In this document: in pieces, positions 1 through 64,000 of the stretch
How positions within the stretch are numbered: the first letter of the stretch is position 1
Layout of the letters: every line of letters starts with the position of its first letter
Source: Lycium barbarum
Lineage: Eukaryota > Streptophyta > Magnoliopsida > Solanales > Solanaceae
NCBI RefSeq assembly: GCF_019175385.1
Contig: NC_083341.1
Span: 24,374,203-24,438,202 of the forward strand
Length of the DNA stretch: 64,000 bases
Reading direction: 5' to 3'
Notes under the pieces: generated by a model
Seen by the model: the letters and a program-made list of their open reading frames with translations, nothing else
Told to the model about the DNA's origin: nothing
Database searches by the model: none
Position numbers and translations under genes: made by a program

Positions 1-2628
1 ATTGATGATTTGTTTGATCAGCTGCAGGGTGCTAAGTGCTTCTCGAAGATAGATCTTCGGTCCGGTTATCACCAGGTACGAGTTCGCGAGGCTGATATTC
101 CTAAGACAGCTTTCCGGACCCGATACGGGCATTATGAGTTCAGGGTCATGTCTTTTGGGCTTACTAATGCCCCCGCGGTATTTATGGATTTGATGAACCG
201 GGTATTCAGGCCGTTTTTGGACATGTTTGTGATTGTATTTATTGACGATATCCTGGTTTATTCTCGGTCTGAGGCGGAGCACGCGGATCATCTCAGATCG
301 GTATTAGGGGTACTCCGACATCAGAAGCTGTATGCGAAATTTTCTAAGTGTGAATTCTGGCTATCTTCAGTGGCTTTCTTGGGCCATGTTATTGCAGCTG
401 ATGGTGTCCGGGTGGACACACAGAAGATCGAGGCTGTGAAGAATTGGCCCAGACCCACGACGCCTACAGAGGTACGCAGTTTCTTAGGCTTGGCAGGTTA
501 TTACAGGAGATTCGTGGAGAAGTTTGCTTCGATTTCAGCGCCTTTGACAAGGCTGACTCAGAAGGGAGCTAAGTTCCAGTGGTCTGATGCTTGTGAACGA
601 AGCTTCCAGTCGCTGAAGGAGAAGCTGACTACAGCCCCAGTTCTGACTCTTCCCGAGGGACCGGATGGGTATGTCATCTATTGTGACGCTTCTGGCATCG
701 GGTTAGGCTGTGTATTGATGCAGCACGGCAGAGTTATAGCGTATGCTTCCCGGCAGCTCAAGAAGCATGAGAAGAATTATCCTACTCACGATCTGGAGCT
801 CGCAGCGGTGATTCATGCTCTGAAGATATGGAGACACTATTTATATGGCGTTCATGTGGATATTTATACTGATCATAAGAGCCTCCAGTATATTTTCAGA
901 CAGAGAGAGCTTAATTTGCGGCAGCGGAGGTGGTTGGAGCTTCTGAAGGATTATGACGTGGATATTTTGTATCATCCGGGTAAGGCTAATGTTGTTGCGG
1001 ATGCGCTCAGTCGGAAGTCCATGGGCAGTTTGGCAGACTTACAGCCAGACAGGAGAGAGATAGCCCGTGATATTCAGCAGTTGGCCAGTCTTGGGATTCG
1101 TCTGGCCGATTCTGGAGACACCCGGATTTCTGTTCGAGGGGTTTCTGAGTCCTCCATCAGGGACGATATTAGGCGGCATCAGTTCGAGGATCCTGTCTTA
1201 GCTCGGTACAGGGACACAGCTTATGATAAGGAGAGGACCCCGTTCGAGTTTTCGCCGGACGGCACTTTATTATACAGGGGCAGGTTGTGTGTACCTGACA
1301 TTGCAGGCCTTCGGCAGCAGGTTATGAGCGAGGCACATTATGCTCGCTATTCAGTCCATCCGGGGTCTACGAAGATGTATCATGACCTTCGATGTTTTTA
1401 CTGGTGGGACGGTATGAAGCGGGACATTGCAGAGTTCGTCGCTCGGTGTCCTAATTGTTAGCAGGTCAAGATTGAGCACCAGAAGCCGGGAGGACTGCTA
1501 CAGGAGATGGAGATTCCGACATGGAAGTGGGAGGCTATTAATATGGACTTCATTACGGGTTTGCCTCGCACTCCACGGAAGTATGACTCCATTTGGGTCG
1601 TCGTGGATAGGCTGACGAAATCAGCCCATTTTCTTCCCGTCAGGACTACTTATTCCGCCGAGGATTATGCCAGGCTCTATATTAAGGAGATTGTGAAGCT
1701 TCACGGAGTTCCTCTATCTATTATCTCTGACAGAGGCGCCCAGTTTACGGCGCATTTCTGGAGATCTTTTCAGGAGGGTCTAGGGACTCAGGTGAGCTTG
1801 AGCACAGCGTTTCATCCTCAGAGCGACGGTCAGGCCGAGCGCACTATACAGACGCTGGAGGATATGTTGCGGGCCTGCGTTATTGATTTCAGAGGCAGCT
1901 GGGATGATCACTTGCCGTTGATCGAGTTTGCATATAATAATAGTTACCATTCCAGCATCCAAATGGCTCCGTACGAGGCTTTATATGGCAGGAAGTGCAG
2001 ATCGCCGGTTGGCTGGTTTGATATTGGCGAGACAGAGTTAATCGGCCCAGATATGGTCCAGCAGGCTGTGGATAAGGTGAAACTTATTCGAGAGCGACTG
2101 TTGGCAGCCCAGAGTCGGCAGAAGTCATACGCGGATAGAAGGCGTCGACCGTTAGAGTTTCAGGTAGGCGATTGGGTATTTCTGAAGGTATCGCCTATGA
2201 AAGGCGTGATGCGGTTCGGCAGGAAGGGTAAGCTCAGTCCGCGTTATATTGGGCCTTATCAGATTGTTCGGAAAGCTGGGAATGTCGCCTATGAGTTAGA
2301 TCTGCCATCTGATTTGGAAGCGGTGCATCCGGTGTTCCACGTCTCTATGCTTCGTAAATGCATCGGAGACCCTTCCAGAGTATTCCCTGCCGATGATATT
2401 CAGGTGACGGAGCAGTTATCGTACGAGGAGCAGCCCGTATCTATTTTGGATCGCCAGGTAAGGAGGCTCCGAAATAAAGATGTGGCCTCCGTTAAGGTAC
2501 TGTGGCGGAATGATAACCGGGAGGAGATGACCTGGGAGTCGGAGGAAGAAATGAAGAAGAAATACCCTCATCTGTTCCCTATGGCCACAGGTAACCTCAA
2601 ATCCCTGCTCAATTTCATTTCAAAATAA
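1..2628 (+). pseudogene. Ty3/gypsy Pol: RT (partial), RNase H, integrase, chromodomain
   Basis: The reading frame begins within reverse transcriptase; the catalytic FIDD signature is encoded at 238-249. RNase H follows (YCDAS near 676-690, then TDHKSL and the HPGKAN...ADALSR end near 975-1015). Integrase follows, with an HHCC zinc finger at about 1335-1458 and a catalytic core containing MDFITGLP, SDRGAQFT and SDGQAERT. The C-terminal LDRQVRRLRN...WES stretch (about 2440-2580) is chromodomain-like. One in-frame TAG at 1459-1461, directly after the last zinc-finger cysteine, splits the frame; the same frame resumes and runs to 2628. Element B has glutamine (CAA) at this place, so the stop is a probable CAG-to-TAG change. 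Otherwise the frame is open, so decay is mild. Confidence 0.93.
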
Positions 2629-2702
2629 ATCGTATGAAATTATATGTTGTCTGTAAGCATGAACTCCCCCAAAGTGTTCTCAAACCCTATAAGATTAATT
2701 TT

Positions 2703-2737
2703 ACATTCGAGGACGAATGTTCTAAAGGGGGGGAGGA
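2703..2737 (+). other. Hairpin plus polypurine tract before the 3' LTR of element A
   Basis: A perfect 7-bp stem ACATTCG/CGAATGT with loop AGGA (2703-2720) is followed at once by a purine run (AAAGGGGGGGAGGA, 2724-2737) that ends where the LTR begins. The purine run is the expected primer for plus-strand DNA synthesis. The same hairpin at the same place occurs in element B (49244-49261). Confidence 0.8.
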
Positions 2738-3055
2738 TGTTATATCCCGTGTTTTCACACGTTTGGAAAGACTTGAATTATATTGGATTTTTGAGATATG
2801 AGGTCAAATTTGATGTTCTGTTGAACATAGGAGTTATGCATGAAAGAATAGAATCATGAAAGTGTGGGACAAGGCTAAGGGTAATTTTGGAATTTTGGAA
2901 ATTAGTTTCGGGAATTACAAAATGTGATCCATAAGTTATTGGGCTCAAAAAAATTTTAAGTGAATTGGAGCCCAATCCATTGAAGTGGCCGGCCATGGTA
3001 GGCCTTGGCCCAAGCCCAATTAATATGGTCATGTGCAAGACATGTGACCACTAAT

Positions 3056-3320
3056 TATAAGAGAAGACCAAGTCTTCATATTAATCCATTAGAAGCAAGA
3101 ACAAGTAAGAGCAAAAAAAATAAGAGAGAGAGAGGAGGGTTTCGGGTTTGCCCTCCAAATTTAGCCATCCAAAATCTTGCTTCAAAAATTCATTTCTTGT
3201 TAAATTCCTACTAATTCAAGGTTCCTTTGCATCTTGGTATAGTTGGATTGGAGTGGGGAGCACTAGAATCTCCAAGGTGATCATATATTCAAGTGAAGGA
3301 GACTTGAAGAAAAGGTAAGA
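3056..3320 (+). promoter_or_regulatory. LTR promoter: TATA box and leader splice-donor-like site (element A)
   Basis: TATAAG at 3056-3061 is followed 259 bp later by AAAG|GTAAGA, a consensus plant 5' splice site (intron would begin at 3315). Element B has TATAAG at 42185 and TAAG|GTAAGT with the intron starting at 42445, a spacing of 260 bp, although the sequence between is largely different. The solo LTR keeps AAAG|GTGAGAATTTCT at 17035-17050. The promoter role is inferred from position and motif. Confidence 0.5.
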
Positions 3321-5275
3321 ATTTCTACCTTGTTATTGTGTTGTTGAGCCTTATTTGTGTTGTAGTATGTGGAAATGTGCTTATTGTATGAAGAAATGGA
3401 AGTTTGCAAAGTGGGTGTGTGTGTGAGTGTGTAGCCGTATGTATATATATGATGTATAGCCACAAATATGTTGAAATTATGTTGTATTCTAGTTATGAAT
3501 GTGATGGAATTCATGTTGAGAATGAAAGTGGAATAAATTTGATTGAATGGCTAACAATAGCACTTGGCCGTGTGGTGTATGTGGTTTGAGAATAAAATGG
3601 ATTAAGTTTGTTTAATGTTTTAGAGTGTTGGTATTGTGATGTTTGTAATGTGAACGACGTTAGTATGATATAAGTTTGTATTGAATTGGAAGGTAGGAAC
3701 TTATGTCGTTTTAGTATGATTTTCCGTCGTTAAGGAAATGAAGTGTTTGGTTGTGAATTATGATGTTCAATGATGAATTTGGAAGTTGGAAACTAGTTAT
3801 GAAATCATATGCTAAGGATTTGATGTTTTGCATAAGTTATGCTTTTGGCGGAAAAGTGTATATCAAGTGTATATCCTAAGAGAAATGATATGAGATAACT
3901 TTAGATTCATGTGGTGATGATCTTAAATGATAATGGATGTGAGATTATAATGTTAATTCGAAAATTTGGGTTGGATTGATAATTAAGTTAACTTGTGAGA
4001 AAAATTGCTAGTTGAAGGATAATTGTGCCTTTAATGTTCATTGTTGGCATTAATGTTGTTGTTTGGGTTGTTGTTGAGGAATTATAGCCGAGTTGAATTC
4101 TCGGGGTGCTATATGTATAGGGGAAGTGCTGCCAAAATTTTGGTAGCCAAATTTGCATTAAATTGAGACTTTGGTAATTATGGCTTACAAATGGTAAACT
4201 TGACCATTTGCAGTTTTTCGACGAAACGGGAAGTGACTTTTGGAAGGCGTTAGGAGCGTGAAAGGTATGTAAAGCAACCCTATTACTTCCCTTGGCATGC
4301 CTTTAGTGAGTTAGGGTCGGATCCGGGCCTCGAAGGACCTCGTGGCCCTCGGAATCCGCAAAGGAAATTTTCCATTTTTCCTTCAATGGAATTGAACCAA
4401 TTTGGTGCCCTTTGCTTGAAATAAGGCACCTTTTCTTCAAACTACTCGAAACGTCGTCGAATGTCCGTAGAACCTTTTTAGGTGACTCCATATGGTTAAA
4501 GAACACTGTTTGAGCCCGCCGCCTTGTTTGTCCCGAGGCGGGCCCGCTAATTTCGATTTTACCCTTATGAGTCAAGGCTTCCTTTTTAAGCAAATTTTTG
4601 AAAGAAAATGTGTGGACTACCTTTAAATTATCTAAAGAATGTGGTTTAAATATTCTATCAAGCCTAATGAATTATTTTGATACCCGGTATGACTTCGGGA
4701 AAGCTATACTTCCGTAATTTATTTTGACATACGAAATGTGTTATTCTGATCCCGTTTTATTCCATTTGACTTATTCGTCTTCGATACGCTTCGTCGAGTC
4801 TTTGAAGATAATTATGACGTTTTAAAATTTGCATTAGTTTCTCACTACTCTATTCGTGGATGTCCCAACGTTTCCCACACTGAGCCCGGGCCAGGATATG
4901 TTGTCAAGCGTAATCTTCTGCATTGTTCGCCGCGCCCCGAGGTGAGGGGGCAGGTATACGCGTACATGGGTCTGTGGAGTATGATGTGCCATGTCCGCCT
5001 GTTCTGATCTGATCTGTTATGGCCATTCTGATATGACATTTTATGATACGGGGCCACGCCCCCTTTTTCTGATTCCTATCTGTTGTGGCACCGATGTCGG
5101 GAGGGTGACCACGTTCTGTCTGCCGAGCCCCATGACTGGGGCCGGATATGATATGACATATGATTTTGTACACACTCTGTCTGTTTTGAAAATATGCATA
5201 TGACACTCAGGATTTTCTACTCAGTTTTCTGAATCTGTTATGATTTATACTTCTGTGATTCTGCTTTACATATTC

Positions 5276-5333
5276 AGTACATATTTCGTACTGACCCCCC
5301 TTGCTTCGGGGGCTGCGTTTTTATGCCGCGCAG
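5276..5333 (+). other. Two-hairpin module in LTR A
   Basis: Stem 1 is AGTAC (5276-5280)/GTACT (5288-5292) with a 7-nt loop. Stem 2 is CCCCC (5296-5300)/GGGGG (5308-5312). Twenty-one bases later comes ATGCCGCGCAG|GT, ending at 5333, like a 3' splice site. The homologous modules in the other LTRs keep both stems, and stem 2 changes sequence while staying paired. Confidence 0.65.
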
Positions 5334-5739
5334 GTTCAGACGACAGGTTTGCCGATCCACACGTCTAGGATCTTACTACTGCTATTTTGGGGCGCTCTCT
5401 TCTTCAGAGCCCATCTTTTGGTACAGTTTGACACCTCTATCTGGATGTGTACATTATTCTGGGTATGACGGGGCCCTGTCCCGTCTTATGATTATGCTGG
5501 GTTCTGTAGAGGTCTGTGGATATATCTGTGTGGGTTCTGTACATACGTTTGGGGTATTTTGTTCTATGACGGCCTTCTCGGCCTATGTGTGCCAAGCCTA
5601 CCTTTCTGTTAATTTCTGTAGTATTCACTAATGTTATTATATTATTATTCTGTTAATTTGCTAATCTGGGTATCGGGTACGTATAGGTGCCCACCTAGGG
5701 CACCGGTCGCGGCCCACGGGGTTGGGTCGTGACAGTGAT

Positions 5740-6568
5740 CACTGATTTGTACTTATATGTTATGCAACTATTTATATGGACGTCGTATGCTGCTATATTA
5801 GATGGTTTGCCGGCCTTTTGCAAGGCAGATCAGGGGGTTTGGAGGTCGCGACGTCCATTGATACACTTGGACATCGTAGAGAACCACATGCCCAAGTGTG
5901 TCTTACGTTAGTTTGGGCATACACATAGTATACCCCCTGACATCCGTCATGAGCTCCGACACTACTAGCAGGATGATCGAGCTGCCGTTGATGATGATTT
6001 TCTGGCTTTCATGGCTGTCAAGTTCCACCGTTGGGGTAACAGGTTGGGTACTTTAGTGGTGGTCGGCCATTTGACTCCCGTTGAGGATTACATGCGTTGG
6101 TATCATCAGATCACACGCCGATTAATCGGCAACTCAGCTTTGTATCTCGCTAGGGAAGTAAAATACTCAGCACTCCCGGGGCAGTATGAGGCATTGGTAA
6201 GTTTATCGTATTTAGATTTATTTAATTGCATTAATTGTTACGTCTTAAAAAAATAATTTTTTTACTGTTGAACACAAATGCAGCTGGTGGTTGTACAACG
6301 ATTATGCATCTTGGGGTTAGAGCATATGCCTTACCCTGGGCTTGCGAGGCTTGCGTCAAAGATGGTACGAATATTCGAGGATGGTATCTGGCAGGCAGGA
6401 GAGATTAGGCGCATAGAGGAGCCTGCTCCGGAGGCTGAGTATCAAGCAGCGCCAAGAGGAGGATCGGGTGCTCCAGAAGAGGAGGTCGTGCAGGTGGAGG
6501 ATGCCATACTGCCAGAGGACGCCGTGCTGCTGCTAGAAGACCTGGTGGTGGAGTACACCATGTGGTAG
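5740..6568 (+). pseudogene. Plant-mobile-domain (PMD/MAIN-like) fragment with one intron
   Basis: Frame 2 reads as the C-terminal part of the plant aminotransferase-like/mobile domain found in MAIN-like proteins and in many MULE-type transposons. It contains a VENHMPKCVLR stretch, then FGHTHSIPPDIRHEL, W..R and Y.RWYHQ..RRLIGN motifs. Two in-frame TAG codons interrupt it, one at 5909-5911 where the family has glutamine and another near 5966. A phase-0 GT-AG intron (6197-6283, 87 bp) is placed after the GQYEAL-encoding stretch; exon 2 (from 6284) stays in the same frame to a TAG at 6566 with an acidic low-complexity tail. The frame is 5'-truncated near the gypsy LTR end. Family assignment is from memory of the motif pattern. 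It could be a captured gene piece or the remains of a MULE gene. Confidence 0.6.
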
Positions 6569-6629
6569 ATGAGGCCGATCCTATTCCAGAGGATGTTTCC
6601 GGTCTAGTCCATCCGTAGCCGTTTCAGGC

Positions 6630-6692
6630 CGGTGGCATCGCACGGGCATATAAACACGTGCGTCCCGTGCATCGCACGGGCATATATTGCTA

Positions 6693-6693
<1 letters not shown>
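6630..6693 (+). mobile_element. Helitron 3' terminus
   Basis: A GC-rich hairpin CCCGTGC-ATC-GCACGGG (6664-6680) is followed nine bases later by CTAG and then T (6690-6694), the Helitron 3' signature (hairpin, about 10 nt, CTRR|T). The stretch GCATCGCACGGGCATATA occurs twice (near 6637 and 6669), so the terminus is partly duplicated. The 5' TC end was not found; it may have been lost to the gypsy insertion on the left. Confidence 0.55.

Positions 6694-6697
<4 letters not shown>

Positions 6698-6750
<53 letters not shown>
6698..6750. repeat. (TA)n microsatellite
   Basis: About 26 TA units directly follow the Helitron end. Helitrons commonly insert at AT-rich sites, so the tract may be the target or a later expansion. 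Confidence 0.9.
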
Positions 6751-6751
<1 letters not shown>

Positions 6752-6754
<3 letters not shown>

Positions 6755-7892
6755 GTAAAATTTGTGTATATAATCAATGGGTTTAGTTTGGTTTGGTTAT
6801 TTTCAATTTTTTCTAATAGTTACAAAATCAAACCAAATATTGTCGATTTTTAATTAAACCAAATATCGATTTTTCAATCGATTTGATTTAGTTTTTGATT
6901 TGGTCTGGTTTATAACCTAACCGTAAACACTCCTACAGAGATCACAATCTCCTTCTATTGGAATTTCACATTATTGCTGAAATTTGAATTATTTTACACT
7001 TAATGGTGCAGGAATTTAACCACACGGCAATAATGCAGTGGAGCCTTAATTTTCTTGACTGTGACTATTACTATGAAAAGCCGCAACTTTTCTGTTATCC
7101 CAAATCTCTAATTTTTTCCCTAACGAAAACTTGTTATTCTGTGTCCCGCAACGGACACTTATCAACTGCAGAAAGCCCACACAACTGACACTATCTGTGC
7201 CCCACCCATAGTACAGAAAAGAAAAACAAGTTGTACCTGAAGGAAACTAACTGAAAATACCATTCTACTTTAGCAAAATTTTAGAAATGATTACCATGAT
7301 AATTTCCCCCAATAATAAATTATTGCTCTTTATCTCTTCAGGTACGTCTGATTAAAAAAAAATGGTTATTGCTCTTTCGTTCTCCTACAGCAAAAAGTTT
7401 AAAAGTTTGATTAACAACATAATCAGTTATTACACTATAACTTACATGGTCTACAGCTTCCTCTCACGTAGGATATTCGTACAGGTTCAGACGCGAAGCA
7501 ATTTTTTTTAATTTATGGGTTCTGAATAAAAAAAAATTGCTTACTGTATTTTAAATAAATTCTTTGTACATATTACATAACTTTAGTAATACAAATATAA
7601 AGTTTGAATCTAAATTATTAAATTTTACCGAAATCCTAACCCTTACACTGGCTCTGCCCTTACATAGGTTTCCAACTTGCATTTTTTTTACTTAAAAAAA
7701 ACTTTTGTATTCACTCAAATTCAATTAGATTTATCTATCGTGACAAAAATCTAAAAGATTCACTTGATGCACGTCTTTATATATTTTTCTCTAACAAAAA
7801 TAAAGTATATATGAGTGGTGTGCCTTTGATATACAATATTGTCACATCAACTAGAGTAAAAATCTTTATTTCTTGAGATCAGAAGAGTGAAT
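6752..7892. other. AT-rich noncoding stretch upstream of the reductase pseudogene exon
   Basis: No supported gene is seen. The sequence is AT-rich with A/T runs. It includes the region directly upstream of the exon at 7893 and so may hold its old promoter, but no convincing element can be assigned. Confidence 0.5.
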
Positions 7893-8019
7893 ATGCAATT
7901 AGGGAAAGTGGGAAACAAAGTATGTGTAAAAGAAGGAACAGATTTTCTTGGATCATGGCTAATCATGAACTTTCTTCAACGTGGCTACTATGTCAACACC
8001 ACCATTAGGTGTCCTCCAG
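7893..8019 (+). pseudogene. Exon 1 of vestitone reductase/DFR-like SDR pseudogene
   Basis: ATG at 7893 opens 127 bases that read as the N-terminus of an NADPH-dependent extended short-chain dehydrogenase (DFR, anthocyanidin reductase, vestitone reductase group). They end in CCTCCAG|GTATAA, a splice donor at 8020. The split Gly codon G|GT joins in phase with the exon at 20174. The family's glycine-rich dinucleotide-binding motif (VTGGTGFLGSW) is here VKEGTDFLGSW: two of its glycines are replaced by Glu and Asp, each explained by one G-to-A change. This should abolish cofactor binding. The downstream beta strand (LQRGYYVNTTIR) is well kept. The two exons are separated by a 12.2 kb transposon-filled intron and no later exons were found. 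Confidence 0.75.
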
Positions 8020-8642
8020 GTATAATAATCACCTATTAGTTCTTTAATCTAGAGAGTTAATTCTCCTCATCTGATCATCTATTTTGTTTGGTTTGTGAAA
8101 CTATATTTTTGGAAGGAAAAAAGTGAACATGTTAGTATTACTTCCCATGGCTCTTGACACTTGAGAAATTAACCGATTTTCCTGTACTTGAATTTTAAGA
8201 GTTTACCATAATTGACTTTTACTTTTTTTTTTTTAAAGAAATATATAAATTTTTTATATATATAGATGTCTAAAACATTTTTCTCCAAGAAAGGGGTAGC
8301 CAAATATGAAAGATTCATCTTCTTCTTTTAGGAAGAATAAAAAATCAATTATGGTAAACTCTTTATCCTTTCTACCAAAAATGATAAAATACAAATATTA
8401 TTAAAAAAAGAACTACATATCCTAACCTATCGAAATTGCAATAGATCACCTACTGCCGACTTTTTTTTTTCATGAATACTATTTTCAACTTCAAACTTGA
8501 ATAGAAATTTGAAGTTGAAAAATTGCTTTGAGAAATATTTCAGATGAAATATTGCTAAATCTTGGACTTTGAGGGATTGAATGATAGAGAAGTAGCACAC
8601 TGTTTTAGCGTCAATTTCAACTGAATTATTTCTAAGCTTTTT
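8020..8642. other. Intron 1 sequence of the reductase pseudogene, no element recognised
   Basis: AT-rich intronic sequence following the exon 1 donor. I see no gene or clear repeat boundary here. Confidence 0.5.
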
Positions 8643-9629
8643 GAGATAAGGATCAAAAACACACCTTAACTATCACTTTTTTTTTAGTATTATATTTAAA
8701 CTATCATAAAGTTGAGAAAAATACATAAACTATCACTATCTAGTTTGCAAAACACACCTGAACTAAATGTGTGAACTCACTATTCAAAAGGCAAATGAAG
8801 CTAAAATTTTCTCAAAAAAATTGTCCACATGGCATAAGTAATGCTATGGAGGCACCTACATGGGAATTAAAAACTAATATTTCTTTATAAAAAAAATGTA
8901 TATTTTTTAAAAATAAACTGCATTATTTAAAAAAAAAACAGCATTTTTTAAAACAAATCTGGATTTAAAAAAAATCTGAAAAAAAATTGTAAAAAAAATC
9001 AAAAAAATTAGAAAATTAGAAAAAATGATTTAAAAAAAATATAAAAGTTGATTTTTTTTTCTAAAAAAGGTGAAAACTAAATAATCAATTTTCTTATTAT
9101 TTTTTTAAAACTATTTTTTAAAATTTTCTACTCCCTCTATTTTAATTTGTTTGCACCTATTTTCTTTTTAGTCCGTGCCAAAATAAATGAAATCTTTCCT
9201 AATTTGAAAACAAATTCACTTTATGAATGATTTACAGCCACACAAATTTTCAAGGCTTATTTTGAACCACAAGTTTCAAAAATCTTCCCTTTTTCTTAAA
9301 TGTCGTGCCCAGTCAAATGGGTTCATATAAATTGAAACGGAGGGAGTATAATTTTTGATATTTTTTTACAAAATTATTATTTTTCAATTTGTTTTTTTTT
9401 TTTAAATAGTTTTTAATTTCCATGTAGGTGTCATTGTGACATTATTTATTCACGTAGACAACACTAAGCAACAGTTTTATATAAAATGGAGAGTGTAGAT
9501 CACATGCCAATTAAAAATAATTTGAGATGTGTTTTATAAACTAGATAGTGATAGTTTAGGCAGTTTTCTCAATTTAGATATGAAACTCAAAAAATAGTAA
9601 TAATTAGGGTGTGTTTTTTTAGCTTTATC
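8643..9629. mobile_element. MITE with long inverted ends, host of a nested Stowaway
   Basis: The left end (GAGATAAGGATCAAAAACAC from 8643) and the right end (about 9606-9629) are inverted copies with a few mismatches. Inner parts also match in inverted orientation, for example AAACTATCACTATCTAGTTT near 8725-8745 against AAACTAGATAGTGATAGTTT near 9537-9557. The centre is A/T-homopolymer rich. The target duplication is unclear because both flanks contain T runs. The outer borders are approximate. Confidence 0.6.
9131..9346. mobile_element. Stowaway-type MITE (Tc1/mariner)
   Basis: The 216-bp element starts CTCCCTCTATTTTAATTTG and ends AAATTGAAACGGAGGGAG, the classic Stowaway terminal repeats. 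It is flanked by TA on both sides (9129-9130 and 9347-9348), as expected for the TA target duplication. It sits inside the larger MITE. Confidence 0.85.
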
Positions 9630-10279
9630 TCTTTTTACATGATCAGGCAACATTGACGGACACTAGCCGGTTACCAGCCTATTTTCAGTTTTACTTTTCT
9701 TTTTTCTTTTTTTGATCACTGCCTCAGCCTAATTGGATGACCTGTATCCTAATCTTCTCTCTCCCCTAAGGTCAAAACAGATTCAAAGTTCAAAATAGAT
9801 TTAAAAAGTTTTGAACTCTAGAGGCTTAGTCGTTTCCATGCTAGAAGTTTGGATGTAATTCTAATGTTATTAAAAGAATCAAAATATTTGCTAGGAGAGA
9901 AATTATAGTTTAATCTTTTTTTAATGAGAAGAAATTTTTTTGTCATATGATGCAAACTTGATCTCTACTAGTCCTAAAAATTCTGATATAATTTTAATGG
10001 CTACTGAGTTCATCATATTAAACTTGTTAATTTCAAAAGTGAGATGAAATAATCTTTTAGCTTAATTGTCAGACTAAAAAATCGTTGGTGATTCCTTATG
10101 TTAGATTAGCTTATCTAAAAAGTGTTCTTTACTCTTACAATGAACAATGTAGATCAACCACCAAACTCCCTTATCGCTAATTATTAATCTGAAGGGAAAA
10201 AAACACTTAAGTATAAAGAGTTTCCGTATGCAACATAGCTTGGGATTTGCTTCAATGGTGTGTATATATATATATATAT

Positions 10280-11430
10280 ATATATGAGTCCGCAATTTAA
10301 ATGACTCAAAAAGTGACTGTAGGGACCAAAATAACTCAATAAAAAAAAAGTTACTAAAGTAACCTTTGCGCACTAAATTAGTGCGCAATAGGACCAAATT
10401 GCAAATTTAGAGTTAAGTCCTTTTGTGCACTAAATTAGTGCGCAATAGGGGTCTTTTTTTTTTTTTCAATTTTAATGTTTTGAAATTTCACGTTTTTTCC
10501 ATATTTTGACCAAAGTATGTTTCAAAATGCCGGAATATCAATATTTTATATAGAACGTGATATTTTTTTCTGCGAATAATAATATAGGCTCAATACATCA
10601 AGTATACGCAAACGTTTGGATCATCATTTTAAGGGTTGTAAAGTGCCCCGAAGTAAGTTTTGTTTATTTGGAAACTTGTTATTTTTAGGTTTAAGGGCTT
10701 GTTTGGTTAGAAAATAAGTTATCCCGGGATTGTTATTCCACCCTCAATGTAGGATAAAAAAAACACTATAATCCCGGGATTAATTATCCTGCGTTTTTGT
10801 TCCAACGAAACGTGGGATAAGGCGGCACTAAATTTTTATCCCATAACTATTTTTACTTATCTATCATACTAAATGAGCCCTAAGTGTTTTATCTATAATT
10901 AGTTTAGGATATCACGCGAGTTAGTTATATACGATAAGATAACAAAGAGTAGAATAATATTTATCATTAAGAAATAGATACGCAAAGGTATACTTAATTT
11001 TTAAAGAAGTAAAAGAAAACAAGTTTCCAAACAAACAAAACTTACTTCAGCGCACTTTACAACACCTAAAATGAGGATCCAAACATTTGCGTATACTTGA
11101 TGTAGTGAGCCTAAATTATTGTTCGCAGAAAAGATATCAGGTTCAATATAAAATATTGATATTTCGACGTTTTGAGACATGATTAATCTTTGGTCAAATT
11201 ATGAAAAAAAAAAAGAGAAATTTCAAAACTTTAAATTGAAAAAATAAAATAAAAAATACAACCCTATTGCGCACTAAATTAGTGTGCACTAGGACTTAAC
11301 TCTAAATTTGCAGATTGGTCCTATTGCGCACTAATTTAGTGCGCAAAAATTACTTTGGTAACTTTTTTTTATTGGATTATTTTGATCCCTACAACCACTT
11401 TTTGGGTCATTTAAATTGCGGATCCGTATA
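10280..11430. mobile_element. Large foldback element with about 400-bp inverted arms
   Basis: The left arm (about 10286-10690) and the right arm (about 11020-11427) are inverted copies of each other, starting from TCCGCAATTTAAATGAC on the left. Each arm carries two near-palindromes of the form GCGCACTAAATTAGTGCGC (left near 10367 and 10425; right near 11269 and 11326). A PIF/Harbinger-type MITE lies in the loop region. No coding capacity is seen. The target duplication could not be settled. Confidence 0.7.
10695..10880. mobile_element. PIF/Harbinger (Tourist-like) MITE
   Basis: The 186-bp element begins GGGCTTGTTTGGTTAG and ends ACTAAATGAGCCC, imperfect inverted repeats, with TAA on both sides (10692-10694 and 10881-10883). 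A 3-bp TAA duplication is characteristic of PIF/Harbinger MITEs. Two internal ATCCCGGGAT palindromes are present. It is nested in the foldback element. Confidence 0.7.
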
Positions 11431-11439
11431 TGTATTGCC

Positions 11440-13600
11440 TCAATGATGTTCAAGAAACAAAATATGTAAAAACCAGGAACGATTTTAATCAAGAAGATGG
11501 AAATCCTTCGTATTTTTGGTAAACAAGGTCATAATTTGATTAGAATAACATAGGTAGATTGTAGAGTCCAAGTTACCTTCTACAACTATTTAACTAATTA
11601 ATATCTTAAATATTATATAAAAAAAAACCTAAGAGCTTACCTGTAATAGGTATTAAAGTTACCTGATAGTGTAAAAAAAGGTTATACACTCAGTGGATAT
11701 TAGTTATAGCGGGCGAAAATCATTTTCACCCATAACTTTGCTTTAAAAATCAAACTCCCCCCTCAATTTTGAACAATAGTCATTCTCCCCCCTTTATCCA
11801 AATTGACTTTTTAAAAATCCTATTTTACCCTTACATTATCAAATTGTCTTTTTTTCTTTTACTTCTTTAAAATCATGAGTTCTTTTATCTCTTTAATTTA
11901 TGTAACAAATTTCCTATAAAAATAATTAAATATTATTTTCAAGACTGAAAACGAAAATGAAAAATACTAGTTGAGCATATAACTTAATGCCGTTCTATAA
12001 TGAAATAAATGAGAAGAATAAATTTCTTATTAATAGTAATCAAAATTTTGATATCTATTTATACAAGTAAAAATAATAGATAATAATTACTTTATAAATA
12101 TATTTCAATGCAGGTAATACAAAATAATTAAATGAAAATAGGGGTACATTCTATAAAAAATTCCTAAAAGAATTTATTTATATTATAAATGAATTTCAAA
12201 TTATAATTTAAAATATTCCATTAATCACAACGAAAACTCGTTTATATATTGATAATCTATTTATATATAATAGGAGAGGCAAAAGCATGGTAAGATGACA
12301 AGTGTCATCACTACAAAAATCAAAATTTAAAAATACAAAAAAATGCAAATCCATAAATAAATAAATAAATAATTGTAATTTCTAAAATCTATTTATAGAC
12401 AGTTTTAAAACATTTTCGTTTGGATCAAAACTACCGCACGTGTAGCATCAAAAGCACTAAATTTTCTTTCTTTCTTTCTTTCTTCTGTTTGAATTCTATT
12501 GATATTAAATATTAAATAAAGTAATTAGGTAAAAAAAATTATTAATCATTAATTGATAAGTTATCAAAAAATAATAATTATGCTATTAATACTTATAGAA
12601 AGTTACTGATACTGTAAAAAAAATTGCATTACCAATATATATAACTTAGAAAATTTATTATTTTGTTATGACATTAATTGATAAGTTATCAAAAAATAAT
12701 GATTATGTTATTATGACTTATTAAAAGTTACTGACACTGTAAAAAAATTGCATTACCAATATATATAACTTAAATAATTTATTATTTTTTTATGACACAA
12801 CACTTCATATGTTACTTCTATACGTGTGAAAACTAACAGGAATAGTAACCAATTAGTAACCTCCTACTTCCTCCCACTTTCTGTAAACTACTATCAACTC
12901 CCCCAGAATCTCTATCACAATTAGTTTCCATCAAAAACAACATGAAGAAATAAGAAATCTTAGCAGCCTCTGTTTCGTCCAAAGTTTGAATTTCTCTTCA
13001 TAAGGTAAGCATTCAAGTTTTTCAGATTTTCCTCTGTTTTCTTTGTTCCGTTCGTCTTCTCTAACGTATGTTACTTTTTATAAAACATTCACATATTTTA
13101 AAAGCAAATGACTACATACCTGTGCTTTAATTTGCAGAAAACCATATCTGCTAGGAAAATATATATCACTAAGAAAAGAAAAAAAAAGTAAAATTCCTTT
13201 TTGTTTCATGTGCTGAATTGGTTTTCATTATTCGTTTGTCGAACACTCTGATAACAATCTCTATTTCAACTTATATGATTCATTTTCTTTTTTCTGTCAT
13301 AAAAAATTATGCATTTATAACTTTAAACTTTTATTTCATCCTTAATGAGATAAATTATAACTACATAAACATGTATAATTTACTTTAGGTTAACAAAAAA
13401 AGTTAAAAAAAGATTTTTAAAATTTTTTTTATGCCCAATCAAAAAGCATCATATAAATTAGGAGGGAGGAGTACACGTCGAAAACATGAAATATAATGAC
13501 TTGCAAAACTGCTATTCCAGATTCCTAATTTTTATTTATTATTAAAAAAAAAAAAGCAACACACGATACAACTTCCTCCCACGTTTGTAATTTTCAATTT
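11440..13600. other. AT-rich intronic stretch, no gene seen
   Basis: Very AT-rich sequence with many short A/T runs. A roughly 130-bp unit is duplicated with divergence: ATTAATTGATAAGTTATCAAAAAATAAT occurs near 12547 and again near 12673, each followed by a ...CATTACCAATATATATAACTTA-like segment. A CT microsatellite (TTTC)n lies near 12465. At about 12900-13004 a less AT-rich stretch ends in AAG|GTAAGC and could be a lone noncoding exon, but nothing else supports that. Confidence 0.4.
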
Positions 13601-13606
13601 CCTTTC

Positions 13607-13890
13607 AAAAAAAAAAAAGGAAAAGAAAAACTCTCCACATATATTTAAAATCTAGGATAATAGTTGAAGAGACCGCCAAAAGCGTGACTCTGGAGGACTT
13701 TCTATTTAAATTATTATAATTATTACTACTTATATAATTAAAGAAAAATTCATGAAAAAAAGTGTAGGAATAAAAGTTGTCATCTATATCCCCACGTTTG
13801 ACTCCCAGTAGCATGTTAGTGGTAGTTACAAACTTCTCAACTTTATCCGTACTTTAAATTAATCTATTAATTATTTATATAGAATTGGTT
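13607..13890. repeat. Diverged direct repeat, copy 1
   Basis: CTCTCCACATATATTTAAAATC..., AAAAAAAGTGTAGGAATAAAAG and AACTTCTCAACTTTATCC occur here in the same order as in the copy at 14095-14640. The second copy carries extra sequence that holds the short open frame at 14275. The repeat belongs to no family I recognise. Confidence 0.5.
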
Positions 13891-14094
13891 TCAAGAAATA
13901 ATTATATAGAGAGAATGAGTTATAAGAAATAATTAAACATATAGACATTTACAGGGATTCATAATTGAAAATATAAATAAAAAAAAAGTAATTTATAAGA
14001 GTATTTCTTTATCTCTTATAATTTTCTTTCATAATGTTTGTAAATTTCATTATGTTTTCCTTGGTAATTTTAGTTTCGTTTCAAACAAATAAAA

Positions 14095-14640
14095 TCTCTC
14101 CACATGTATTTAAATCTAGGATAATAGTTGATACTCTTGTATTCTATTGGATTTAGAATTGACTTGAGACGAAAAAGAAATCAGGAAAAAAAGTGTAGGA
14201 ATAAAAGTGTGTGCGGGAGACGTTGGTCAAAAAGTTGCCACGTATATTTTCACGTTTTCCTCTCCAATCACTTTATGGAAAGTGCCACTTCTTCGTTCCC
14301 TTCTGCTAGTAGCACTTCCACTCTTTCCTCAACTAGCTCGGACGCCCAGAGCGCCCAGCCTGAGTTAGAACAAGTATTTTTCGTTTGGGAACTCTGGAAG
14401 GAAGGCAATAGCAGTAAATTAGAAAACCCAATATCTCAATCGGCTGCTATTATTCAACAAATTACGGACTGGCTGAAAGACTGTTCTCAGCTTCTTGACA
14501 TCAGATCATCTTGGACGTTTATTGATTCTATTCTTCCTCTCCAATCGCATGTTGGTGGTGGTTAAACTTCTCAACTTTATCCTTTTCAATTTTTAAATTA
14601 ATGTACTAATTATTTATATAGAATTAGTTTAAAAAACAGA
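14095..14640. repeat. Diverged direct repeat, copy 2
   Basis: Second copy of the unit at 13607-13890, with the same ordered blocks but an insertion of about 290 bp between AAAAAAAGTGTAGGAATAAAAG and AACTTCTCAACTTTATCC. The inserted part is less AT-rich and contains an open reading frame. Confidence 0.5.
14275..14565 (+). CDS. Unrecognised short open frame (about 96 aa), possible captured exon
   Basis: From the ATG at 14275 the frame encodes a Ser/Thr-rich start, then a segment around FVWELWKEGNSSKLE and a helical-looking stretch ending in HVGGG and TAA. The WELWKEG pattern recalls a segment of receptor-like kinase C-lobes, but the rest does not match that family as I know it. The frame lies in an insertion that distinguishes copy 2 of a local duplication and sits inside a transposon-filled intron. 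It could be a captured exon or a chance frame. No splice sites or promoter were identified. Confidence 0.2.
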   Translation: MESATSSFPSASSTSTLSSTSSDAQSAQPELEQVFFVWELWKEGNSSKLENPISQSAAIIQQITDWLKDCSQLLDIRSSWTFIDSILPLQSHVGGG

Positions 14641-14644
14641 TAAT

Positions 14645-15492
14645 ATTAAGTCCTAATATTATTTGTCAACTGCCAAATTTATAAGTATTTCTACTAAATA
14701 AAATCTACAGCATATTTAAAGAATGGCTAAAACAACTCAATAATCCCTAAAATAAAAGAAGAAGATGCCTATGATAAATCAAAGGAATGAAACACGTCCA
14801 GTTCTTTTCATCTCTACGTTTTCGCTTTGCACTGATAGTTTGTCTTTATGTGATATGTATTAATTTAATCATGGTGTATTCTTGATTGGACGATGAGATT
14901 CATATTCTTTTTTGGTGCATCATTAGTTTATGAACTTATATTGGTCAAATGAAATGGTTTGATTTTGCAATTGAATTAGAGAGGAGGAAGAGCATTTTGA
15001 TATTATAAGAAGAGACTTTGCAGCTCTTACAAAATGACCATATGACCAACTTTTATAAAATTTACACTTAGAATTACTTAATCAAGATAGCATCTTTGTC
15101 ACTCACATATGTGGTGCATCTATCTAAATTTCCTCGAAAAGTAAATTTTTTATTTTCACGTATTGTTTCTATTAAACTAATAAGGAAAAACTAAAAAGGT
15201 GAAGTACAATAATATAGTGGTACTTACCAATATTGATGGTTGTACCTTATATTGATCAATATATGCATCTCATCGAAGGACGTCACACAATTAAGTTTCT
15301 TAATAATTAACATATTTTACTTGATAAGATTAAATTTTATGTTTTAACTATTAGAGTGTCAATAAAGGAGTTTAAACTTCAGTATCATGTAATTAGAATA
15401 TAATTAATCATGTAATTTATTCTGCTTGCCTTTATTTTTTTTTTGTCTTTGCAATTTATTTATAAAGTTCAGCAAGATTGCAATATTTAATA
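14645..15492. other. AT-rich intronic stretch, nothing recognised
   Basis: No supported gene or repeat boundary in this part of the long intron. The stretch ends at the A that flanks the Helitron 5' terminus. Confidence 0.5.
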
Positions 15493-16212
15493 TCTATATT
15501 ATAAAAGGAGAGTTGTGTGCAAGGATATTAATAAAATGACAAGTTATTAAAAAGTTAGATACCAAATTTTGAATAATATTAATGGCTAATGTAACTTAAA
15601 ATTGAGGAATTTTTTAATTAATTGTGGTTATTTTTTAATCTGAATTGAAAGACAATTTTTTCAATAGAGTATGATTAATTTTTGAATTTCAATCGTAAAT
15701 ATTCAAATAGATCTTAGATGAGGATCCAAGGTATTTTCAGAATAGAGAGTAGCAAACTAAACGCATGTTATTTATGGGTAAGAATGGGTTTTTGCATTTC
15801 ATAAAAATAAAACTCTATTTTCTGAAATGATGAGTTTTTTTTTTAAAAAAATATATGTGTTTTGTCTTCGACATAAAAGTTTCCTTAACACCTATAATTC
15901 AATGGGAATGAAAAAGATAAGAAAAGAATCTGCTCTAGCAAAGAAAAAAAATAATAAAGTGGTCTTTTATAATAATATAATGTCAAGAACTTTTAATATT
16001 TATATCTTTAGAGTAATACAACATTACATTTTAAAATAAAGTATAACGTCACAGAGCTTTGCTTACCGGATGTATCAGAATAAAAAAAGAGAAGACATTC
16101 GTGATTTTGTTAAAACAATATTACTTAATGTGTTCAAGTATGTCAAATCAAATTTGATATGATATAATATCTTTTTAACGTGTCCGCGCGTCGCGCGGGT
16201 TTGCAATACTAA
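15493..16212 (+). mobile_element. Short non-autonomous Helitron
   Basis: The 5' terminus TCTATATTATAAAAGGAGAG (from 15493) follows an A (15492). The 3' terminus is a GC-rich hairpin CCGCGCG-TCG-CGCGGG (near 16184-16199), then nine bases and CTAA (16209-16212) followed by T (16213). This is the canonical A|TC...CTRR|T Helitron arrangement with no target duplication. The 720-bp interior has no Rep/helicase frame, so it depends on an autonomous partner. Confidence 0.75.
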
Positions 16213-16451
16213 TAGAAAATAAAAGAGAAGTGAAATTCAAATATACATATACATATATATGTAAAAATAATAGGTAATACATGTGTGTGTGAGAGAGAGA
16301 GTCTCTGTGTATACACCCATAATATGCACTTAATGCATGTAATATTAAAATACCAATCATAAATAGTAACATAGGATAAAGGTGTGTGTGTGGGGGGCGG
16401 GGGATCAGGGCATTTTTAGGTGCAAAAAACGGAGCACGTGAACACATGGTG
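16213..16451. repeat. Microsatellite-rich gap
   Basis: Contains (AT/AC)n, a (GT)n-(GA)n tract near 16281-16300 and a G-rich run near 16390-16402. No gene seen. Confidence 0.6.
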
Positions 16452-19400
16452 TGTTATGTCCCGTATTTTTATACATTGGGACAACCCGGATTAACTATGA
16501 TAATTTAAGGCCAAGACCATTCCGGGATTTGAAGTCGGGACTTTTGACCCTTAATTTTATTTTGAGACATAAGTTATATATGAAATTGTTGGCATTGAAG
16601 ACTTAAGAAAATTTGGGACCAAAAGTGATATAATTGGAATTGAAAATCTTGCCAAATAAGGCATTGTGGCCGTGTGGATGGAAGTGGTCCCACACATTGT
16701 TGTGGCCAATTTTAATTGGTCCAACACATGTGTGGGCCCAAGGACACATGGAGCAAATTTTGTGGAACTTAAAAAGATGACTTTCAAGTCATCTTCCTTC
16801 ACTTTACACTTAGCAAAATATCAAGAATATTGAAGAGCCCCATCACCACCATTCTCGGCCAAGAAACCAAGAAAACCAAATCAAATTCAAGTCACCCAAA
16901 AATTATTTCTTTGGTACAAATCAACTATTTTGAGGTCCCTAAGTAGCGTGGAAGTGTTATTTGGATCATCCAACTATTCGTTGTGGCCATTTGCTAACCC
17001 AAACCCATTGTGGAGTTGAAGAGGAAAGGTGAGAATTTCTCTTGTTTTATGAGTTATAAATGTTGTATGCGTGTTGTAGTATGTTAATATGGATGGAAAT
17101 CATGAAATATTGTATGTTGGAAGTGGGTTGTGTGCTTGAGGAGCTAGCCGTGTATATGGGTGTTGAAAATGGAGTTGATGAGTTAATTCTTGTATCATGT
17201 TAAATTGTTGTAGTGTGTAGAGTGGCTAAGAATCACCATTATATGCTTGTGTAATGATAGATGAATATGGGTCATACTATATGCCAAAGGACACACTAAT
17301 GTCGCGTAACGTTTTAATGGTTGTTGTGATGACTTTTATATTGGAAATAAGAGTTTAATGTCCCAAATTGATATGGCAAGTGTTGCGGACTGATTTGGAG
17401 AACTCTGTGCAATTAATGCAATCTTTATCTATGAGAACCATCAACATATGTGTATGTGTAGTGTGGACGAATGTGGGTCATATAATATGTCGAAGATCGC
17501 ATTAATATCGCTTAGCGTTCTAATTGTCATCGCTATGAATTCTAGTTGGAAATGAGCATTTTAATGACTCAAGATTAATGTTGAGAGTGTGTGGGCTGAT
17601 TTGATGCTTGTTGTGCGTTTGACGTAATTTGTATATTTATAAAAATGATATCGTTATATTGTGGATTGTTGATGCAAATCATGAATCAAAATTGAGGAAT
17701 GTGAAAAGAGGGCTGTCCTCGGCCTAGGGATTGTTTTCGGCCAACTTGGAGAAAAAAATTATTGGATTGTTGGAAAAATTATGTGAATTGTTTAGAATGT
17801 CCTCTAATATTGTTGGTAAGGATTCGGGTTGATAATTGAATGTATGAGCTATATTGTGACTTGAATGTAAGCCGTCGAAACGAATATTTGGAAAGTTGTT
17901 GAATGATGTAAAAGAGAGTTGCTATTGTTATTTTGCCTTTCGAATTGATTATCGATGTTGCTAGGTTGGTTATTGTGGTTGTTGTTGTTGATTTTGAGCG
18001 AGTTAAATTCTCGGGTTGGCCTATTTACAGGGGAAATGCTGCCGAATTTTCTGTAGAATTTAGAGTTAGTTTGGAATAAATAATTGCTTAAGTGCCTATG
18101 GTTAATATCGGATATTCGTTGGCATATTTGTAAACCTTGGGGTTCCCGAGGCGTAAATTGGGATTAACTTTAGCTCGGCTAGCTTGGAGTGCGTACGAGG
18201 TATGTAAGGCAACCTTCTTTCTTTTGGCATGCCTTAGTTTACATAGGCTAGATTAGAGCCTTAAGGGAATTCCAAAATTCGAAATCCGAGCATGTTATGA
18301 TCCGTATATGTTCCTTGGCACTCTTATGTATGATTTGATGAAATATGAACCTTTATGTATTTGAAATAATCGCTCTCCGAACTTTGCGCAAAAAGGTTTC
18401 ACTTTAAAGAATTTCGTAATTTTTGAATGCCATATCTTTCACATAAAGGCTCGGATTGTTTTGATATTTTCGTATGAGTTTGCATGGCCTATGATGAGTA
18501 TGTTTTCCATAGGCAGGCCCGACTCGGGTAAATACCCGTCCGTGGGTCCCGCGACTTTCCTTTATGTAATTCGGAGAACTTTTGAAAGAATTTGATATGA
18601 CTATTATTTCGATGTACAAGTATGATCATTTTACTTATGTTCGAGTTTATGATAATGATTTTATGCATATGACTACTCACGACTCTACTCGTGCACTCTG
18701 TTATTCCTTTCGCCGAGTCCCGGGCCGGTTCTGTTGTCGTGCGCACTTTGATATACTCTGGAGTTATGCTGTGTCTATGGTTCACCGAGCTACTCGCCAA
18801 AGAGGGTCGGGTTCCACTCATATTTGCTGTTATGCGGTGTATGGTGTGTATGACGTTATGCTGTGTTATGATATGTGACGGGGATCCGGAGATTTGAAAC
18901 CTTTCTGGTGTTATGCTGTGTTATGGCGCCATCGACGGGCGGGCGACCATATTCTTCTGTACCCTATGCATGACTTACATATTTTTGAAGTAAACATTTT
19001 GATATGTTGGATTTGTACTTAATTCTGTACCACTATTTCGTTTATGCCTCAGATTTGTTTTGTATCTTCTGCTTTGCATACTCAGTACATATTTCGTACT
19101 GACCCCCGTTCTTCCGGGGTTGCGTTTCATGCCCGCAGGTACAGACGCACAGTTTGGTGATCCATCCGTTTAGGGCATCCTCTTCTGTTGTTGGGAGTGC
19201 TCTTCTCCTTTCAGAACATATCTTTTGGTATATATTTTTGTTCGCTATGTATGTATATATTCGTTCAGGGGTACGGCGGGGCCCTGTTCCGCCATATGTT
19301 CCGTTTGGTCTGTTTAGAGGTCTGTAGACGTATTTGTGGGTGTGTGTGCCTACTTCTGTACAGGTGTGTTTGTATGATCCCATTTGTTATGGAAGCCTCG

Positions 19401-19710
19401 TCGGCGTGCATTTTGTATGTGTTTATGGCAGCCTTGTCGGCGTGCATTCTGTATATGTTTTGGGCCGTTGTGCCATTTGATAGCCTTGTCGGCTTTTGAT
19501 ACATTTGATAGCCTTGTCGGCTTTTGACATATATGTATATATATATCCGCATACGGTTGCGCTGAGATGTGTTTGAACAGTTTGATATAGTTTGAGACGG
19601 CATATAGTATTTATGGTCGTATATGCTATTTGGGTGTGATTCGATTGAATAAGTACGTCAGGGTGCCCAACTAGGGCGCCAGTCACGGCCTACGGGGTTG
19701 GGTCGTGACA
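16452..19710 (+). repeat. Solo LTR of a Tekay-type gypsy element
   Basis: A 3259-bp LTR runs from TGTTATGTCC to GGGTCGTGACA and is flanked by the perfect 5-bp direct repeat TGGTG (16447-16451 and 19711-19715). No internal domain or primer site follows, so it is a solo LTR left by recombination between the two LTRs. It shares with LTR A the splice-donor-like AAAGGTGAGAATTTCT (17035), the AGGTATGTAAGGCAACC block (18199) and the two-hairpin module (19084). Near 19395-19530 short units with AGCCTTGTCGGC are tandemly repeated. Confidence 0.92.
19084..19138 (+). other. Two-hairpin module in the solo LTR
   Basis: Stem 1 AGTAC (19084-19088)/GTACT (19096-19100). Stem 2 CCCCG (19104-19108)/CGGGG (19115-19119), different in sequence from LTR A but still paired. 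ATGCCCGCAG|GT follows, ending at 19138. Confidence 0.65.
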
Positions 19711-20173
19711 TGGTGTCTCCGTAAAATTAGGTATTTTATGTATATAGTTTCTAAAATTAGTATAATACTATTTGCTGGAACACATGCTACAAAAAATCCA
19801 AATAAATGGTGCACTTGGTTGAAGGTTGAGTTATTTACCTAGAGGTCTAGGGATCAAGCCCACTTAATGCATTTTTTCCTTTTATTTTTCTTGTGGTGAC
19901 CTCATGTTCCAGAAATTCTAGATTCGCCTCTGGGGAGAATGTCTATTGTTCATAGTTAAAGGGGGAGTTTGACTTTTAATATCTAGATACAACTACTTCC
20001 AAATACCTTTCTTAAACTTCAAATATTCATTTTTTCTTATTTAAATTCAACCAATTATTTTCCAAACGGCTCAATAATTTTCCAATTGCACTTCAGTATA
20101 ATTTCTTTTGTTGAATGACAACAACAACTCAACTATTGTCTTACTTTGCTCGTTAAGAATGTTTTTTTTTCAG
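19711..20173. other. End of intron 1 of the reductase pseudogene
   Basis: Noncoding sequence between the solo LTR and exon 2. It ends in a T-rich tract and CAG at 20171-20173, a good 3' splice site. Confidence 0.55.
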
Positions 20174-20391
20174 GTAGAAAAAGAGATGTTACATTTCTTA
20201 CAAACCTACTAGGTGCATCTGAGAGGCTCCAAATTTTCATTGCTGATCTTGATAATCCACAAAGTTTTGCTGCAGCAATTGAAGGATGCATTGGCGTATT
20301 CCATGTGGCTAATTCAATGGATTTTGAAGAAAAAGAACCAGAAGATATAAAAATTAAAAGGGCTGTCAGTGGAACCTTAGGTGTTTTACAG
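20174..20391 (+). pseudogene. Exon 2 of vestitone reductase/DFR-like SDR pseudogene
   Basis: The 218 bases after a TTTTTTCAG acceptor read in frame as RKRDVTFLTNLLGASERLQ, then the ADLDNPQSFAAAIEGCIGVF segment typical of the vestitone/anthocyanidin reductase branch. They end at GTTTTACAG|GTAAGA. Reading phase matches exon 1 (7893-8019) through a split Gly codon. The usual HVA(H/T)PMD stretch is here HVANSMD. The following intron is interrupted after 16 bases by the end of a copia LTR (20408). Exon 3 (with the catalytic YxxxK) was not found in the window. Confidence 0.8.
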
Positions 20392-20407
20392 GTAAGAGTG
20401 TCAATTT

Positions 20408-20955
20408 TGTTGGGAATAAAATAGATCAAAAATAATATTCACGGTATTAGTGATAAACGTGGAACACTAAGTTATGGTTAAATCAGCAAGAATAAAATGC
20501 AGCAATAATGACACCAAGATTTTACGTGGAAACCCTTCTGAATAAGGGAAAAACCACGGCCAAGAGGAGCAACTGATATCACTATAGTAAGGAATTTTAC
20601 ATTATGTAGTCACGAGTATAAATACTCCTAAAACCACTACACCCTCAAAAAGGAAGAAAAACACTCTTTTGATTTTCCCACCTCACTACAATATCACTCA
20701 CACTCTATTTTTCTTCACAGACTATTTTTTTACCCAGTCTATGGTATACCTCACTTTGCTCTCACTCAGATGTATTGTCTGAGATTTTGGTGTGTCTTCC
20801 AAATGAAGCTAAGAACTCTATTTATAAGCTTCAGAAAACGCGTGAACAGTAACACCGCGTGAACAGTAAACCGCATTTTATACGCGTGAGCAATACCACA
20901 CGTATTTTCTATTGAACTCTAGTGGTCCCCACATGTCGGAGGGACCTACTCAACA
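20408..20955 (-). repeat. 3' LTR of copia 1
   Basis: The 548-bp LTR has inverted ends TGTTG...CAACA. It lies next to the C-rich complement of the polypurine tract, which fixes its inner border. Confidence 0.85.
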
Positions 20956-21015
20956 ATTCCCCCCCTCCCGACGATATGGGGAAGAATGTTCTTGTGAATC
21001 ACCGAGAGCTCATAC

Positions 21016-22911
21016 CAGCTAGCTTGGAACAAAGTTCAAGCTTTTGCTTTGAGACCGCCTTTGTCATCATATCAGCTGCATTTCCATCGGTGTAGATTTT
21101 CTTCAACTGGAATATTTTTGTCTCCGTAGCATCACGAATCTAGTGATATCTGACATCAATGTGTTTTGTTCTCGCATGGTACATCGAGTTCTTGCTCAAG
21201 TCTATTGCACTCTGACTGTCGCAATAGACAATATACTCCATTTGCTGCAATCCAAGTTCTTGAAGGAATCTCTTGAGACATATCATCTCTTTGCCAGCTT
21301 CAGTAGCCACAATATACTCCGCTTCAGTTGTAGACAGTGCGACACACTTCTGCAACTTCGACTGCCATGATATAGCTCCCCCTGAAAAAGTAAACATATA
21401 TCCAGTAGTGAATTTTCTGTTATCAAGGTCACCTGCCATATCAGAATCTGTATAGCCCTTCAAAATTGGATTTGATCCTCCAAAACACAAGCATTCATCT
21501 AAGCATTCCCAATGCTCTTTCCCTGGATTTTCGAGAAATCTGCTAACAACACCGACTGCATGAGCAATATCTGGTCGAGTGCATACCATTTGCATACATC
21601 AAACTTTCGACGGCAGAGGAAAAATGAATCTTGGCCATTCTCTCTTTTTCCTCCTTTGTTGTAGGACACATCTTTTTGCTCAATTTCAGATGACCAGGAA
21701 GAGGTGTGCTAAGCCACTTAGCACTCTTCATATTGAAGCTCTCCAGTACACGTTCTATGTACTTTTTCTCTGACAAATAAAGCTTATTTTCATCTCTTGA
21801 ACGAGTAATTCTCATGCTCAAAATTTGCTTAGCATGACCCAAGTCTTTCATTGCAAAAGACTTACTCAACTGTTTATTCAACTCATCAATTCTGGAAGCA
21901 TTCTTGCCTACAATCAACATATCATCCACATATAGCAGAAGGATGATAAATTTATCATCAGAAAATCTTTGTACAAAGACACAGTGATCTGAAGAAGTCT
22001 TCTTGTAGCCTTTCTCCCCCATAACAGACTCAAACTTCTTGTACCACTGTCTGGGAGCTTGCTTCAATTCATATAGACTGTTCTTAAGTTTGCATACAAG
22101 ATTTTCTTTACCTTTTGCCTTGAAGCCCTCAGGTTGTTCCATATAAATCTCCTCTTCTAAATCACCGTGAAGAAAAGCAGTCTTCACATCCATCTGCTTA
22201 ATCTCCAAATCAAGACTAGCAGTCAAACCAAGAACTGTCCGAATGGAGGACATTTTCACGACAGGAGAAAATATTTCGTCAAAGTCAATACCTTTCCTTT
22301 GACCAAATCCCTTAACAACCAATCTAGATTTTTATCTGGGCTTCAAGCTGTGTTCTTCGGCTTTAAATTTGAACACCCACTTGCTCTTCAAAGCTCTCAT
22401 GCCTTTAGGCAATTTCACCAACTCATAAGTATGGTTCTCATGCAGAGACTTCATCTCATCTTGCATGGATTCAATCCATTGATCCTTGTGCTCATCTTCC
22501 ATGGACTCATCATAACATTCAGGTTCTCCCCCATCAGTGAGTAATACATACTCATTAGGTGAATAACGGGAAGAAGGAACATGCTGTCTAGTAGACCTTC
22601 TAAGTGGAATATCTGGCTCATCCACGACTTCATGAGTAGAAGCATCTACTTCATCAATAGCAGCATCGTTAACATCATCAACATGCTGATATGGAACATG
22701 ATTCTGGGCATCACCATCGTCATCGAGCCCACCAACTTCATCAGCATTTGTATGAGGAACTTGATGAAGATTAACTACACCTTCAGAACTTGAAGATTTT
22801 ATCTTCTCCGCTTTGTTAATATCTTCAGTGGTTTGATCCTCCACGAAGATAATATCACGACTTCTTATGAGCTTCTTCTCAATTGGATCATATAGCCTGT
22901 AACCAAACTCA
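21016..22911 (-). pseudogene. Copia 1 Pol: integrase tail, RT, RNase H
   Basis: Read on the minus strand from 22911: an EFGYRLYDPIEKKLI stretch and acidic linker, then RT with VVKMSSIRTVL, FLHGDLEEEIYMEQPEGF and the YVDDM catalytic motif (near 21925). RNase H follows, with TEAEY, DSQSAI and HIDVRYH. Breaks: an in-frame TAA at 22332-22334 just before the VVKGF segment, a 1-bp insertion near 21590 that shifts the frame, and TAG at 21140-21142 where the family has Trp (TGG-to-TAG). Beyond that stop the frame continues with the usual ADMMTK end to about 21016. It is dead as a source of enzyme. Confidence 0.88.
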
Positions 22912-22912
22912 T

Positions 22913-24304
22913 TGATGTGGCGTGATTTTACACCACAATCGATGCTTTTTAACTATAAGTTTTACTTGTTTTTAAGCAAGTCTATGTCATTTTACGTAGT
23001 TTTTGTCATGTTTCAGGTAATACGAGGTCCCTAGAGCCTAAGTGTGGAAAACAAGCAAAAAAGTTGCAAAACTGGAATCAACTGGAAGTTCTGGAAAAAA
23101 GCCGTGGAAAAATACTCTACGCGATCGCGCCCACGCGGGAATTGTACTCCACGCGATCGCGCCCACGCGGGAATTGTACTCCACGCGATCGCGCTGGAAT
23201 GTAACGCGATCGCGCCTACGCGCGTTGTTAATTCCACGCGGTCGCGCAGGATCTACACGCGATCGCGATTAAGGGAGCAGGGGAAGCTGACGTCATCCAC
23301 GCGATCGCGCATACACATGGCGCGATCGCGATGAAGGATTTTCGGCAATTTTCAACCAGAACTCGGATTTTGACGATGCCTTCCATCCCAGTTCATATAA
23401 ATAGAAAACTAGGGCAAAATATCAGATGATCTTTGGCACAACACACAAGTTCTTGGAGGCTAGGGTTCATCACCAACACCTTGGAAGAGAAGATTTGGAG
23501 ACACCAATGAGAAATTCTTTACCCATTTCTTCTACTCTTGCTATGTATTGAATATTTATGTGTGTAGTATTTCATTTCAATACTTGAATTTCGTTTATGG
23601 AAATATTCTTGATTAAAGTTTGGATTGAATCTCTTGTTTTGCTTATGTGTTGAATGATTTTATTCCTAATGAAGTGAGTTATTGTTTCTTTAATTAATCT
23701 CATTTTGAATGATTCTTAAGGGAGTAGCTAACCCTAAGACTTGCCCATTTATTTCGGTTTAAACTTGGAAGAGGCAAACTCGGGATTGGGAAAGATTAAT
23801 TAACAAGAATTTGGGGCGTTAACCCTCATCTAATGGAAATCGACCTAGGAATAGGCGACACCACTTGTAGCCATATTCGGGTGTTCTTAATGCTCCTAAT
23901 TGCTTTAGGGATATTCAATTAGGTAGTCTAGTTAGTCTTCGGAAGAAGCTAATTTAGAGTCATTATCCGAGGCTAAGTAATATAAACTCACCATTATTTG
24001 TAAATCATGAAGTACATTGGATCGTTACTTGAGCGTAGTTTCCCTTGTATCCATGCTTGTGGCCATTGATCATTTTACTTGCTTTCTAGGTTAGTTTACA
24101 TTTTTGCATTAGTTATAATTCTCTCAAACAAAACCAAAACATTATCTATCGTTTGGCTTTAGCGTAGTTGGTGAAAATTCCTACTTTTCCTAATCGCCTA
24201 CATATTGTTCTCTGTGGGATTCGACCCCGACTCATAGTTGGGTAAATTATATTTGCATACGACCGTGCCCATTCCAATTAATAGGGTGGATTTGGACGTT
24301 ATCA
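22913..24304 (+). repeat. 5' LTR of the non-autonomous element
   Basis: The 1392-bp LTR runs from TGATGTGGCGTG to GACGTTATCA, repeated nearly identically from 28867. A TATA-like CATATAAATAG lies near 23394-23404. A cluster of seven GCGATCGC octamers plus one GCGGTCGC variant spans 23119-23331. Confidence 0.9.
23119..23331. repeat. GCGATCGC palindrome cluster in the 5' LTR
   Basis: Seven exact GCGATCGC octamers (mostly as CGCGATCGCG) and one GCGGTCGC variant lie within about 210 bp, with GC-rich spacers in an otherwise AT-rich LTR. In translation they give repeated RDRA/AIA/TRSR peptides in three frames, which are artefacts of the palindrome. Confidence 0.95.
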
Positions 24305-24308
24305 AAAA

Positions 24309-24326
24309 TGGCGCCGTTGCCGGGGA
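24309..24326 (+). other. Primer binding site complementary to tRNA-Asp
   Basis: TGGCGCCGTTGCCGGGGA is complementary to the 3' end of plant tRNA-Asp including CCA. It starts 4 bases after the 5' LTR. This sets the plus orientation of the element. Confidence 0.85.
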
Positions 24327-24442
24327 ACAATTGGTGTATTTTGGCTAATCTAGGAAATAAGCTAACTTGCTTTGATCCGAACCCGTAAATATTTGTGTTG
24401 TTGTTTTCTGTGTTTTATTTTATATAAAAAAAAAAAAAAAAA

Positions 24443-24997
24443 ATGGCATCTTTCCATGAAAACTTGTTTAGTAATGACTTTTATTGTGAGCATGGCCAAA
24501 TTGGTGAGTTCAAATTCATGATGGAGTGTCTACTAGGTGAGGGTAATGAAAACCAAAAAGCTTTTGAAGAGTACTTGGAAACTAGTCTCCAACTTGGTTT
24601 GATGAAAGAAGAAGAAAATCCTCCACGGGCAAATCATTATGAACTACCCAATGCTCAAGATAAAAGGGTAAATCATGAAGATGAGTTTATTGGGAATGCC
24701 AAAGAAAAAAATGAATGGGAGTCAACCATTGTTCTGAACAATATGGTTGGTGTTGACCCCAATCCGGGGGAAAAAGAGGATGTCATAGTTCAAAAAGTTC
24801 AAGAGCCTTATATTCTGCAATTTGAAAATTCAACAAGGCAAAATGACATTCCTCACTTGAAAGCCAAGAAGCGTAGAATGAACAATATTTTACTTGGCGT
24901 GATCAGATATTTACCACCCCCCACTGCTCGTGGTCACAAACTTGATTCCAAGTTAGGTGCCCAATTCATAAGCTCCAAATGGCGAGAAAAGCGGTAA
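24443..24997 (+). CDS. Hypothetical protein of the non-autonomous element (184 aa)
   Basis: The frame starts at an ATG after a run of 15 or more A and encodes a charged, Glu/Asn/Lys-rich 184-aa protein without signal peptide or membrane segment. The C-terminus (RGHKLDSKLGAQFISSKWR) is basic. I do not recognise a domain. Just after its stop comes a GCGACGTTAA...GCGCTAGGTGGGAGGCAACCCA stretch, which in related gypsy elements lies downstream of pol. The frame may therefore be the fused remains of a larger gag-pol region after internal deletion. Its openness over 550 bp suggests recent origin or constraint. Confidence 0.45.
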   Translation: MASFHENLFSNDFYCEHGQIGEFKFMMECLLGEGNENQKAFEEYLETSLQLGLMKEEENPPRANHYELPNAQDKRVNHEDEFIGNAKEKNEWESTIVLNNMVGVDPNPGEKEDVIVQKVQEPYILQFENSTRQNDIPHLKAKKRRMNNILLGVIRYLPPPTARGHKLDSKLGAQFISSKWREKR

Positions 24998-24999
24998 AG

Positions 25000-26043
25000 T
25001 TGGTATCCGTCGTGCCGCGACGTTAACTTAAGCGCTAGGTGGGAGGCAACCCATCGTTTTTAAATTTTTTTTATCATTTTTGAAATTTGATTTTTTAGAA
25101 TTGTTTAGTTTATGATTTGTGACTAATCTGCAAAATTTCACAATTTTTGGAGTTGTTTTGAATAGGTGGATTTTTCAGAACAACCACAAATCAGTAGCTG
25201 CTGGTTTCTGTAATTTGTTAGACTGGTTTCTGTGCTTATTTTCTGAATCTGGAAAAATTTGGGCGAATTTTACTCTTCGCGATCGCGCCACATCACCACG
25301 CGATCGCGCAGAGGCGCGTTTTCAGTTTTCAAAACAGAGTAAAGAAAGGCAAAACGGTAGAAACCCATCATTTCCTTCACTTTTTCTCGAAAATTCTCTC
25401 AATTTTCTCTCAAATTCAACTTCAATTTTTAAGAAGAATTCTTCAACTTGCAACCACAAGGTATGTGATTCTTTCATTGTCTTGTTCCTAGGGTTGTTTT
25501 TATCATCTTTCCATGTTAGAAATTGTGAAAGAAAAATTTTCTTCCACTTGTTTAAGCATGAAAATGTGATGAAATTGCTGAATTTCTTGTCATGTGAAGT
25601 GTTGTTTGTTGTGAGTAATGTGAGTTGAGAGATGGGTGTTGATATGAAGAAAAAAATGGAGCAAAATACAAGCTTAAAATCGTTGAATTGAAGGCACAAA
25701 ATTGATGCCCATAACCTGTTTGTGAAAATGCTTCGCTGAATCTGAAACGATTCAGCGCGATCGCGGCCTGTACTGGCGCGATCGAGCTGAATAAATGGCT
25801 CAAATTGGGGCGATCGCGCCAGTTCCTTGCGCGATCGCGCTAAGGAATATCTCAAATTGGCGCGATCGCGCCTGGTTGCCACGCGATCGCGCTGAAGGAA
25901 AAATGGCAGTGCCCAAACAGAATGCTCGCGCAGAGCTGCTCAAAACTTGGGGGACCAATTTCCTTAACCCAACTCCTCATTATACATCATTGTAGGTGTT
26001 CATATGCATTGTGTTTGTTTTGTAGGTACTTAAACTTTAAAAA
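25000..26043. other. Interior spacer with GCGATCGC palindromes
   Basis: Between the two open frames. Two exact GCGATCGC octamers lie near 25280-25310, and five exact plus one variant (CGATCGAG) lie at 25754-25893. The open frames here are short, overlap on both strands and follow the palindromes, so I do not call genes. Confidence 0.7.
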
Positions 26044-27333
26044 ATGGCTTCATCATCCAGTGCTGCCCAAGTACCCTTGATTGAATATTATGACACCACC
26101 ACCTTCCAGTCAGCAAAATGTTCGAAGCTGTATGATAGGCTGCTGGGAAAGAGCTTCATTGAAGAGAGGGGCTTTGTAACAGAAAATCTGGAAGAAAGGA
26201 TGCCCGAGTTCTATGGAAGGTTGGTAACAAGTGGCTGGATACGCTTTGCAGATGAACCAATCAGGGCAAACCATACCCTTGTGCGGGAATTCTACGCAAA
26301 TGCTGCAGAGGCAGACATTACACATAGGGCAATTGTCAAAGTCAGAGGTGTGGATGTCCTGTGCAATGCCTCAAGAATAAATGCCTATTACAATCTGCAG
26401 GATGGTGACAACAGCGAGATGACACAGATGTATGAACAACTGCGGCAACAATGGTTTGTGACCCACCTCCACGGTGGGGAGCAACCAAAGTGGCTGACAA
26501 CAATGCAGAGAAAGATTGACTCTGCAGAGTTCACTGCTGAGGCCAAAACTTGGCTTGATATTGTCGCATCCAGGGTGTTGCCTTCCAAACATGAGTCAGA
26601 CGTGCCCATTGAGAGGGCCAAATTAATTTGTGCTGTGATGGAAGGGTTGCCTGTCGACGTGGGGAGGCTCATTATGCAAGAAATCCGGGAGGTGGTGCTT
26701 GAACGGACTAAGAGTCTATTCTTCCCGTCATTGATCACTTACCTGTGCTCCACTGATGGAGTGCCCACAAGGCCAGGTGACAAAGAAAAGGGGCCTGGGG
26801 GACCAATTCATCCTTTGAAAAAGAAAGGGTCTGTTGCTATACAAAAGAAAAGGAAGATTGATATAGCAGGCTCGTCATTTGGGCAGTTTACATCTACTGC
26901 ATCAGATTCTACTGGTGGGGCATCTGCTCCTCCTATGGCTATACCAATCCTGCCACCAATACAAGAAGCAGCCAGGCCTTTTCAATATATCTCCACCCAG
27001 GTCCATGGGATGGACAATCGGCTTCAGCAGCTAGTGGCTAGTCTCCCTGCGGGCCCACATGGAGAAGGCACATCTACAGCTCCCTCTGTTCCTATTGGTC
27101 CAACATTAGCAGGTATTGTGGAGGACATGAAACATATCAAAGAAAAGCAGGGAAAAATAGAGAGGAGGCAGAAAAAGGCAAGGGAGCACGCCAAGAAGCA
27201 AAGCAAATTCCTGAACAAAATGATGAGCATTCTGAGGAGTGTATGCGGCGCACAACATGAAGAGGAGGAAAATGAGGACGATTTTGTCCTGCCAGAGCCC
27301 AGCAGCTCCAGTTCAGAGGGTGAGCAGAGATGA
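26044..27333 (+). CDS. Putative plant transposon protein (Transposase_32-like), 429 aa
   Basis: An intact 429-aa frame. The N-terminal half carries FYGRLVTSGWIRF, VREFYAN and VKVRGVDVLCNASRINAYYNL. From memory this pattern belongs to the 'putative plant transposon protein' domain (PF20167 type) found in retroelement-associated plant proteins of unknown function. The middle is Gly/Ser/Pro-rich with a basic KKKGSVAIQKKRK stretch that could be a nuclear localisation signal. A Lys/Glu-rich helix (residues about 360-395) looks coiled-coil, and the tail is acidic (EEEENEDD) and Ser-rich. There are no catalytic motifs for RT, integrase or DDE transposase. It lies between the LTRs with no pol, so it may be structural (gag-like) or an accessory protein; neither role is shown. 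Confidence 0.6.
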   Translation: MASSSSAAQVPLIEYYDTTTFQSAKCSKLYDRLLGKSFIEERGFVTENLEERMPEFYGRLVTSGWIRFADEPIRANHTLVREFYANAAEADITHRAIVKVRGVDVLCNASRINAYYNLQDGDNSEMTQMYEQLRQQWFVTHLHGGEQPKWLTTMQRKIDSAEFTAEAKTWLDIVASRVLPSKHESDVPIERAKLICAVMEGLPVDVGRLIMQEIREVVLERTKSLFFPSLITYLCSTDGVPTRPGDKEKGPGGPIHPLKKKGSVAIQKKRKIDIAGSSFGQFTSTASDSTGGASAPPMAIPILPPIQEAARPFQYISTQVHGMDNRLQQLVASLPAGPHGEGTSTAPSVPIGPTLAGIVEDMKHIKEKQGKIERRQKKAREHAKKQSKFLNKMMSILRSVCGAQHEEEENEDDFVLPEPSSSSSEGEQR

Positions 27334-28866
27334 CCATAGCACGCAGTGCTAGGAGGTATGAAAAAAAAAAAATCTGTGTTGATGTACTGCAGTGAGGACA
27401 CTGCAAGTTTTTTGGTTAGGGGTAGGAACCTCCTCGGCTTTTCTTTGCCAGAGTTCTTTTCCTGAGGGAGGTTTTATTTTGTTGAAACTGGCATGTTTAG
27501 GATGTTTACTTAGGTTGAATAGAGTAATTTTGTTTTATTTGGTACTACTTGGCAACTAATGGCATGTATTGTGTTTTGTTGAAATTTTTGGACCCCTCGA
27601 AATTTTCAAAAATGCATACTTAGAACAGTTATTGTCTGACATGATTGATTCTTTATATGACATTGTGATTATTGGGGTGTTGTGTGTGATGAATTACTAC
27701 TTAGGAAGTCACAAGTGTAAAAATTATTGTCCTTATGCCGATGTGTGTGTGAAGTATTAGTTTGATTCTGTTTATGCATGTATAATCTAAAACCTGCCCG
27801 GTTGGTCTTGTTTGAAATGCGAAAGTTAGTTTGGTTGTGAAATGATCTTAGGCTTTCTTTGTTGAAATAGTCACTTTGCCTAAATAATCCTTACCAAAAG
27901 TGTTAAATACCCTTAGTTTCCCTTTTGAGCCTTTTTGACCTTTTTCTTGGCTAGCAAATTATGAAACCTTACCCTTTGTGAAATTAATCCATCTTCGCAC
28001 CTGTTCCCTCCTTGATGCTACTAGTTAGAGGAGGCAAAATGCCTAAGTTGGGGGTGAATTAAATGTGGAGTACATGTTAAAAACATAAGTTGGGGGGTGG
28101 TGGAGTTTGCTAGTGGAGATTCGATGTGGTAGTTGCGTATAAATATATATATATATATAATAAGAAAAAAAAATCAGAAAATTGTAACGCAAAAAGAATT
28201 GTAAGTTGGTTAGAAGTAAAACCACATCGAGGTCGAAAACTGAAAGAAAATAAAGGGGTGGAAAGAAAAGAGGCGAATTAAGGTGACAAGATGTTGTAGT
28301 GTTCAAGGAGGGTGAGTCACTAATTTCCAAAAAGTATCCGACCCGTCCCTAAACCTACATTACAAGCCGAAACAAGTCCTAATGTGATCACAACCGAACG
28401 AGCCTAGGATGAAAACATAGAAAATAAGGGCAAGCCTATGGTATTTGCATGTGTAAATATGAATTGTCGTTGTGAGTGTGAGTGTCTTTCTCTTCTCTTT
28501 CGTCTTCGTCCCATTCTTGTCGTATATATGTGTGTTGGGACATTCTTTGGTCTATGTGAGGGCATAAGGATGAGAATTGAACAAAATAAAGTGACCACCT
28601 AAAGTAGCGTTTGTGTGCACCATAATATGTTCGATAATGTAATGTCATTCATTGAAGCTTCATTGTTAGTCGTAGTGTTCTTGAGTTATGCATATTGTTT
28701 TAAAGTAGAGAGTTGGGGGTGGTCGTTTAAAGGAAAACATGCATGCCGGTAGTTCAGAGTCAAAACCAATGTAGACATTGTTATTCTATAATATCTAGGT
28801 GTTAGATTGAGTCATGGTTTTGTATGGCTTGCTTGAGGACAAGCAAATACTTTAAGTTGGGGGTGT
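27334..28866. other. 3' interior of the non-autonomous element with repeated G-rich tracts
   Basis: Noncoding, with four copies of an AAGTTGGGGG(T/G)-like tract: near 28031, 28082, 28702 and 28853. The last one abuts the 3' LTR and is the expected polypurine tract. An AT microsatellite lies near 28140-28160. Small open frames are not supported. Confidence 0.6.
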
Positions 28867-31189
28867 TGATGTGGCGTGATTTTACACCACAATCGATGCT
28901 TTTTAACTATAAGTTTTACTTGTTTTTAAGCAAGTCTATGTCATTTTACGTAGTTTTTGTCATGTTTCAGGTAATACGAGGTCCCTAGAGCCTAAGTGTG
29001 GAAAACAAGCAAAAAAGTTGCAAAACTGGAATCAACTGGAAGTTCTGGAAAAGAGCCGTGGAAAAATACTCTACGCGATCGCGCAGAGTACCCACGCGAT
29101 CGCGCCCACGCGGGAATTGTACTCCACGCGATCGCGCTGGAATGTAACGCGATCGCGCCTACGCGCGTTGTTAATTCCACGCGGTCGCGCAGGATCTACA
29201 CGCGATCGCGATTAAGGGAGCAGGGGAAGCTGACGTCATCCACGCGATCGCGCATACACATGGCGCGATCGCGATGAAGGATTTTCGGCAATTTTCAACC
29301 AGAACTCGGATATTGACGATGCCTTCCATCCCAGTTCATATAAATAGAAAACTAGGGCAAAATATCAGATTATCTTTGGCACAACACACAAGTTCTTGGA
29401 GGCTAGGGTTCATCACCAACACCTTGGAAGAGAAGATTTGGAGACACCAATGAGAAATTCTTTACCCATTTCTTCTACTCTTGCTATGTATTGAATATTT
29501 ATGTGTGTAGTATTTCATTTCAATACTTGAATTTCGTTTATGGAAATATTCTTGATTAAAGTTTGGATTGAATCTCTTGTTTTGCTTATGTGTTGAATGA
29601 TTTTATTCCTAATGAAGAGAGTTATTGTTTCTTTAATTAATCTCATTTTGAATGATTCTTAAGGGAGTAGCTAACCCTAAGACTTGCCCATTTATTTCGG
29701 TTTAAACTTGGAAGAGGCAAACTCGGGATTGGGAAAGATTAATTAACAAGAATTTGGGGCGTTAACCCTCATCTAATGGAAATCGACCTAGGAATAGGCG
29801 ACACCACTTGTAGCCATATTCGGGTGTTCTTAATGCTCCTAATTGCTTTAGGGATATTCAATTAGGTAGTCTAGTTAGTCTTCGGAAGAAGCTAATTTAG
29901 AGTCATTATCCGAGGCTAAGTAATATAAACTCACCATTATTTGTAAATCATGAAGTACATTGGATCGTTACTTGAGCGTAGTTTCCCTTGTATCCATGCT
30001 TGTGGCCATTGATCATTTTACTTGCTTTCTAGGTCACGCGATCGCGCCCACGCGGGAATTGTACTCCACGCGATCGCGCTGGAATGTAACGCGATCGCGC
30101 CTACGCGCGTTGTTAATTCCACGCGGTCGCGCAGGATCTACACGCGATCGCGATTAAGGGAGCAGGGGAAGCTGACGTCATCCACGCGATCGCGCATACA
30201 CATGGCGCGATCGCGATGAAGGATTTTCGGCAATTTTCAACCAGAACTCGGATTTTGACGATGCCTTCCATCCCAGTTCATATAAATAGAAAACTAGGGC
30301 AAAATATCAGATGATCTTTGGCACAACACACAAGTTCTTGGAGGCTAGGGTTCATCACCAACACCTTGGAAGAGAAGATTTGGAGACACCAATGAGAAAT
30401 TCTTTACCCATTTCTTCTACTCTTGCTATGTATTGAATATTTATGTGTGTAGTATTTCATTTCAATACTTGAATTTCGTTTATGGAAATATTCTTGATTA
30501 AAGTTTGGATTGAATCTCTTGTTTTGCTTATGTGTTGAATGATTTTATTCCTAATGAAGTGAGTTATTGTTTCTTTAATTAATCTCATTTTGAATGATTC
30601 TTAAGGGAGTAGCTAACCCTAAGACTTGCCCATTTATTTCGGTTTAAACTTGGAAGAGGCAAACTCGGGATTGGGAAAGATTAATTAACAAGAATTTGGG
30701 GCGTTAACCCTCATCTAATGGAAATCGACCTAGGAATAGGCGACACCACTTGTAGCCATATTCGGGTGTTCTTAATGCTCCTAATTGCTTTAGGGATATT
30801 CAATTAGGTAGTCTAGTTAGTCTTCGGAAGAAGCTAATTTAGAGTCATTATCCGAGGCTAAGTAATATAAACTCACCATTATTTGTAAATCATGAAGTAC
30901 ATTGGATCGTTACTTGAGCGTAGTTTCCCTTGTATCCATGCTTGTGGCCATTGATCATTTTACTTGCTTTCTAGGTTAGTTTACATTTTTGCATTAGTTA
31001 TAATTCTCTCAAACAAAACCAAAACATTATCTATCGTTTGGCTTTAGCGTAGTTGGTGAAAATTCCTACTTTTCCTAATCGCCTACATATTGTTCTCTGT
31101 GGGATTCGACCCCGACTCATAGTTGGGTAAATTATATTTGCATACGACCGTGCCCATTCCTATTAATAGGGTGGATTTGGACGTTATCA
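28867..31189 (+). repeat. 3' LTR of the non-autonomous element, enlarged by a tandem duplication
   Basis: The region starts TGATGTGGCGTG after the G-rich tract and ends GACGTTATCA. It is 2323 bp against 1392 bp for the 5' LTR. The excess is a direct duplication: sequence from 29093 restarts at 30035 with a period of 942 bp. At the join, GCTTTCTAGGT (LTR tail) runs straight into CACGCGATCGCG (LTR middle). Both duplicate halves carry the palindrome cluster (seven and six exact octamers, each plus one GCGGTCGC). Confidence 0.9.
29093..30976 (+). repeat. 942-bp tandem duplication inside the 3' LTR
   Basis: Copy 1 is 29093-30034 and copy 2 is 30035-30976. The breakpoint falls at a GCGATCGC repeat. 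Copy 1 has at least three private changes (GGATATTG, GATTATC, GAAGAGAG) where copy 2 and the 5' LTR agree. Copy 1 therefore either mutated after the duplication or came from another LTR. Confidence 0.88.
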
Positions 31190-33451
31190 AAATATCTTGA
31201 GCCATTGACGGGAGATTTAGTCACTGCCCGATTTGCAGATTGTCGATTTGATGAAACAAATTTTCCACAATTAGGGGGAGAGAGAAAAGAAATCAAAAGA
31301 GAAATTGTGTGGAAAGTTCCATCACTATCTCATTTTGATCCACGTGCCCCCATATGTGAACAGGAGATCTAGAAGATCATTCACTTGCAAAAAATAGCAA
31401 ATCAAATGCCAGACGCATTTACTGATTTGAAAAGGATAACTAAGTCACATATCCCTGCAGAGAATGTGCCTATCCGAATTGATGTCCCAAAGGGAAAATC
31501 TACTAGTGTCATAGCCTCTGAATCTCATGCACGCCTGAAGCGTGGTAGGCCATTGGGTTCTAAGGATAAAAATCCTAGAAAAAGAAACACGAAAAATGAT
31601 CAAAATGACACTATGAAAGAATATCATGATGATATTCAAGATCTGACTAATCCTGATACTCCTGAAGATATTAGAGAACCCGAGACTTAAGTAAATAAAG
31701 AACTATCATTGAGTACTTCTGGTGATGGGATAAATTTGAATCGATCGAAGATTATGGTGGATAATGTTTTTGCATATAATGTTGCCCTAAATATTATGAA
31801 AGACATTGACGATCAGGAACCCCAATCTGTCGAAGAATGTCGACGAAGATATGATTGGCCAAAATGGCAAGAGGCAGTTCAATCAGAATTGAATTCACTT
31901 GCCAAACGTGAGGTTTTTGGACCTGTAGTCCAAACACCCAATGGTGTAAATCCCAATTGGCCATAAATGGGTTTTTGTGCGAAAAAGGAATGAGAGAAAT
32001 GAAATTGTGAGATACAAGGAACGCCTTGTTGCACAAGGATTCTCTCAACGACCCGGTATCGACTATGAAGAAACATATTCACCAGTTATGGATGACATAA
32101 CATTTCGATATCTCATCAGTTTAGCTGTACATGAAAACCTTGAAATACATCTGATGGATGTGGTTACAGCTTACCTTTATGGCTCACTTGATAATGAAGT
32201 CTATATGAAAATTCCTGAAGGATTTAAAATGCCTGAAGCAATTAACTCAAAGTCTCGGGAGATGTATTCAATCAGATTACAAAGATCGTTGTATGGTCTA
32301 AAACAATCAGGGCGCATGTGGTACAATCGCCTCAGTGAGTACTTGGTAAAAGAAGGTTATATAAATGATGTCATTTGTCCATGTGTTTTTATTAAGAAAG
32401 CAAAATCGGAGTTCGTTATAATCGTTGTTATGTTGATGACATAAACCTAATTGGAACTCCAGAAGAGCTCCAAAAGGCGATTGAATATTTAAAGAAAGAA
32501 TTTGAGATGAAAGATCTGGGAAAAGCAAAACTTTGTCTTGGTTTGCAGATTGAACATTTGACAGATGGGATCCTTATCCATCAATCTGCTTATACCGAAA
32601 AGGTTTTAAAAAGATTTTACATGGACAATGCGCATCCTTTAAGTACTCCAATGGTTGTTCGCTCACTTGAAGTGAGTAAAAATCCGTTCCGACCTCAAGA
32701 AGAAAATGAAGAGCTTCTTGGTCCTGAAGTACCATATCTTAGTGCAATTGGTGCACTTATGTATCTTGCTAACGCTATAAGACCTGACATAGCGTTCTCT
32801 GTTAATTTGCTAGCAAGATATAGCTCTTCTCCTACACGAAGACATTGGAACGGAGTTAAGCATATATTGCGATATCTGAAGGGAACTAGTGATATGGGTC
32901 TGTTTTATACTAACAAAGGTAGTACAGATCTTGTTGGTTATGCAGATGCAGGTTATTTATCTGATCCACATAAAGCTCAATCTCAAACAGGCTATCTGTT
33001 TACATGCGGAGGTACTGCTATATCATGGCGATCCACAAAGCAGTCCATTGTTGCTACTTCTTCGAATCATGCTGAGATAATAGCCATTCATGAAGCAAGT
33101 AGAGAATGTGTGTGGTTGAGATCAGTGATACATTTCATCAGAGAAAGATGTGGCTTGAAGTGTGATACAAAATTACCCACAGTATTATATGAAGATAATG
33201 CTGCATGCATAGCTCAATTAAAAGGAGGATTTATAAAAGGAGATAGAACGAAGCACATTTCACCAAAGTTATTTTTCACACATGATCTCCAGAAGAAAGG
33301 TGATATTGATGTGCAACAAATTCGTTCAAGTGACAATCCTGTAGATTTGTTCACCAAATCTTTGCCAACTTCAACTCTTGAGAAGATGATATTCAAGATT
33401 GGAATGCGAAGACTCCGACATCTGAATATTGGTCTTCGTCAGGGGGAGTGA
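31190..33451 (+). pseudogene. Copia 2 Pol: integrase tail, RT, RNase H
   Basis: Frame 2 opens with YLEPLTGDLVTARFADCRF and includes IANQMPDAFTDLKR, then RT with WVFVRKRNERNEIVRYKERL and LMDVVTAYLYGSLDNEVYMKIPEGF, the YVDD site (TAT at 32429) and RNase H with GYADAGYLSDP, EDNAACI and TKHISPKLFFTHDLQ. It ends at TGA 33449-33451. Breaks: TAG at 31370-31372 where glutamine is expected; TAA at 31688-31690; a 1-bp insertion near 31955 that shifts to frame 3; and a 1-bp deletion near 32427 right before YVDD that returns to frame 2. No active enzyme can be made. Confidence 0.87.
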
Positions 33452-33652
33452 AATACGCGTTGTACTCTTTTTTCCTTAACCAAGTTTTGTCCCATTGGGT
33501 TTTCTTGGTAAGGTTTTTAATGAGACAGCTCTCAAAGCGTATTACTAGATATGTGTACTCTTTTTTTTTCCTTCATTGAGGCTTTTTCCCACAGGGTTTT
33601 TCCCAATAAGGTTTTTAACGATGCACATCATCTATGGACATCCAAGGGGGAG

Positions 33653-33930
33653 TGTTATGAAATATATTATGGATGTCCAATACACAAATATAATGTTTCT
33701 CCTCCACCATCTTAATGGTTCCTCCATTTTCCTCCACCATCTTAATGGTTCCTCCATTTTCTCATATATTGAATGCATATGTAGCACTATAAATAGAGGC
33801 ATAAGTTTTCATATGAAATACACTTGAAACACATTTTGAAAGAATAGTAAAAATCTCTCATCTTTTGTCATTCTATTTCTATGGTTTTCATCCTTTAATA
33901 TTGTGACTCTTTTAGCTTCATTTTATAACA
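33653..33930 (+). repeat. 3' LTR of copia 2
   Basis: The 278-bp LTR starts TGTTATGAAA and ends TTTTATAACA, with 6-bp inverted ends TGTTAT/ATAACA. It holds ACTATAAATAGAGG (TATA box near 33788) and a perfect 30-bp tandem repeat (33701-33730 and 33731-33760). Confidence 0.85.
33701..33760 (+). repeat. Perfect 30-bp tandem duplication in the copia 2 LTR
   Basis: Two identical 30-bp units (CCTCCACCAT...TCCATTTT) lie just upstream of the TATA box. U3 repeats of this kind often act as enhancers in plant retroelements; that role is inference here. Confidence 0.9.
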
Positions 33931-35140
33931 AAAAGCAATAATAACAATCACTTTAGCTCTTCTCTCCCACTAGCTCCATTTTGTTTCATCTAATTAGTGA
34001 GTCAATTATCACAATCACTTTCTACTTTTGTTCATGTCATTTTCTTGGGACGCACATGTTTGAAATCGTGCTATTAAAATTGACTCAATAAAAGCCTACT
34101 TAGTTGCATGTATATATTTGAAATTCTGCATAATGAAGGGTGGTGGTCTAGACCTCGAGAGTGATGGGAGGTCGTCCTTTCAGAAGAAGACTGAAAGTTA
34201 GAGGAGTGGATAAACACTGTTTGTTATGGTTTTTGTTTTCACTAGAAGAGCTAATTATGCAAAGCACAAATTTTGGTTCATCTATGTAAAAATATTTGGT
34301 CTTTTTCTGAAGAAACTTTATTTGGTCTTCTCACAAATTTTCTTTTAGTAAACATGTGGTGTAGATGAGGTTTTTTTTTAGCCTATAGTCTCGACTTGAA
34401 ATGAATATGGGATCATCCTTGAGATACTTTGTTAACAGTTGTAAGGAACATGTTAGAGATACTCGATGTATTTTAATCTTTTCACCAAATATACATATAT
34501 CATGACTATAACTAATATAACAAGTGTATCTTAAAAATTTTGTGTATCTTTTATCTTTACAGTTGATGTGTATACTCTGTTTTCATACATATAATGTAGT
34601 TACTAAATATAATAAGTCTGTTGTTTTGAGATTGGGCCTTGGGCTCAACACGGGCCTTGGCCACTAGTATGTGTATATATATATATATATATATGTGTGT
34701 GTGCGCGCGCGCGCGCGCGCGCCCGCGCTTTGACAGCTACAGCACAATAAATCCAAAGTGAAAATTGATCATTCTCCATCTGTCTTAATCTATTTTTATA
34801 TTTATATTTTTAATTTTATTTTTATTTTTATTTTTTTTCTAAAATATTCATAGTTTTTATTTAGAAATATTTTAACTTTAAACTTCCTATTTGATATTTG
34901 ATTAGAAAAAATATCTGTAACTTATTTTAAAAAGATTTCAGTTTTTTCTAATCAAACACCGAAAAATAAATTAGCAGGAAGGAGCTACTATTTTCTCGTT
35001 TTGTCCATTCCACTAAAAAGTAATATATTTGTTGGAGCATCAAAAACACTTTTTCTTTAATCAAAGCTTGTAGGAAAGTGTCTTTTCAGATGTGTTATTA
35101 ATGGAACTAACACCGAAAAAAAGTCTGTCATCCTATAGGA

Positions 35141-35201
<61 letters not shown>

Positions 35202-36130
35202 TAAAAAAAGATTTATTTACCAAGTAGCAATTACTGAGAGCAAAAAGACTGGATAGAAGGCCCCAGGTCTGCATCGACCTCACAACTGCAATTTTATACC
35301 TACAGAGATGGCAATTGGGATAGGGCGGGGTAGGGCAAACCTTGATCGGTTAAAATTTTGACCCGCCCTACCCTATCCTGTTGAGTAGTAATTTTTGAAA
35401 ATTTGTCCTCTATGGCCCCTTCCCACTATTAAGCCCTTCTCCGCCCTTCCTCGTTTAGTCTCTTTTTCAAAAAAAAAAATATCTCTTTATTTTTCATTTT
35501 GTAATATCCTATTCAATTTTTTTCATTATTTTGACTTTTTTATTGAAACATTTAAAATTGATATGTGAATAATAATTGTCTATGTATATCGGTGGAATAA
35601 ATATAATTTCTATTAATGTATAGTCTAAAATATATACTGCACCTTATCCCATTTGGAGTTTTGAGTGCTTAAAGTAAATTTAACCTTTTTTATTAAAATA
35701 ATATAACTCAATATACACATGCGTAAACTTCCGGCTTTAATTTTTTTTTTTAAAAAAAAAATACTTGCATTGATTAACAAAGCCCTTTAGAATCAAACCT
35801 CGTTTATACCAAAAGTCTCAACTTATATGGGATATTTTTTAAAATTTCGGAATCAATCCACACGGTTTTGCACGAATCTATAGTATAATCTGTATATTAC
35901 TATAATACTAAACGTAATACCAAACAAGAAAGGATTCTATCAGGTATAATATTATTAGCATCAAACCTATTAATATGGTTCTACATTGAATAAAAAAGCT
36001 CTTTAGAACTGTTGTTACTGAAAGAACATAGTATCTAATAAAACTCTCTAACATTTAAGTGTCAAAACCCCACTACAAAAGCACTCAAATATTAATAATT
36101 TAATATTACACCACTTTGGTGGTGGTTGTT
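33931..36130. other. AT-rich intergenic stretch with microsatellites
   Basis: No gene seen. It contains a compound (TA)n-(TG)n-(GC)n tract (34672-34726) and a (TA)n tract (35141-35199). At about 35305-35375 GGGATAGGGCGGGGTAGGGC is met by an inverted GCCCTACCCTATCC stretch. Confidence 0.6.
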
Positions 36131-36152
36131 TGGGGGGGGGGGGGGGGGGGGG
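36131..36152. repeat. Homopolymer of 22 G
   Basis: Twenty-two consecutive G between T-rich and mixed sequence. Such runs are prone to sequencing-length error. Confidence 0.9.
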
Positions 36153-37768
36153 CGAGGAATTAGCTTTTCATTTGCAAAATTACTACTACTATTACAGTAG
36201 CTTGTCTTCACAACCCTAAGCAAATTTGTAGATTGCCAACTTGCATCCTAAATTTTTTGAAATACAACTTAAATTAATGTATGTAAGATTGTAAGTAAAT
36301 AAAAGTTGCATAACCACATAAAAGGAAAATTAAATACATGTTTTAAAAATTAACTATAGAACACTTGATCCGGCTCTTCTTTTTCATCAGCAACTTGGAC
36401 ATGAAACTTGAAACCAGCTCTATCGATTGTTGGAGTCGAGCCAAAAAAGAAATATATAATAGTTCAATGTATCGATATACTAGTTAAACTATTAAGACAA
36501 CAATGAGAAAATAATGTACCATTTATTTCATTTCATAACCACGTGCATACGTCAAAACTTCCAAAGTAGTAGGATGAAGTTTATTGCGATGCGGACTAAT
36601 CAACCTAGAAGCAATGGCAGACACATGAATGATGATGCAATAGTTTAAAAGAAAGAACATATTATTTATGAAAATATTTTTCAAATAAAATAATACCTTT
36701 TGGTATTTAAATGCTTTGAGAAATGATGTTAGTGAAAGCAATAATCAACTATTGTCAACATCCCTATTCGTGAACAATTATCTTTCCTGTGATCACCCAC
36801 AGAAAAAATAAGGAAAAAAAATATTTTCGATGAACAAAGAAGAAATCAAAACCAACAAATCAAAAGGAGCACATATATGATGCATTTGAAGTAACATTAA
36901 GCCGTCTAAATACCTAAATTATTTATATAACAAAAAAAGATACTTTTAAATGTGATAAATTCCAGTAAGTCATGTATTTTATTTTTGGTAGAATATGTGA
37001 TGCGAGTCATGTATAGTCGAAGAAGTACCAAAATATATCAATTGCAGTATTTAAATCACCAAGCAACTCATACCCCACAATCGTAGCATTCCATGGATAG
37101 GAGTTTTTTTTTTTTTTTAGAAGTCTAAATAAAAAAGGAAAGAAAAAAAAACAAAGACAGCATTTCTCATTTGATTTTTTCCTCTTTTCCGTAAGCTACT
37201 CAATTATTGCTCATCATCCTTGTGCTTCATTTGTATATAACAAATTTATATATGCAACCAAAGGGGTGAACAACCCATAGCCTCAAATGGTAAGAGAAGT
37301 ATCCATCTTGGGCAAAAGTTTGCAGGCAAGCCTACTGCAAATAAAGTGACAAAGCTATATAAATTGTTAACATTAGTACATAGTATTAAAGGTCCGATAT
37401 TAATTACTATTAATGTTAATTAGAGGGAAGGGGAAGAGGTATGCGTTTTTTTTTTTTTTTTTTTGCCAGATTTTCACGTCACGCTACATTATCAATTATA
37501 CGTATTACTAATAAATAAGAATTAAAGGGAAGTAAATGATAATTATAGGAAAGGGGAAGTAGAGTCTTTAATCTAATCTTTCAAATGACGGTTAGGATAG
37601 GATTTTATTACAATGATAATTAATGAGGTGGTTTTCAGCTTTTCCAAATATCTCATAAATGAAAATAAAAGGGATTAAAAGCAAGAAAAATCAAAAAAAA
37701 AAAGGAGAAAATAGATAAATGGTTTTCTAGGTCATAGAGAGGTGCCACATCACCTTGTCTATGCCTAG

Positions 37769-37856
<88 letters not shown>

Positions 37857-40800
37857 GTTATACATTTTCAAATTAAGCTTGTTTAAATATTACATAGTTA
37901 GGAATAATTTAAAGTGTATTAAAAATAATAAGGTAAATTTAAATTAAAATACATAAATTTCAAAAAAAAAAATTACTAATTAGCATACATATAATTGTAT
38001 ATTGAGAAAATAGAATTTTATATAGATGGAATTTAAACTTTTGATTAGCAAAAGTCTTCTTAGGCAATAGAATAGGGTTGAAGAGCTTTCCAAACTTCTC
38101 AATATTACTTACAGTCGAGAGCATATGCATGGAATAATTTAGTTCTCCTTGTAATCAAATTATACATTTAAAATACGATTCAAAACGTAACAAAATGAGT
38201 TTTTTTCGAGTAATTATACGAACACAATTTTCACTCTTTTTCATTGGGACTAAATCTCAAACTCCCAAATTAGACACAATCAAGGTCAATTTTTTCTCAG
38301 TTAATCAATTCTATCCAGATCAAATGTAATTTTACTGGTTTATTTTTCAAAAACAAAAACTAAACATCCAGTATGTAGCAACAACGGAAATGAAAGGATC
38401 AACTAATTACATACGATGAGGCAATTCCTTCTCGACATTCATATTCTTTAAGAATTTATCAAATCAACGTAATCACCCAGCAATGTGAAAAAACAATTAA
38501 ATCCTTACATAAAATAATAGGTAAAGAAAAAATCAAAGCCTGAAAAATAAAAGGAGCAAATAAACTATCAAGTTAAAATAAAATTAAGCCCTCTAACTTT
38601 CAAAATGATAAATTAGCAAGACACTCACTGTCAAAATGTAGCAAAAATTGCATTCGGGATTGATATATACCAAGGAAATATGGGAAAGAAAATCCTCCAT
38701 GTAGAGGTGTTTTATACTCAGATTGCTCCAAAACTCAATTTAAAAGTAGCAATTAAAAATCATGCATATTTCCCCTTAATGAATGCAAAAATAAATGCAC
38801 AGTGAACACGTCTCTTAAGCATGATGTGCACTATAATGGTGAAAACAAATTAGTAGTTCAGAGGTCTTTTGTAAATGAGATGCAATAAGTAGGATAGAAA
38901 ATGATCAATTTCCACTTACTAAACAAATTGAATAAGAAAATAAAAGAAAAAACCCAAAAAAAGGAGAAAAAAGATAAATACAATCCGTGGCTACAGAGAG
39001 TGCCACATCACCTTGTCTATGCCTAGCTTTATAATATATAATATTGATTCACCTTTCTATAAGTTCTTAATTCCAATATTTTCATTTTATCCAGTGTAAG
39101 ACCACAAGATTCAAAGGACGCGTTTGATATGTTACAAATATCTTTAATTTAAGACCATAAAATTGAAAAGTCTTCTTTATATTCTTAAATTTTGTATCTA
39201 GTCAAATTAAGACACAAAATGAAATGGATGAAGTAATAATATTTGCATATCGATGAATGTTTTGGTTAAATTTTTTATATAATAATGTATCAATGAAGCG
39301 AGCAATACATATGAAGTTTAAAATCTAGACTTCTACTAGGTTTCTTCTTCTCCTCCTCCTCTTTCACCGTAAGATTCAAAAACCTTTTTTACATTCTATA
39401 ACTTTGTGCCTAGTTAAACTAAGACACATAAAATGAAATGAATGGAGTAATAATATTAATTTTCATATCGAGTGTTTTGGTTAAATTTTTTAGTACTAAA
39501 AATTTAATTATAATGTATCAATTTGAAACAAGTAGTAATACATATGAAGTTTAAAAGATCTCCTCATCTGTTCATCTTCCAAGCTTATTTGTGGTTGGAT
39601 TGATTTATTAATTGAAGAAAATTATAGAATATCATTGTTGGGTTGAATCTTACATTGAAAGCTATTGGGTTGAGCTTGACAAAGCGAATTTATCAAATTT
39701 GGAGTCATCTAGAGTTGCTTTTGGATCAATTTTGAAGAAAAAATGTATTGCTGAATTTTTGTACAACAAGTTATGGTGACCGCCAAGATTTTAACCTAAA
39801 ATCATGACGAATCTTCAGAATTTCAGCCATAAATGCTGAAAAGATTTTGGCCCCGTAACGATTTGGTCTGAAATTCTGCATAGCTTGTTATTAAGGCAAG
39901 TCTTGCCCAATATCAAATAAGAAACCTAGTAACCCGGCAAAATTTGCTCCAAATCCTTAAAAAAAAAAAAAAAAAAAAAGAGGTTATTCTTGCACCATTT
40001 TTTTAAAACAAGGTAAAAATTCAAAACAACAACACCGAAAATTTCTATTTCTGCAAATCATGCATAGGGAAAAGGTACTTATTTGGTTTGGCCCATAATG
40101 TAGTATACTTTAGGCCCAATGATTAATTGACGAACCCAAGTTCTTTTTAGGCTCAGCAAGAACTTGAAATAAAATTAGGGGAAATAATCCATATATACAG
40201 TTCACGCATCTATTTTGCAGCCATGTAACTCACTGTATGATCGGTGTATAGATAAAGTATATATACAACCCACACAACTAGTTTGCAGCAGATGTAACCC
40301 ACTGTATTCTCAATGTGCAAGTAATGTATTTATTTTGTATTGCTATATATAAACATTACATATATTCTGTATATATAATGTATATGCTTTGTATAATTCT
40401 GTATAGCTATATATAAGTTGTTCTATATATAAGTTGCTCAACTTCTTTTGTAACTTTACATATACATCCTTATACATTATTATACACTGCAGATATGTTA
40501 TTTATACATTCTTATACACTATATATAATTTAGCACTTCCGTCGGCTAAATTGTAATTTAGATGCCGAAAGATATATCTAGGTAAGAAATGGATACTTGA
40601 GCTAAAAATAGCAAACTAGATGTCCCAATGAACACCCAGCTTAAATTTTCCCATGAAAATATGGTGTTAACATACTCTTGAGTTATTTTATTTTATCCTT
40701 ATAACCGAACAACCATGTGATCAGAAGTTATCACAAGCAAAGAGATCTCAAACCTCTTCGGACAAATTCATAACATTGAAGCGGCTATATCACCCAAACG

Positions 40801-40890
40801 ATATGAATTATTATCAACATTATCTTTTAAATATATATATATATATATATATATAGATCTCCTATGACCCAAAACAAATTAAACTTCTAA
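36153..40890. other. AT-rich intergenic stretch, microsatellites and old duplications
   Basis: No supported gene. A segment near 36800-37770 recurs, diverged, near 38510-39035; the shared GTGCCACATCACCTTGTCTA is at 37742 and 39000. A (TA)n-(GA)n compound tract lies at 37770-37851, T runs near 37447 and A runs near 39959. The short frames that overlap these tracts are chance. Confidence 0.5.
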
Positions 40891-41191
40891 GCACAATACA
40901 TAATTAGACATCTTAACTTGACTTCAACTGATAACTAGACACTCTAACTTCGAGAATGTATATCTAGACACTTCAATTTGTTCCCACTGTATCTAGTGGA
41001 CACCCGACGCTGACGTGGCATGACGTGACACAAAAACTTTGGATGTGTCTAGATGATGATTTTGTAAGTTGAAGTACTCAACTGACACAGTACCGCAGGG
41101 ATGAGTTGAGGTGTCTAAATGTACATTCTCAAAGTTGGAGTGTTTAGTTACTGGTAGAGATCAAGTTTAAGTGTCTATCTATATATTATGC
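40891..41191. mobile_element. MITE with about 90-bp inverted repeats
   Basis: The left arm starts GCACAATACATAATTAGACA. The right arm, read in reverse complement, starts GCATAATATATAGATAGACA. The similarity continues for about 90 bp at roughly 80 percent by eye, including AGAATGTATATCTAGACACTT against AGAATGTACATTTAGACACCT. CTAA adjoins both ends. The superfamily is not certain. Confidence 0.6.
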
Positions 41192-41434
41192 CTAAACTTT
41201 AACTACAGTTGATTAGGATGAAGTTCCTTAAAAACTTCCGCCTTCTTTAAAATATACTGAACAGTTCCTGTAGGTTGAGCCCCTTTTTCAAGGAAATATA
41301 AAATAGCACGTTGGTACATTTGAATAATAAAACAAAAGTTCTCTTTCTAATTCTATTTAGATTCTGTCAGGTGAATACAATCCTATCGTAGAGGATCGAG
41401 TACTGACTCACTAATATGGCGACTATTTTGTATC

Positions 41435-41665
41435 ATACGCGTATAAGTTTTTTGTTTTTTTTTGTTTTTTTTGGTATCATATGCATACAAGGCTTTTTTT
41501 TCCGTACCATATGCATACATTGTTTTTGTTTTTGAATCCTATGCATGCATCCACGTTTTCTTTTCTGTAGCATATGCATATAAGTTTTTTTGTATCATAC
41601 GCATACATGGTTTTTGTCTTTGTATCATATGCATATAAGTTTTTTTTTTCCCATCATATGCATAC
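41435..41665. repeat. Degenerate tandem repeat with CATATGCATA core
   Basis: About eight units of roughly 30 bp have the form GTATCATATGCATACAAG plus a T-rich spacer. Another unit lies beyond the gypsy insertion at about 51618-51640, so the array or its host element was split by element B. Confidence 0.7.
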
Positions 41666-41887
41666 AACTTTTGTTTTTGGCTTAATGCATATGTAGCCCC
41701 CTGAACTGTCCCTTTTCTTCATTTTGTGTTACACCTCGGAAATTTCTCCGTGAACGTACAACGAGTAGACCAACGAAGTGTATGACTGTGCGATGTTTTA
41801 CTAAGTAGGGAATGACTATTTATGAATTATGGAAATGAGAAAGTTACAGATCTGCACTTCGACCTCGTTGGTCGTAAAATAGAATAC

Positions 41888-42137
41888 GACCCGTAAAGTA
41901 GTTTACGGACCGTAAACTGCCATCGTCCTTCAGCATTCCAAAAACTTCAACTTTCTGCCAATTGACGAAATGGTTAAATACGACTCAAAATACGGACCGT
42001 AAAGTGAAATACGGACCGTAAACTGTGTCCGTAAATCACCACGTCTCAGCCTGAGTTTCTGGTTTTGATATGCTTAAATACGGTCATGAAGGACGGACCG
42101 TAAACCAGAATACGGTCCGTAAACTGGGTTTACGACC
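41888..42137. repeat. ACGG(A/T)CCGTAAA palindromic repeat region, 5' LTR B
   Basis: Seven CCGTAAA-containing units lie within 250 bp. Most are ACGGACCGTAAA or ACGGTCCGTAAA, and the core ACGGTCCGT is self-complementary. They lie in U3, just upstream of the TATA box at 42185. The region is repeated in the 3' LTR (49439-49690). Confidence 0.8.
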
Positions 42138-42184
42138 ACTGTGCATCCCGACTACTGTTCATAAAAATCAGATTTTGTGATTAA

Positions 42185-42450
42185 TATAAGGGACCCTTTT
42201 CATTCATTTTCATTTCATTTCTCATCTACACAACTCAAGAGAACTCTAGAACACTCTAAACACTTCATTCACAAGAATTCAAGAGAACCAAAGGAAAATC
42301 AAGGTCAATAACATCAAATCCACGAAATCAAGTGTAAGGATCACATCAAAGTTCATCTACACCAAGAAATTGCAAAGGAAGTGAAATAGGGTTTTTGGTA
42401 TAGAAGGGTATTGCTACTCAAGGCTCGTTCCTACAACATCTAAGGTAAGT
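42185..42450 (+). promoter_or_regulatory. LTR promoter: TATA box and leader splice-donor-like site (element B)
   Basis: TATAAG at 42185-42190 and a TAAG|GTAAGT donor with the intron starting at 42445 are 260 bp apart, matching LTR A (259 bp). Confidence 0.5.
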
Positions 42451-43624
42451 TTGATGACCTTCTCATGATGATTGAAGTATTAAAACGTTGAAACACTTGG
42501 ATTATGGAAGAGTGTAGTAAATGGGTCATAAAATGTGAATAGTGCTATAATTGAATGATAGTTGGATTGAATTATGAATGTTGATGTGTTGTGAGTATAA
42601 AGATGTTATAAATGACGTGTAGACCATGAAATGGGTGTGATATATAAGAAAATGTGATGATGAGCAAAAACCCATAAATGTAGAGAAAATGGAGAAAAAT
42701 GGTGGGATGTGGTAGATGTAGATAAATGACGATTGTTGATACGATATTGTGAGTGTTGTTATCAATGTTTGGTAGTTGATATAGAATATGGAAAAGTAGT
42801 ATAACCAAAGGAAGTTCCGCCCAATTTTCCCTAGAAATAGTAGCGCGTTCTTATAGTCGATTAACTAATGTAAATGCGAATTCTCTTTTGAAGGTAGAAA
42901 CGCGATATCGAAGGAGAACAAGCGAACGATAGCTTAGTTAAACGTCAAAGGTATGTGAGGCTAGTCCCTTCTTTCTAATGGCATGAATCTTCTAGCATGA
43001 TTTTCCTTCCCCTTCATGAGTTCCAATATTCCGGAAAGCTAAAAGCCTATATCTATGAATGGCAAAATAAGATAAGAGATATGATATGAGGATCCTAAAA
43101 TGGCATGATGTTATTTATTGCTCACACTCACCCTATATGTTAGTTCCTTCAAGGTGAGGCAGAATGTCAATAATTGCTCCGTAATGAAACCGGGGGGATC
43201 ACGACCTTACGTCACCCCGATAAAGTAAAGTTGTTCATAAGCCTTTTGCATGTATTATGATAAGTATATTATGATGAGCATGCATGATGATGATATAACA
43301 CCGCACCTAGTTGGCCGGGCAGTCACCGCTAAGGCGGGCAGCTATATGATACACCATGGCCAAATGGAATGGGCAGACACCACTAGTGGGCGGCATGAGA
43401 TGGTACCCCGGACGCGGGAGGCCTGGATGCAGGCTAATGGTATGATTATCACACCGATCCGATATGGACGGGCAACTTATACATTGTGCATATATGATAT
43501 AATGACGAGTATGAGTAAGACATCATGACTTAATTCTTTATGCATGACCGTCAGACATAGATGTTCCATATTGATATTTCCATTATGTCATTGTTCTATT
43601 TCTTTGTTTATGCCTCTCATACTC

Positions 43625-43680
43625 AGTACAATGTTCGTACTGACGTCCGTTTTCTTTGGACGCTGTGATCATGCCCACAG
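43625..43680 (+). other. Two-hairpin module in 5' LTR B
   Basis: Stem 1 AGTAC (43625-43629)/GTACT (43637-43641). Stem 2 CGTCC (43644-43648)/GGACG (43658-43662). ATGCCCACAG ends at 43680. Stem 2 differs from LTR A and from the solo LTR but still pairs fully. Confidence 0.65.
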
Positions 43681-44079
43681 ATAGACAGGGAGGAGAGCTC
43701 GACCCAGACCAGCAGTAGCTGTCAGCCGATTGAAAGCACTCCTTTGTTCGGAGGTGCTTATGACGATTCTTTTGTGTAAATTCATGTATATGTATTTTTG
43801 GGCATGATGGCGTCTTATCCCGTCCTCATGCTTAGCACTCCGCGCAGTGTGGGTTAGATGGTCTCACGAGATACCATTATATGTATATATTATTTTGATA
43901 GCCGAGAGGCATATGTATATAAGAGTATTTATGTTTCCATATAAAATATGATTTTCCTACAATTTGAGTATAAAGCTGATAAAAGACCATTAAATGAGCA
44001 AGATGAGTAGTAGCACGAGTGGTGCTCGGTGGCTAGCCCCGGGTACCCGTCACGGCCCCTAGCTGGGTCGTGAAAAAAG

Positions 44080-44091
44080 TGGTATCAGAGC
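44080..44091 (+). other. Primer binding site for initiator tRNA-Met
   Basis: TGGTATCAGAGC lies 4 bases after the 5' LTR and is complementary to the 3' end of plant initiator tRNA-Met. Confidence 0.9.
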
Positions 44092-44280
44092 GGTTCAGTC
44101 CTAGGAAGTGTCTACGAGCCGTGTCTATTAGAGTCTTGTTTATGGTGTGTTGCGCACCACATCAATAAACAAGAGGCTACAGGGCATTTAGGAAAAATGA
44201 CCCTCCTTCTTCTCATGAGATCGTGCGATAGAGCCATGTTTAAGATTTTATCCTCCCTAATAGTGTGTTATGATTTCAGA

Positions 44281-47200
44281 ATGCCGCCAAAGGGAAAGGC
44301 TACAGCCGCCCAGAAGGGCAAGGCTACGACAAAGAGGCGGGTAGAAAGAGAACCTCCGATGAACATAGAAGAAGGCGAATCACATAATGAGGCCTTATCT
44401 AATACTTCATCTACCCCGCCTAATGTGGAAGAGCAAGAAGGAGCCCCAGCTCCAATTCCTCCACCGGTTGCTTCGGGTCAACAAGTGACCGAGGCCATTC
44501 AGTTATTGACACAATTGGTCGCCGCACAGGCACAACGACAAAGTGCGAGTTCGAGTGATCGGGCAGCAAGTACCAAAGCCCGTGATTTTATGAGCCTAAA
44601 TCCTTCGGAGTTTTTCGGGTCAAAGCCGGATGAAGACCCGCAAGGTTTCATAGATGAGGTACTGAGGACATTGAAGATTGTCCATGCCTCTGAAACTGAA
44701 TCCGTGGAGTTGGCATCTTATAGACTCCGGGATGTGGCTGTTTTGTGGTACAACAACTGGGTATTATCAAGAGGAGAGAATGCGCCTCCTCCGGTTTGGC
44801 AAGCATTCGTGGATGCATTTATTCGTCACTATTTTCCACCCGAGGTCTGCCGAGCTAGAGCGGATAGATTTCTAAATCTGAGGTAAGGGAATATGAGTGC
44901 CCGGGAGTATAGCATGCAATTTAATTCTTTGGCTAGATATGCCCCGGATATTGTGGCCGACATGGGAGATCGGGTACATAGATTTGTAAGTGGCCTAGGG
45001 CCACATTTATTCAGAGATTGTTTGACGGCTTCCTTGCAAGACGGGATGGATATTTTCCGAATACAGGCCCATGCTCAGAATTTAGAGGGGCGACAACAAC
45101 CACCAAGGAATGACCGCGATAACGAAAGAAGGCAAGGCAAGAGGGCGAGATCTATGGGAGCAGGCAGTGGTTATAGAGGGGGATCAAGGCAGACATATTT
45201 TGGTTACTCAGGCCAGTCGGTGACCAGTGCACCTCCTCGATTTACAGGTAAGAGATTTGATCGCTCCTTCCGCTCAGGACAGGGCCAGAGTTCGAGGACT
45301 CCAGATTCCCAGTTCAGGAAAGATTATAGCCAGAGGAGACCCCCAGTACCGCGATGCAGCCAGTGCGGTAGATTGCATTCCGGACAGTGTCGCCAGGGTT
45401 CGGACGCTTGCTATACTTGTGGCCAGGTTGGGCACATGATGAGAGATTGCCCGTCGATGAGTGGCAGAGTTAGAGTTCAACCTACAAGCTCAGCAGCTGG
45501 TTCTTCCTCATCCCGCCCGGCAGGACAGATTCCCCAGATGTCAGCAGGCCGAGGTAGAGGTAGAGGGGCAGCATCTACTTCAGGTGCCACTCAGCCCCGT
45601 GTATATGCTTTAGCCGGACGACAGGATCTTGAGTCCTCCCCGGATGTGGTCACAGGTACATTGTCGATATTCTCCCGTGATGTATATGCACTGATAGATT
45701 CAGGTTCTACTCTTTCTTATATTACTCCATATGTTGCGGGTTGTATTGGGGTGAAACCTGAGCCGATCAAACCATTTGAGGTGTCTACTCCGGTTGGTGA
45801 TCCCGTGATAGCAAGACAAGTGTATAAAGATTGTGTAGTTGTGATATGTGATCGCCAGACCACAGCTGATTTGATTGAGTTGGAAATGTTGGATTTCGAC
45901 GTAATTATGGGTATGGATTGGTTGGCCTCGTGCTATGCTAATGTTGATTGCCGATTGAAAGTGGTTCGATTTCGATTTCCGGGAGAGCCCGTGCTTGAAT
46001 GGAAGGGTAATACAGCATCTCCAAAGGGTAGGTTTATTTCCTACCTTAAGGCAAGGAAGATGATAGCCAAGGGTTATATTTATCATTTAGTTCGGGTTCA
46101 TGCTGCCGAGGCAAAGCCGCCAACTTTCCAATCAGTTCCAGTCGTGAATGAATTCCCAGATGTGTTTCCAGACGAACTTCCAGAACTTCCTCCAGAAAGG
46201 GAGATTGACTTCGCCATTGATGTGTTGCCGGACACCAAGCCTATTTCTATTCCTCCTTATCGAATGGCTCCGGCAGAATTAAAAGAGCTAAAGGCGCAGT
46301 TGAAACACTTGCTGGAAAAGGGGTTTATTAGACCCAGCTCATCACCGTGGGGAGCACCGGTCTTGTTTGTAAGAAAGAAAGACGGATCTCTACGAATGTG
46401 TATCGACTACAGACAATTGAATAAAGTTACGATAAAGAACAAATATCCTCTTCCGAGGATTGATGATTTATTTGATCAGCTACAGGGTGCCAAATGGTTT
46501 TCAAAAATAGATTTGAGATCGGGTTACCATCAGGTGAGAGTTAGAGAAGCGGATATTCCCAAGACGGCCTTCAGAACGAGATATGGTCACTATAAATTTC
46601 GAATGATGTCGTTTGGGTTGACTAATGCTCCGGCCATGTTTATGAATTTGATGAACAACGTATTTAGGCCTCTCTTGGACTTATTTGTGATAGTATTTAT
46701 TGACGATATTCTGGTGTATTTTCGCACGGAATCGGAACATGCAGATCATTTGCGAATTGTTCTTGGCATTCTTCGAACCCGAGAATTGTATGCGAAATTT
46801 TTGAAGTGCGAATTTTGGCTAAATTCTGTGACATTTTTGGGCCATATTATTTCAGATGATGGCATTTGAGTCGACACTCAGAAGATTGAAGCTGTGAGGA
46901 CTTGGCCAAGGCCTACAACGCCTACAGAAGTTCGTAGTTTTCTGGGGCTGGCAGGTTATTACAGAAGGTTCGTAGAGGGGTTCTCGTCTATTTCAGCCCC
47001 ATTGATGAAGCTAACCCAGAAGTCAGCAAAATTTCAGTGGAATGATGCTTGTGAACGCAGCTTCCAAGAGTTGAAAAACAGGTTGACCTCAGCTCCGATC
47101 TTAACACTTCCAGAAGGGTCAGATGGCTATGTGCTGTATTGTGACGCTTCCGGTGTCGGACTAGGGCGCGTATTGATGCAGCATGGTAAAGTTATTGCAT

Positions 47201-49073
47201 ATGCTTCGAGACAATTACGGAAACATGAAAAGAATTATCCAACTCATGATCTCGAATTAGCTGCAGTTATTCATGCCTTAAAAATATGGAGGCATTATTT
47301 ATATGGTGTGCATGTTGATATCTATACAGATCACAAAAGCCTTCAGTACATTTTCAAGCAGAAGGAGTTGAACCTGCGGCAGAGGCGGTGGTTAGAATTA
47401 TTGAAGGATTATGATGTGAACATTTTGTATCACCCCGGAAAAGAGAATGTAGTAGCCGATGCGCTTAGCCGCCGATCAGTGGGCAGTTTATGTAAAGTCC
47501 CTCCAGAAAAGAAAGAGATGGTTCATGAGCTCCGCCAATTAGCTAATCTAGGAGTACGTGTAGTTGATTCGGGTAACGCAGGGATTAGTATCAACGATCC
47601 CACAACTTCGTCCTTGGACATAGAAGTGAAGGAGCGACAATATGAAGACTCCCAATTGTGCCATTACAGAGACCTATCTCATGAAAAGGAGAAGTCTCCA
47701 TTTGAAGTTTCTATTGATGGAATTCTCAGGTACCGAGGCAGATTATGTGTGCCGAATGTAGCAGAATTGCTCTAACGAATTCTAGAAGAAGCACATTGTT
47801 CTCGGTATTCTATTCATCCAGGTGCAACTAAAATGTATCGTGATCTCAAGACGATGTATTGGTGGGATGGCATGAAGAGAGACATAGCCGAATTTGTATC
47901 GCAGTGTCCGAATTGCCAACAAGTAAAAGTTGAACATCAGAAGCTAGGAGGCTTATTGCAAGCAATAGAAATCCCTACTTGGAAATAGGAAGTGATTAAC
48001 ATGGATTTTATTGTGGGATTACCTCGTTCCCGCGGCAAGTATGATTCCATATGGGTGATCGTGGACAGGTTAACGAAAGCAGCCCATTTTCTCCCAATTA
48101 AGACTACATACTCAGCTGAAGATTACGCAAGGTTATATCTCAAAGAAATTGTGCGACTTCATGGTATTCCATTATCCATTATCACAGATAGGGGAGTACA
48201 GTTTACAGCCAGGTTTTGGAAGTCCTTCCAAGAAGGTCTAGGCACTCAAGTGAAGCTTAGCACGACATTTCATCCGCAGACTGACGGACAGGCCGAGCGT
48301 ACTATTCAGACCTTGGAAGATATGCTACGAGCATGTGTGCTGGATTTCGGTGGAAGTTGGGATGATCATTTACCGTTAATCGAATTTGCGTATAATAACA
48401 GCTATCATTCCAGTATTCAAATGGCTCCGTATGAAGCTTTATATGGAAGGAAATGTAGATCCCCAATCCGGTGGTTTGAAATAGGAGAAGCACAACTAGT
48501 AGGCCCTGAATTAATTCAACGAGCGGTGGAAAAAGTTAAGGTGATCCGAGATCGATTGTTAACAGCCCAAAGTCGCCAAAAGTCTTATGAGGACAATCGC
48601 CGACGAGACTTGGAATTTCAAGTTGGTGATTGGGTATTTTTGAAAGTATCGCCAATGAAAGGGGTGATGAGATTTGGTAAGAAAGGGAAGCTAAGCCCTA
48701 GATACATTGGACCCTACAGAATTATCCGCAAGGTGGGTCATGTAGCTTATGAATTGGATTTTCCTTCGGAGCTTGAATCAGTCCATCCAGTCTTCCACAT
48801 TTCGATGCTCCGCAAGTGTATTGGAGATCCCATAAAGATTGTTCCAATAGATGATGTGTAATAACAGAAAAGCTAACCTATGAAGAAGTGCCTATTGATA
48901 TCCTCGACAGGCAAGTGCGAAGACTCCGAAACAAAGAAGTGGTTTCCGTTAAAGTCTTGTGGTGAAACAATAACCAGGAAGAAATGACTTGGGAAGCGGA
49001 AGAGAGTATGAAGTCTAAGTATCCGCATTTGTTTCGACCCCCAGGAGATATTCAAGATGAAACGCCAGCGATA
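44281..49073 (+). pseudogene. Gypsy B Gag-Pol polyprotein (gag, protease, RT, RNase H, integrase, chromodomain)
   Basis: The single frame starts at ATG 44281 (MPPKGKAT). Gag covers about 44580-45080, with a CCHC zinc knuckle [14 protein letters not shown] at 45409-45450. Protease has the DSGST motif near 45700. RT has FIDD near 46695-46710. RNase H starts around YCDASG (47140). Integrase has an HHCC finger ending in CPNC and then MDFIVGLP, TDRGVQFT and TDGQAERT. A chromodomain-like tail lies near 48895-49040. Breaks: TAA 44884, TGA 46867, TAA 47773, TAG 47986, a 1-bp deletion near 48859 that shifts the frame, and TGA near 48963. Element A has Arg, Gln, Trp and Arg at four of the stop positions. 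Each stop is a single transition away from those residues. Confidence 0.93.
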
Positions 49074-49279
49074 TAAGGTATGTATGTTTATTTTGATGCT
49101 TTTGGTCGTGTGTAGCCATAGATATGTCGATGTTGTGATGTAGCCCTGTGAGGCGATGATATTATGGGTTGTTGTGACAGGTTGATAGTGCCAAATTACA
49201 AGGGAAACTCTGGCGAAATTTTTCTAGAATCCCCGATGACTTAACATTCGAGGACGAATGTTCCAAAAGGGGGGAAGAA
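49074..49279 (+). other. 3' untranslated part with hairpin and polypurine tract (element B)
   Basis: After the pol end, a perfect stem ACATTCG/CGAATGT with loop AGGA (49244-49261) is followed by AAAAGGGGGGAAGAA (49265-49279), the polypurine tract, directly before the 3' LTR. The same order and the same stem-loop occur in element A. Confidence 0.8.
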
Positions 49280-51151
49280 TGTTACACCTCGAACATTTCT
49301 CCGTGAACGTACAACAAGTAGACCAACGAAGTGTATGAGTGTGCGATGTTTTACTAAGTAGGGAATGAATATTTATGAATTTTGGAAATGAGAAAGTTAC
49401 AGATCTGCACTTCGACCCCGTTGGTCGTAAAATAGAATACGACCCGTAAAGTAGTTTACGGACCGTAAACTGCCATCGTCCTTCAGCATTCCAAAAACTT
49501 CAAATTTCTGCCAATTGACGAAATGGATAAATACGACTCAGAATACGGACCGTAAAGTGAAATACGGCCCGTAAACTGTGTCCGTAAATCACCACGTCTC
49601 AGCCTGAGTTTCTGGTTTTGATATGCTTAAATACGGTCATGAAGGACGGACCGTAAACCAGAATACGGTCCGTAAACTGGGTTTACGACCACTGTGCATC
49701 CCGACTACTGTTCATAAAAATCAGATTTTGTGATTAATATAAGGGACCCTTTTCATTCATTTTCATTTCATTTCTCATCTACACAACTCAAGAGAACTCT
49801 AGAACACTCTAAACACTTCATTCACAAGAATTCAAGAGAACCAAAGGAAAATCAAGGTCAATAACATCAAATCCACGAAATCAAGTGTAAGGATCACATC
49901 AAAGTTCATCTACACCAAGAAATTACAAAGTAAGTGAAATAGGGTTTTTGGTATAGAAGGGTATTGCTACTCAAGGCTCGTTCCTACAACATCTAAGGTA
50001 AGTTTGATGACCTTCTCATGATGATTGAAGTATTAAAACGTTGAAACACTTGGATTATGGAAGAGTGTAGTAAATGGGTCATAAAATGTGAATAGTGCCA
50101 TAATTGAATGATAGTTAGATTGAATTATGAATGTTGATGTGTTGTGAGTATAAAGAGGTTATAAATGACGTGTATACCATGAAATGGGTGTGATATATAA
50201 GAAAATGTGATGATGAGAAAAAACCTATAAATGTAGAGAAATTGGAGAAAAATGGTGGGATGTGGTAGATGTAGATAAATGACGATTGTTGATACCATAT
50301 TGTGAGTGTTGTTATCAATGTTTGGAAGTTGATATAGAATATGGAAAAGTAATATAACACCGCACCTAGTTGGCCGGGCAGTCACCGCTAAGGCGGGCAG
50401 CTATATGATACACCATGGCCAAATGGAATGGGCAGACACCACTAGTGGGCGGCATGAGATGGTACCCCGGACGCGGGAGGCCTGGATGCAGGCTAATGGT
50501 ATGATTATCACACCGATCCGATATGGACGGGCAACTTATACATTGTGCATATATGATATAATGACGAGGATGAGTAAGACAGCATGACTTAATTCTTTAT
50601 GCATGACCATCAGACATAGATGTTCCATATTGATATTTCTATTATGTCATTGTTCTATTTCTTTGTTTATGCCTCTCATACTCAGTACAATGTTCGTACT
50701 GACGTCCGTTTTCTTTGGACGCTGTGATCATGCCCACAGGTAGACAGGGAGGAGAGCTCGACCCAGACCAGCAGTAGCTGTCAGCCAAGTGAAAGCACTC
50801 ATTTGTTCGGAGGTGATTATGACGATTCTTTTGTGTAAATTCATGTATATGTATTTTTTGGCATGACGGGGTCTTGTCCCGTCCTCATGCTTAGCACTCC
50901 AGTAGAGGCTCGTAGATGCGCAGTGTGGGTTAGATGGTCTCACGAGATGCCATTATATGTATATATTATTTTGATAGCCGAGAGGCATATGTATATAAAA
51001 GTATTTATGTTTCCATATAAAATATGATTTTTCTACAATTTGAGTATAAAACTGATAAAAGACCATTAAATGAGCAAGATGAGTAGTAGCACGAGTGGTG
51101 CTCGGTGGCTAGCCCCGGGTACCCGTCACGGCCCCTAGCTGGGTCGTGACA
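49280..51151 (+). repeat. 3' LTR of gypsy element B with 494-bp deletion
   Basis: The 1872-bp LTR runs from TGTTACACC to GTCGTGACA. Compared with the 5' LTR it lacks 494 bp. The missing block lies between two TATAAC hexamers (42800 and 43294 in the 5' LTR), and one TATAAC remains at the join near 50353. It also has 17 extra bases near 50903 that the 5' LTR lacks. The second copy of the hairpin module is at 50684-50739. Confidence 0.93.
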
Positions 51152-51602
51152 TTTTGGCACCTTAATTAAGAGTTATTCCTATTGAACCCCTAAACTCATC
51201 TTCTAGTGTGTCTATCAAACAATCTCACTTACATAGTATTCTATCTTCAATGTAGCAACATGTTAATAAATACTCTAATTTAATTATGCCATCTTTTAGC
51301 TAAGATTAGCAGCAATTGAGAGGGAAAAAAAGAGTAAGCTCTTAATTAAGCTGGAAGTGGAAGAGCAAAACCAGCAGAAACCGACACATCCATGACCTAA
51401 AGAATAGCTTACCACACGTTTAAAATATTTACTTCACCTTCATTACTATAATTTAATTTTTGCTTCTAATAAAAATCAGATTTAGAGGGTTTAATAGACA
51501 CACTTGAGGATGAGTTCAGGGGTTCAATAGAAACAACACTTAGTTGAGGTACCAAAATAGAAAAAAAAGACAAATTTAGGGGGCTGCATATGCAATACGC
51601 CT

Positions 51603-52728
51603 TTTTTTTTTTTTGGGTATCATATGAATACAAAGTTTGATTCTTACAATATCTCCGGTTCTGCTATCCTCTATTTTGGTTCACCCACCACAAGCAAAAA
51701 AAAAAAAAAAAAAAAAAAAAGACCATAACTAATTTGCAAGGTACCAAAATTATTATTTTAAATTAATAGTGGTGAAATCCTAACATATATCTTTATTTTC
51801 TCTCTTTTAATAAATAAAAATAATCTTTTATCAAGTGGATCCTAATGAAGTACTGTATGTCATTAAGCTTGACATTTTTATTTTTTTTCGTCATTACCGT
51901 GAAAGGTTGTGGCGGAGGATAATTACTCTCCGTCTTTAAATAGAAATATCGAGTTTGATTCCTAAATATAAAATTACCTTTAATAATGATCACACAACGC
52001 GCAAAACAAGTTCCTTAAAAATGAGAAATATTACTTCCCTAATTGAAGTAGCCCCAGTAAGGAAAACAAGTCTCAGTAGCATTCCACATTGATTGTCTCC
52101 TCCCAACCCTGGAACACATCTCATGTTCATCCCATCCCATCCCACCCCCACCCCACACACCCACAGCCCACCCCACACCCATAGTAATTGTCTAGAATTA
52201 TATACAAATGCTTTTAAGATAATATTTTTTGCTTACATATCGAACACAAGAAAATAAGTAAGAAATTCACTTATTGTCTTGAAATATATTTTTCATCAAA
52301 AACTTTTTCCTTCGTAACCAAACACACCCTCAAAGTGAAACTTTTCGGCATGAACCAAACTAATAGAACTCCAAGCAAATACCAGATAATGGTCGAAAAA
52401 AAAGTATTTTCTCATCTATGAGCTTAATAATTATGCAAAAAGAGGGGGTTGTTCATGGTAAACACCTTTCACTTTCAATCCAAAGGTTATGGATTCGGTC
52501 ACCAAGGTAACAAAAATGGAGGAGCTCGGGAGGAGGCGTAAAAAAAAATGAAAAAAAAAGGTTAATAATTATATGGGAGATTAAAATTAGTGTTGGAGGT
52601 TAGGAAACCAAACATAACGTGGAACTTCATGGTTGGCTAAATTCAAAACATCACCAAATACTCACACGTAGTATTTCTCAAAACAGAACATCCCAAGTAC
52701 CATAGATCACGGGTTCTTTTTCTTGTTA
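51603..52728. other. AT-rich intergenic stretch with a partial MITE end
   Basis: No gene. A 24-base A run is at 51697-51720. At about 52060-52331 a C-rich stretch followed by CTTCGTAACCAAACACACCC resembles the right part of the MITE found complete in NDPK1 intron 3 (55943-56322). The left end is missing here. Confidence 0.5.
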
Positions 52729-53185
52729 TGGAAAAGGTCCAAAAATACACCTAACGTATGGGAAATGGCTCACAAATACTCTTCATGTATCTATTGGTCC
52801 AAAAATACCCCCAACCTATTTTTTTGGCTCAAGAATACTCCTCAAACTAACACCCTAATTTTGATGGTATTTTTCAATTTTAAAATGTCACGTGGCTTGT
52901 TTTGATTGGACACATATATATATATTTTTTTTTTTTTTTTGCATTTCGTGTATTAAAAAATGAAATAAAAAAAAAAAATTAATTTCGTTCATATAAAAAC
53001 GAAATTGGAATATATATATATATATATATATTTTGCATTTCGTTGGTATATCTACCAAAAATACCCCCAACCTATTTTTTTGGCTCAAGAATACCCCTCA
53101 AACGAAAAAAAATAATTATTTTCCTATTTCGTTTTTATATAAATGAAATACAAAAAATATATATATATTTATCCTATTTCATTGG

Positions 53186-53222
<37 letters not shown>

Positions 53223-53383
53223 GTATTCCTATTTCGTTTTTGTATAAACGAAATGAAAATAAAATTATTTTCCTATTTTTTTATATAAACGAAATACAAA
53301 AATACAAAAAAAATTATTTCAAATTTCGTTTTTACCAACGAAATGCAAAAACAAATATATACCAACGAAATGCAAAAATAAAA

Positions 53384-53449
<66 letters not shown>

Positions 53450-53756
53450 TTCCTATTTCGTTTTTTTATTCACGAAATGCAAAAAAAAAAAAAAAAATTC
53501 GTTGATTAATTCACGAAATGCAAAAAAATAAAAATAAAATAATATATGTGTCCAATCAAAATAAGCCACGTGACATTTTAAAATTGAAAAAATACCATCA
53601 AAATTAGAGTGCTAGTTTGAGGGGTATTCTTGAGCCAAAAAAATAGGTTGGAGATATTTTTGGATCAAATAGATGGATGAATGTATTTTTGAATCAATAG
53701 ATGGATGAAGGATATTTGTAAGTCATTTGCCTAGAGCTATTTTTGGACCTTTTCCG
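52729..53756. mobile_element. MULE-type MITE with long terminal inverted repeats
   Basis: The left end TGGAAAAGGTCCAAAAATAC and the right end (reverse complement CGGAAAAGGTCCAAAAATAG) are inverted copies. The inverted similarity continues for about 190 bp on each side, including a CACGTGGCTTGTTTTGATTG block. A 9-bp direct repeat TTCTTGTTA flanks it (52720-52728 and 53757-53765), the size typical of Mutator-like elements. The centre holds (TA)n tracts and repeated ACGAAAT-type inverted motifs but no transposase. The right end is 108 bp from the NDPK1 start codon. Confidence 0.85.
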
Positions 53757-53765
53757 TTCTTGTTA

Positions 53766-53864
53766 TAATAATAGCCATACTCCCCCACATTCATACAAAC
53801 ACAACTTATTCTTCCACTCTCACTACTTTAGTGCATAGTTCAGAACTAATCACATAAACAAAAA
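53766..53864 (+). promoter_or_regulatory. Proximal 5' region of NDPK1
   Basis: About 100 bp between the MITE target duplication and the NDPK1 ATG. It is CA/CT-rich (CATACTCCCCCACATTCATAC...), consistent with a plant 5' UTR. I see no confident TATA box between the MITE and the start codon, so core promoter parts may lie within or beyond the MITE. Confidence 0.45.
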
Positions 53865-56713
53865 ATGGAGCAGACCTTTATCATGATCAAGCCTGATGGT
53901 GTCCAACGTGGCCTGGTTCATATATCTATTAACTTATGCTCTTCGATTCAAATTTTTTTTTATTAATTTTATTGAGCTGCCCTTTTGTTAATCCCTGTTT
54001 GATGTAATTCTTTCTTTTAATTGTTTTTGTTCTTTAAATAGTGCTCCATCCGTCCCAATTTTACTGTATTAGTTTTGATTAGACATGGAGTTTAAAAAAT
54101 AAAACACTTTTAAATCTTGTCGTCCTGAATTAGAAATGTGTATTAAAATGTACTTTGAATTCTGTGGTCTCTGTTTTGTTTGTTATAATTCCTAGATATG
54201 GTGGATCTAGTATTTTAAACGCAGATGCTAAAGAATTGGGATGAATTGAAGTTGTTTTCCTTTGATTAATTTTGTATTTATTGTTGATTTTATGTTTCAG
54301 GTCGGTGAGATTATTGGAAGATTTGAGAAGAAAGGTTTCTCTTTGAAAGGTAAAGTTTGACCTTACATTCTCCTTAATTCTGATTAGTAGGATGATTAGT
54401 TGCTTGCTGGTATTGTATTTAGATAAATCGATCTAACAACAAGGACTTTTTAATGTAACATTTTTTTTTATCACACAGTTAGAGGCGGAGTCAGGATTTG
54501 AAAATTATGGGTTCTAGAGTCTAATTTTTTTTAGGTTACTGGGTTTTAAATTAAATATCTATACATAATCAAAGAACTTTTAAGACAACTATAGTCTATA
54601 GAGTTTGAACCAAAGCTACTGGGTTCGGCTAACACTCTCCCTCCACCCCTAATCGCCGTCATCATCATGATTAGTGATTACAACCAGGACCCATAGGGAT
54701 TTGCATGATGATGATTCAGCTAATATTTTCTAAGATTATTACTCCCTCTTTTTCAATTTGTTTGTCTTAGTTTGACTCGGAATGTAGTTTTAGAAATTAA
54801 AAATACTTTTGAATGTGGTGTTAGATTAAAGATGTGTATAATGTGCCAAAATGCTCTTTGAATCTTGTGGTCTTAAATATGCCATGTAAGATGTTGGTGT
54901 AAATAGTTACTAAATATAGAAATTGGCTTTCTTTTTTTAAATAGGCTATAACGGGAAGTAAGACAACCAAATTGAAAATGAGGAAGTAACTATTATTCCC
55001 CGTTGTAAAGGATAAGATCTTTTCCCAGTGTAAAATTTAGTCAACACGATGTTTTACAGTGCTTTCTTGTGGTCTCTATGGTGATTATTAGCATACAATA
55101 GAAGAAGAAAATTATGTGGTCAGCTTATCTAAGTATTGTTGCCAGGACAAAATGATTCTACCAGTCATCATTTGGTATTTTCATTTCTTGTTTTTTTTTT
55201 GTTTGATATGTAGGTAACAACTTTATTAGATGATTGTAAGTTTCTTGCATTTTTTGGGGGCCTTTTGATTAATTTGCTAGAACTAAACTTGTTGTGTTGG
55301 CTACTGTGTTTGGATCTAGGCTTGAAGCTTATAACCGTGGATCGTGCTTTCGCTGAGAAGCACTATGCTGACTTGTCTGCAAAGCCTTTCTTCAATGGGC
55401 TTGTGGAATACATTGTGTCTGGTCCCGTTGTTGCGATGGTATGGGCTGGTAAGGGTGTAGTTACTACTGGTAGGAAGATAATTGGAGCAACAAACCCCTT
55501 GGACTCTGCTGCAGGCACCATCCGTGGTGATTTTGCTATTGACATTGGGAGGTAAAACATTTAACTTCCAGATTAGTGTTTTCTGTAGCGTGCATTTCTT
55601 TCAAGCCAATGTGCCAATAGTTAGGATTAATTATGTGTTCCAACACACCTAACCCCAAGTTAAAACTCTTTATAACTTCGTTGCTCAATCATGTAACATA
55701 ATTCAGTCTTTCAAGCTCTTATACTGCTAGTGATGTTGATTGCTCGGTTATTGAGATCGTAAGGATAATCACTGGTTGCAGAATTTTATCAGTGTCTTTA
55801 ACATGGACTGGAGTTCTAAAAGAATGTAGAACAATGAGCTCAAAATTGCCGAAGTTCATTGTTAGTGGAATTGCCAAATTCCATTCGTGTTCATCTTTAA
55901 TTTTTTTTTGCTTAGTCATAGTGCTGATTATGTCATGAGGAAGGGTGTGTTTGGCATGGACGAAACCAGAAACTGTTTTCTACTTTTTTCCATGTTTGGG
56001 TGGTCAAAAGTTTTAGAAAACAATTTCTCTAGAAAAATAAGTTTCTTAACAGTGAGGAAAATGTCAGTGGAAATAGGCAAAACAAGTTAAATAATTGGCA
56101 TTCCACATTAATTCTCTCATCTCCACCCTCCAACACACTCCACCTCCACCCCCATAGCCCCCAGCCCCACCAACCCGACAGTGAAACCTTCCACCCTCAC
56201 CCCCATAATGTTTGCCTAGATTATATAAAATGCTTTTCGGACGATATTTTCTGTTTACTTACCGCAAAAAATAAATCCACTTATTTTCCAGGAAAACGTT
56301 TTCCTTCATACCAAACACACCCAAAATGTCATCTGAGCCAAGTTACCCTTTCCTTTTATTGCTTTGATAGCAGCAACTGTTATATTGCTATTCCACAAGT
56401 TGAACTAGTCCATGATTTATCTTTAAAATTTTAAGTTCTATTTTAGGTCCTTAGGTCTACATCTTATCTTGGAAAGCAGATCCTTTTCAGTTCCCCTCTT
56501 ATCTGTTTACGCTGTTTGAGATGACCAGTAAATTGGTATGTTTGCCCCATCAAATTAGCGAGGTAGCTGGAAGTTTGAGAACCTTCGCAATTGTGCAGGA
56601 ACGTTATTCATGGAAGTGATTCCATTGAGAGCTCTAAGAAGGAAATTGCTCTTTGGTTTCCTGAAGGTGTTGCAGAGTGGCAGAGCAGTCTTCACTCTTG
56701 GATCTATGAGTAA
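53865..56713 (+). CDS. NDPK1: Nucleoside diphosphate kinase 1 (four exons, 148 aa)
   Basis: The enzyme transfers the gamma-phosphate from ATP to nucleoside diphosphates through a phospho-histidine, in the cytosol. Exons: 53865-53915, 54301-54349, 55320-55551 and 56599-56713 (447 bp with stop). All introns are GT-AG. The joined frame gives 148 residues, the normal length of plant type I NDPK, from [17 protein letters not shown] to HSWIYE, without a transit peptide. Active-site residues are present: Lys9, Tyr49, Arg85, Thr91, Arg102, Asn112 and the catalytic His115 in NVIHGSDS. Two positions look unusual against the family as I recall it: Ala76 in VWAGKG (usually Glu) and Ala98 in [10 protein letters not shown] (usually Pro). 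No break is seen. Introns 2 and 3 carry MITEs, and another MITE lies just upstream. Confidence 0.97.
54742..54986. mobile_element. Stowaway-like MITE in NDPK1 intron 2
   Basis: Starts CTCCCTCTTTTTCAATTTG and ends CAAATTGAAAATGAGGAAG, degenerate Stowaway terminal repeats, flanked by TA (54740-54741, 54987-54988). Length is 245 bp. A further lone end (GCTCCATCCGTCCCAATTT) lies at about 54042 in intron 1. Confidence 0.7.
55943..56322. mobile_element. hAT-like MITE in NDPK1 intron 3
   Basis: The left end GGGTGTGTTTGGCATGGA is matched by the right end, whose reverse complement starts GGGTGTGTTTGGTATGAA. The middle has a C-rich stretch (CACTCCACCTCCACCCCCAT). ATGTCAT occurs close to both borders but not immediately next to them, so the target duplication is unresolved. 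A 5'-truncated relative lies near 52060-52331. Confidence 0.6.
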
Positions 56714-57334
56714 AAGGTTTTACGAGCTACTCTATCGGTGTCCTGTTTATCTTTTTTGGCTGCAGCTTATGAACTTCTGACCATTGTTTGAGTAGAAACA
56801 TCGTTGTTTCAGATTTACTTTCTTTTGGGTATGTCAAGAAGAGTTAAGATATGATATGAGATAGTTATAGTTAGTAATCTCACTTCTGCTACACTTTAAG
56901 AGTTTTATCATTTGTCAGCTTCATCAATTGTCTAAGAAAAAAAACCTTGAAGTGGAAGTTGTATCATGTATATCAGTGTTTTAGGGTGTTGCAGGGCGTT
57001 ATTATAGTAGTATACACTAAAAGCAAAGAATTTCGGGTTGATTTTTTATTTATAGGTTCAATTTGGATTTCAATAAAATTGGAAGGGAAAAATGAAAAAA
57101 TAGTGCCCACAATTCTAAAAGTGTGCGTATCAAGTAGATTGTTTAGTTAATACGAATAGCTCAGCTTTTACATGTATACTGTTCTATTCAGATGTGCAAA
57201 TGTGTTGATCTTTATAACCACTTTATAATGTTACCAAACAGGCCCTCAAACTTGGTCTCAGCTGGTAAGTATGTCCTCCAACTTTGGGTGTGCACAAGTA
57301 GACACCTCAAAATGATACAACACTTCAAATTTAA
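56714..57334. other. NDPK1 3' flank
   Basis: Contains the 3' UTR of NDPK1. AATAAAA near 57072 could be a poly(A) signal, though a nearer one may be used. No other gene seen. Confidence 0.5.
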
Positions 57335-57520
57335 GAGTGAGAGCCTGTTTGGATTGGCTTATCTTAGGTGCTTTTAAGCCAAAATAGATTTTAAGCACTT
57401 TTATAGTGTTGTTTTTAAGCTAAAACAACAAAATAAGCCAAAAGTCATAAGCTAGAATTTCTAACTTATGACTTGTGGCTTATAAGTCAAAAGCCATAAG
57501 CCCATCCAAACGGTCTCTAA
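57335..57520. mobile_element. hAT-like MITE
   Basis: The left end TGAGAGCCTGTTTGGATTGG is matched by the right end CCATCCAAACGGTCTCTA in inverted orientation. Flanks TTAAGAGT and CTAAGAGC are a possible imperfect 8-bp duplication. The interior has AAGTCATAAGCTAGA and ACTTATGACTTGTGG-like inverted motifs. Confidence 0.6.
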
Positions 57521-57676
57521 GAGCAAAAAAAAAAAAAAAAAAAAAAAAAGATTTTAAAATAGAAGTTTCATGAACAAAAAGCGGTTTCTTTAGGAGAGTT
57601 GAAATGATGGGAAAATGGAAAAAAATAACAATAAAACAAACATTGTACAAAATTAAAAATTTTATATTTGGGCGTG

Positions 57677-58110
57677 AATGGGCCAAGTCCCATTAATTGA
57701 TCATAACGATATTGTGGAAATGCTGCACGGACCCATATATATAGGAATAGAAAAAGAATCACCTTGATACTAAATCAGATTGAGCCCAGGATCTTCTTGG
57801 AAATGGGAAGATCTAGGATAGGCGGCCAACCTCCTGGAGAAAGCAATGTGCATAGAACAGGTGAGTAGGGATGCAGCTCCGTGGACCGCTCGTCGGGCCT
57901 GATAGGTGGTGGTATCACACCCTTCTCAAAGAAATCGTACGTGACACTCTCGCATCATACGACTCCATCCCGGAAGTAGGACCTTCCCTTTCCTTTGACC
58001 AACGAGCCCTCAAACCATTATGATTTCGTGCCGAACCTGGTCTCCATCTTCGAACTTCTCATTTGATGAGATCCCAGGTCTCGCTTCAGTTAGCCAAACA
58101 CTGTAATCCT
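57677..58110 (-). pseudogene. Mitochondrial DNA insertion: nad1 last exon and group II intron 3' end
   Basis: On the minus strand from about 58110, sequence with a group II intron domain V signature (GGAGTCGTATGATGCG...CACGTACGATTTC, near 57930-57970) leads into an exon. The exon encodes CTLLSPGGWPPILDLPISKK, then [12 protein letters not shown] and [10 protein letters not shown], which is the C-terminal part of plant mitochondrial NADH dehydrogenase subunit 1. The nad1 match stops at about 57677, before the end of the protein. One codon in the GSIWFS stretch is TGA instead of Trp. It is a nuclear copy (NUMT). Local base composition is clearly more GC-rich than its surroundings. The outer border near 58110 is approximate. 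Confidence 0.88.
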
Positions 58111-58248
58111 TTTTAATAATTATACTCCATAGGATCTAGCATATGACACTATATGGGAAGGGAATTTATGCCTATCTGGAAAAAGAAAAAAAACATGCAT
58201 GTCAGTTTACATTTGGCGATTTGGGGAATAGCAAAATTCACACTTGGG

Positions 58249-58612
58249 TAAAGAGATGATGAGATGAAGCGAAAGAGGAAAAGTGTTTTCACCAAAAAGA
58301 TGAGATGCACACTTAACCAAAATATCATTTTTTTGGGACTATTATCTCTTACGCGTAGTTGACATGATAGAGCTAAGTGAGATGAAGTGAAAGAGTAAAA
58401 GTGTTCCACCAAAAATATGAGATGAGAACTTAACCAACATTACCATTTTTTGGACTATCATCTCTTATGCGTAGTTGACATGATAGAGCTAAGTGAGATG
58501 AAGTGAAAGAGTAAGAGTGTTTTCACCAAAAATATGAGATGAAAACAAAACCAAAATATCAATTTTTGGATCATCTCTTATGTGTGGTTGACATTGATAG
58601 AGCTCTCTGCTT
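58249..58612. repeat. About 116-bp tandem repeat, three copies
   Basis: Units contain GAGATGAAGTGAAAGAGTAA, ATGAGATGAGAACTTAACCA, TTTTTTGGACTATCATCTCT and GTAGTTGACATGATAGAGCT. The second and third GATAGAGC are 116 bp apart (58366 and 58482). Copia 3 inserted just after the last unit; a TTTTTGGACTATCAT remnant is found beyond it near 63497. Confidence 0.75.
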
Positions 58613-58623
58613 AGTGTTCGTTC

Positions 58624-58665
58624 TAATAGTTCAATACTGCAAGGGGTATATTAGGCTCAAGAATA

Positions 58666-58730
<65 letters not shown>

Positions 58731-58895
58731 TATTATTATTATTATTATTATGCCGCCTCGTATTCAAAGCTACAGTTGGTTGTGTATATATACACAAAGA
58801 AGTATACAACACTTAGGAGTTCTAATTACAATCAACTATTGCTAGCCTAACCTTTGTCGGGTGAAGTACCAGTTGGTGCAGGACATGGTCTAATA
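58624..58895 (-). repeat. 3' LTR of copia 3 with expanded ATT microsatellite
   Basis: 272 bp, against 195 bp for the 5' LTR. The difference is mainly an ATT trinucleotide run (58664-58751) that is only about three units long in the other LTR. Confidence 0.88.
58664..58751. repeat. (ATT)n microsatellite inside the LTR
   Basis: About 29 units with one interruption (ATATTATT near 58727). The equivalent site in the 5' LTR reads AATATATTATTATG. Confidence 0.95.
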
Positions 58896-60335
58896 CTCCC
58901 CTTGCAAGCTGAAGGTGGTGAAGCAACATTCAGCTTAGAACATAGAAACTGAAACCTGGCTGAGGCAAGTGGCTTCGTCAAGATGTCGACCAGTTGATCT
59001 TTAGTGGATAAAAGCTGTACAGAGAGATCTTTCCGAGCAACTTTATCACAAACAAAATGGAAGTCAATCTCCACATGCTTGGTGCGAGCATGAAACACAG
59101 GGTTAGTAGACAAGTAGGCTGCTCCCAAATTGTCGCACCATAGCACTGCCGAGGATCAAAGAGGTACACAAAGCTCAAATAAAAGGGATTGTAACTATGT
59201 AAGCTCAGCAGTTGCATCCGCAAGGGCTTTATATTCTGATTCTGTGGAAGATCGCGGCACAGTGCGTTGTTTCTTTGACGACCATGAAACTAATGCATTT
59301 CCAAGGAAAATGGCATAACCTCCCGTTGACTTCCTATCATCTACCGAGCCTGCCCAATCAGAGTCGGTAAATGCCTGAAGATTAAGATTAGAGGATCTGG
59401 AATAAGAAATTGATGCTCGGCGGTGTGTTGTAGGTAGCGAAGGATTCTTTTAACAGTGGCCCAGTGATTTGGGCTTGGGGAATGCATAAATTGGCAAACT
59501 TCGTTGCAGCAAAGGCAAGATCAGGCCGAGTAAGAGTGACATATTGCAAGGCTCTAACAATATTACGATATAATGTAGGATCATCAAAGGAAGAACTATC
59601 GCCAATGTATAACTTTGTATTAATCGCCATAGCGGTTCAGACAGATTTGCACTTGTGCATGCCGTACTTTGACAAGAGGTCTTTGATGTACTGCTGCTGC
59701 GATAGCGAGAGTCCGGAGGTTGTATGTTTTACTTCGACACCCAAAAAGAAACTCAACGGTCCCAAGTCTCTAATCGAGAATTCGACACTTAACTGTGAGA
59801 TGACGAATTCAAGGAAGCTTGGATGACTGCTCGTAATGATAATATCATCAACATAAGCCAGTAGGCATGCCTTCTCTCCATTTGAGTGATACACAAACAA
59901 GCAGGTGTTTGTTTTGGACGGATAGAACCCAATGGCGACGAGAAACTGATGAAGCCGCATGTACCAAACTCTATGGGCCTGTTTAAGGCCATACAGAGAT
60001 TTGCACAGTTGGCAAACTTGATTAGGATATGATGGATGAACAAAGCCAACAGGTTGATCCATAAACACACTCTCAAGAAGTTGTCCATGTAGGAAAGCAT
60101 TTTGGATATCTAATTGTCGCAAAGGCCAGTCATTAGATGTAGTAATGACAAGTACAACTCAAATAGTAGAGGGCTTAACCACCGGACTAAATGTTTCAAA
60201 ATAATCTTACCTGTCAAGTTGGTGGAAACCTTTGGCAACTAAGCGAGCTTTGTAACGCTCAATATGACCTGAAGAATTTCTTTTAATCCGAAACACCCAT
60301 TTGTTACCTAAAACATTCATAGAGGACTTGTAGAT
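58847..60335 (-). pseudogene. Copia 3 RT and RNase H
   Basis: On the minus strand from 60335: an NKWVF...YKARLVAKGF-type start of RT, LDIQNAFLHGQLLESVFMDQP, the AYVDD catalytic motif (near 59855) and LGPLSFFLGVEV. RNase H then follows, with WCDNLGAAYLSTNP and HARTKHVEIDFHFV. Breaks: stops near 60210 and 60160 (in the SPVVKPST region), a stop near 59637 (between KSV and MAI), and further stops and a shift in the 59390-59150 stretch. The final stop is inside the LTR. Confidence 0.83.
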
Positions 60336-60370
60336 GACTAACGATCAAGTCCCATTGTGGAGAAGAGCAC

Positions 60371-61624
60371 TCATTTCAGCGGCCATAGCATCACGCCAAA
60401 CCTTATGTTTGTTGGCTTTAGTAAAACTAGTAGGTTCACTATCAAGCAAAGTAGGCAGAGGCGGACAGTTGTGGTTAAGTAGGACGAGGGAGGCATATAA
60501 CGAAGCTGCATATGGTGGGTTCGATTTGGGGGAGCTGTGAGACGAGAGTCACGTTTGAAGGGATGGGAAGGCCTTGGAGGAGAACTTGGAGGTTGCGGAA
60601 CCAATGGGTACCTTGAGAGGTCCACCACAAGAGGGATTGATCGTGGTGATGGAGTCGTGGCAGCGAAAGTAGACGAGGGAGCAATGTTTGCAGTAGGTTC
60701 TAAGCAGGTTAGTTGCTTGAGGAGAGGGGGGCTGGAAATTGAAGTAGATGGCAATGAAGCGATGGTAGGGGGAGAGGGCTGGTTGGTCATATTCGGAGAT
60801 GGGGGCGACAATGGTGAGGAAGCGAAAATCAGGGATGACGCCCAAGGAAGCATAGAAGAAGACGTTGAGAGGTGAGGGCCGAGAACGGAAGGTATCTTAA
60901 AAGGAAAATTTGTTTCATTAAAGCAAGCATGGCGGGCGATGTATATACACCCAGAGGCTCTGTCAAGGCGTCTATACTCGAGGTGGTGTGGACTATACCC
61001 GAGAAACACACAGGGAACACTTCGAAAGTTGAATTTATGTTTGTTATATGGGCGAATATAAGGAAAACAGAGGCGTCCAAAAGACTTTAAGAGAGAATAG
61101 TCAGGAGACCGATGAAATGCCAGTTCAAAGGGCGAGTGATCAGTGTTCGAGGGAGACGACAGTCTATTGATGAGATAGACGGCAATATCGAATGTGAAGT
61201 GCCAATAGTGAGAGGGGGTTGATTTATGAGCCATGAGACTTAGGCCAGTATCAACAATGTGACCATGTTTTCTTTCAACTTTTCCTTGTTGTTCATGAGT
61301 GTGTGGACAAGATATTCTATGGGAGATGCCAGGATTAGCAAGGACGGGGAAGAGAGCACGAAACTCACCACCCCCATCGAATTGGAGTGATTTTATATGG
61401 GAATTAAATTGATTTTTGACAAGAAGCTTAAATTGTTGAAATATACGAACGACATCCAGTTTTAGTTTCATTGGAAACCCCCAGGTGTAGTTTGAGTAAT
61501 CATCCACAAAGACAAGAAAATATTTATGACCATCAGAAGATAAGTAAGGTGCAGGACCCCAAACATCAACAAAAATTAATTGAAGCATAGAAGAACTTTT
61601 ATTAATTGAAGTTGGTAGATGCAA
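60371..61624 (-). pseudogene. Copia 3 integrase
   Basis: A 417-codon open stretch on the minus strand. Integrase core motifs are VDVWGPAP, FVDDYSNYTW, LQFDGGGEF and HEQQGKVERKHGHIV (the catalytic D, D and E), followed by FLGYSPHHLEYR and a Pro/Ser-rich linker. The HHCC zinc-binding part lies upstream at 61625-61750 in a broken frame. The open length suggests limited decay of this portion. Confidence 0.85.
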
Positions 61625-61739
61625 CTTATGCGACTTGCTAAGTTGACAAGCGCTACAAATACTATTGAAATTGAAACTAGAACAAGGTAAACTATGTTTC
61701 CGAATTAATTTGTGAAGCAGACATTGATAAAGGTGTCTT

Positions 61740-62107
61740 AGCTAGAGGTGCTAACAGGAAGAAAAAGCTTTGGTGGAGAGGAATGTTGAGGGTGACACGG
61801 TACTATGTCTTTGAGAGGGTGATTTGATAGCAAATGAATAGAGGCCATCGTCACTTTGACCTGAAAGAAGAAGAGACTTGGATACTCGATCCTTGACAAG
61901 AAAATAATAGGGATGGAATACAAAAAAAACATTATTGTCATGAGCAAAACGTTGAACTGAAAGAAGATATTTTTTAATTGAAGGAATATGAAGAATGTTT
62001 TTAAGGGCTAAAGATTTAGAAGGGAGAGATAAAGTAGAGTTACCAGTGTGATGTATTGGAAGCCGATGACAATTACCAACATTCCTGATCCATACCCCTA
62101 TAGTCCT
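61740..62107 (-). pseudogene. Copia 3 protease/integrase N-terminal region, degraded
   Basis: Lies between the gag zinc knuckle and the integrase core. Only short broken frames remain. By position it should hold the protease and the integrase zinc finger, but I cannot point to a clear protease motif. Confidence 0.4.
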
Positions 62108-63155
62108 CTACCTGTTATAATTTTGACAGATCCGGAGTAATGTGATGTGTTGCGCCCGAGTCCGGATACCACTGGTGAGTAGGAGTAGTAGGTTGATAAT
62201 ACGAGAAATATGCAGCCGGCTTGATCGTATGGTATATCGCTGGAAGCAATTCGGTGCAAGGTGGTTGGTTCCATTGCATAACTGGCAGCGTTGTCGAGAA
62301 TCATTGGTGGACCATGGAGAGCCGGCATACGAACCACCTCTAAGATATCCAGATCTTCCGCCACGGTTACCTCCTTTGCCCCTTCCATTGTTCCTACCCC
62401 GTCCTCGAGTGGCGTTGGAATTAAATTGGCGATCACTAGATGATGTTCGTTGGCCTAGGTTTACATTGGGTGGAGAGGGGTGCTCTGGCACAGGTGGGGG
62501 TAGCGATAGACAATGGAGCAAGTGTGGCACCATTGAGGAACTCATGGTTTAGGAGACTAAGCAATTCGCTGAATGAAACAGGTTCCGGACGGGCAGATAG
62601 GGTGGTGACGAGGTCCTTAAATTCGCTTCGGAGACCTTTAAAAATATATATGTTTTGATCCGACAAATAAAGAGGACGACTAGCGGCGGATAATTCATTA
62701 GAGATAAGTTTGGCTTTGTGAAGATATTGGGTCACAGTCATATCGTCTTGCTTCAAATTTTGGAGTTGCATATGAAGATTGAGAATGCGAGTATTGGAAG
62801 AAGAGAAGAGGGCGGCTTCAAAGGCATCCCAGACAGCTTTAGATGTGGACAAGCTAATAACAATCAGGATAGTTTCTTTAGAGAGGGAAGATATTAGGAG
62901 ACTAAGGATTACTTGATCTTGTTGAATCCATCTAGAGTATGCTGGATTAGCCATAGGTTCGGCACTGTTGGTGCCAGGAATATGGGATGGTGGTCAGGGA
63001 AAACTACCGGAGATATAGCCAGAGAGATCCTGGCCACGAAGAAAGGGTGTGATTTATGTCTTCCAAAATAGATAATTGGAGGAGGTGAGTTTGATTGAGA
63101 TAAAGTGATGGGCATGGGTTAGAGGAGAAGGAGAAGACGAACCATCGGAAGTCAT
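62100..63155 (-). pseudogene. Copia 3 Gag with CCHC zinc knuckle
   Basis: The minus-strand frame begins at ATG 63155 (MTSDGSSSPSP). It contains the copia gag core (YSRWIQQDQVILSLLISSLS, AVWDAFEAAL, LHMQLQNLKQDDMTVTQYLH). A frameshift near 62450-62545 leads to an Arg/Gly-rich RGRGRNNGRGKGG segment and the knuckle CQLCNGTNHLAPNC. There is an in-frame TAA near 63056 where glutamine is expected and a TGA near 63000. No full-length Gag can be made. Confidence 0.83.
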
Positions 63156-63232
63156 GGTGGGTTAGGCGACGATAGTCGCAGTCGGAGTCGGCAGGGAAGT
63201 GGACGACGAGTCCGTTATGGGTTGTGATACCA

Positions 63233-63427
63233 TAATAGTTCAATACTGCAAGAGATATATTAGGCTCAAAAATATATTATTATGTTGCCTCACATTCAAA
63301 GCTACAGTTGGTTGTGTATATATACACAAGGAAGTATACAACACTTAGGAGTTCTAATTGCAATCAACTACTGCTAACTTAACCTTTGTCGGGTGAAGTA
63401 CCAATTGGTGCAGGACATGGTCTAATA
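63233..63427 (-). repeat. 5' LTR of copia 3
   Basis: 195 bp. It matches the 3' LTR closely except for the short ATT run and a handful of substitutions (e.g. AGAGATAT against AGGGGTAT). The complement of the primer site (GTTGTGATACCA) adjoins its inner edge. Confidence 0.88.
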
Positions 63428-63632
63428 CGCTCGACGGACATCAAACTCGTAGGGAGGAGCAGAGCTAACCAAAGGCCGAAGCGAACGGTTACACAATTTT
63501 TGGACTATCATAAGACATATTTATAGTGGGTAAAAAGTTGCCAGTCTGTTAGCTTCAGAATAACTTTAAATATAGGGTATTTGAAGTTTTATATGGTTGA
63601 AGTTCAGCCATTTTTGCCTTAACTTCAGTCAT

Positions 63633-63741
63633 ACAACAACATACCAGTGTAGTACTACAAATGGGTTTGGGGAGGATAGAGTGTACGCAGACCTTACATC
63701 TACCTTGATAGCGAGGTTGTATTTGATAGTCCCTCGGCTTA
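63633..63741 (+). mobile_element. SINE 3' portion (Au-SINE-like)
   Basis: ACCAGTGTAGTACTACAAATGGG, GGGGAGGATAGAGTGTACGC and AGACCTTACATCTACCTTG occur in this order, followed by a GATAGTCCCTCGGCTT end. This closely follows the Au-type SINE common in Solanaceae as I recall it. The 5' tRNA-like part with A and B boxes is not clear, so the copy is probably 5'-truncated. Confidence 0.6.
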
Positions 63742-64000
63742 ACTTCAGTTACATGTAGTTTTATTCAATCACTAGTGAACTCCCTTCGCGCGGTTATTTG
63801 ATATGTAGAATTCATCAAACGATCTTCTTCTTAAAAAGTTGAGAAAGTGGAAAAATATTTAAACTTCTAAAAAGTATACCCAAAAAAAATGAATTAGTTA
63901 TAATATCTTCAATACTGAGTACTTAGCCTTGGAAATGGAAATTGGGAAATATGAGTAATTCAACAAAGGGTGAGATTAATATTAGAAGTTCCATTCACAC
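63742..64000. other. AT-rich flank at the window end
   Basis: No gene seen. ACTAGT next to a GC-rich CTTCGCGCGG stretch (63771-63795) loosely recalls a reversed Helitron end, but no complete hairpin forms. Confidence 0.4.

Follow-up and report, generated by a model that had tools for sequence, protein, structure and literature searches.

The row of hairpins conserved in these LTRs is probably (at roughly 70%) the part of a leader intron that folds around its branch site and 3' splice site, inside the LTR of a Tekay-like chromovirus family (Ty3/gypsy). The original prediction had named packaging, splicing and poly(A) control as possible functions; judged from the sequence, splicing appears to have the most evidence. 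These chromovirus LTRs resemble a spliced leader whose acceptor is structured, because a candidate branch site, a CAG^GT (^ marks the predicted splice site), a donor, a characteristic distribution of ATG codons and an acceptor in front of gag are found together. The clade name Tekay follows that prediction and is presumed here. In element A the domains RVT_1, RT_RNaseH, H2C2 and rve lie in the Ty3 order RT-RNaseH-integrase, where rve scored 32.2 bits, slightly below the cut-off of 32.6, Chromo (PF00385) reached E 4e-5 and 23.9 bits against a cut-off of 25.1, and SH3_Tf2-1 was strong.

Hairpins and their conservation

Four LTR copies of the module were predicted in the window, the whole 64,000-nt stretch of DNA analysed, and their positions (5276-5333, 19084-19138, 43625-43680 and 50684-50739) and stems agreed with the sequence when checked (Table 1). 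They are the sole matches in the window to the stem 1 pattern at zero mismatches; a looser pattern with up to three mismatches gave 15 matches, no excess over chance. Stem 1, described as AGTAC/GTACT, is present in all four copies and actually extends over 7 bp (TCAGTAC/GTACTGA), and its loop, described as variable, is identical in LTR A and the solo LTR and differs in element B only. The compensatory changes claimed for stem 2 are found between LTR A and element B (C-G to G-C and C-G to T-A); the CCCCG/CGGGG of the solo LTR is a register shift of CCCCC/GGGGG with no clear compensation. The motif ATGCC..CAG reported 16-21 bases further on is present, and turned out to be the loop and 3' arm of an unnoticed third hairpin behind stem 2, which reads CTGCG/CGCAG in LTR A, TTGCG/CGCAG in the solo LTR and CTGTG/CACAG in element B, with ATGCC in the loop. 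The window does hold three families, only three because both element B copies belong to one element, and these amount to few independent events.

Table 1. Features of the hairpin module and of the predicted leader in the window.
Feature	Position	Strand	Basis or remark
H1 of LTR A, TCAGTAC-N7-GTACTGA	5274..5294	+	sequence and fold
Predicted branch site TACTGAC in H1 3' arm, LTR A	5289-5295, branch A 5294	+	plant consensus, presumed role
H2 of LTR A, CCCCC/GGGGG	5295..5312	+	sequence, fold, covariation
H3 of LTR A, ATGCC in loop, 3' arm ending CAG	5313..5333	+	sequence and fold
Predicted 3' splice site, LTR A H3 end	5333^5334	+	
H4 of LTR A, GCTCT/AGAGC	5394..5410	+	sequence, family alignment
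H5 of LTR A, GACGGG/CCCGTC	5467..5485	+	family alignment, covariation; alone z -1.5
Predicted intron 2 of LTR A, AAAG^GTATGTAAAG to CAG	4265..5333	+	GGCATG at 4294-4299
Predicted donor 1 of LTR A, AAAG^GTAAGAATTT	3315..3324	+	sequence
TATA-like site upstream of LTR A donor 1	3056-3060	+	by eye
H1-H3 of solo LTR	19082..19138	+	branch A 19102; predicted 3' splice site 19138^19139
H5 of solo LTR, GGCGG/CCGCC	19275..19293	+	alone z -0.24
Predicted intron 2 of solo LTR	18200..19138	+	GGCATG at 18226-18231
H1-H3 of element B 5' LTR	43623..43680	+	branch A 43643; acceptor site reads CAG^AT
Predicted intron 2, element B 5' LTR	42951..43680	+	GGCATG at 42980-42985
TATA-like site (by eye) and predicted exon 1, element B 5' LTR	42185..42444	+	ATG-free; donor CTAAG^GTAAGTTT ends exon
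H4 of element B 5' LTR, AAGCACTCC/GGAGGTGCTT	43734..43759	+	sequence and fold
H5 of element B 5' LTR, partly decayed	43806..43824	+	
Presumed primer binding site of element B, TGGTATCAGAGC	44080..44091	+	sequence; presumed identity
Predicted last 3' splice site, element B, TGATTTCAG^A	44260..44283	+	directly before gag ATG at 44281
H1-H3 of element B 3' LTR	50682..50739	+	intron 2 donor absent; gap of about 494 bp
H5 of element B 3' LTR, GACGGG/CCCGTC	50865..50883	+	alone z -1.1

Folded alone, each window copy forms three adjacent hairpins (H1-H3) with z of -3.1 to -4.0 against dinucleotide shuffles, and 0 or 1 per 200 shuffles folded as well. H5 folded alone was not beyond shuffles in three window copies (z in Table 1). 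An Rfam 15 scan gave no matches above the gathering score in the window and none up to E 1 in 50500-51200.

The wider collection comprised 91 modules, of which three were removed (two truncated, one with a long G run), and the remaining 88 represent 61 unique modules; H1 was the selection criterion for the C1 copies. The first RNAalifold sample contained 19 of the 22 full copies, two near-duplicates and L039:5541 (which is without H5) being excluded, and the second 39 of 40 copies (L117 is truncated), 38 of them unique. For the tree-based null 60 copies were aligned (L118 also left out), 59 unique, and L039:5541 was kept.

RNAalifold placed H1-H5 in the 19 copies and the same hairpins again in 38 other copies, and 93.6% of cells were paired as compared to 37-46% for slid partners. 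Two of five pairing measures were not above shuffles, namely double-change pairs (7 vs 5.8) and further pair types (25 vs 24.0). The selected RNA structure that had been proposed is supported by the folds of both samples and by the tree-based null, under which the compensatory changes gave p=0.001 for all stems, 0.002 for H2, 0.007 for H5 and 0.002 for pair 4 of H3; H4 did not reach significance (p=0.29). Few clade-level events underlie the covariation, one or two in the case of H2, and the change from CTGCG/CGCAG to CTGTG/CACAG in stem 3, which touches a CpG on both sides, could be two CpG decays. These points, the H4 value and a tree built from the same alignment would fit the absence of any selected structure, with common descent, CpG decay and a small number of families mimicking covariation. 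However, we consider this very improbable, as the null keeps relatedness and the overall test still gives its low p, the C-G to G-C change in H2 is not CpG decay, and the same hairpins refolded in the second sample.

H1 is nearly invariant and shows no covariation among the 59 unique copies, and in all but one of the 24 window and blind copies its loop measures 7 nt. Such constancy would suit DNA palindromes for a host factor (GTAC-core motifs) in stem 1 and its neighbours, with pairing as a by-product, but H2 and H5 change in sequence while pairing is kept, which a DNA site does not need, and the TATA-like box of A and B, read by eye, precedes the module by 0.9-2.2 kb. A role as a DNA site is therefore scarcely credible. 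A transcription start at the module itself was also rejected, the TATA-like boxes of A and B lying at this distance upstream; a strict TATA scan found no TATA in most copies.

Splice-like signals around the hairpin row

Of the 24 window and blind copies, 19 end H1 in TACTGAC, which we take to be the branch site from the plant consensus, and two of the other five fit CTRAY. The end of H3 reads CAG in 56 and CAGGT in 54 of the 61 unique modules. U2-type branch sites typically lie 18-50 nt before the AG, with no further AG in this stretch; here the distance to the CAG is 35-39 nt, and an AG occurs in between in 6 of 61 modules, compared to 28.6 in shuffles. GT donor and AG acceptor both stand in consensus context. 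Reading CAG^GT as a donor was rejected because the bases after GT vary (GTAC, GTAG, GTGC, GTTC).

The predicted donor, AG^GTATGTRARG, is conserved in most copies 0.5-1.3 kb upstream of the hairpins. As the word AGGTATGTRARG it was found in 18 of the 22 copies having 850 nt upstream (two share one donor) and in 13 of 20 other copies, or 15 of 20 when one mismatch is allowed, at a shuffle rate of 0.00075; it is missing in 4 of the 22 and 5 of the 20. GGCAT, the mirror of the H3 loop ATGCC, follows 27-32 nt into the intron behind 15 of 16 distinct donors and, in the other copies, behind 13 of 15. L044, with too short an upstream part, is excluded from the 18/22 count, and its donor is without GGCAT. 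Each donor entered the ATG and GGCAT counts once (12 rows for exon 1), and one L039 donor was entered twice in the donor (18/22), intron T-content and gag-acceptor counts.

Plant introns of the U2 type are U-rich relative to their flanks. Predicted intron 2 contains 33.1% T vs 28.6% before and 35.2% after it, and is thus not enriched over the following sequence. Two junction patterns detected no spliced-junction copies genome-wide. We read this lack as neutral for splicing because the last predicted splice would remove the primer site; it also fits no splicing.

H4 and H5 are located 50-145 nt downstream of the predicted acceptor, outside intron 2, and are left unexplained by its splicing. Together with the covariation of H5 and the GGGCCC within H5 of A-type copies, their position would fit a hairpin row that chiefly signals packaging, dimerisation or export of genomic RNA, with the splice-like words secondary, and the row would be intact in unspliced RNA only, matching a genome mark. 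We regard this as unlikely, since it does not explain the donor, the branch site, the exclusion of AG, the ATG pattern or the gag acceptor, and the letters of the H5 outer pair are absent in 11 of 59 copies. Packaging and splicing roles may also go together.

Start codons and the predicted leader

Counted with one row per donor, ATG was observed 10 times before donor 1 where 43.3 were expected, 5 times (expected 22.5) in the 60 nt preceding donor 2, 657 times (245.9) in predicted intron 2 and 3 times (23.1) in the 75 nt after the predicted acceptor. The observed and expected numbers in other copies were 0 and 18.0, and 518 and 217.8. Start codons are scarce in the predicted exons and in excess in the predicted intron. 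Against the splicing model, 10 of 37 validation copies and 3 of 21 discovery copies have an ATG within the first 45 nt past the acceptor. Of the 13 PBS-anchored copies, 10 carry TTTNCAG immediately in front of the gag ATG.

According to the splicing model, transcription would start just downstream of a TATA-like box in the early part of the LTR. The leader would contain at least one intron, with AG^GTATGT as donor and the CAG^GT that closes H3 as acceptor, and probably two additional ones, of which the first would precede this intron with donor AAG^GTAAG and the last would end in TTTNCAG 1-3 nt before the gag ATG. Of the ends of the extra introns, only donor 1 and the last acceptor have a predicted position. 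Splicing would remove many upstream ATGs from the leader, and the last splice would also take out the primer binding site and make the gag mRNA unfit for reverse transcription; the unspliced RNA would serve as the genome. The hairpins may tune acceptor use, where H1 would pair the branch site, H2 would expose its T-rich loop and absorb the spacer, and H3 would pair the CAG and present ATGCC for a possible pairing with the GGCAT located 30 nt past the donor. This suggests that the folded RNA lets the element choose between making protein and copying itself. More tentatively, the acceptor may carry an RNA switch, in which the H1-H3 fold hides branch site and AG and marks the genome, and pairing of ATGCC with GGCAT instead joins the intron ends, and the splicing that follows breaks up the row and takes out the primer site. 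If this doubtful idea is true, one structure picks between mRNA and genome for about 10^5 LTR copies in one genome.

Related systems and abundance

In the retroviral leader small hairpins, including the major splice donor and packaging hairpins, stand beside splice signals; there the donor sits in the hairpin row, whereas here the acceptor does, within the LTR. The leader of Cauliflower mosaic virus, which is not an LTR element, forms a single large hairpin as opposed to the row of small ones here. The similarity is that this reverse-transcribing plant virus carries donors and an acceptor for splicing in its 5' region (PMC4498817), and that the 5' leader of its 35S RNA is highly structured (PMC12786077). 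Plant LTR elements are said in the available part of a recent review to lack introns generally (PMC12786077). The same part describes functional introns in EVADE (Ty1/copia) and Ogre (Ty3/gypsy); however, these yield subgenomic RNAs and an LTR leader intron is not mentioned there (PMC12786077). BARE1 of barley (Ty1/copia) splices part of its RNA in favour of Gag and uses unspliced RNA for copying, but its 104-nt intron lies at the gag end and not in the LTR leader, and the available part of its description mentions no hairpin array. Among the papers that a literature search listed, none described an LTR hairpin array or a structured LTR acceptor, and a search with the printed letters of the module gave no paper about LTRs by title.

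It is an open question how LTR retrotransposons apportion a single RNA to translation and to copying. If the splicing model is true, a very abundant element group of the host genome has LTR introns with a conserved structured acceptor, which would help explain its long LTRs, and annotation of these LTRs as intronless would be wrong. As splice sites would then be present in tens of thousands of LTR copies, they would also form a large exonisation reservoir near host genes, and the splice junctions would be testable in existing RNA data.

The stem 1 and primer-site patterns and an integrase piece had no matches in viral contigs, nor did one pattern in prokaryote contigs or one plasmid search. 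Protein searches with two LTR frames found 3 and 1 public matches, of which the first three fit the module by eye; all four were kept out of the covariation analysis, since protein letters do not fix the third base of a codon. Stem 1 was counted 88,293 times in the host genome (1.67 Gb), compared to 13 for the control, and all three hairpin segments were present in 39 of 40 copies selected by stem 1 alone.

A row of hairpins in the chromovirus-like LTRs

The original prediction described a two-hairpin module in four LTR copies of the window, with a second stem that changes in sequence while its pairing is kept (CCCCC/GGGGG in LTR A, CCCCG/CGGGG in the solo LTR, CGTCC/GGACG in both LTRs of element B). 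The positions and the stem 2 sequences were found as described and both stems are present; however, a third stem had been overlooked, and its ATGCC..CAG part had been read as a conserved word. Stem 1 has 7 bp (TCAGTAC-N7-GTACTGA), and stem 3 lies directly 3' of stem 2, as CTGCG..CGCAG in LTR A, TTGCG..CGCAG in the solo LTR and CTGTG..CACAG in element B. Folded singly, the window copies each form exactly three adjoining hairpins, H1 to H3 (z -3.1 to -4.0). The observation is correct, and bigger than claimed. The window elements are chromovirus-like, with reverse transcriptase, RNase H, integrase and a near-threshold chromodomain.

The stem 1 pattern has 88,293 matches on the forward strand of the 1.67-Gb genome, compared with 13 for a control with the stem 1 letters reversed. 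A blind sample (20 x 10 kb drawn from contigs C1-C3), scanned with an nhmmer profile begun from 15 seeds, contained 20 module copies, one of them incomplete. At 40 sites in the first 5 Mb of C1, chosen solely by exact stem 1, all three hairpin segments were present in 39, with mismatches in some, and one site was truncated.

RNAalifold, run on 19 copies (240 nt each) without a supplied structure, returned H1-H5 and no other hairpin; measured from the end of H3, H4 lies roughly 50-70 nt downstream and H5 roughly 125-145 nt. Both-sided changes occur in 6 of the 27 pairs. H1-H5 were recovered again from a second set, 38 unique copies, together with a weak 3-bp closing helix; H5 is absent or gapped in 12 of them. 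Folded singly, H5 of three window copies was no better than shuffles (z -1.5, -0.24 and -1.1). One subfamily (loci L104, L105, L107, L108, L127 and L128) is without the usual H5; by eye, some of its copies have a possible alternative hairpin, GGCT..AGCC, near that place.

Counted on a structure that we specified, 93.6% of cells are paired versus 37-46% with slid partners, and 33 cells are changed on both sides versus 13.7 in shuffles; neither pairs with a double change (7 vs 5.8) nor further pair types (25 vs 24.0) exceed shuffles. Covariation in 59 unique copies was compared with a null model in which the tree and each column's count of changes are preserved; the tree was built from the same alignment and events are few. 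The covariation is significant for H2 (p=0.002), H5 (p=0.007) and all stems together (p=0.001); H3 reached p=0.076 (its fourth pair 0.002), and H4 (p=0.29) and H1 (p=0.99) showed no significant covariation. H1 is uninformative on pairing, for or against, because it is near-invariant and the C1 rows were selected by stem 1. A test of 61 modules gave p=0.002 for H2, 0.15 for H3 and 0.01 for the fourth H3 pair. The H3 change is a CpG on both sides, and the C-G to G-C change in H2 is not CpG. With the row refolded in two samples and covariation beyond the tree null, the proposal of a selected RNA structure is supported, and we consider it likely.

Putative branch site, acceptor and donor signals

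The best supported reading, which is directly testable, is that the CAG closing H3 is the acceptor of a predicted leader intron (intron 2), as judged from sequence signals. The plant branch site consensus is CTRAY. The 3' end of H1, TACTGAC, fits it; among the 24 copies from the window and the blind sample, 19 retain TACTGAC, and two of the remaining five match the consensus in another form (CTAAC, CTGAT). The C1 copies are uninformative on this conservation because they were selected by stem 1. After the CAG follow GT and then variable bases; CAG|GT as a donor was rejected, since these variable bases fit an acceptor instead. Of 61 unique modules, 56 have the CAG and 54 the longer CAGGT. An AG between branch site and CAG occurs in 6 of these 61 related, and hence not independent, modules, whereas 2000 shuffles averaged 28.6 and never fell below 16.

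Upstream of the module the donor word AGGTATGTRARG was found in 18 of 22 copies, two of which, both in locus L039, have one donor in common. The predicted intron 2 is 537 to 1088 nt long across the 16 distinct donors whose acceptor is clear. Conservation is 0.94 over 15 donor bases, most of which belonged to the search word, versus 0.5-0.6 in the outer flanks; the C at +10, outside the search word, is invariant. All but one of the 16 distinct donors (15, the exception being locus L044) have GGCAT near +28 to +32, and the word is present in 13 of 15 donor-bearing copies of the other sample. Of the 20 copies in that sample, 13 have the donor word unchanged and 15 have it when one mismatch is allowed (0.00075 hits for each shuffled copy).

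Several points count against splicing. Two junction patterns gave no spliced-junction copies genome-wide, intron 2 is no richer in U than downstream sequence, and donor 3 and acceptor 1 have no fixed positions in the model. The predicted acceptor of the element B 5' LTR reads CAG|AT, and the 3' LTR has lost the predicted donor 2 along with ~494 bp between TATAAC repeats.

ATG pattern and proposed leader splicing

The exons of a leader should be poor in ATG, so ATG counts serve as a leader test. Exon limits were defined by splice words, independent of ATG, expectations came from base composition and every donor was counted once. ATG occurs 10 times versus 43.3 expected over the last 230 nt ahead of donor 1 (12 copies), 5 versus 22.5 over the last 60 nt ahead of donor 2 (17 copies), 3 versus 23.1 over the first 75 nt past the acceptor (20 copies), and 657 versus 245.9 in intron 2 (16 copies), a count slightly inflated by the ATG within GTATGT and GGCATG. 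Among six A/T/G words ATG is the lowest in all three exon stretches (others 0.55 to 1.52) and the highest in intron 2 (2.67-fold over base composition), where TGA (1.73) and GAT (1.48) are also raised. The depletion upstream of donor 2 ends at -60, and past +100 from the acceptor ATG reaches 2x or more in 7 of 10 bins. The other sample gave 0 versus 18.0 expected before donor 2 (60 nt, 12 copies) and 518 versus 217.8 in intron 2 (13 copies). Over the first 75 nt past the acceptor the validation copies contain 15 ATG versus 36.8 expected, and one subfamily has an ATG at +10 to +13. The first 45 nt past the acceptor include an ATG in 10 of 37 validation and 3 of 21 discovery copies.

At gag, TTTNCAG stands 1-3 nt upstream of ATGCC in 10 of 13 copies anchored by the primer binding site, five of the ten belonging to one family, and this site was not found in the other three. 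In locus L043 the ATG behind TTTNCAG starts a 1599-codon frame; copies of the A family and element B have an in-frame ATG farther upstream.

Leader splicing would give gag the first ATG, the last splice would excise the primer site, and unspliced RNA would be kept as genome. Splicing may be held partial by the hairpin row, with the branch site hidden by H1 and the CAG by H3. ATGCC in the H3 loop and the GGCAT downstream of the donor are exactly complementary and may pair; we put a chance match by letters alone at roughly one in a hundred, an uncomputed estimate. Both words are near invariant and so carry no covariation signal. H4 and H5 are unexplained by splicing of intron 2 and may have a role in the next donor or in packaging.

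Among the matches listed, the titles and abstract starts describe neither the module nor an intron within the LTR leader of any plant Ty3 element, subscription literature lying mostly outside this scope. An LTR modelling study calls plant Metaviridae LTRs not modellable owing to length variation (PMC3601003), and a review regards introns as generally absent from plant LTR elements, with exceptions including Ogre and EVADE (PMC12786077). BARE1 is spliced near the end of gag (PMC3735527). A word search of a paper on plant centromeric retrotransposons (PMC3059260) for splic, intron, hairpin and untranslated gave no hits.

Other repeats in the window and genome

Coordinates of modules and repeats (window positions unless a contig or locus is named)
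Feature	Position	Description
LTR A	5276-5333	hairpin module
Solo LTR	19084-19138	hairpin module
Element B 5' LTR	43625-43680	hairpin module
Element B 3' LTR	50684-50739	hairpin module
Element B LTR difference	42805-43293 (5' LTR) vs 50352-50358 (3' LTR)	~494 bp extra in 5' LTR, TATAAC-bounded
Foldback	10276-11435	long inverted arms, ~85% identity
Foldback	52770-53692	long inverted arms, ~83% identity
Repeat region	22912-31192	unit of at least 942 bp at 23150, 29093 and 30035, identity 98.7-99.9%
Tandem repeat	58260-58604	~116-bp unit, three copies
Family A LTRs	C5: 24363070, 24371274, 24379478 (last = window 5276)	three, spaced 8204 bp
Similar LTR triple	C1: 74773762, 74781979, 74790196	
Stem 1 series	C1: 1774817-1793777	five sites, regular 4.74-kb spacing
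Double module	L039, minus strand: 8426, 7896	530 nt apart behind one donor

The double module of L039 may reflect an LTR that is nested or was duplicated in part. The family A triple on C5, the contig of the window, looks like a tandem LTR-internal-LTR-internal-LTR arrangement; LTR pairs spaced 8.2-8.6 kb occur on C2-C4, C7 and C14. The stem 1 series on C1 probably reflects an element repeated in tandem. Close to the unit of at least 942 bp in the window lies a repeated CGCGATCGCG word.
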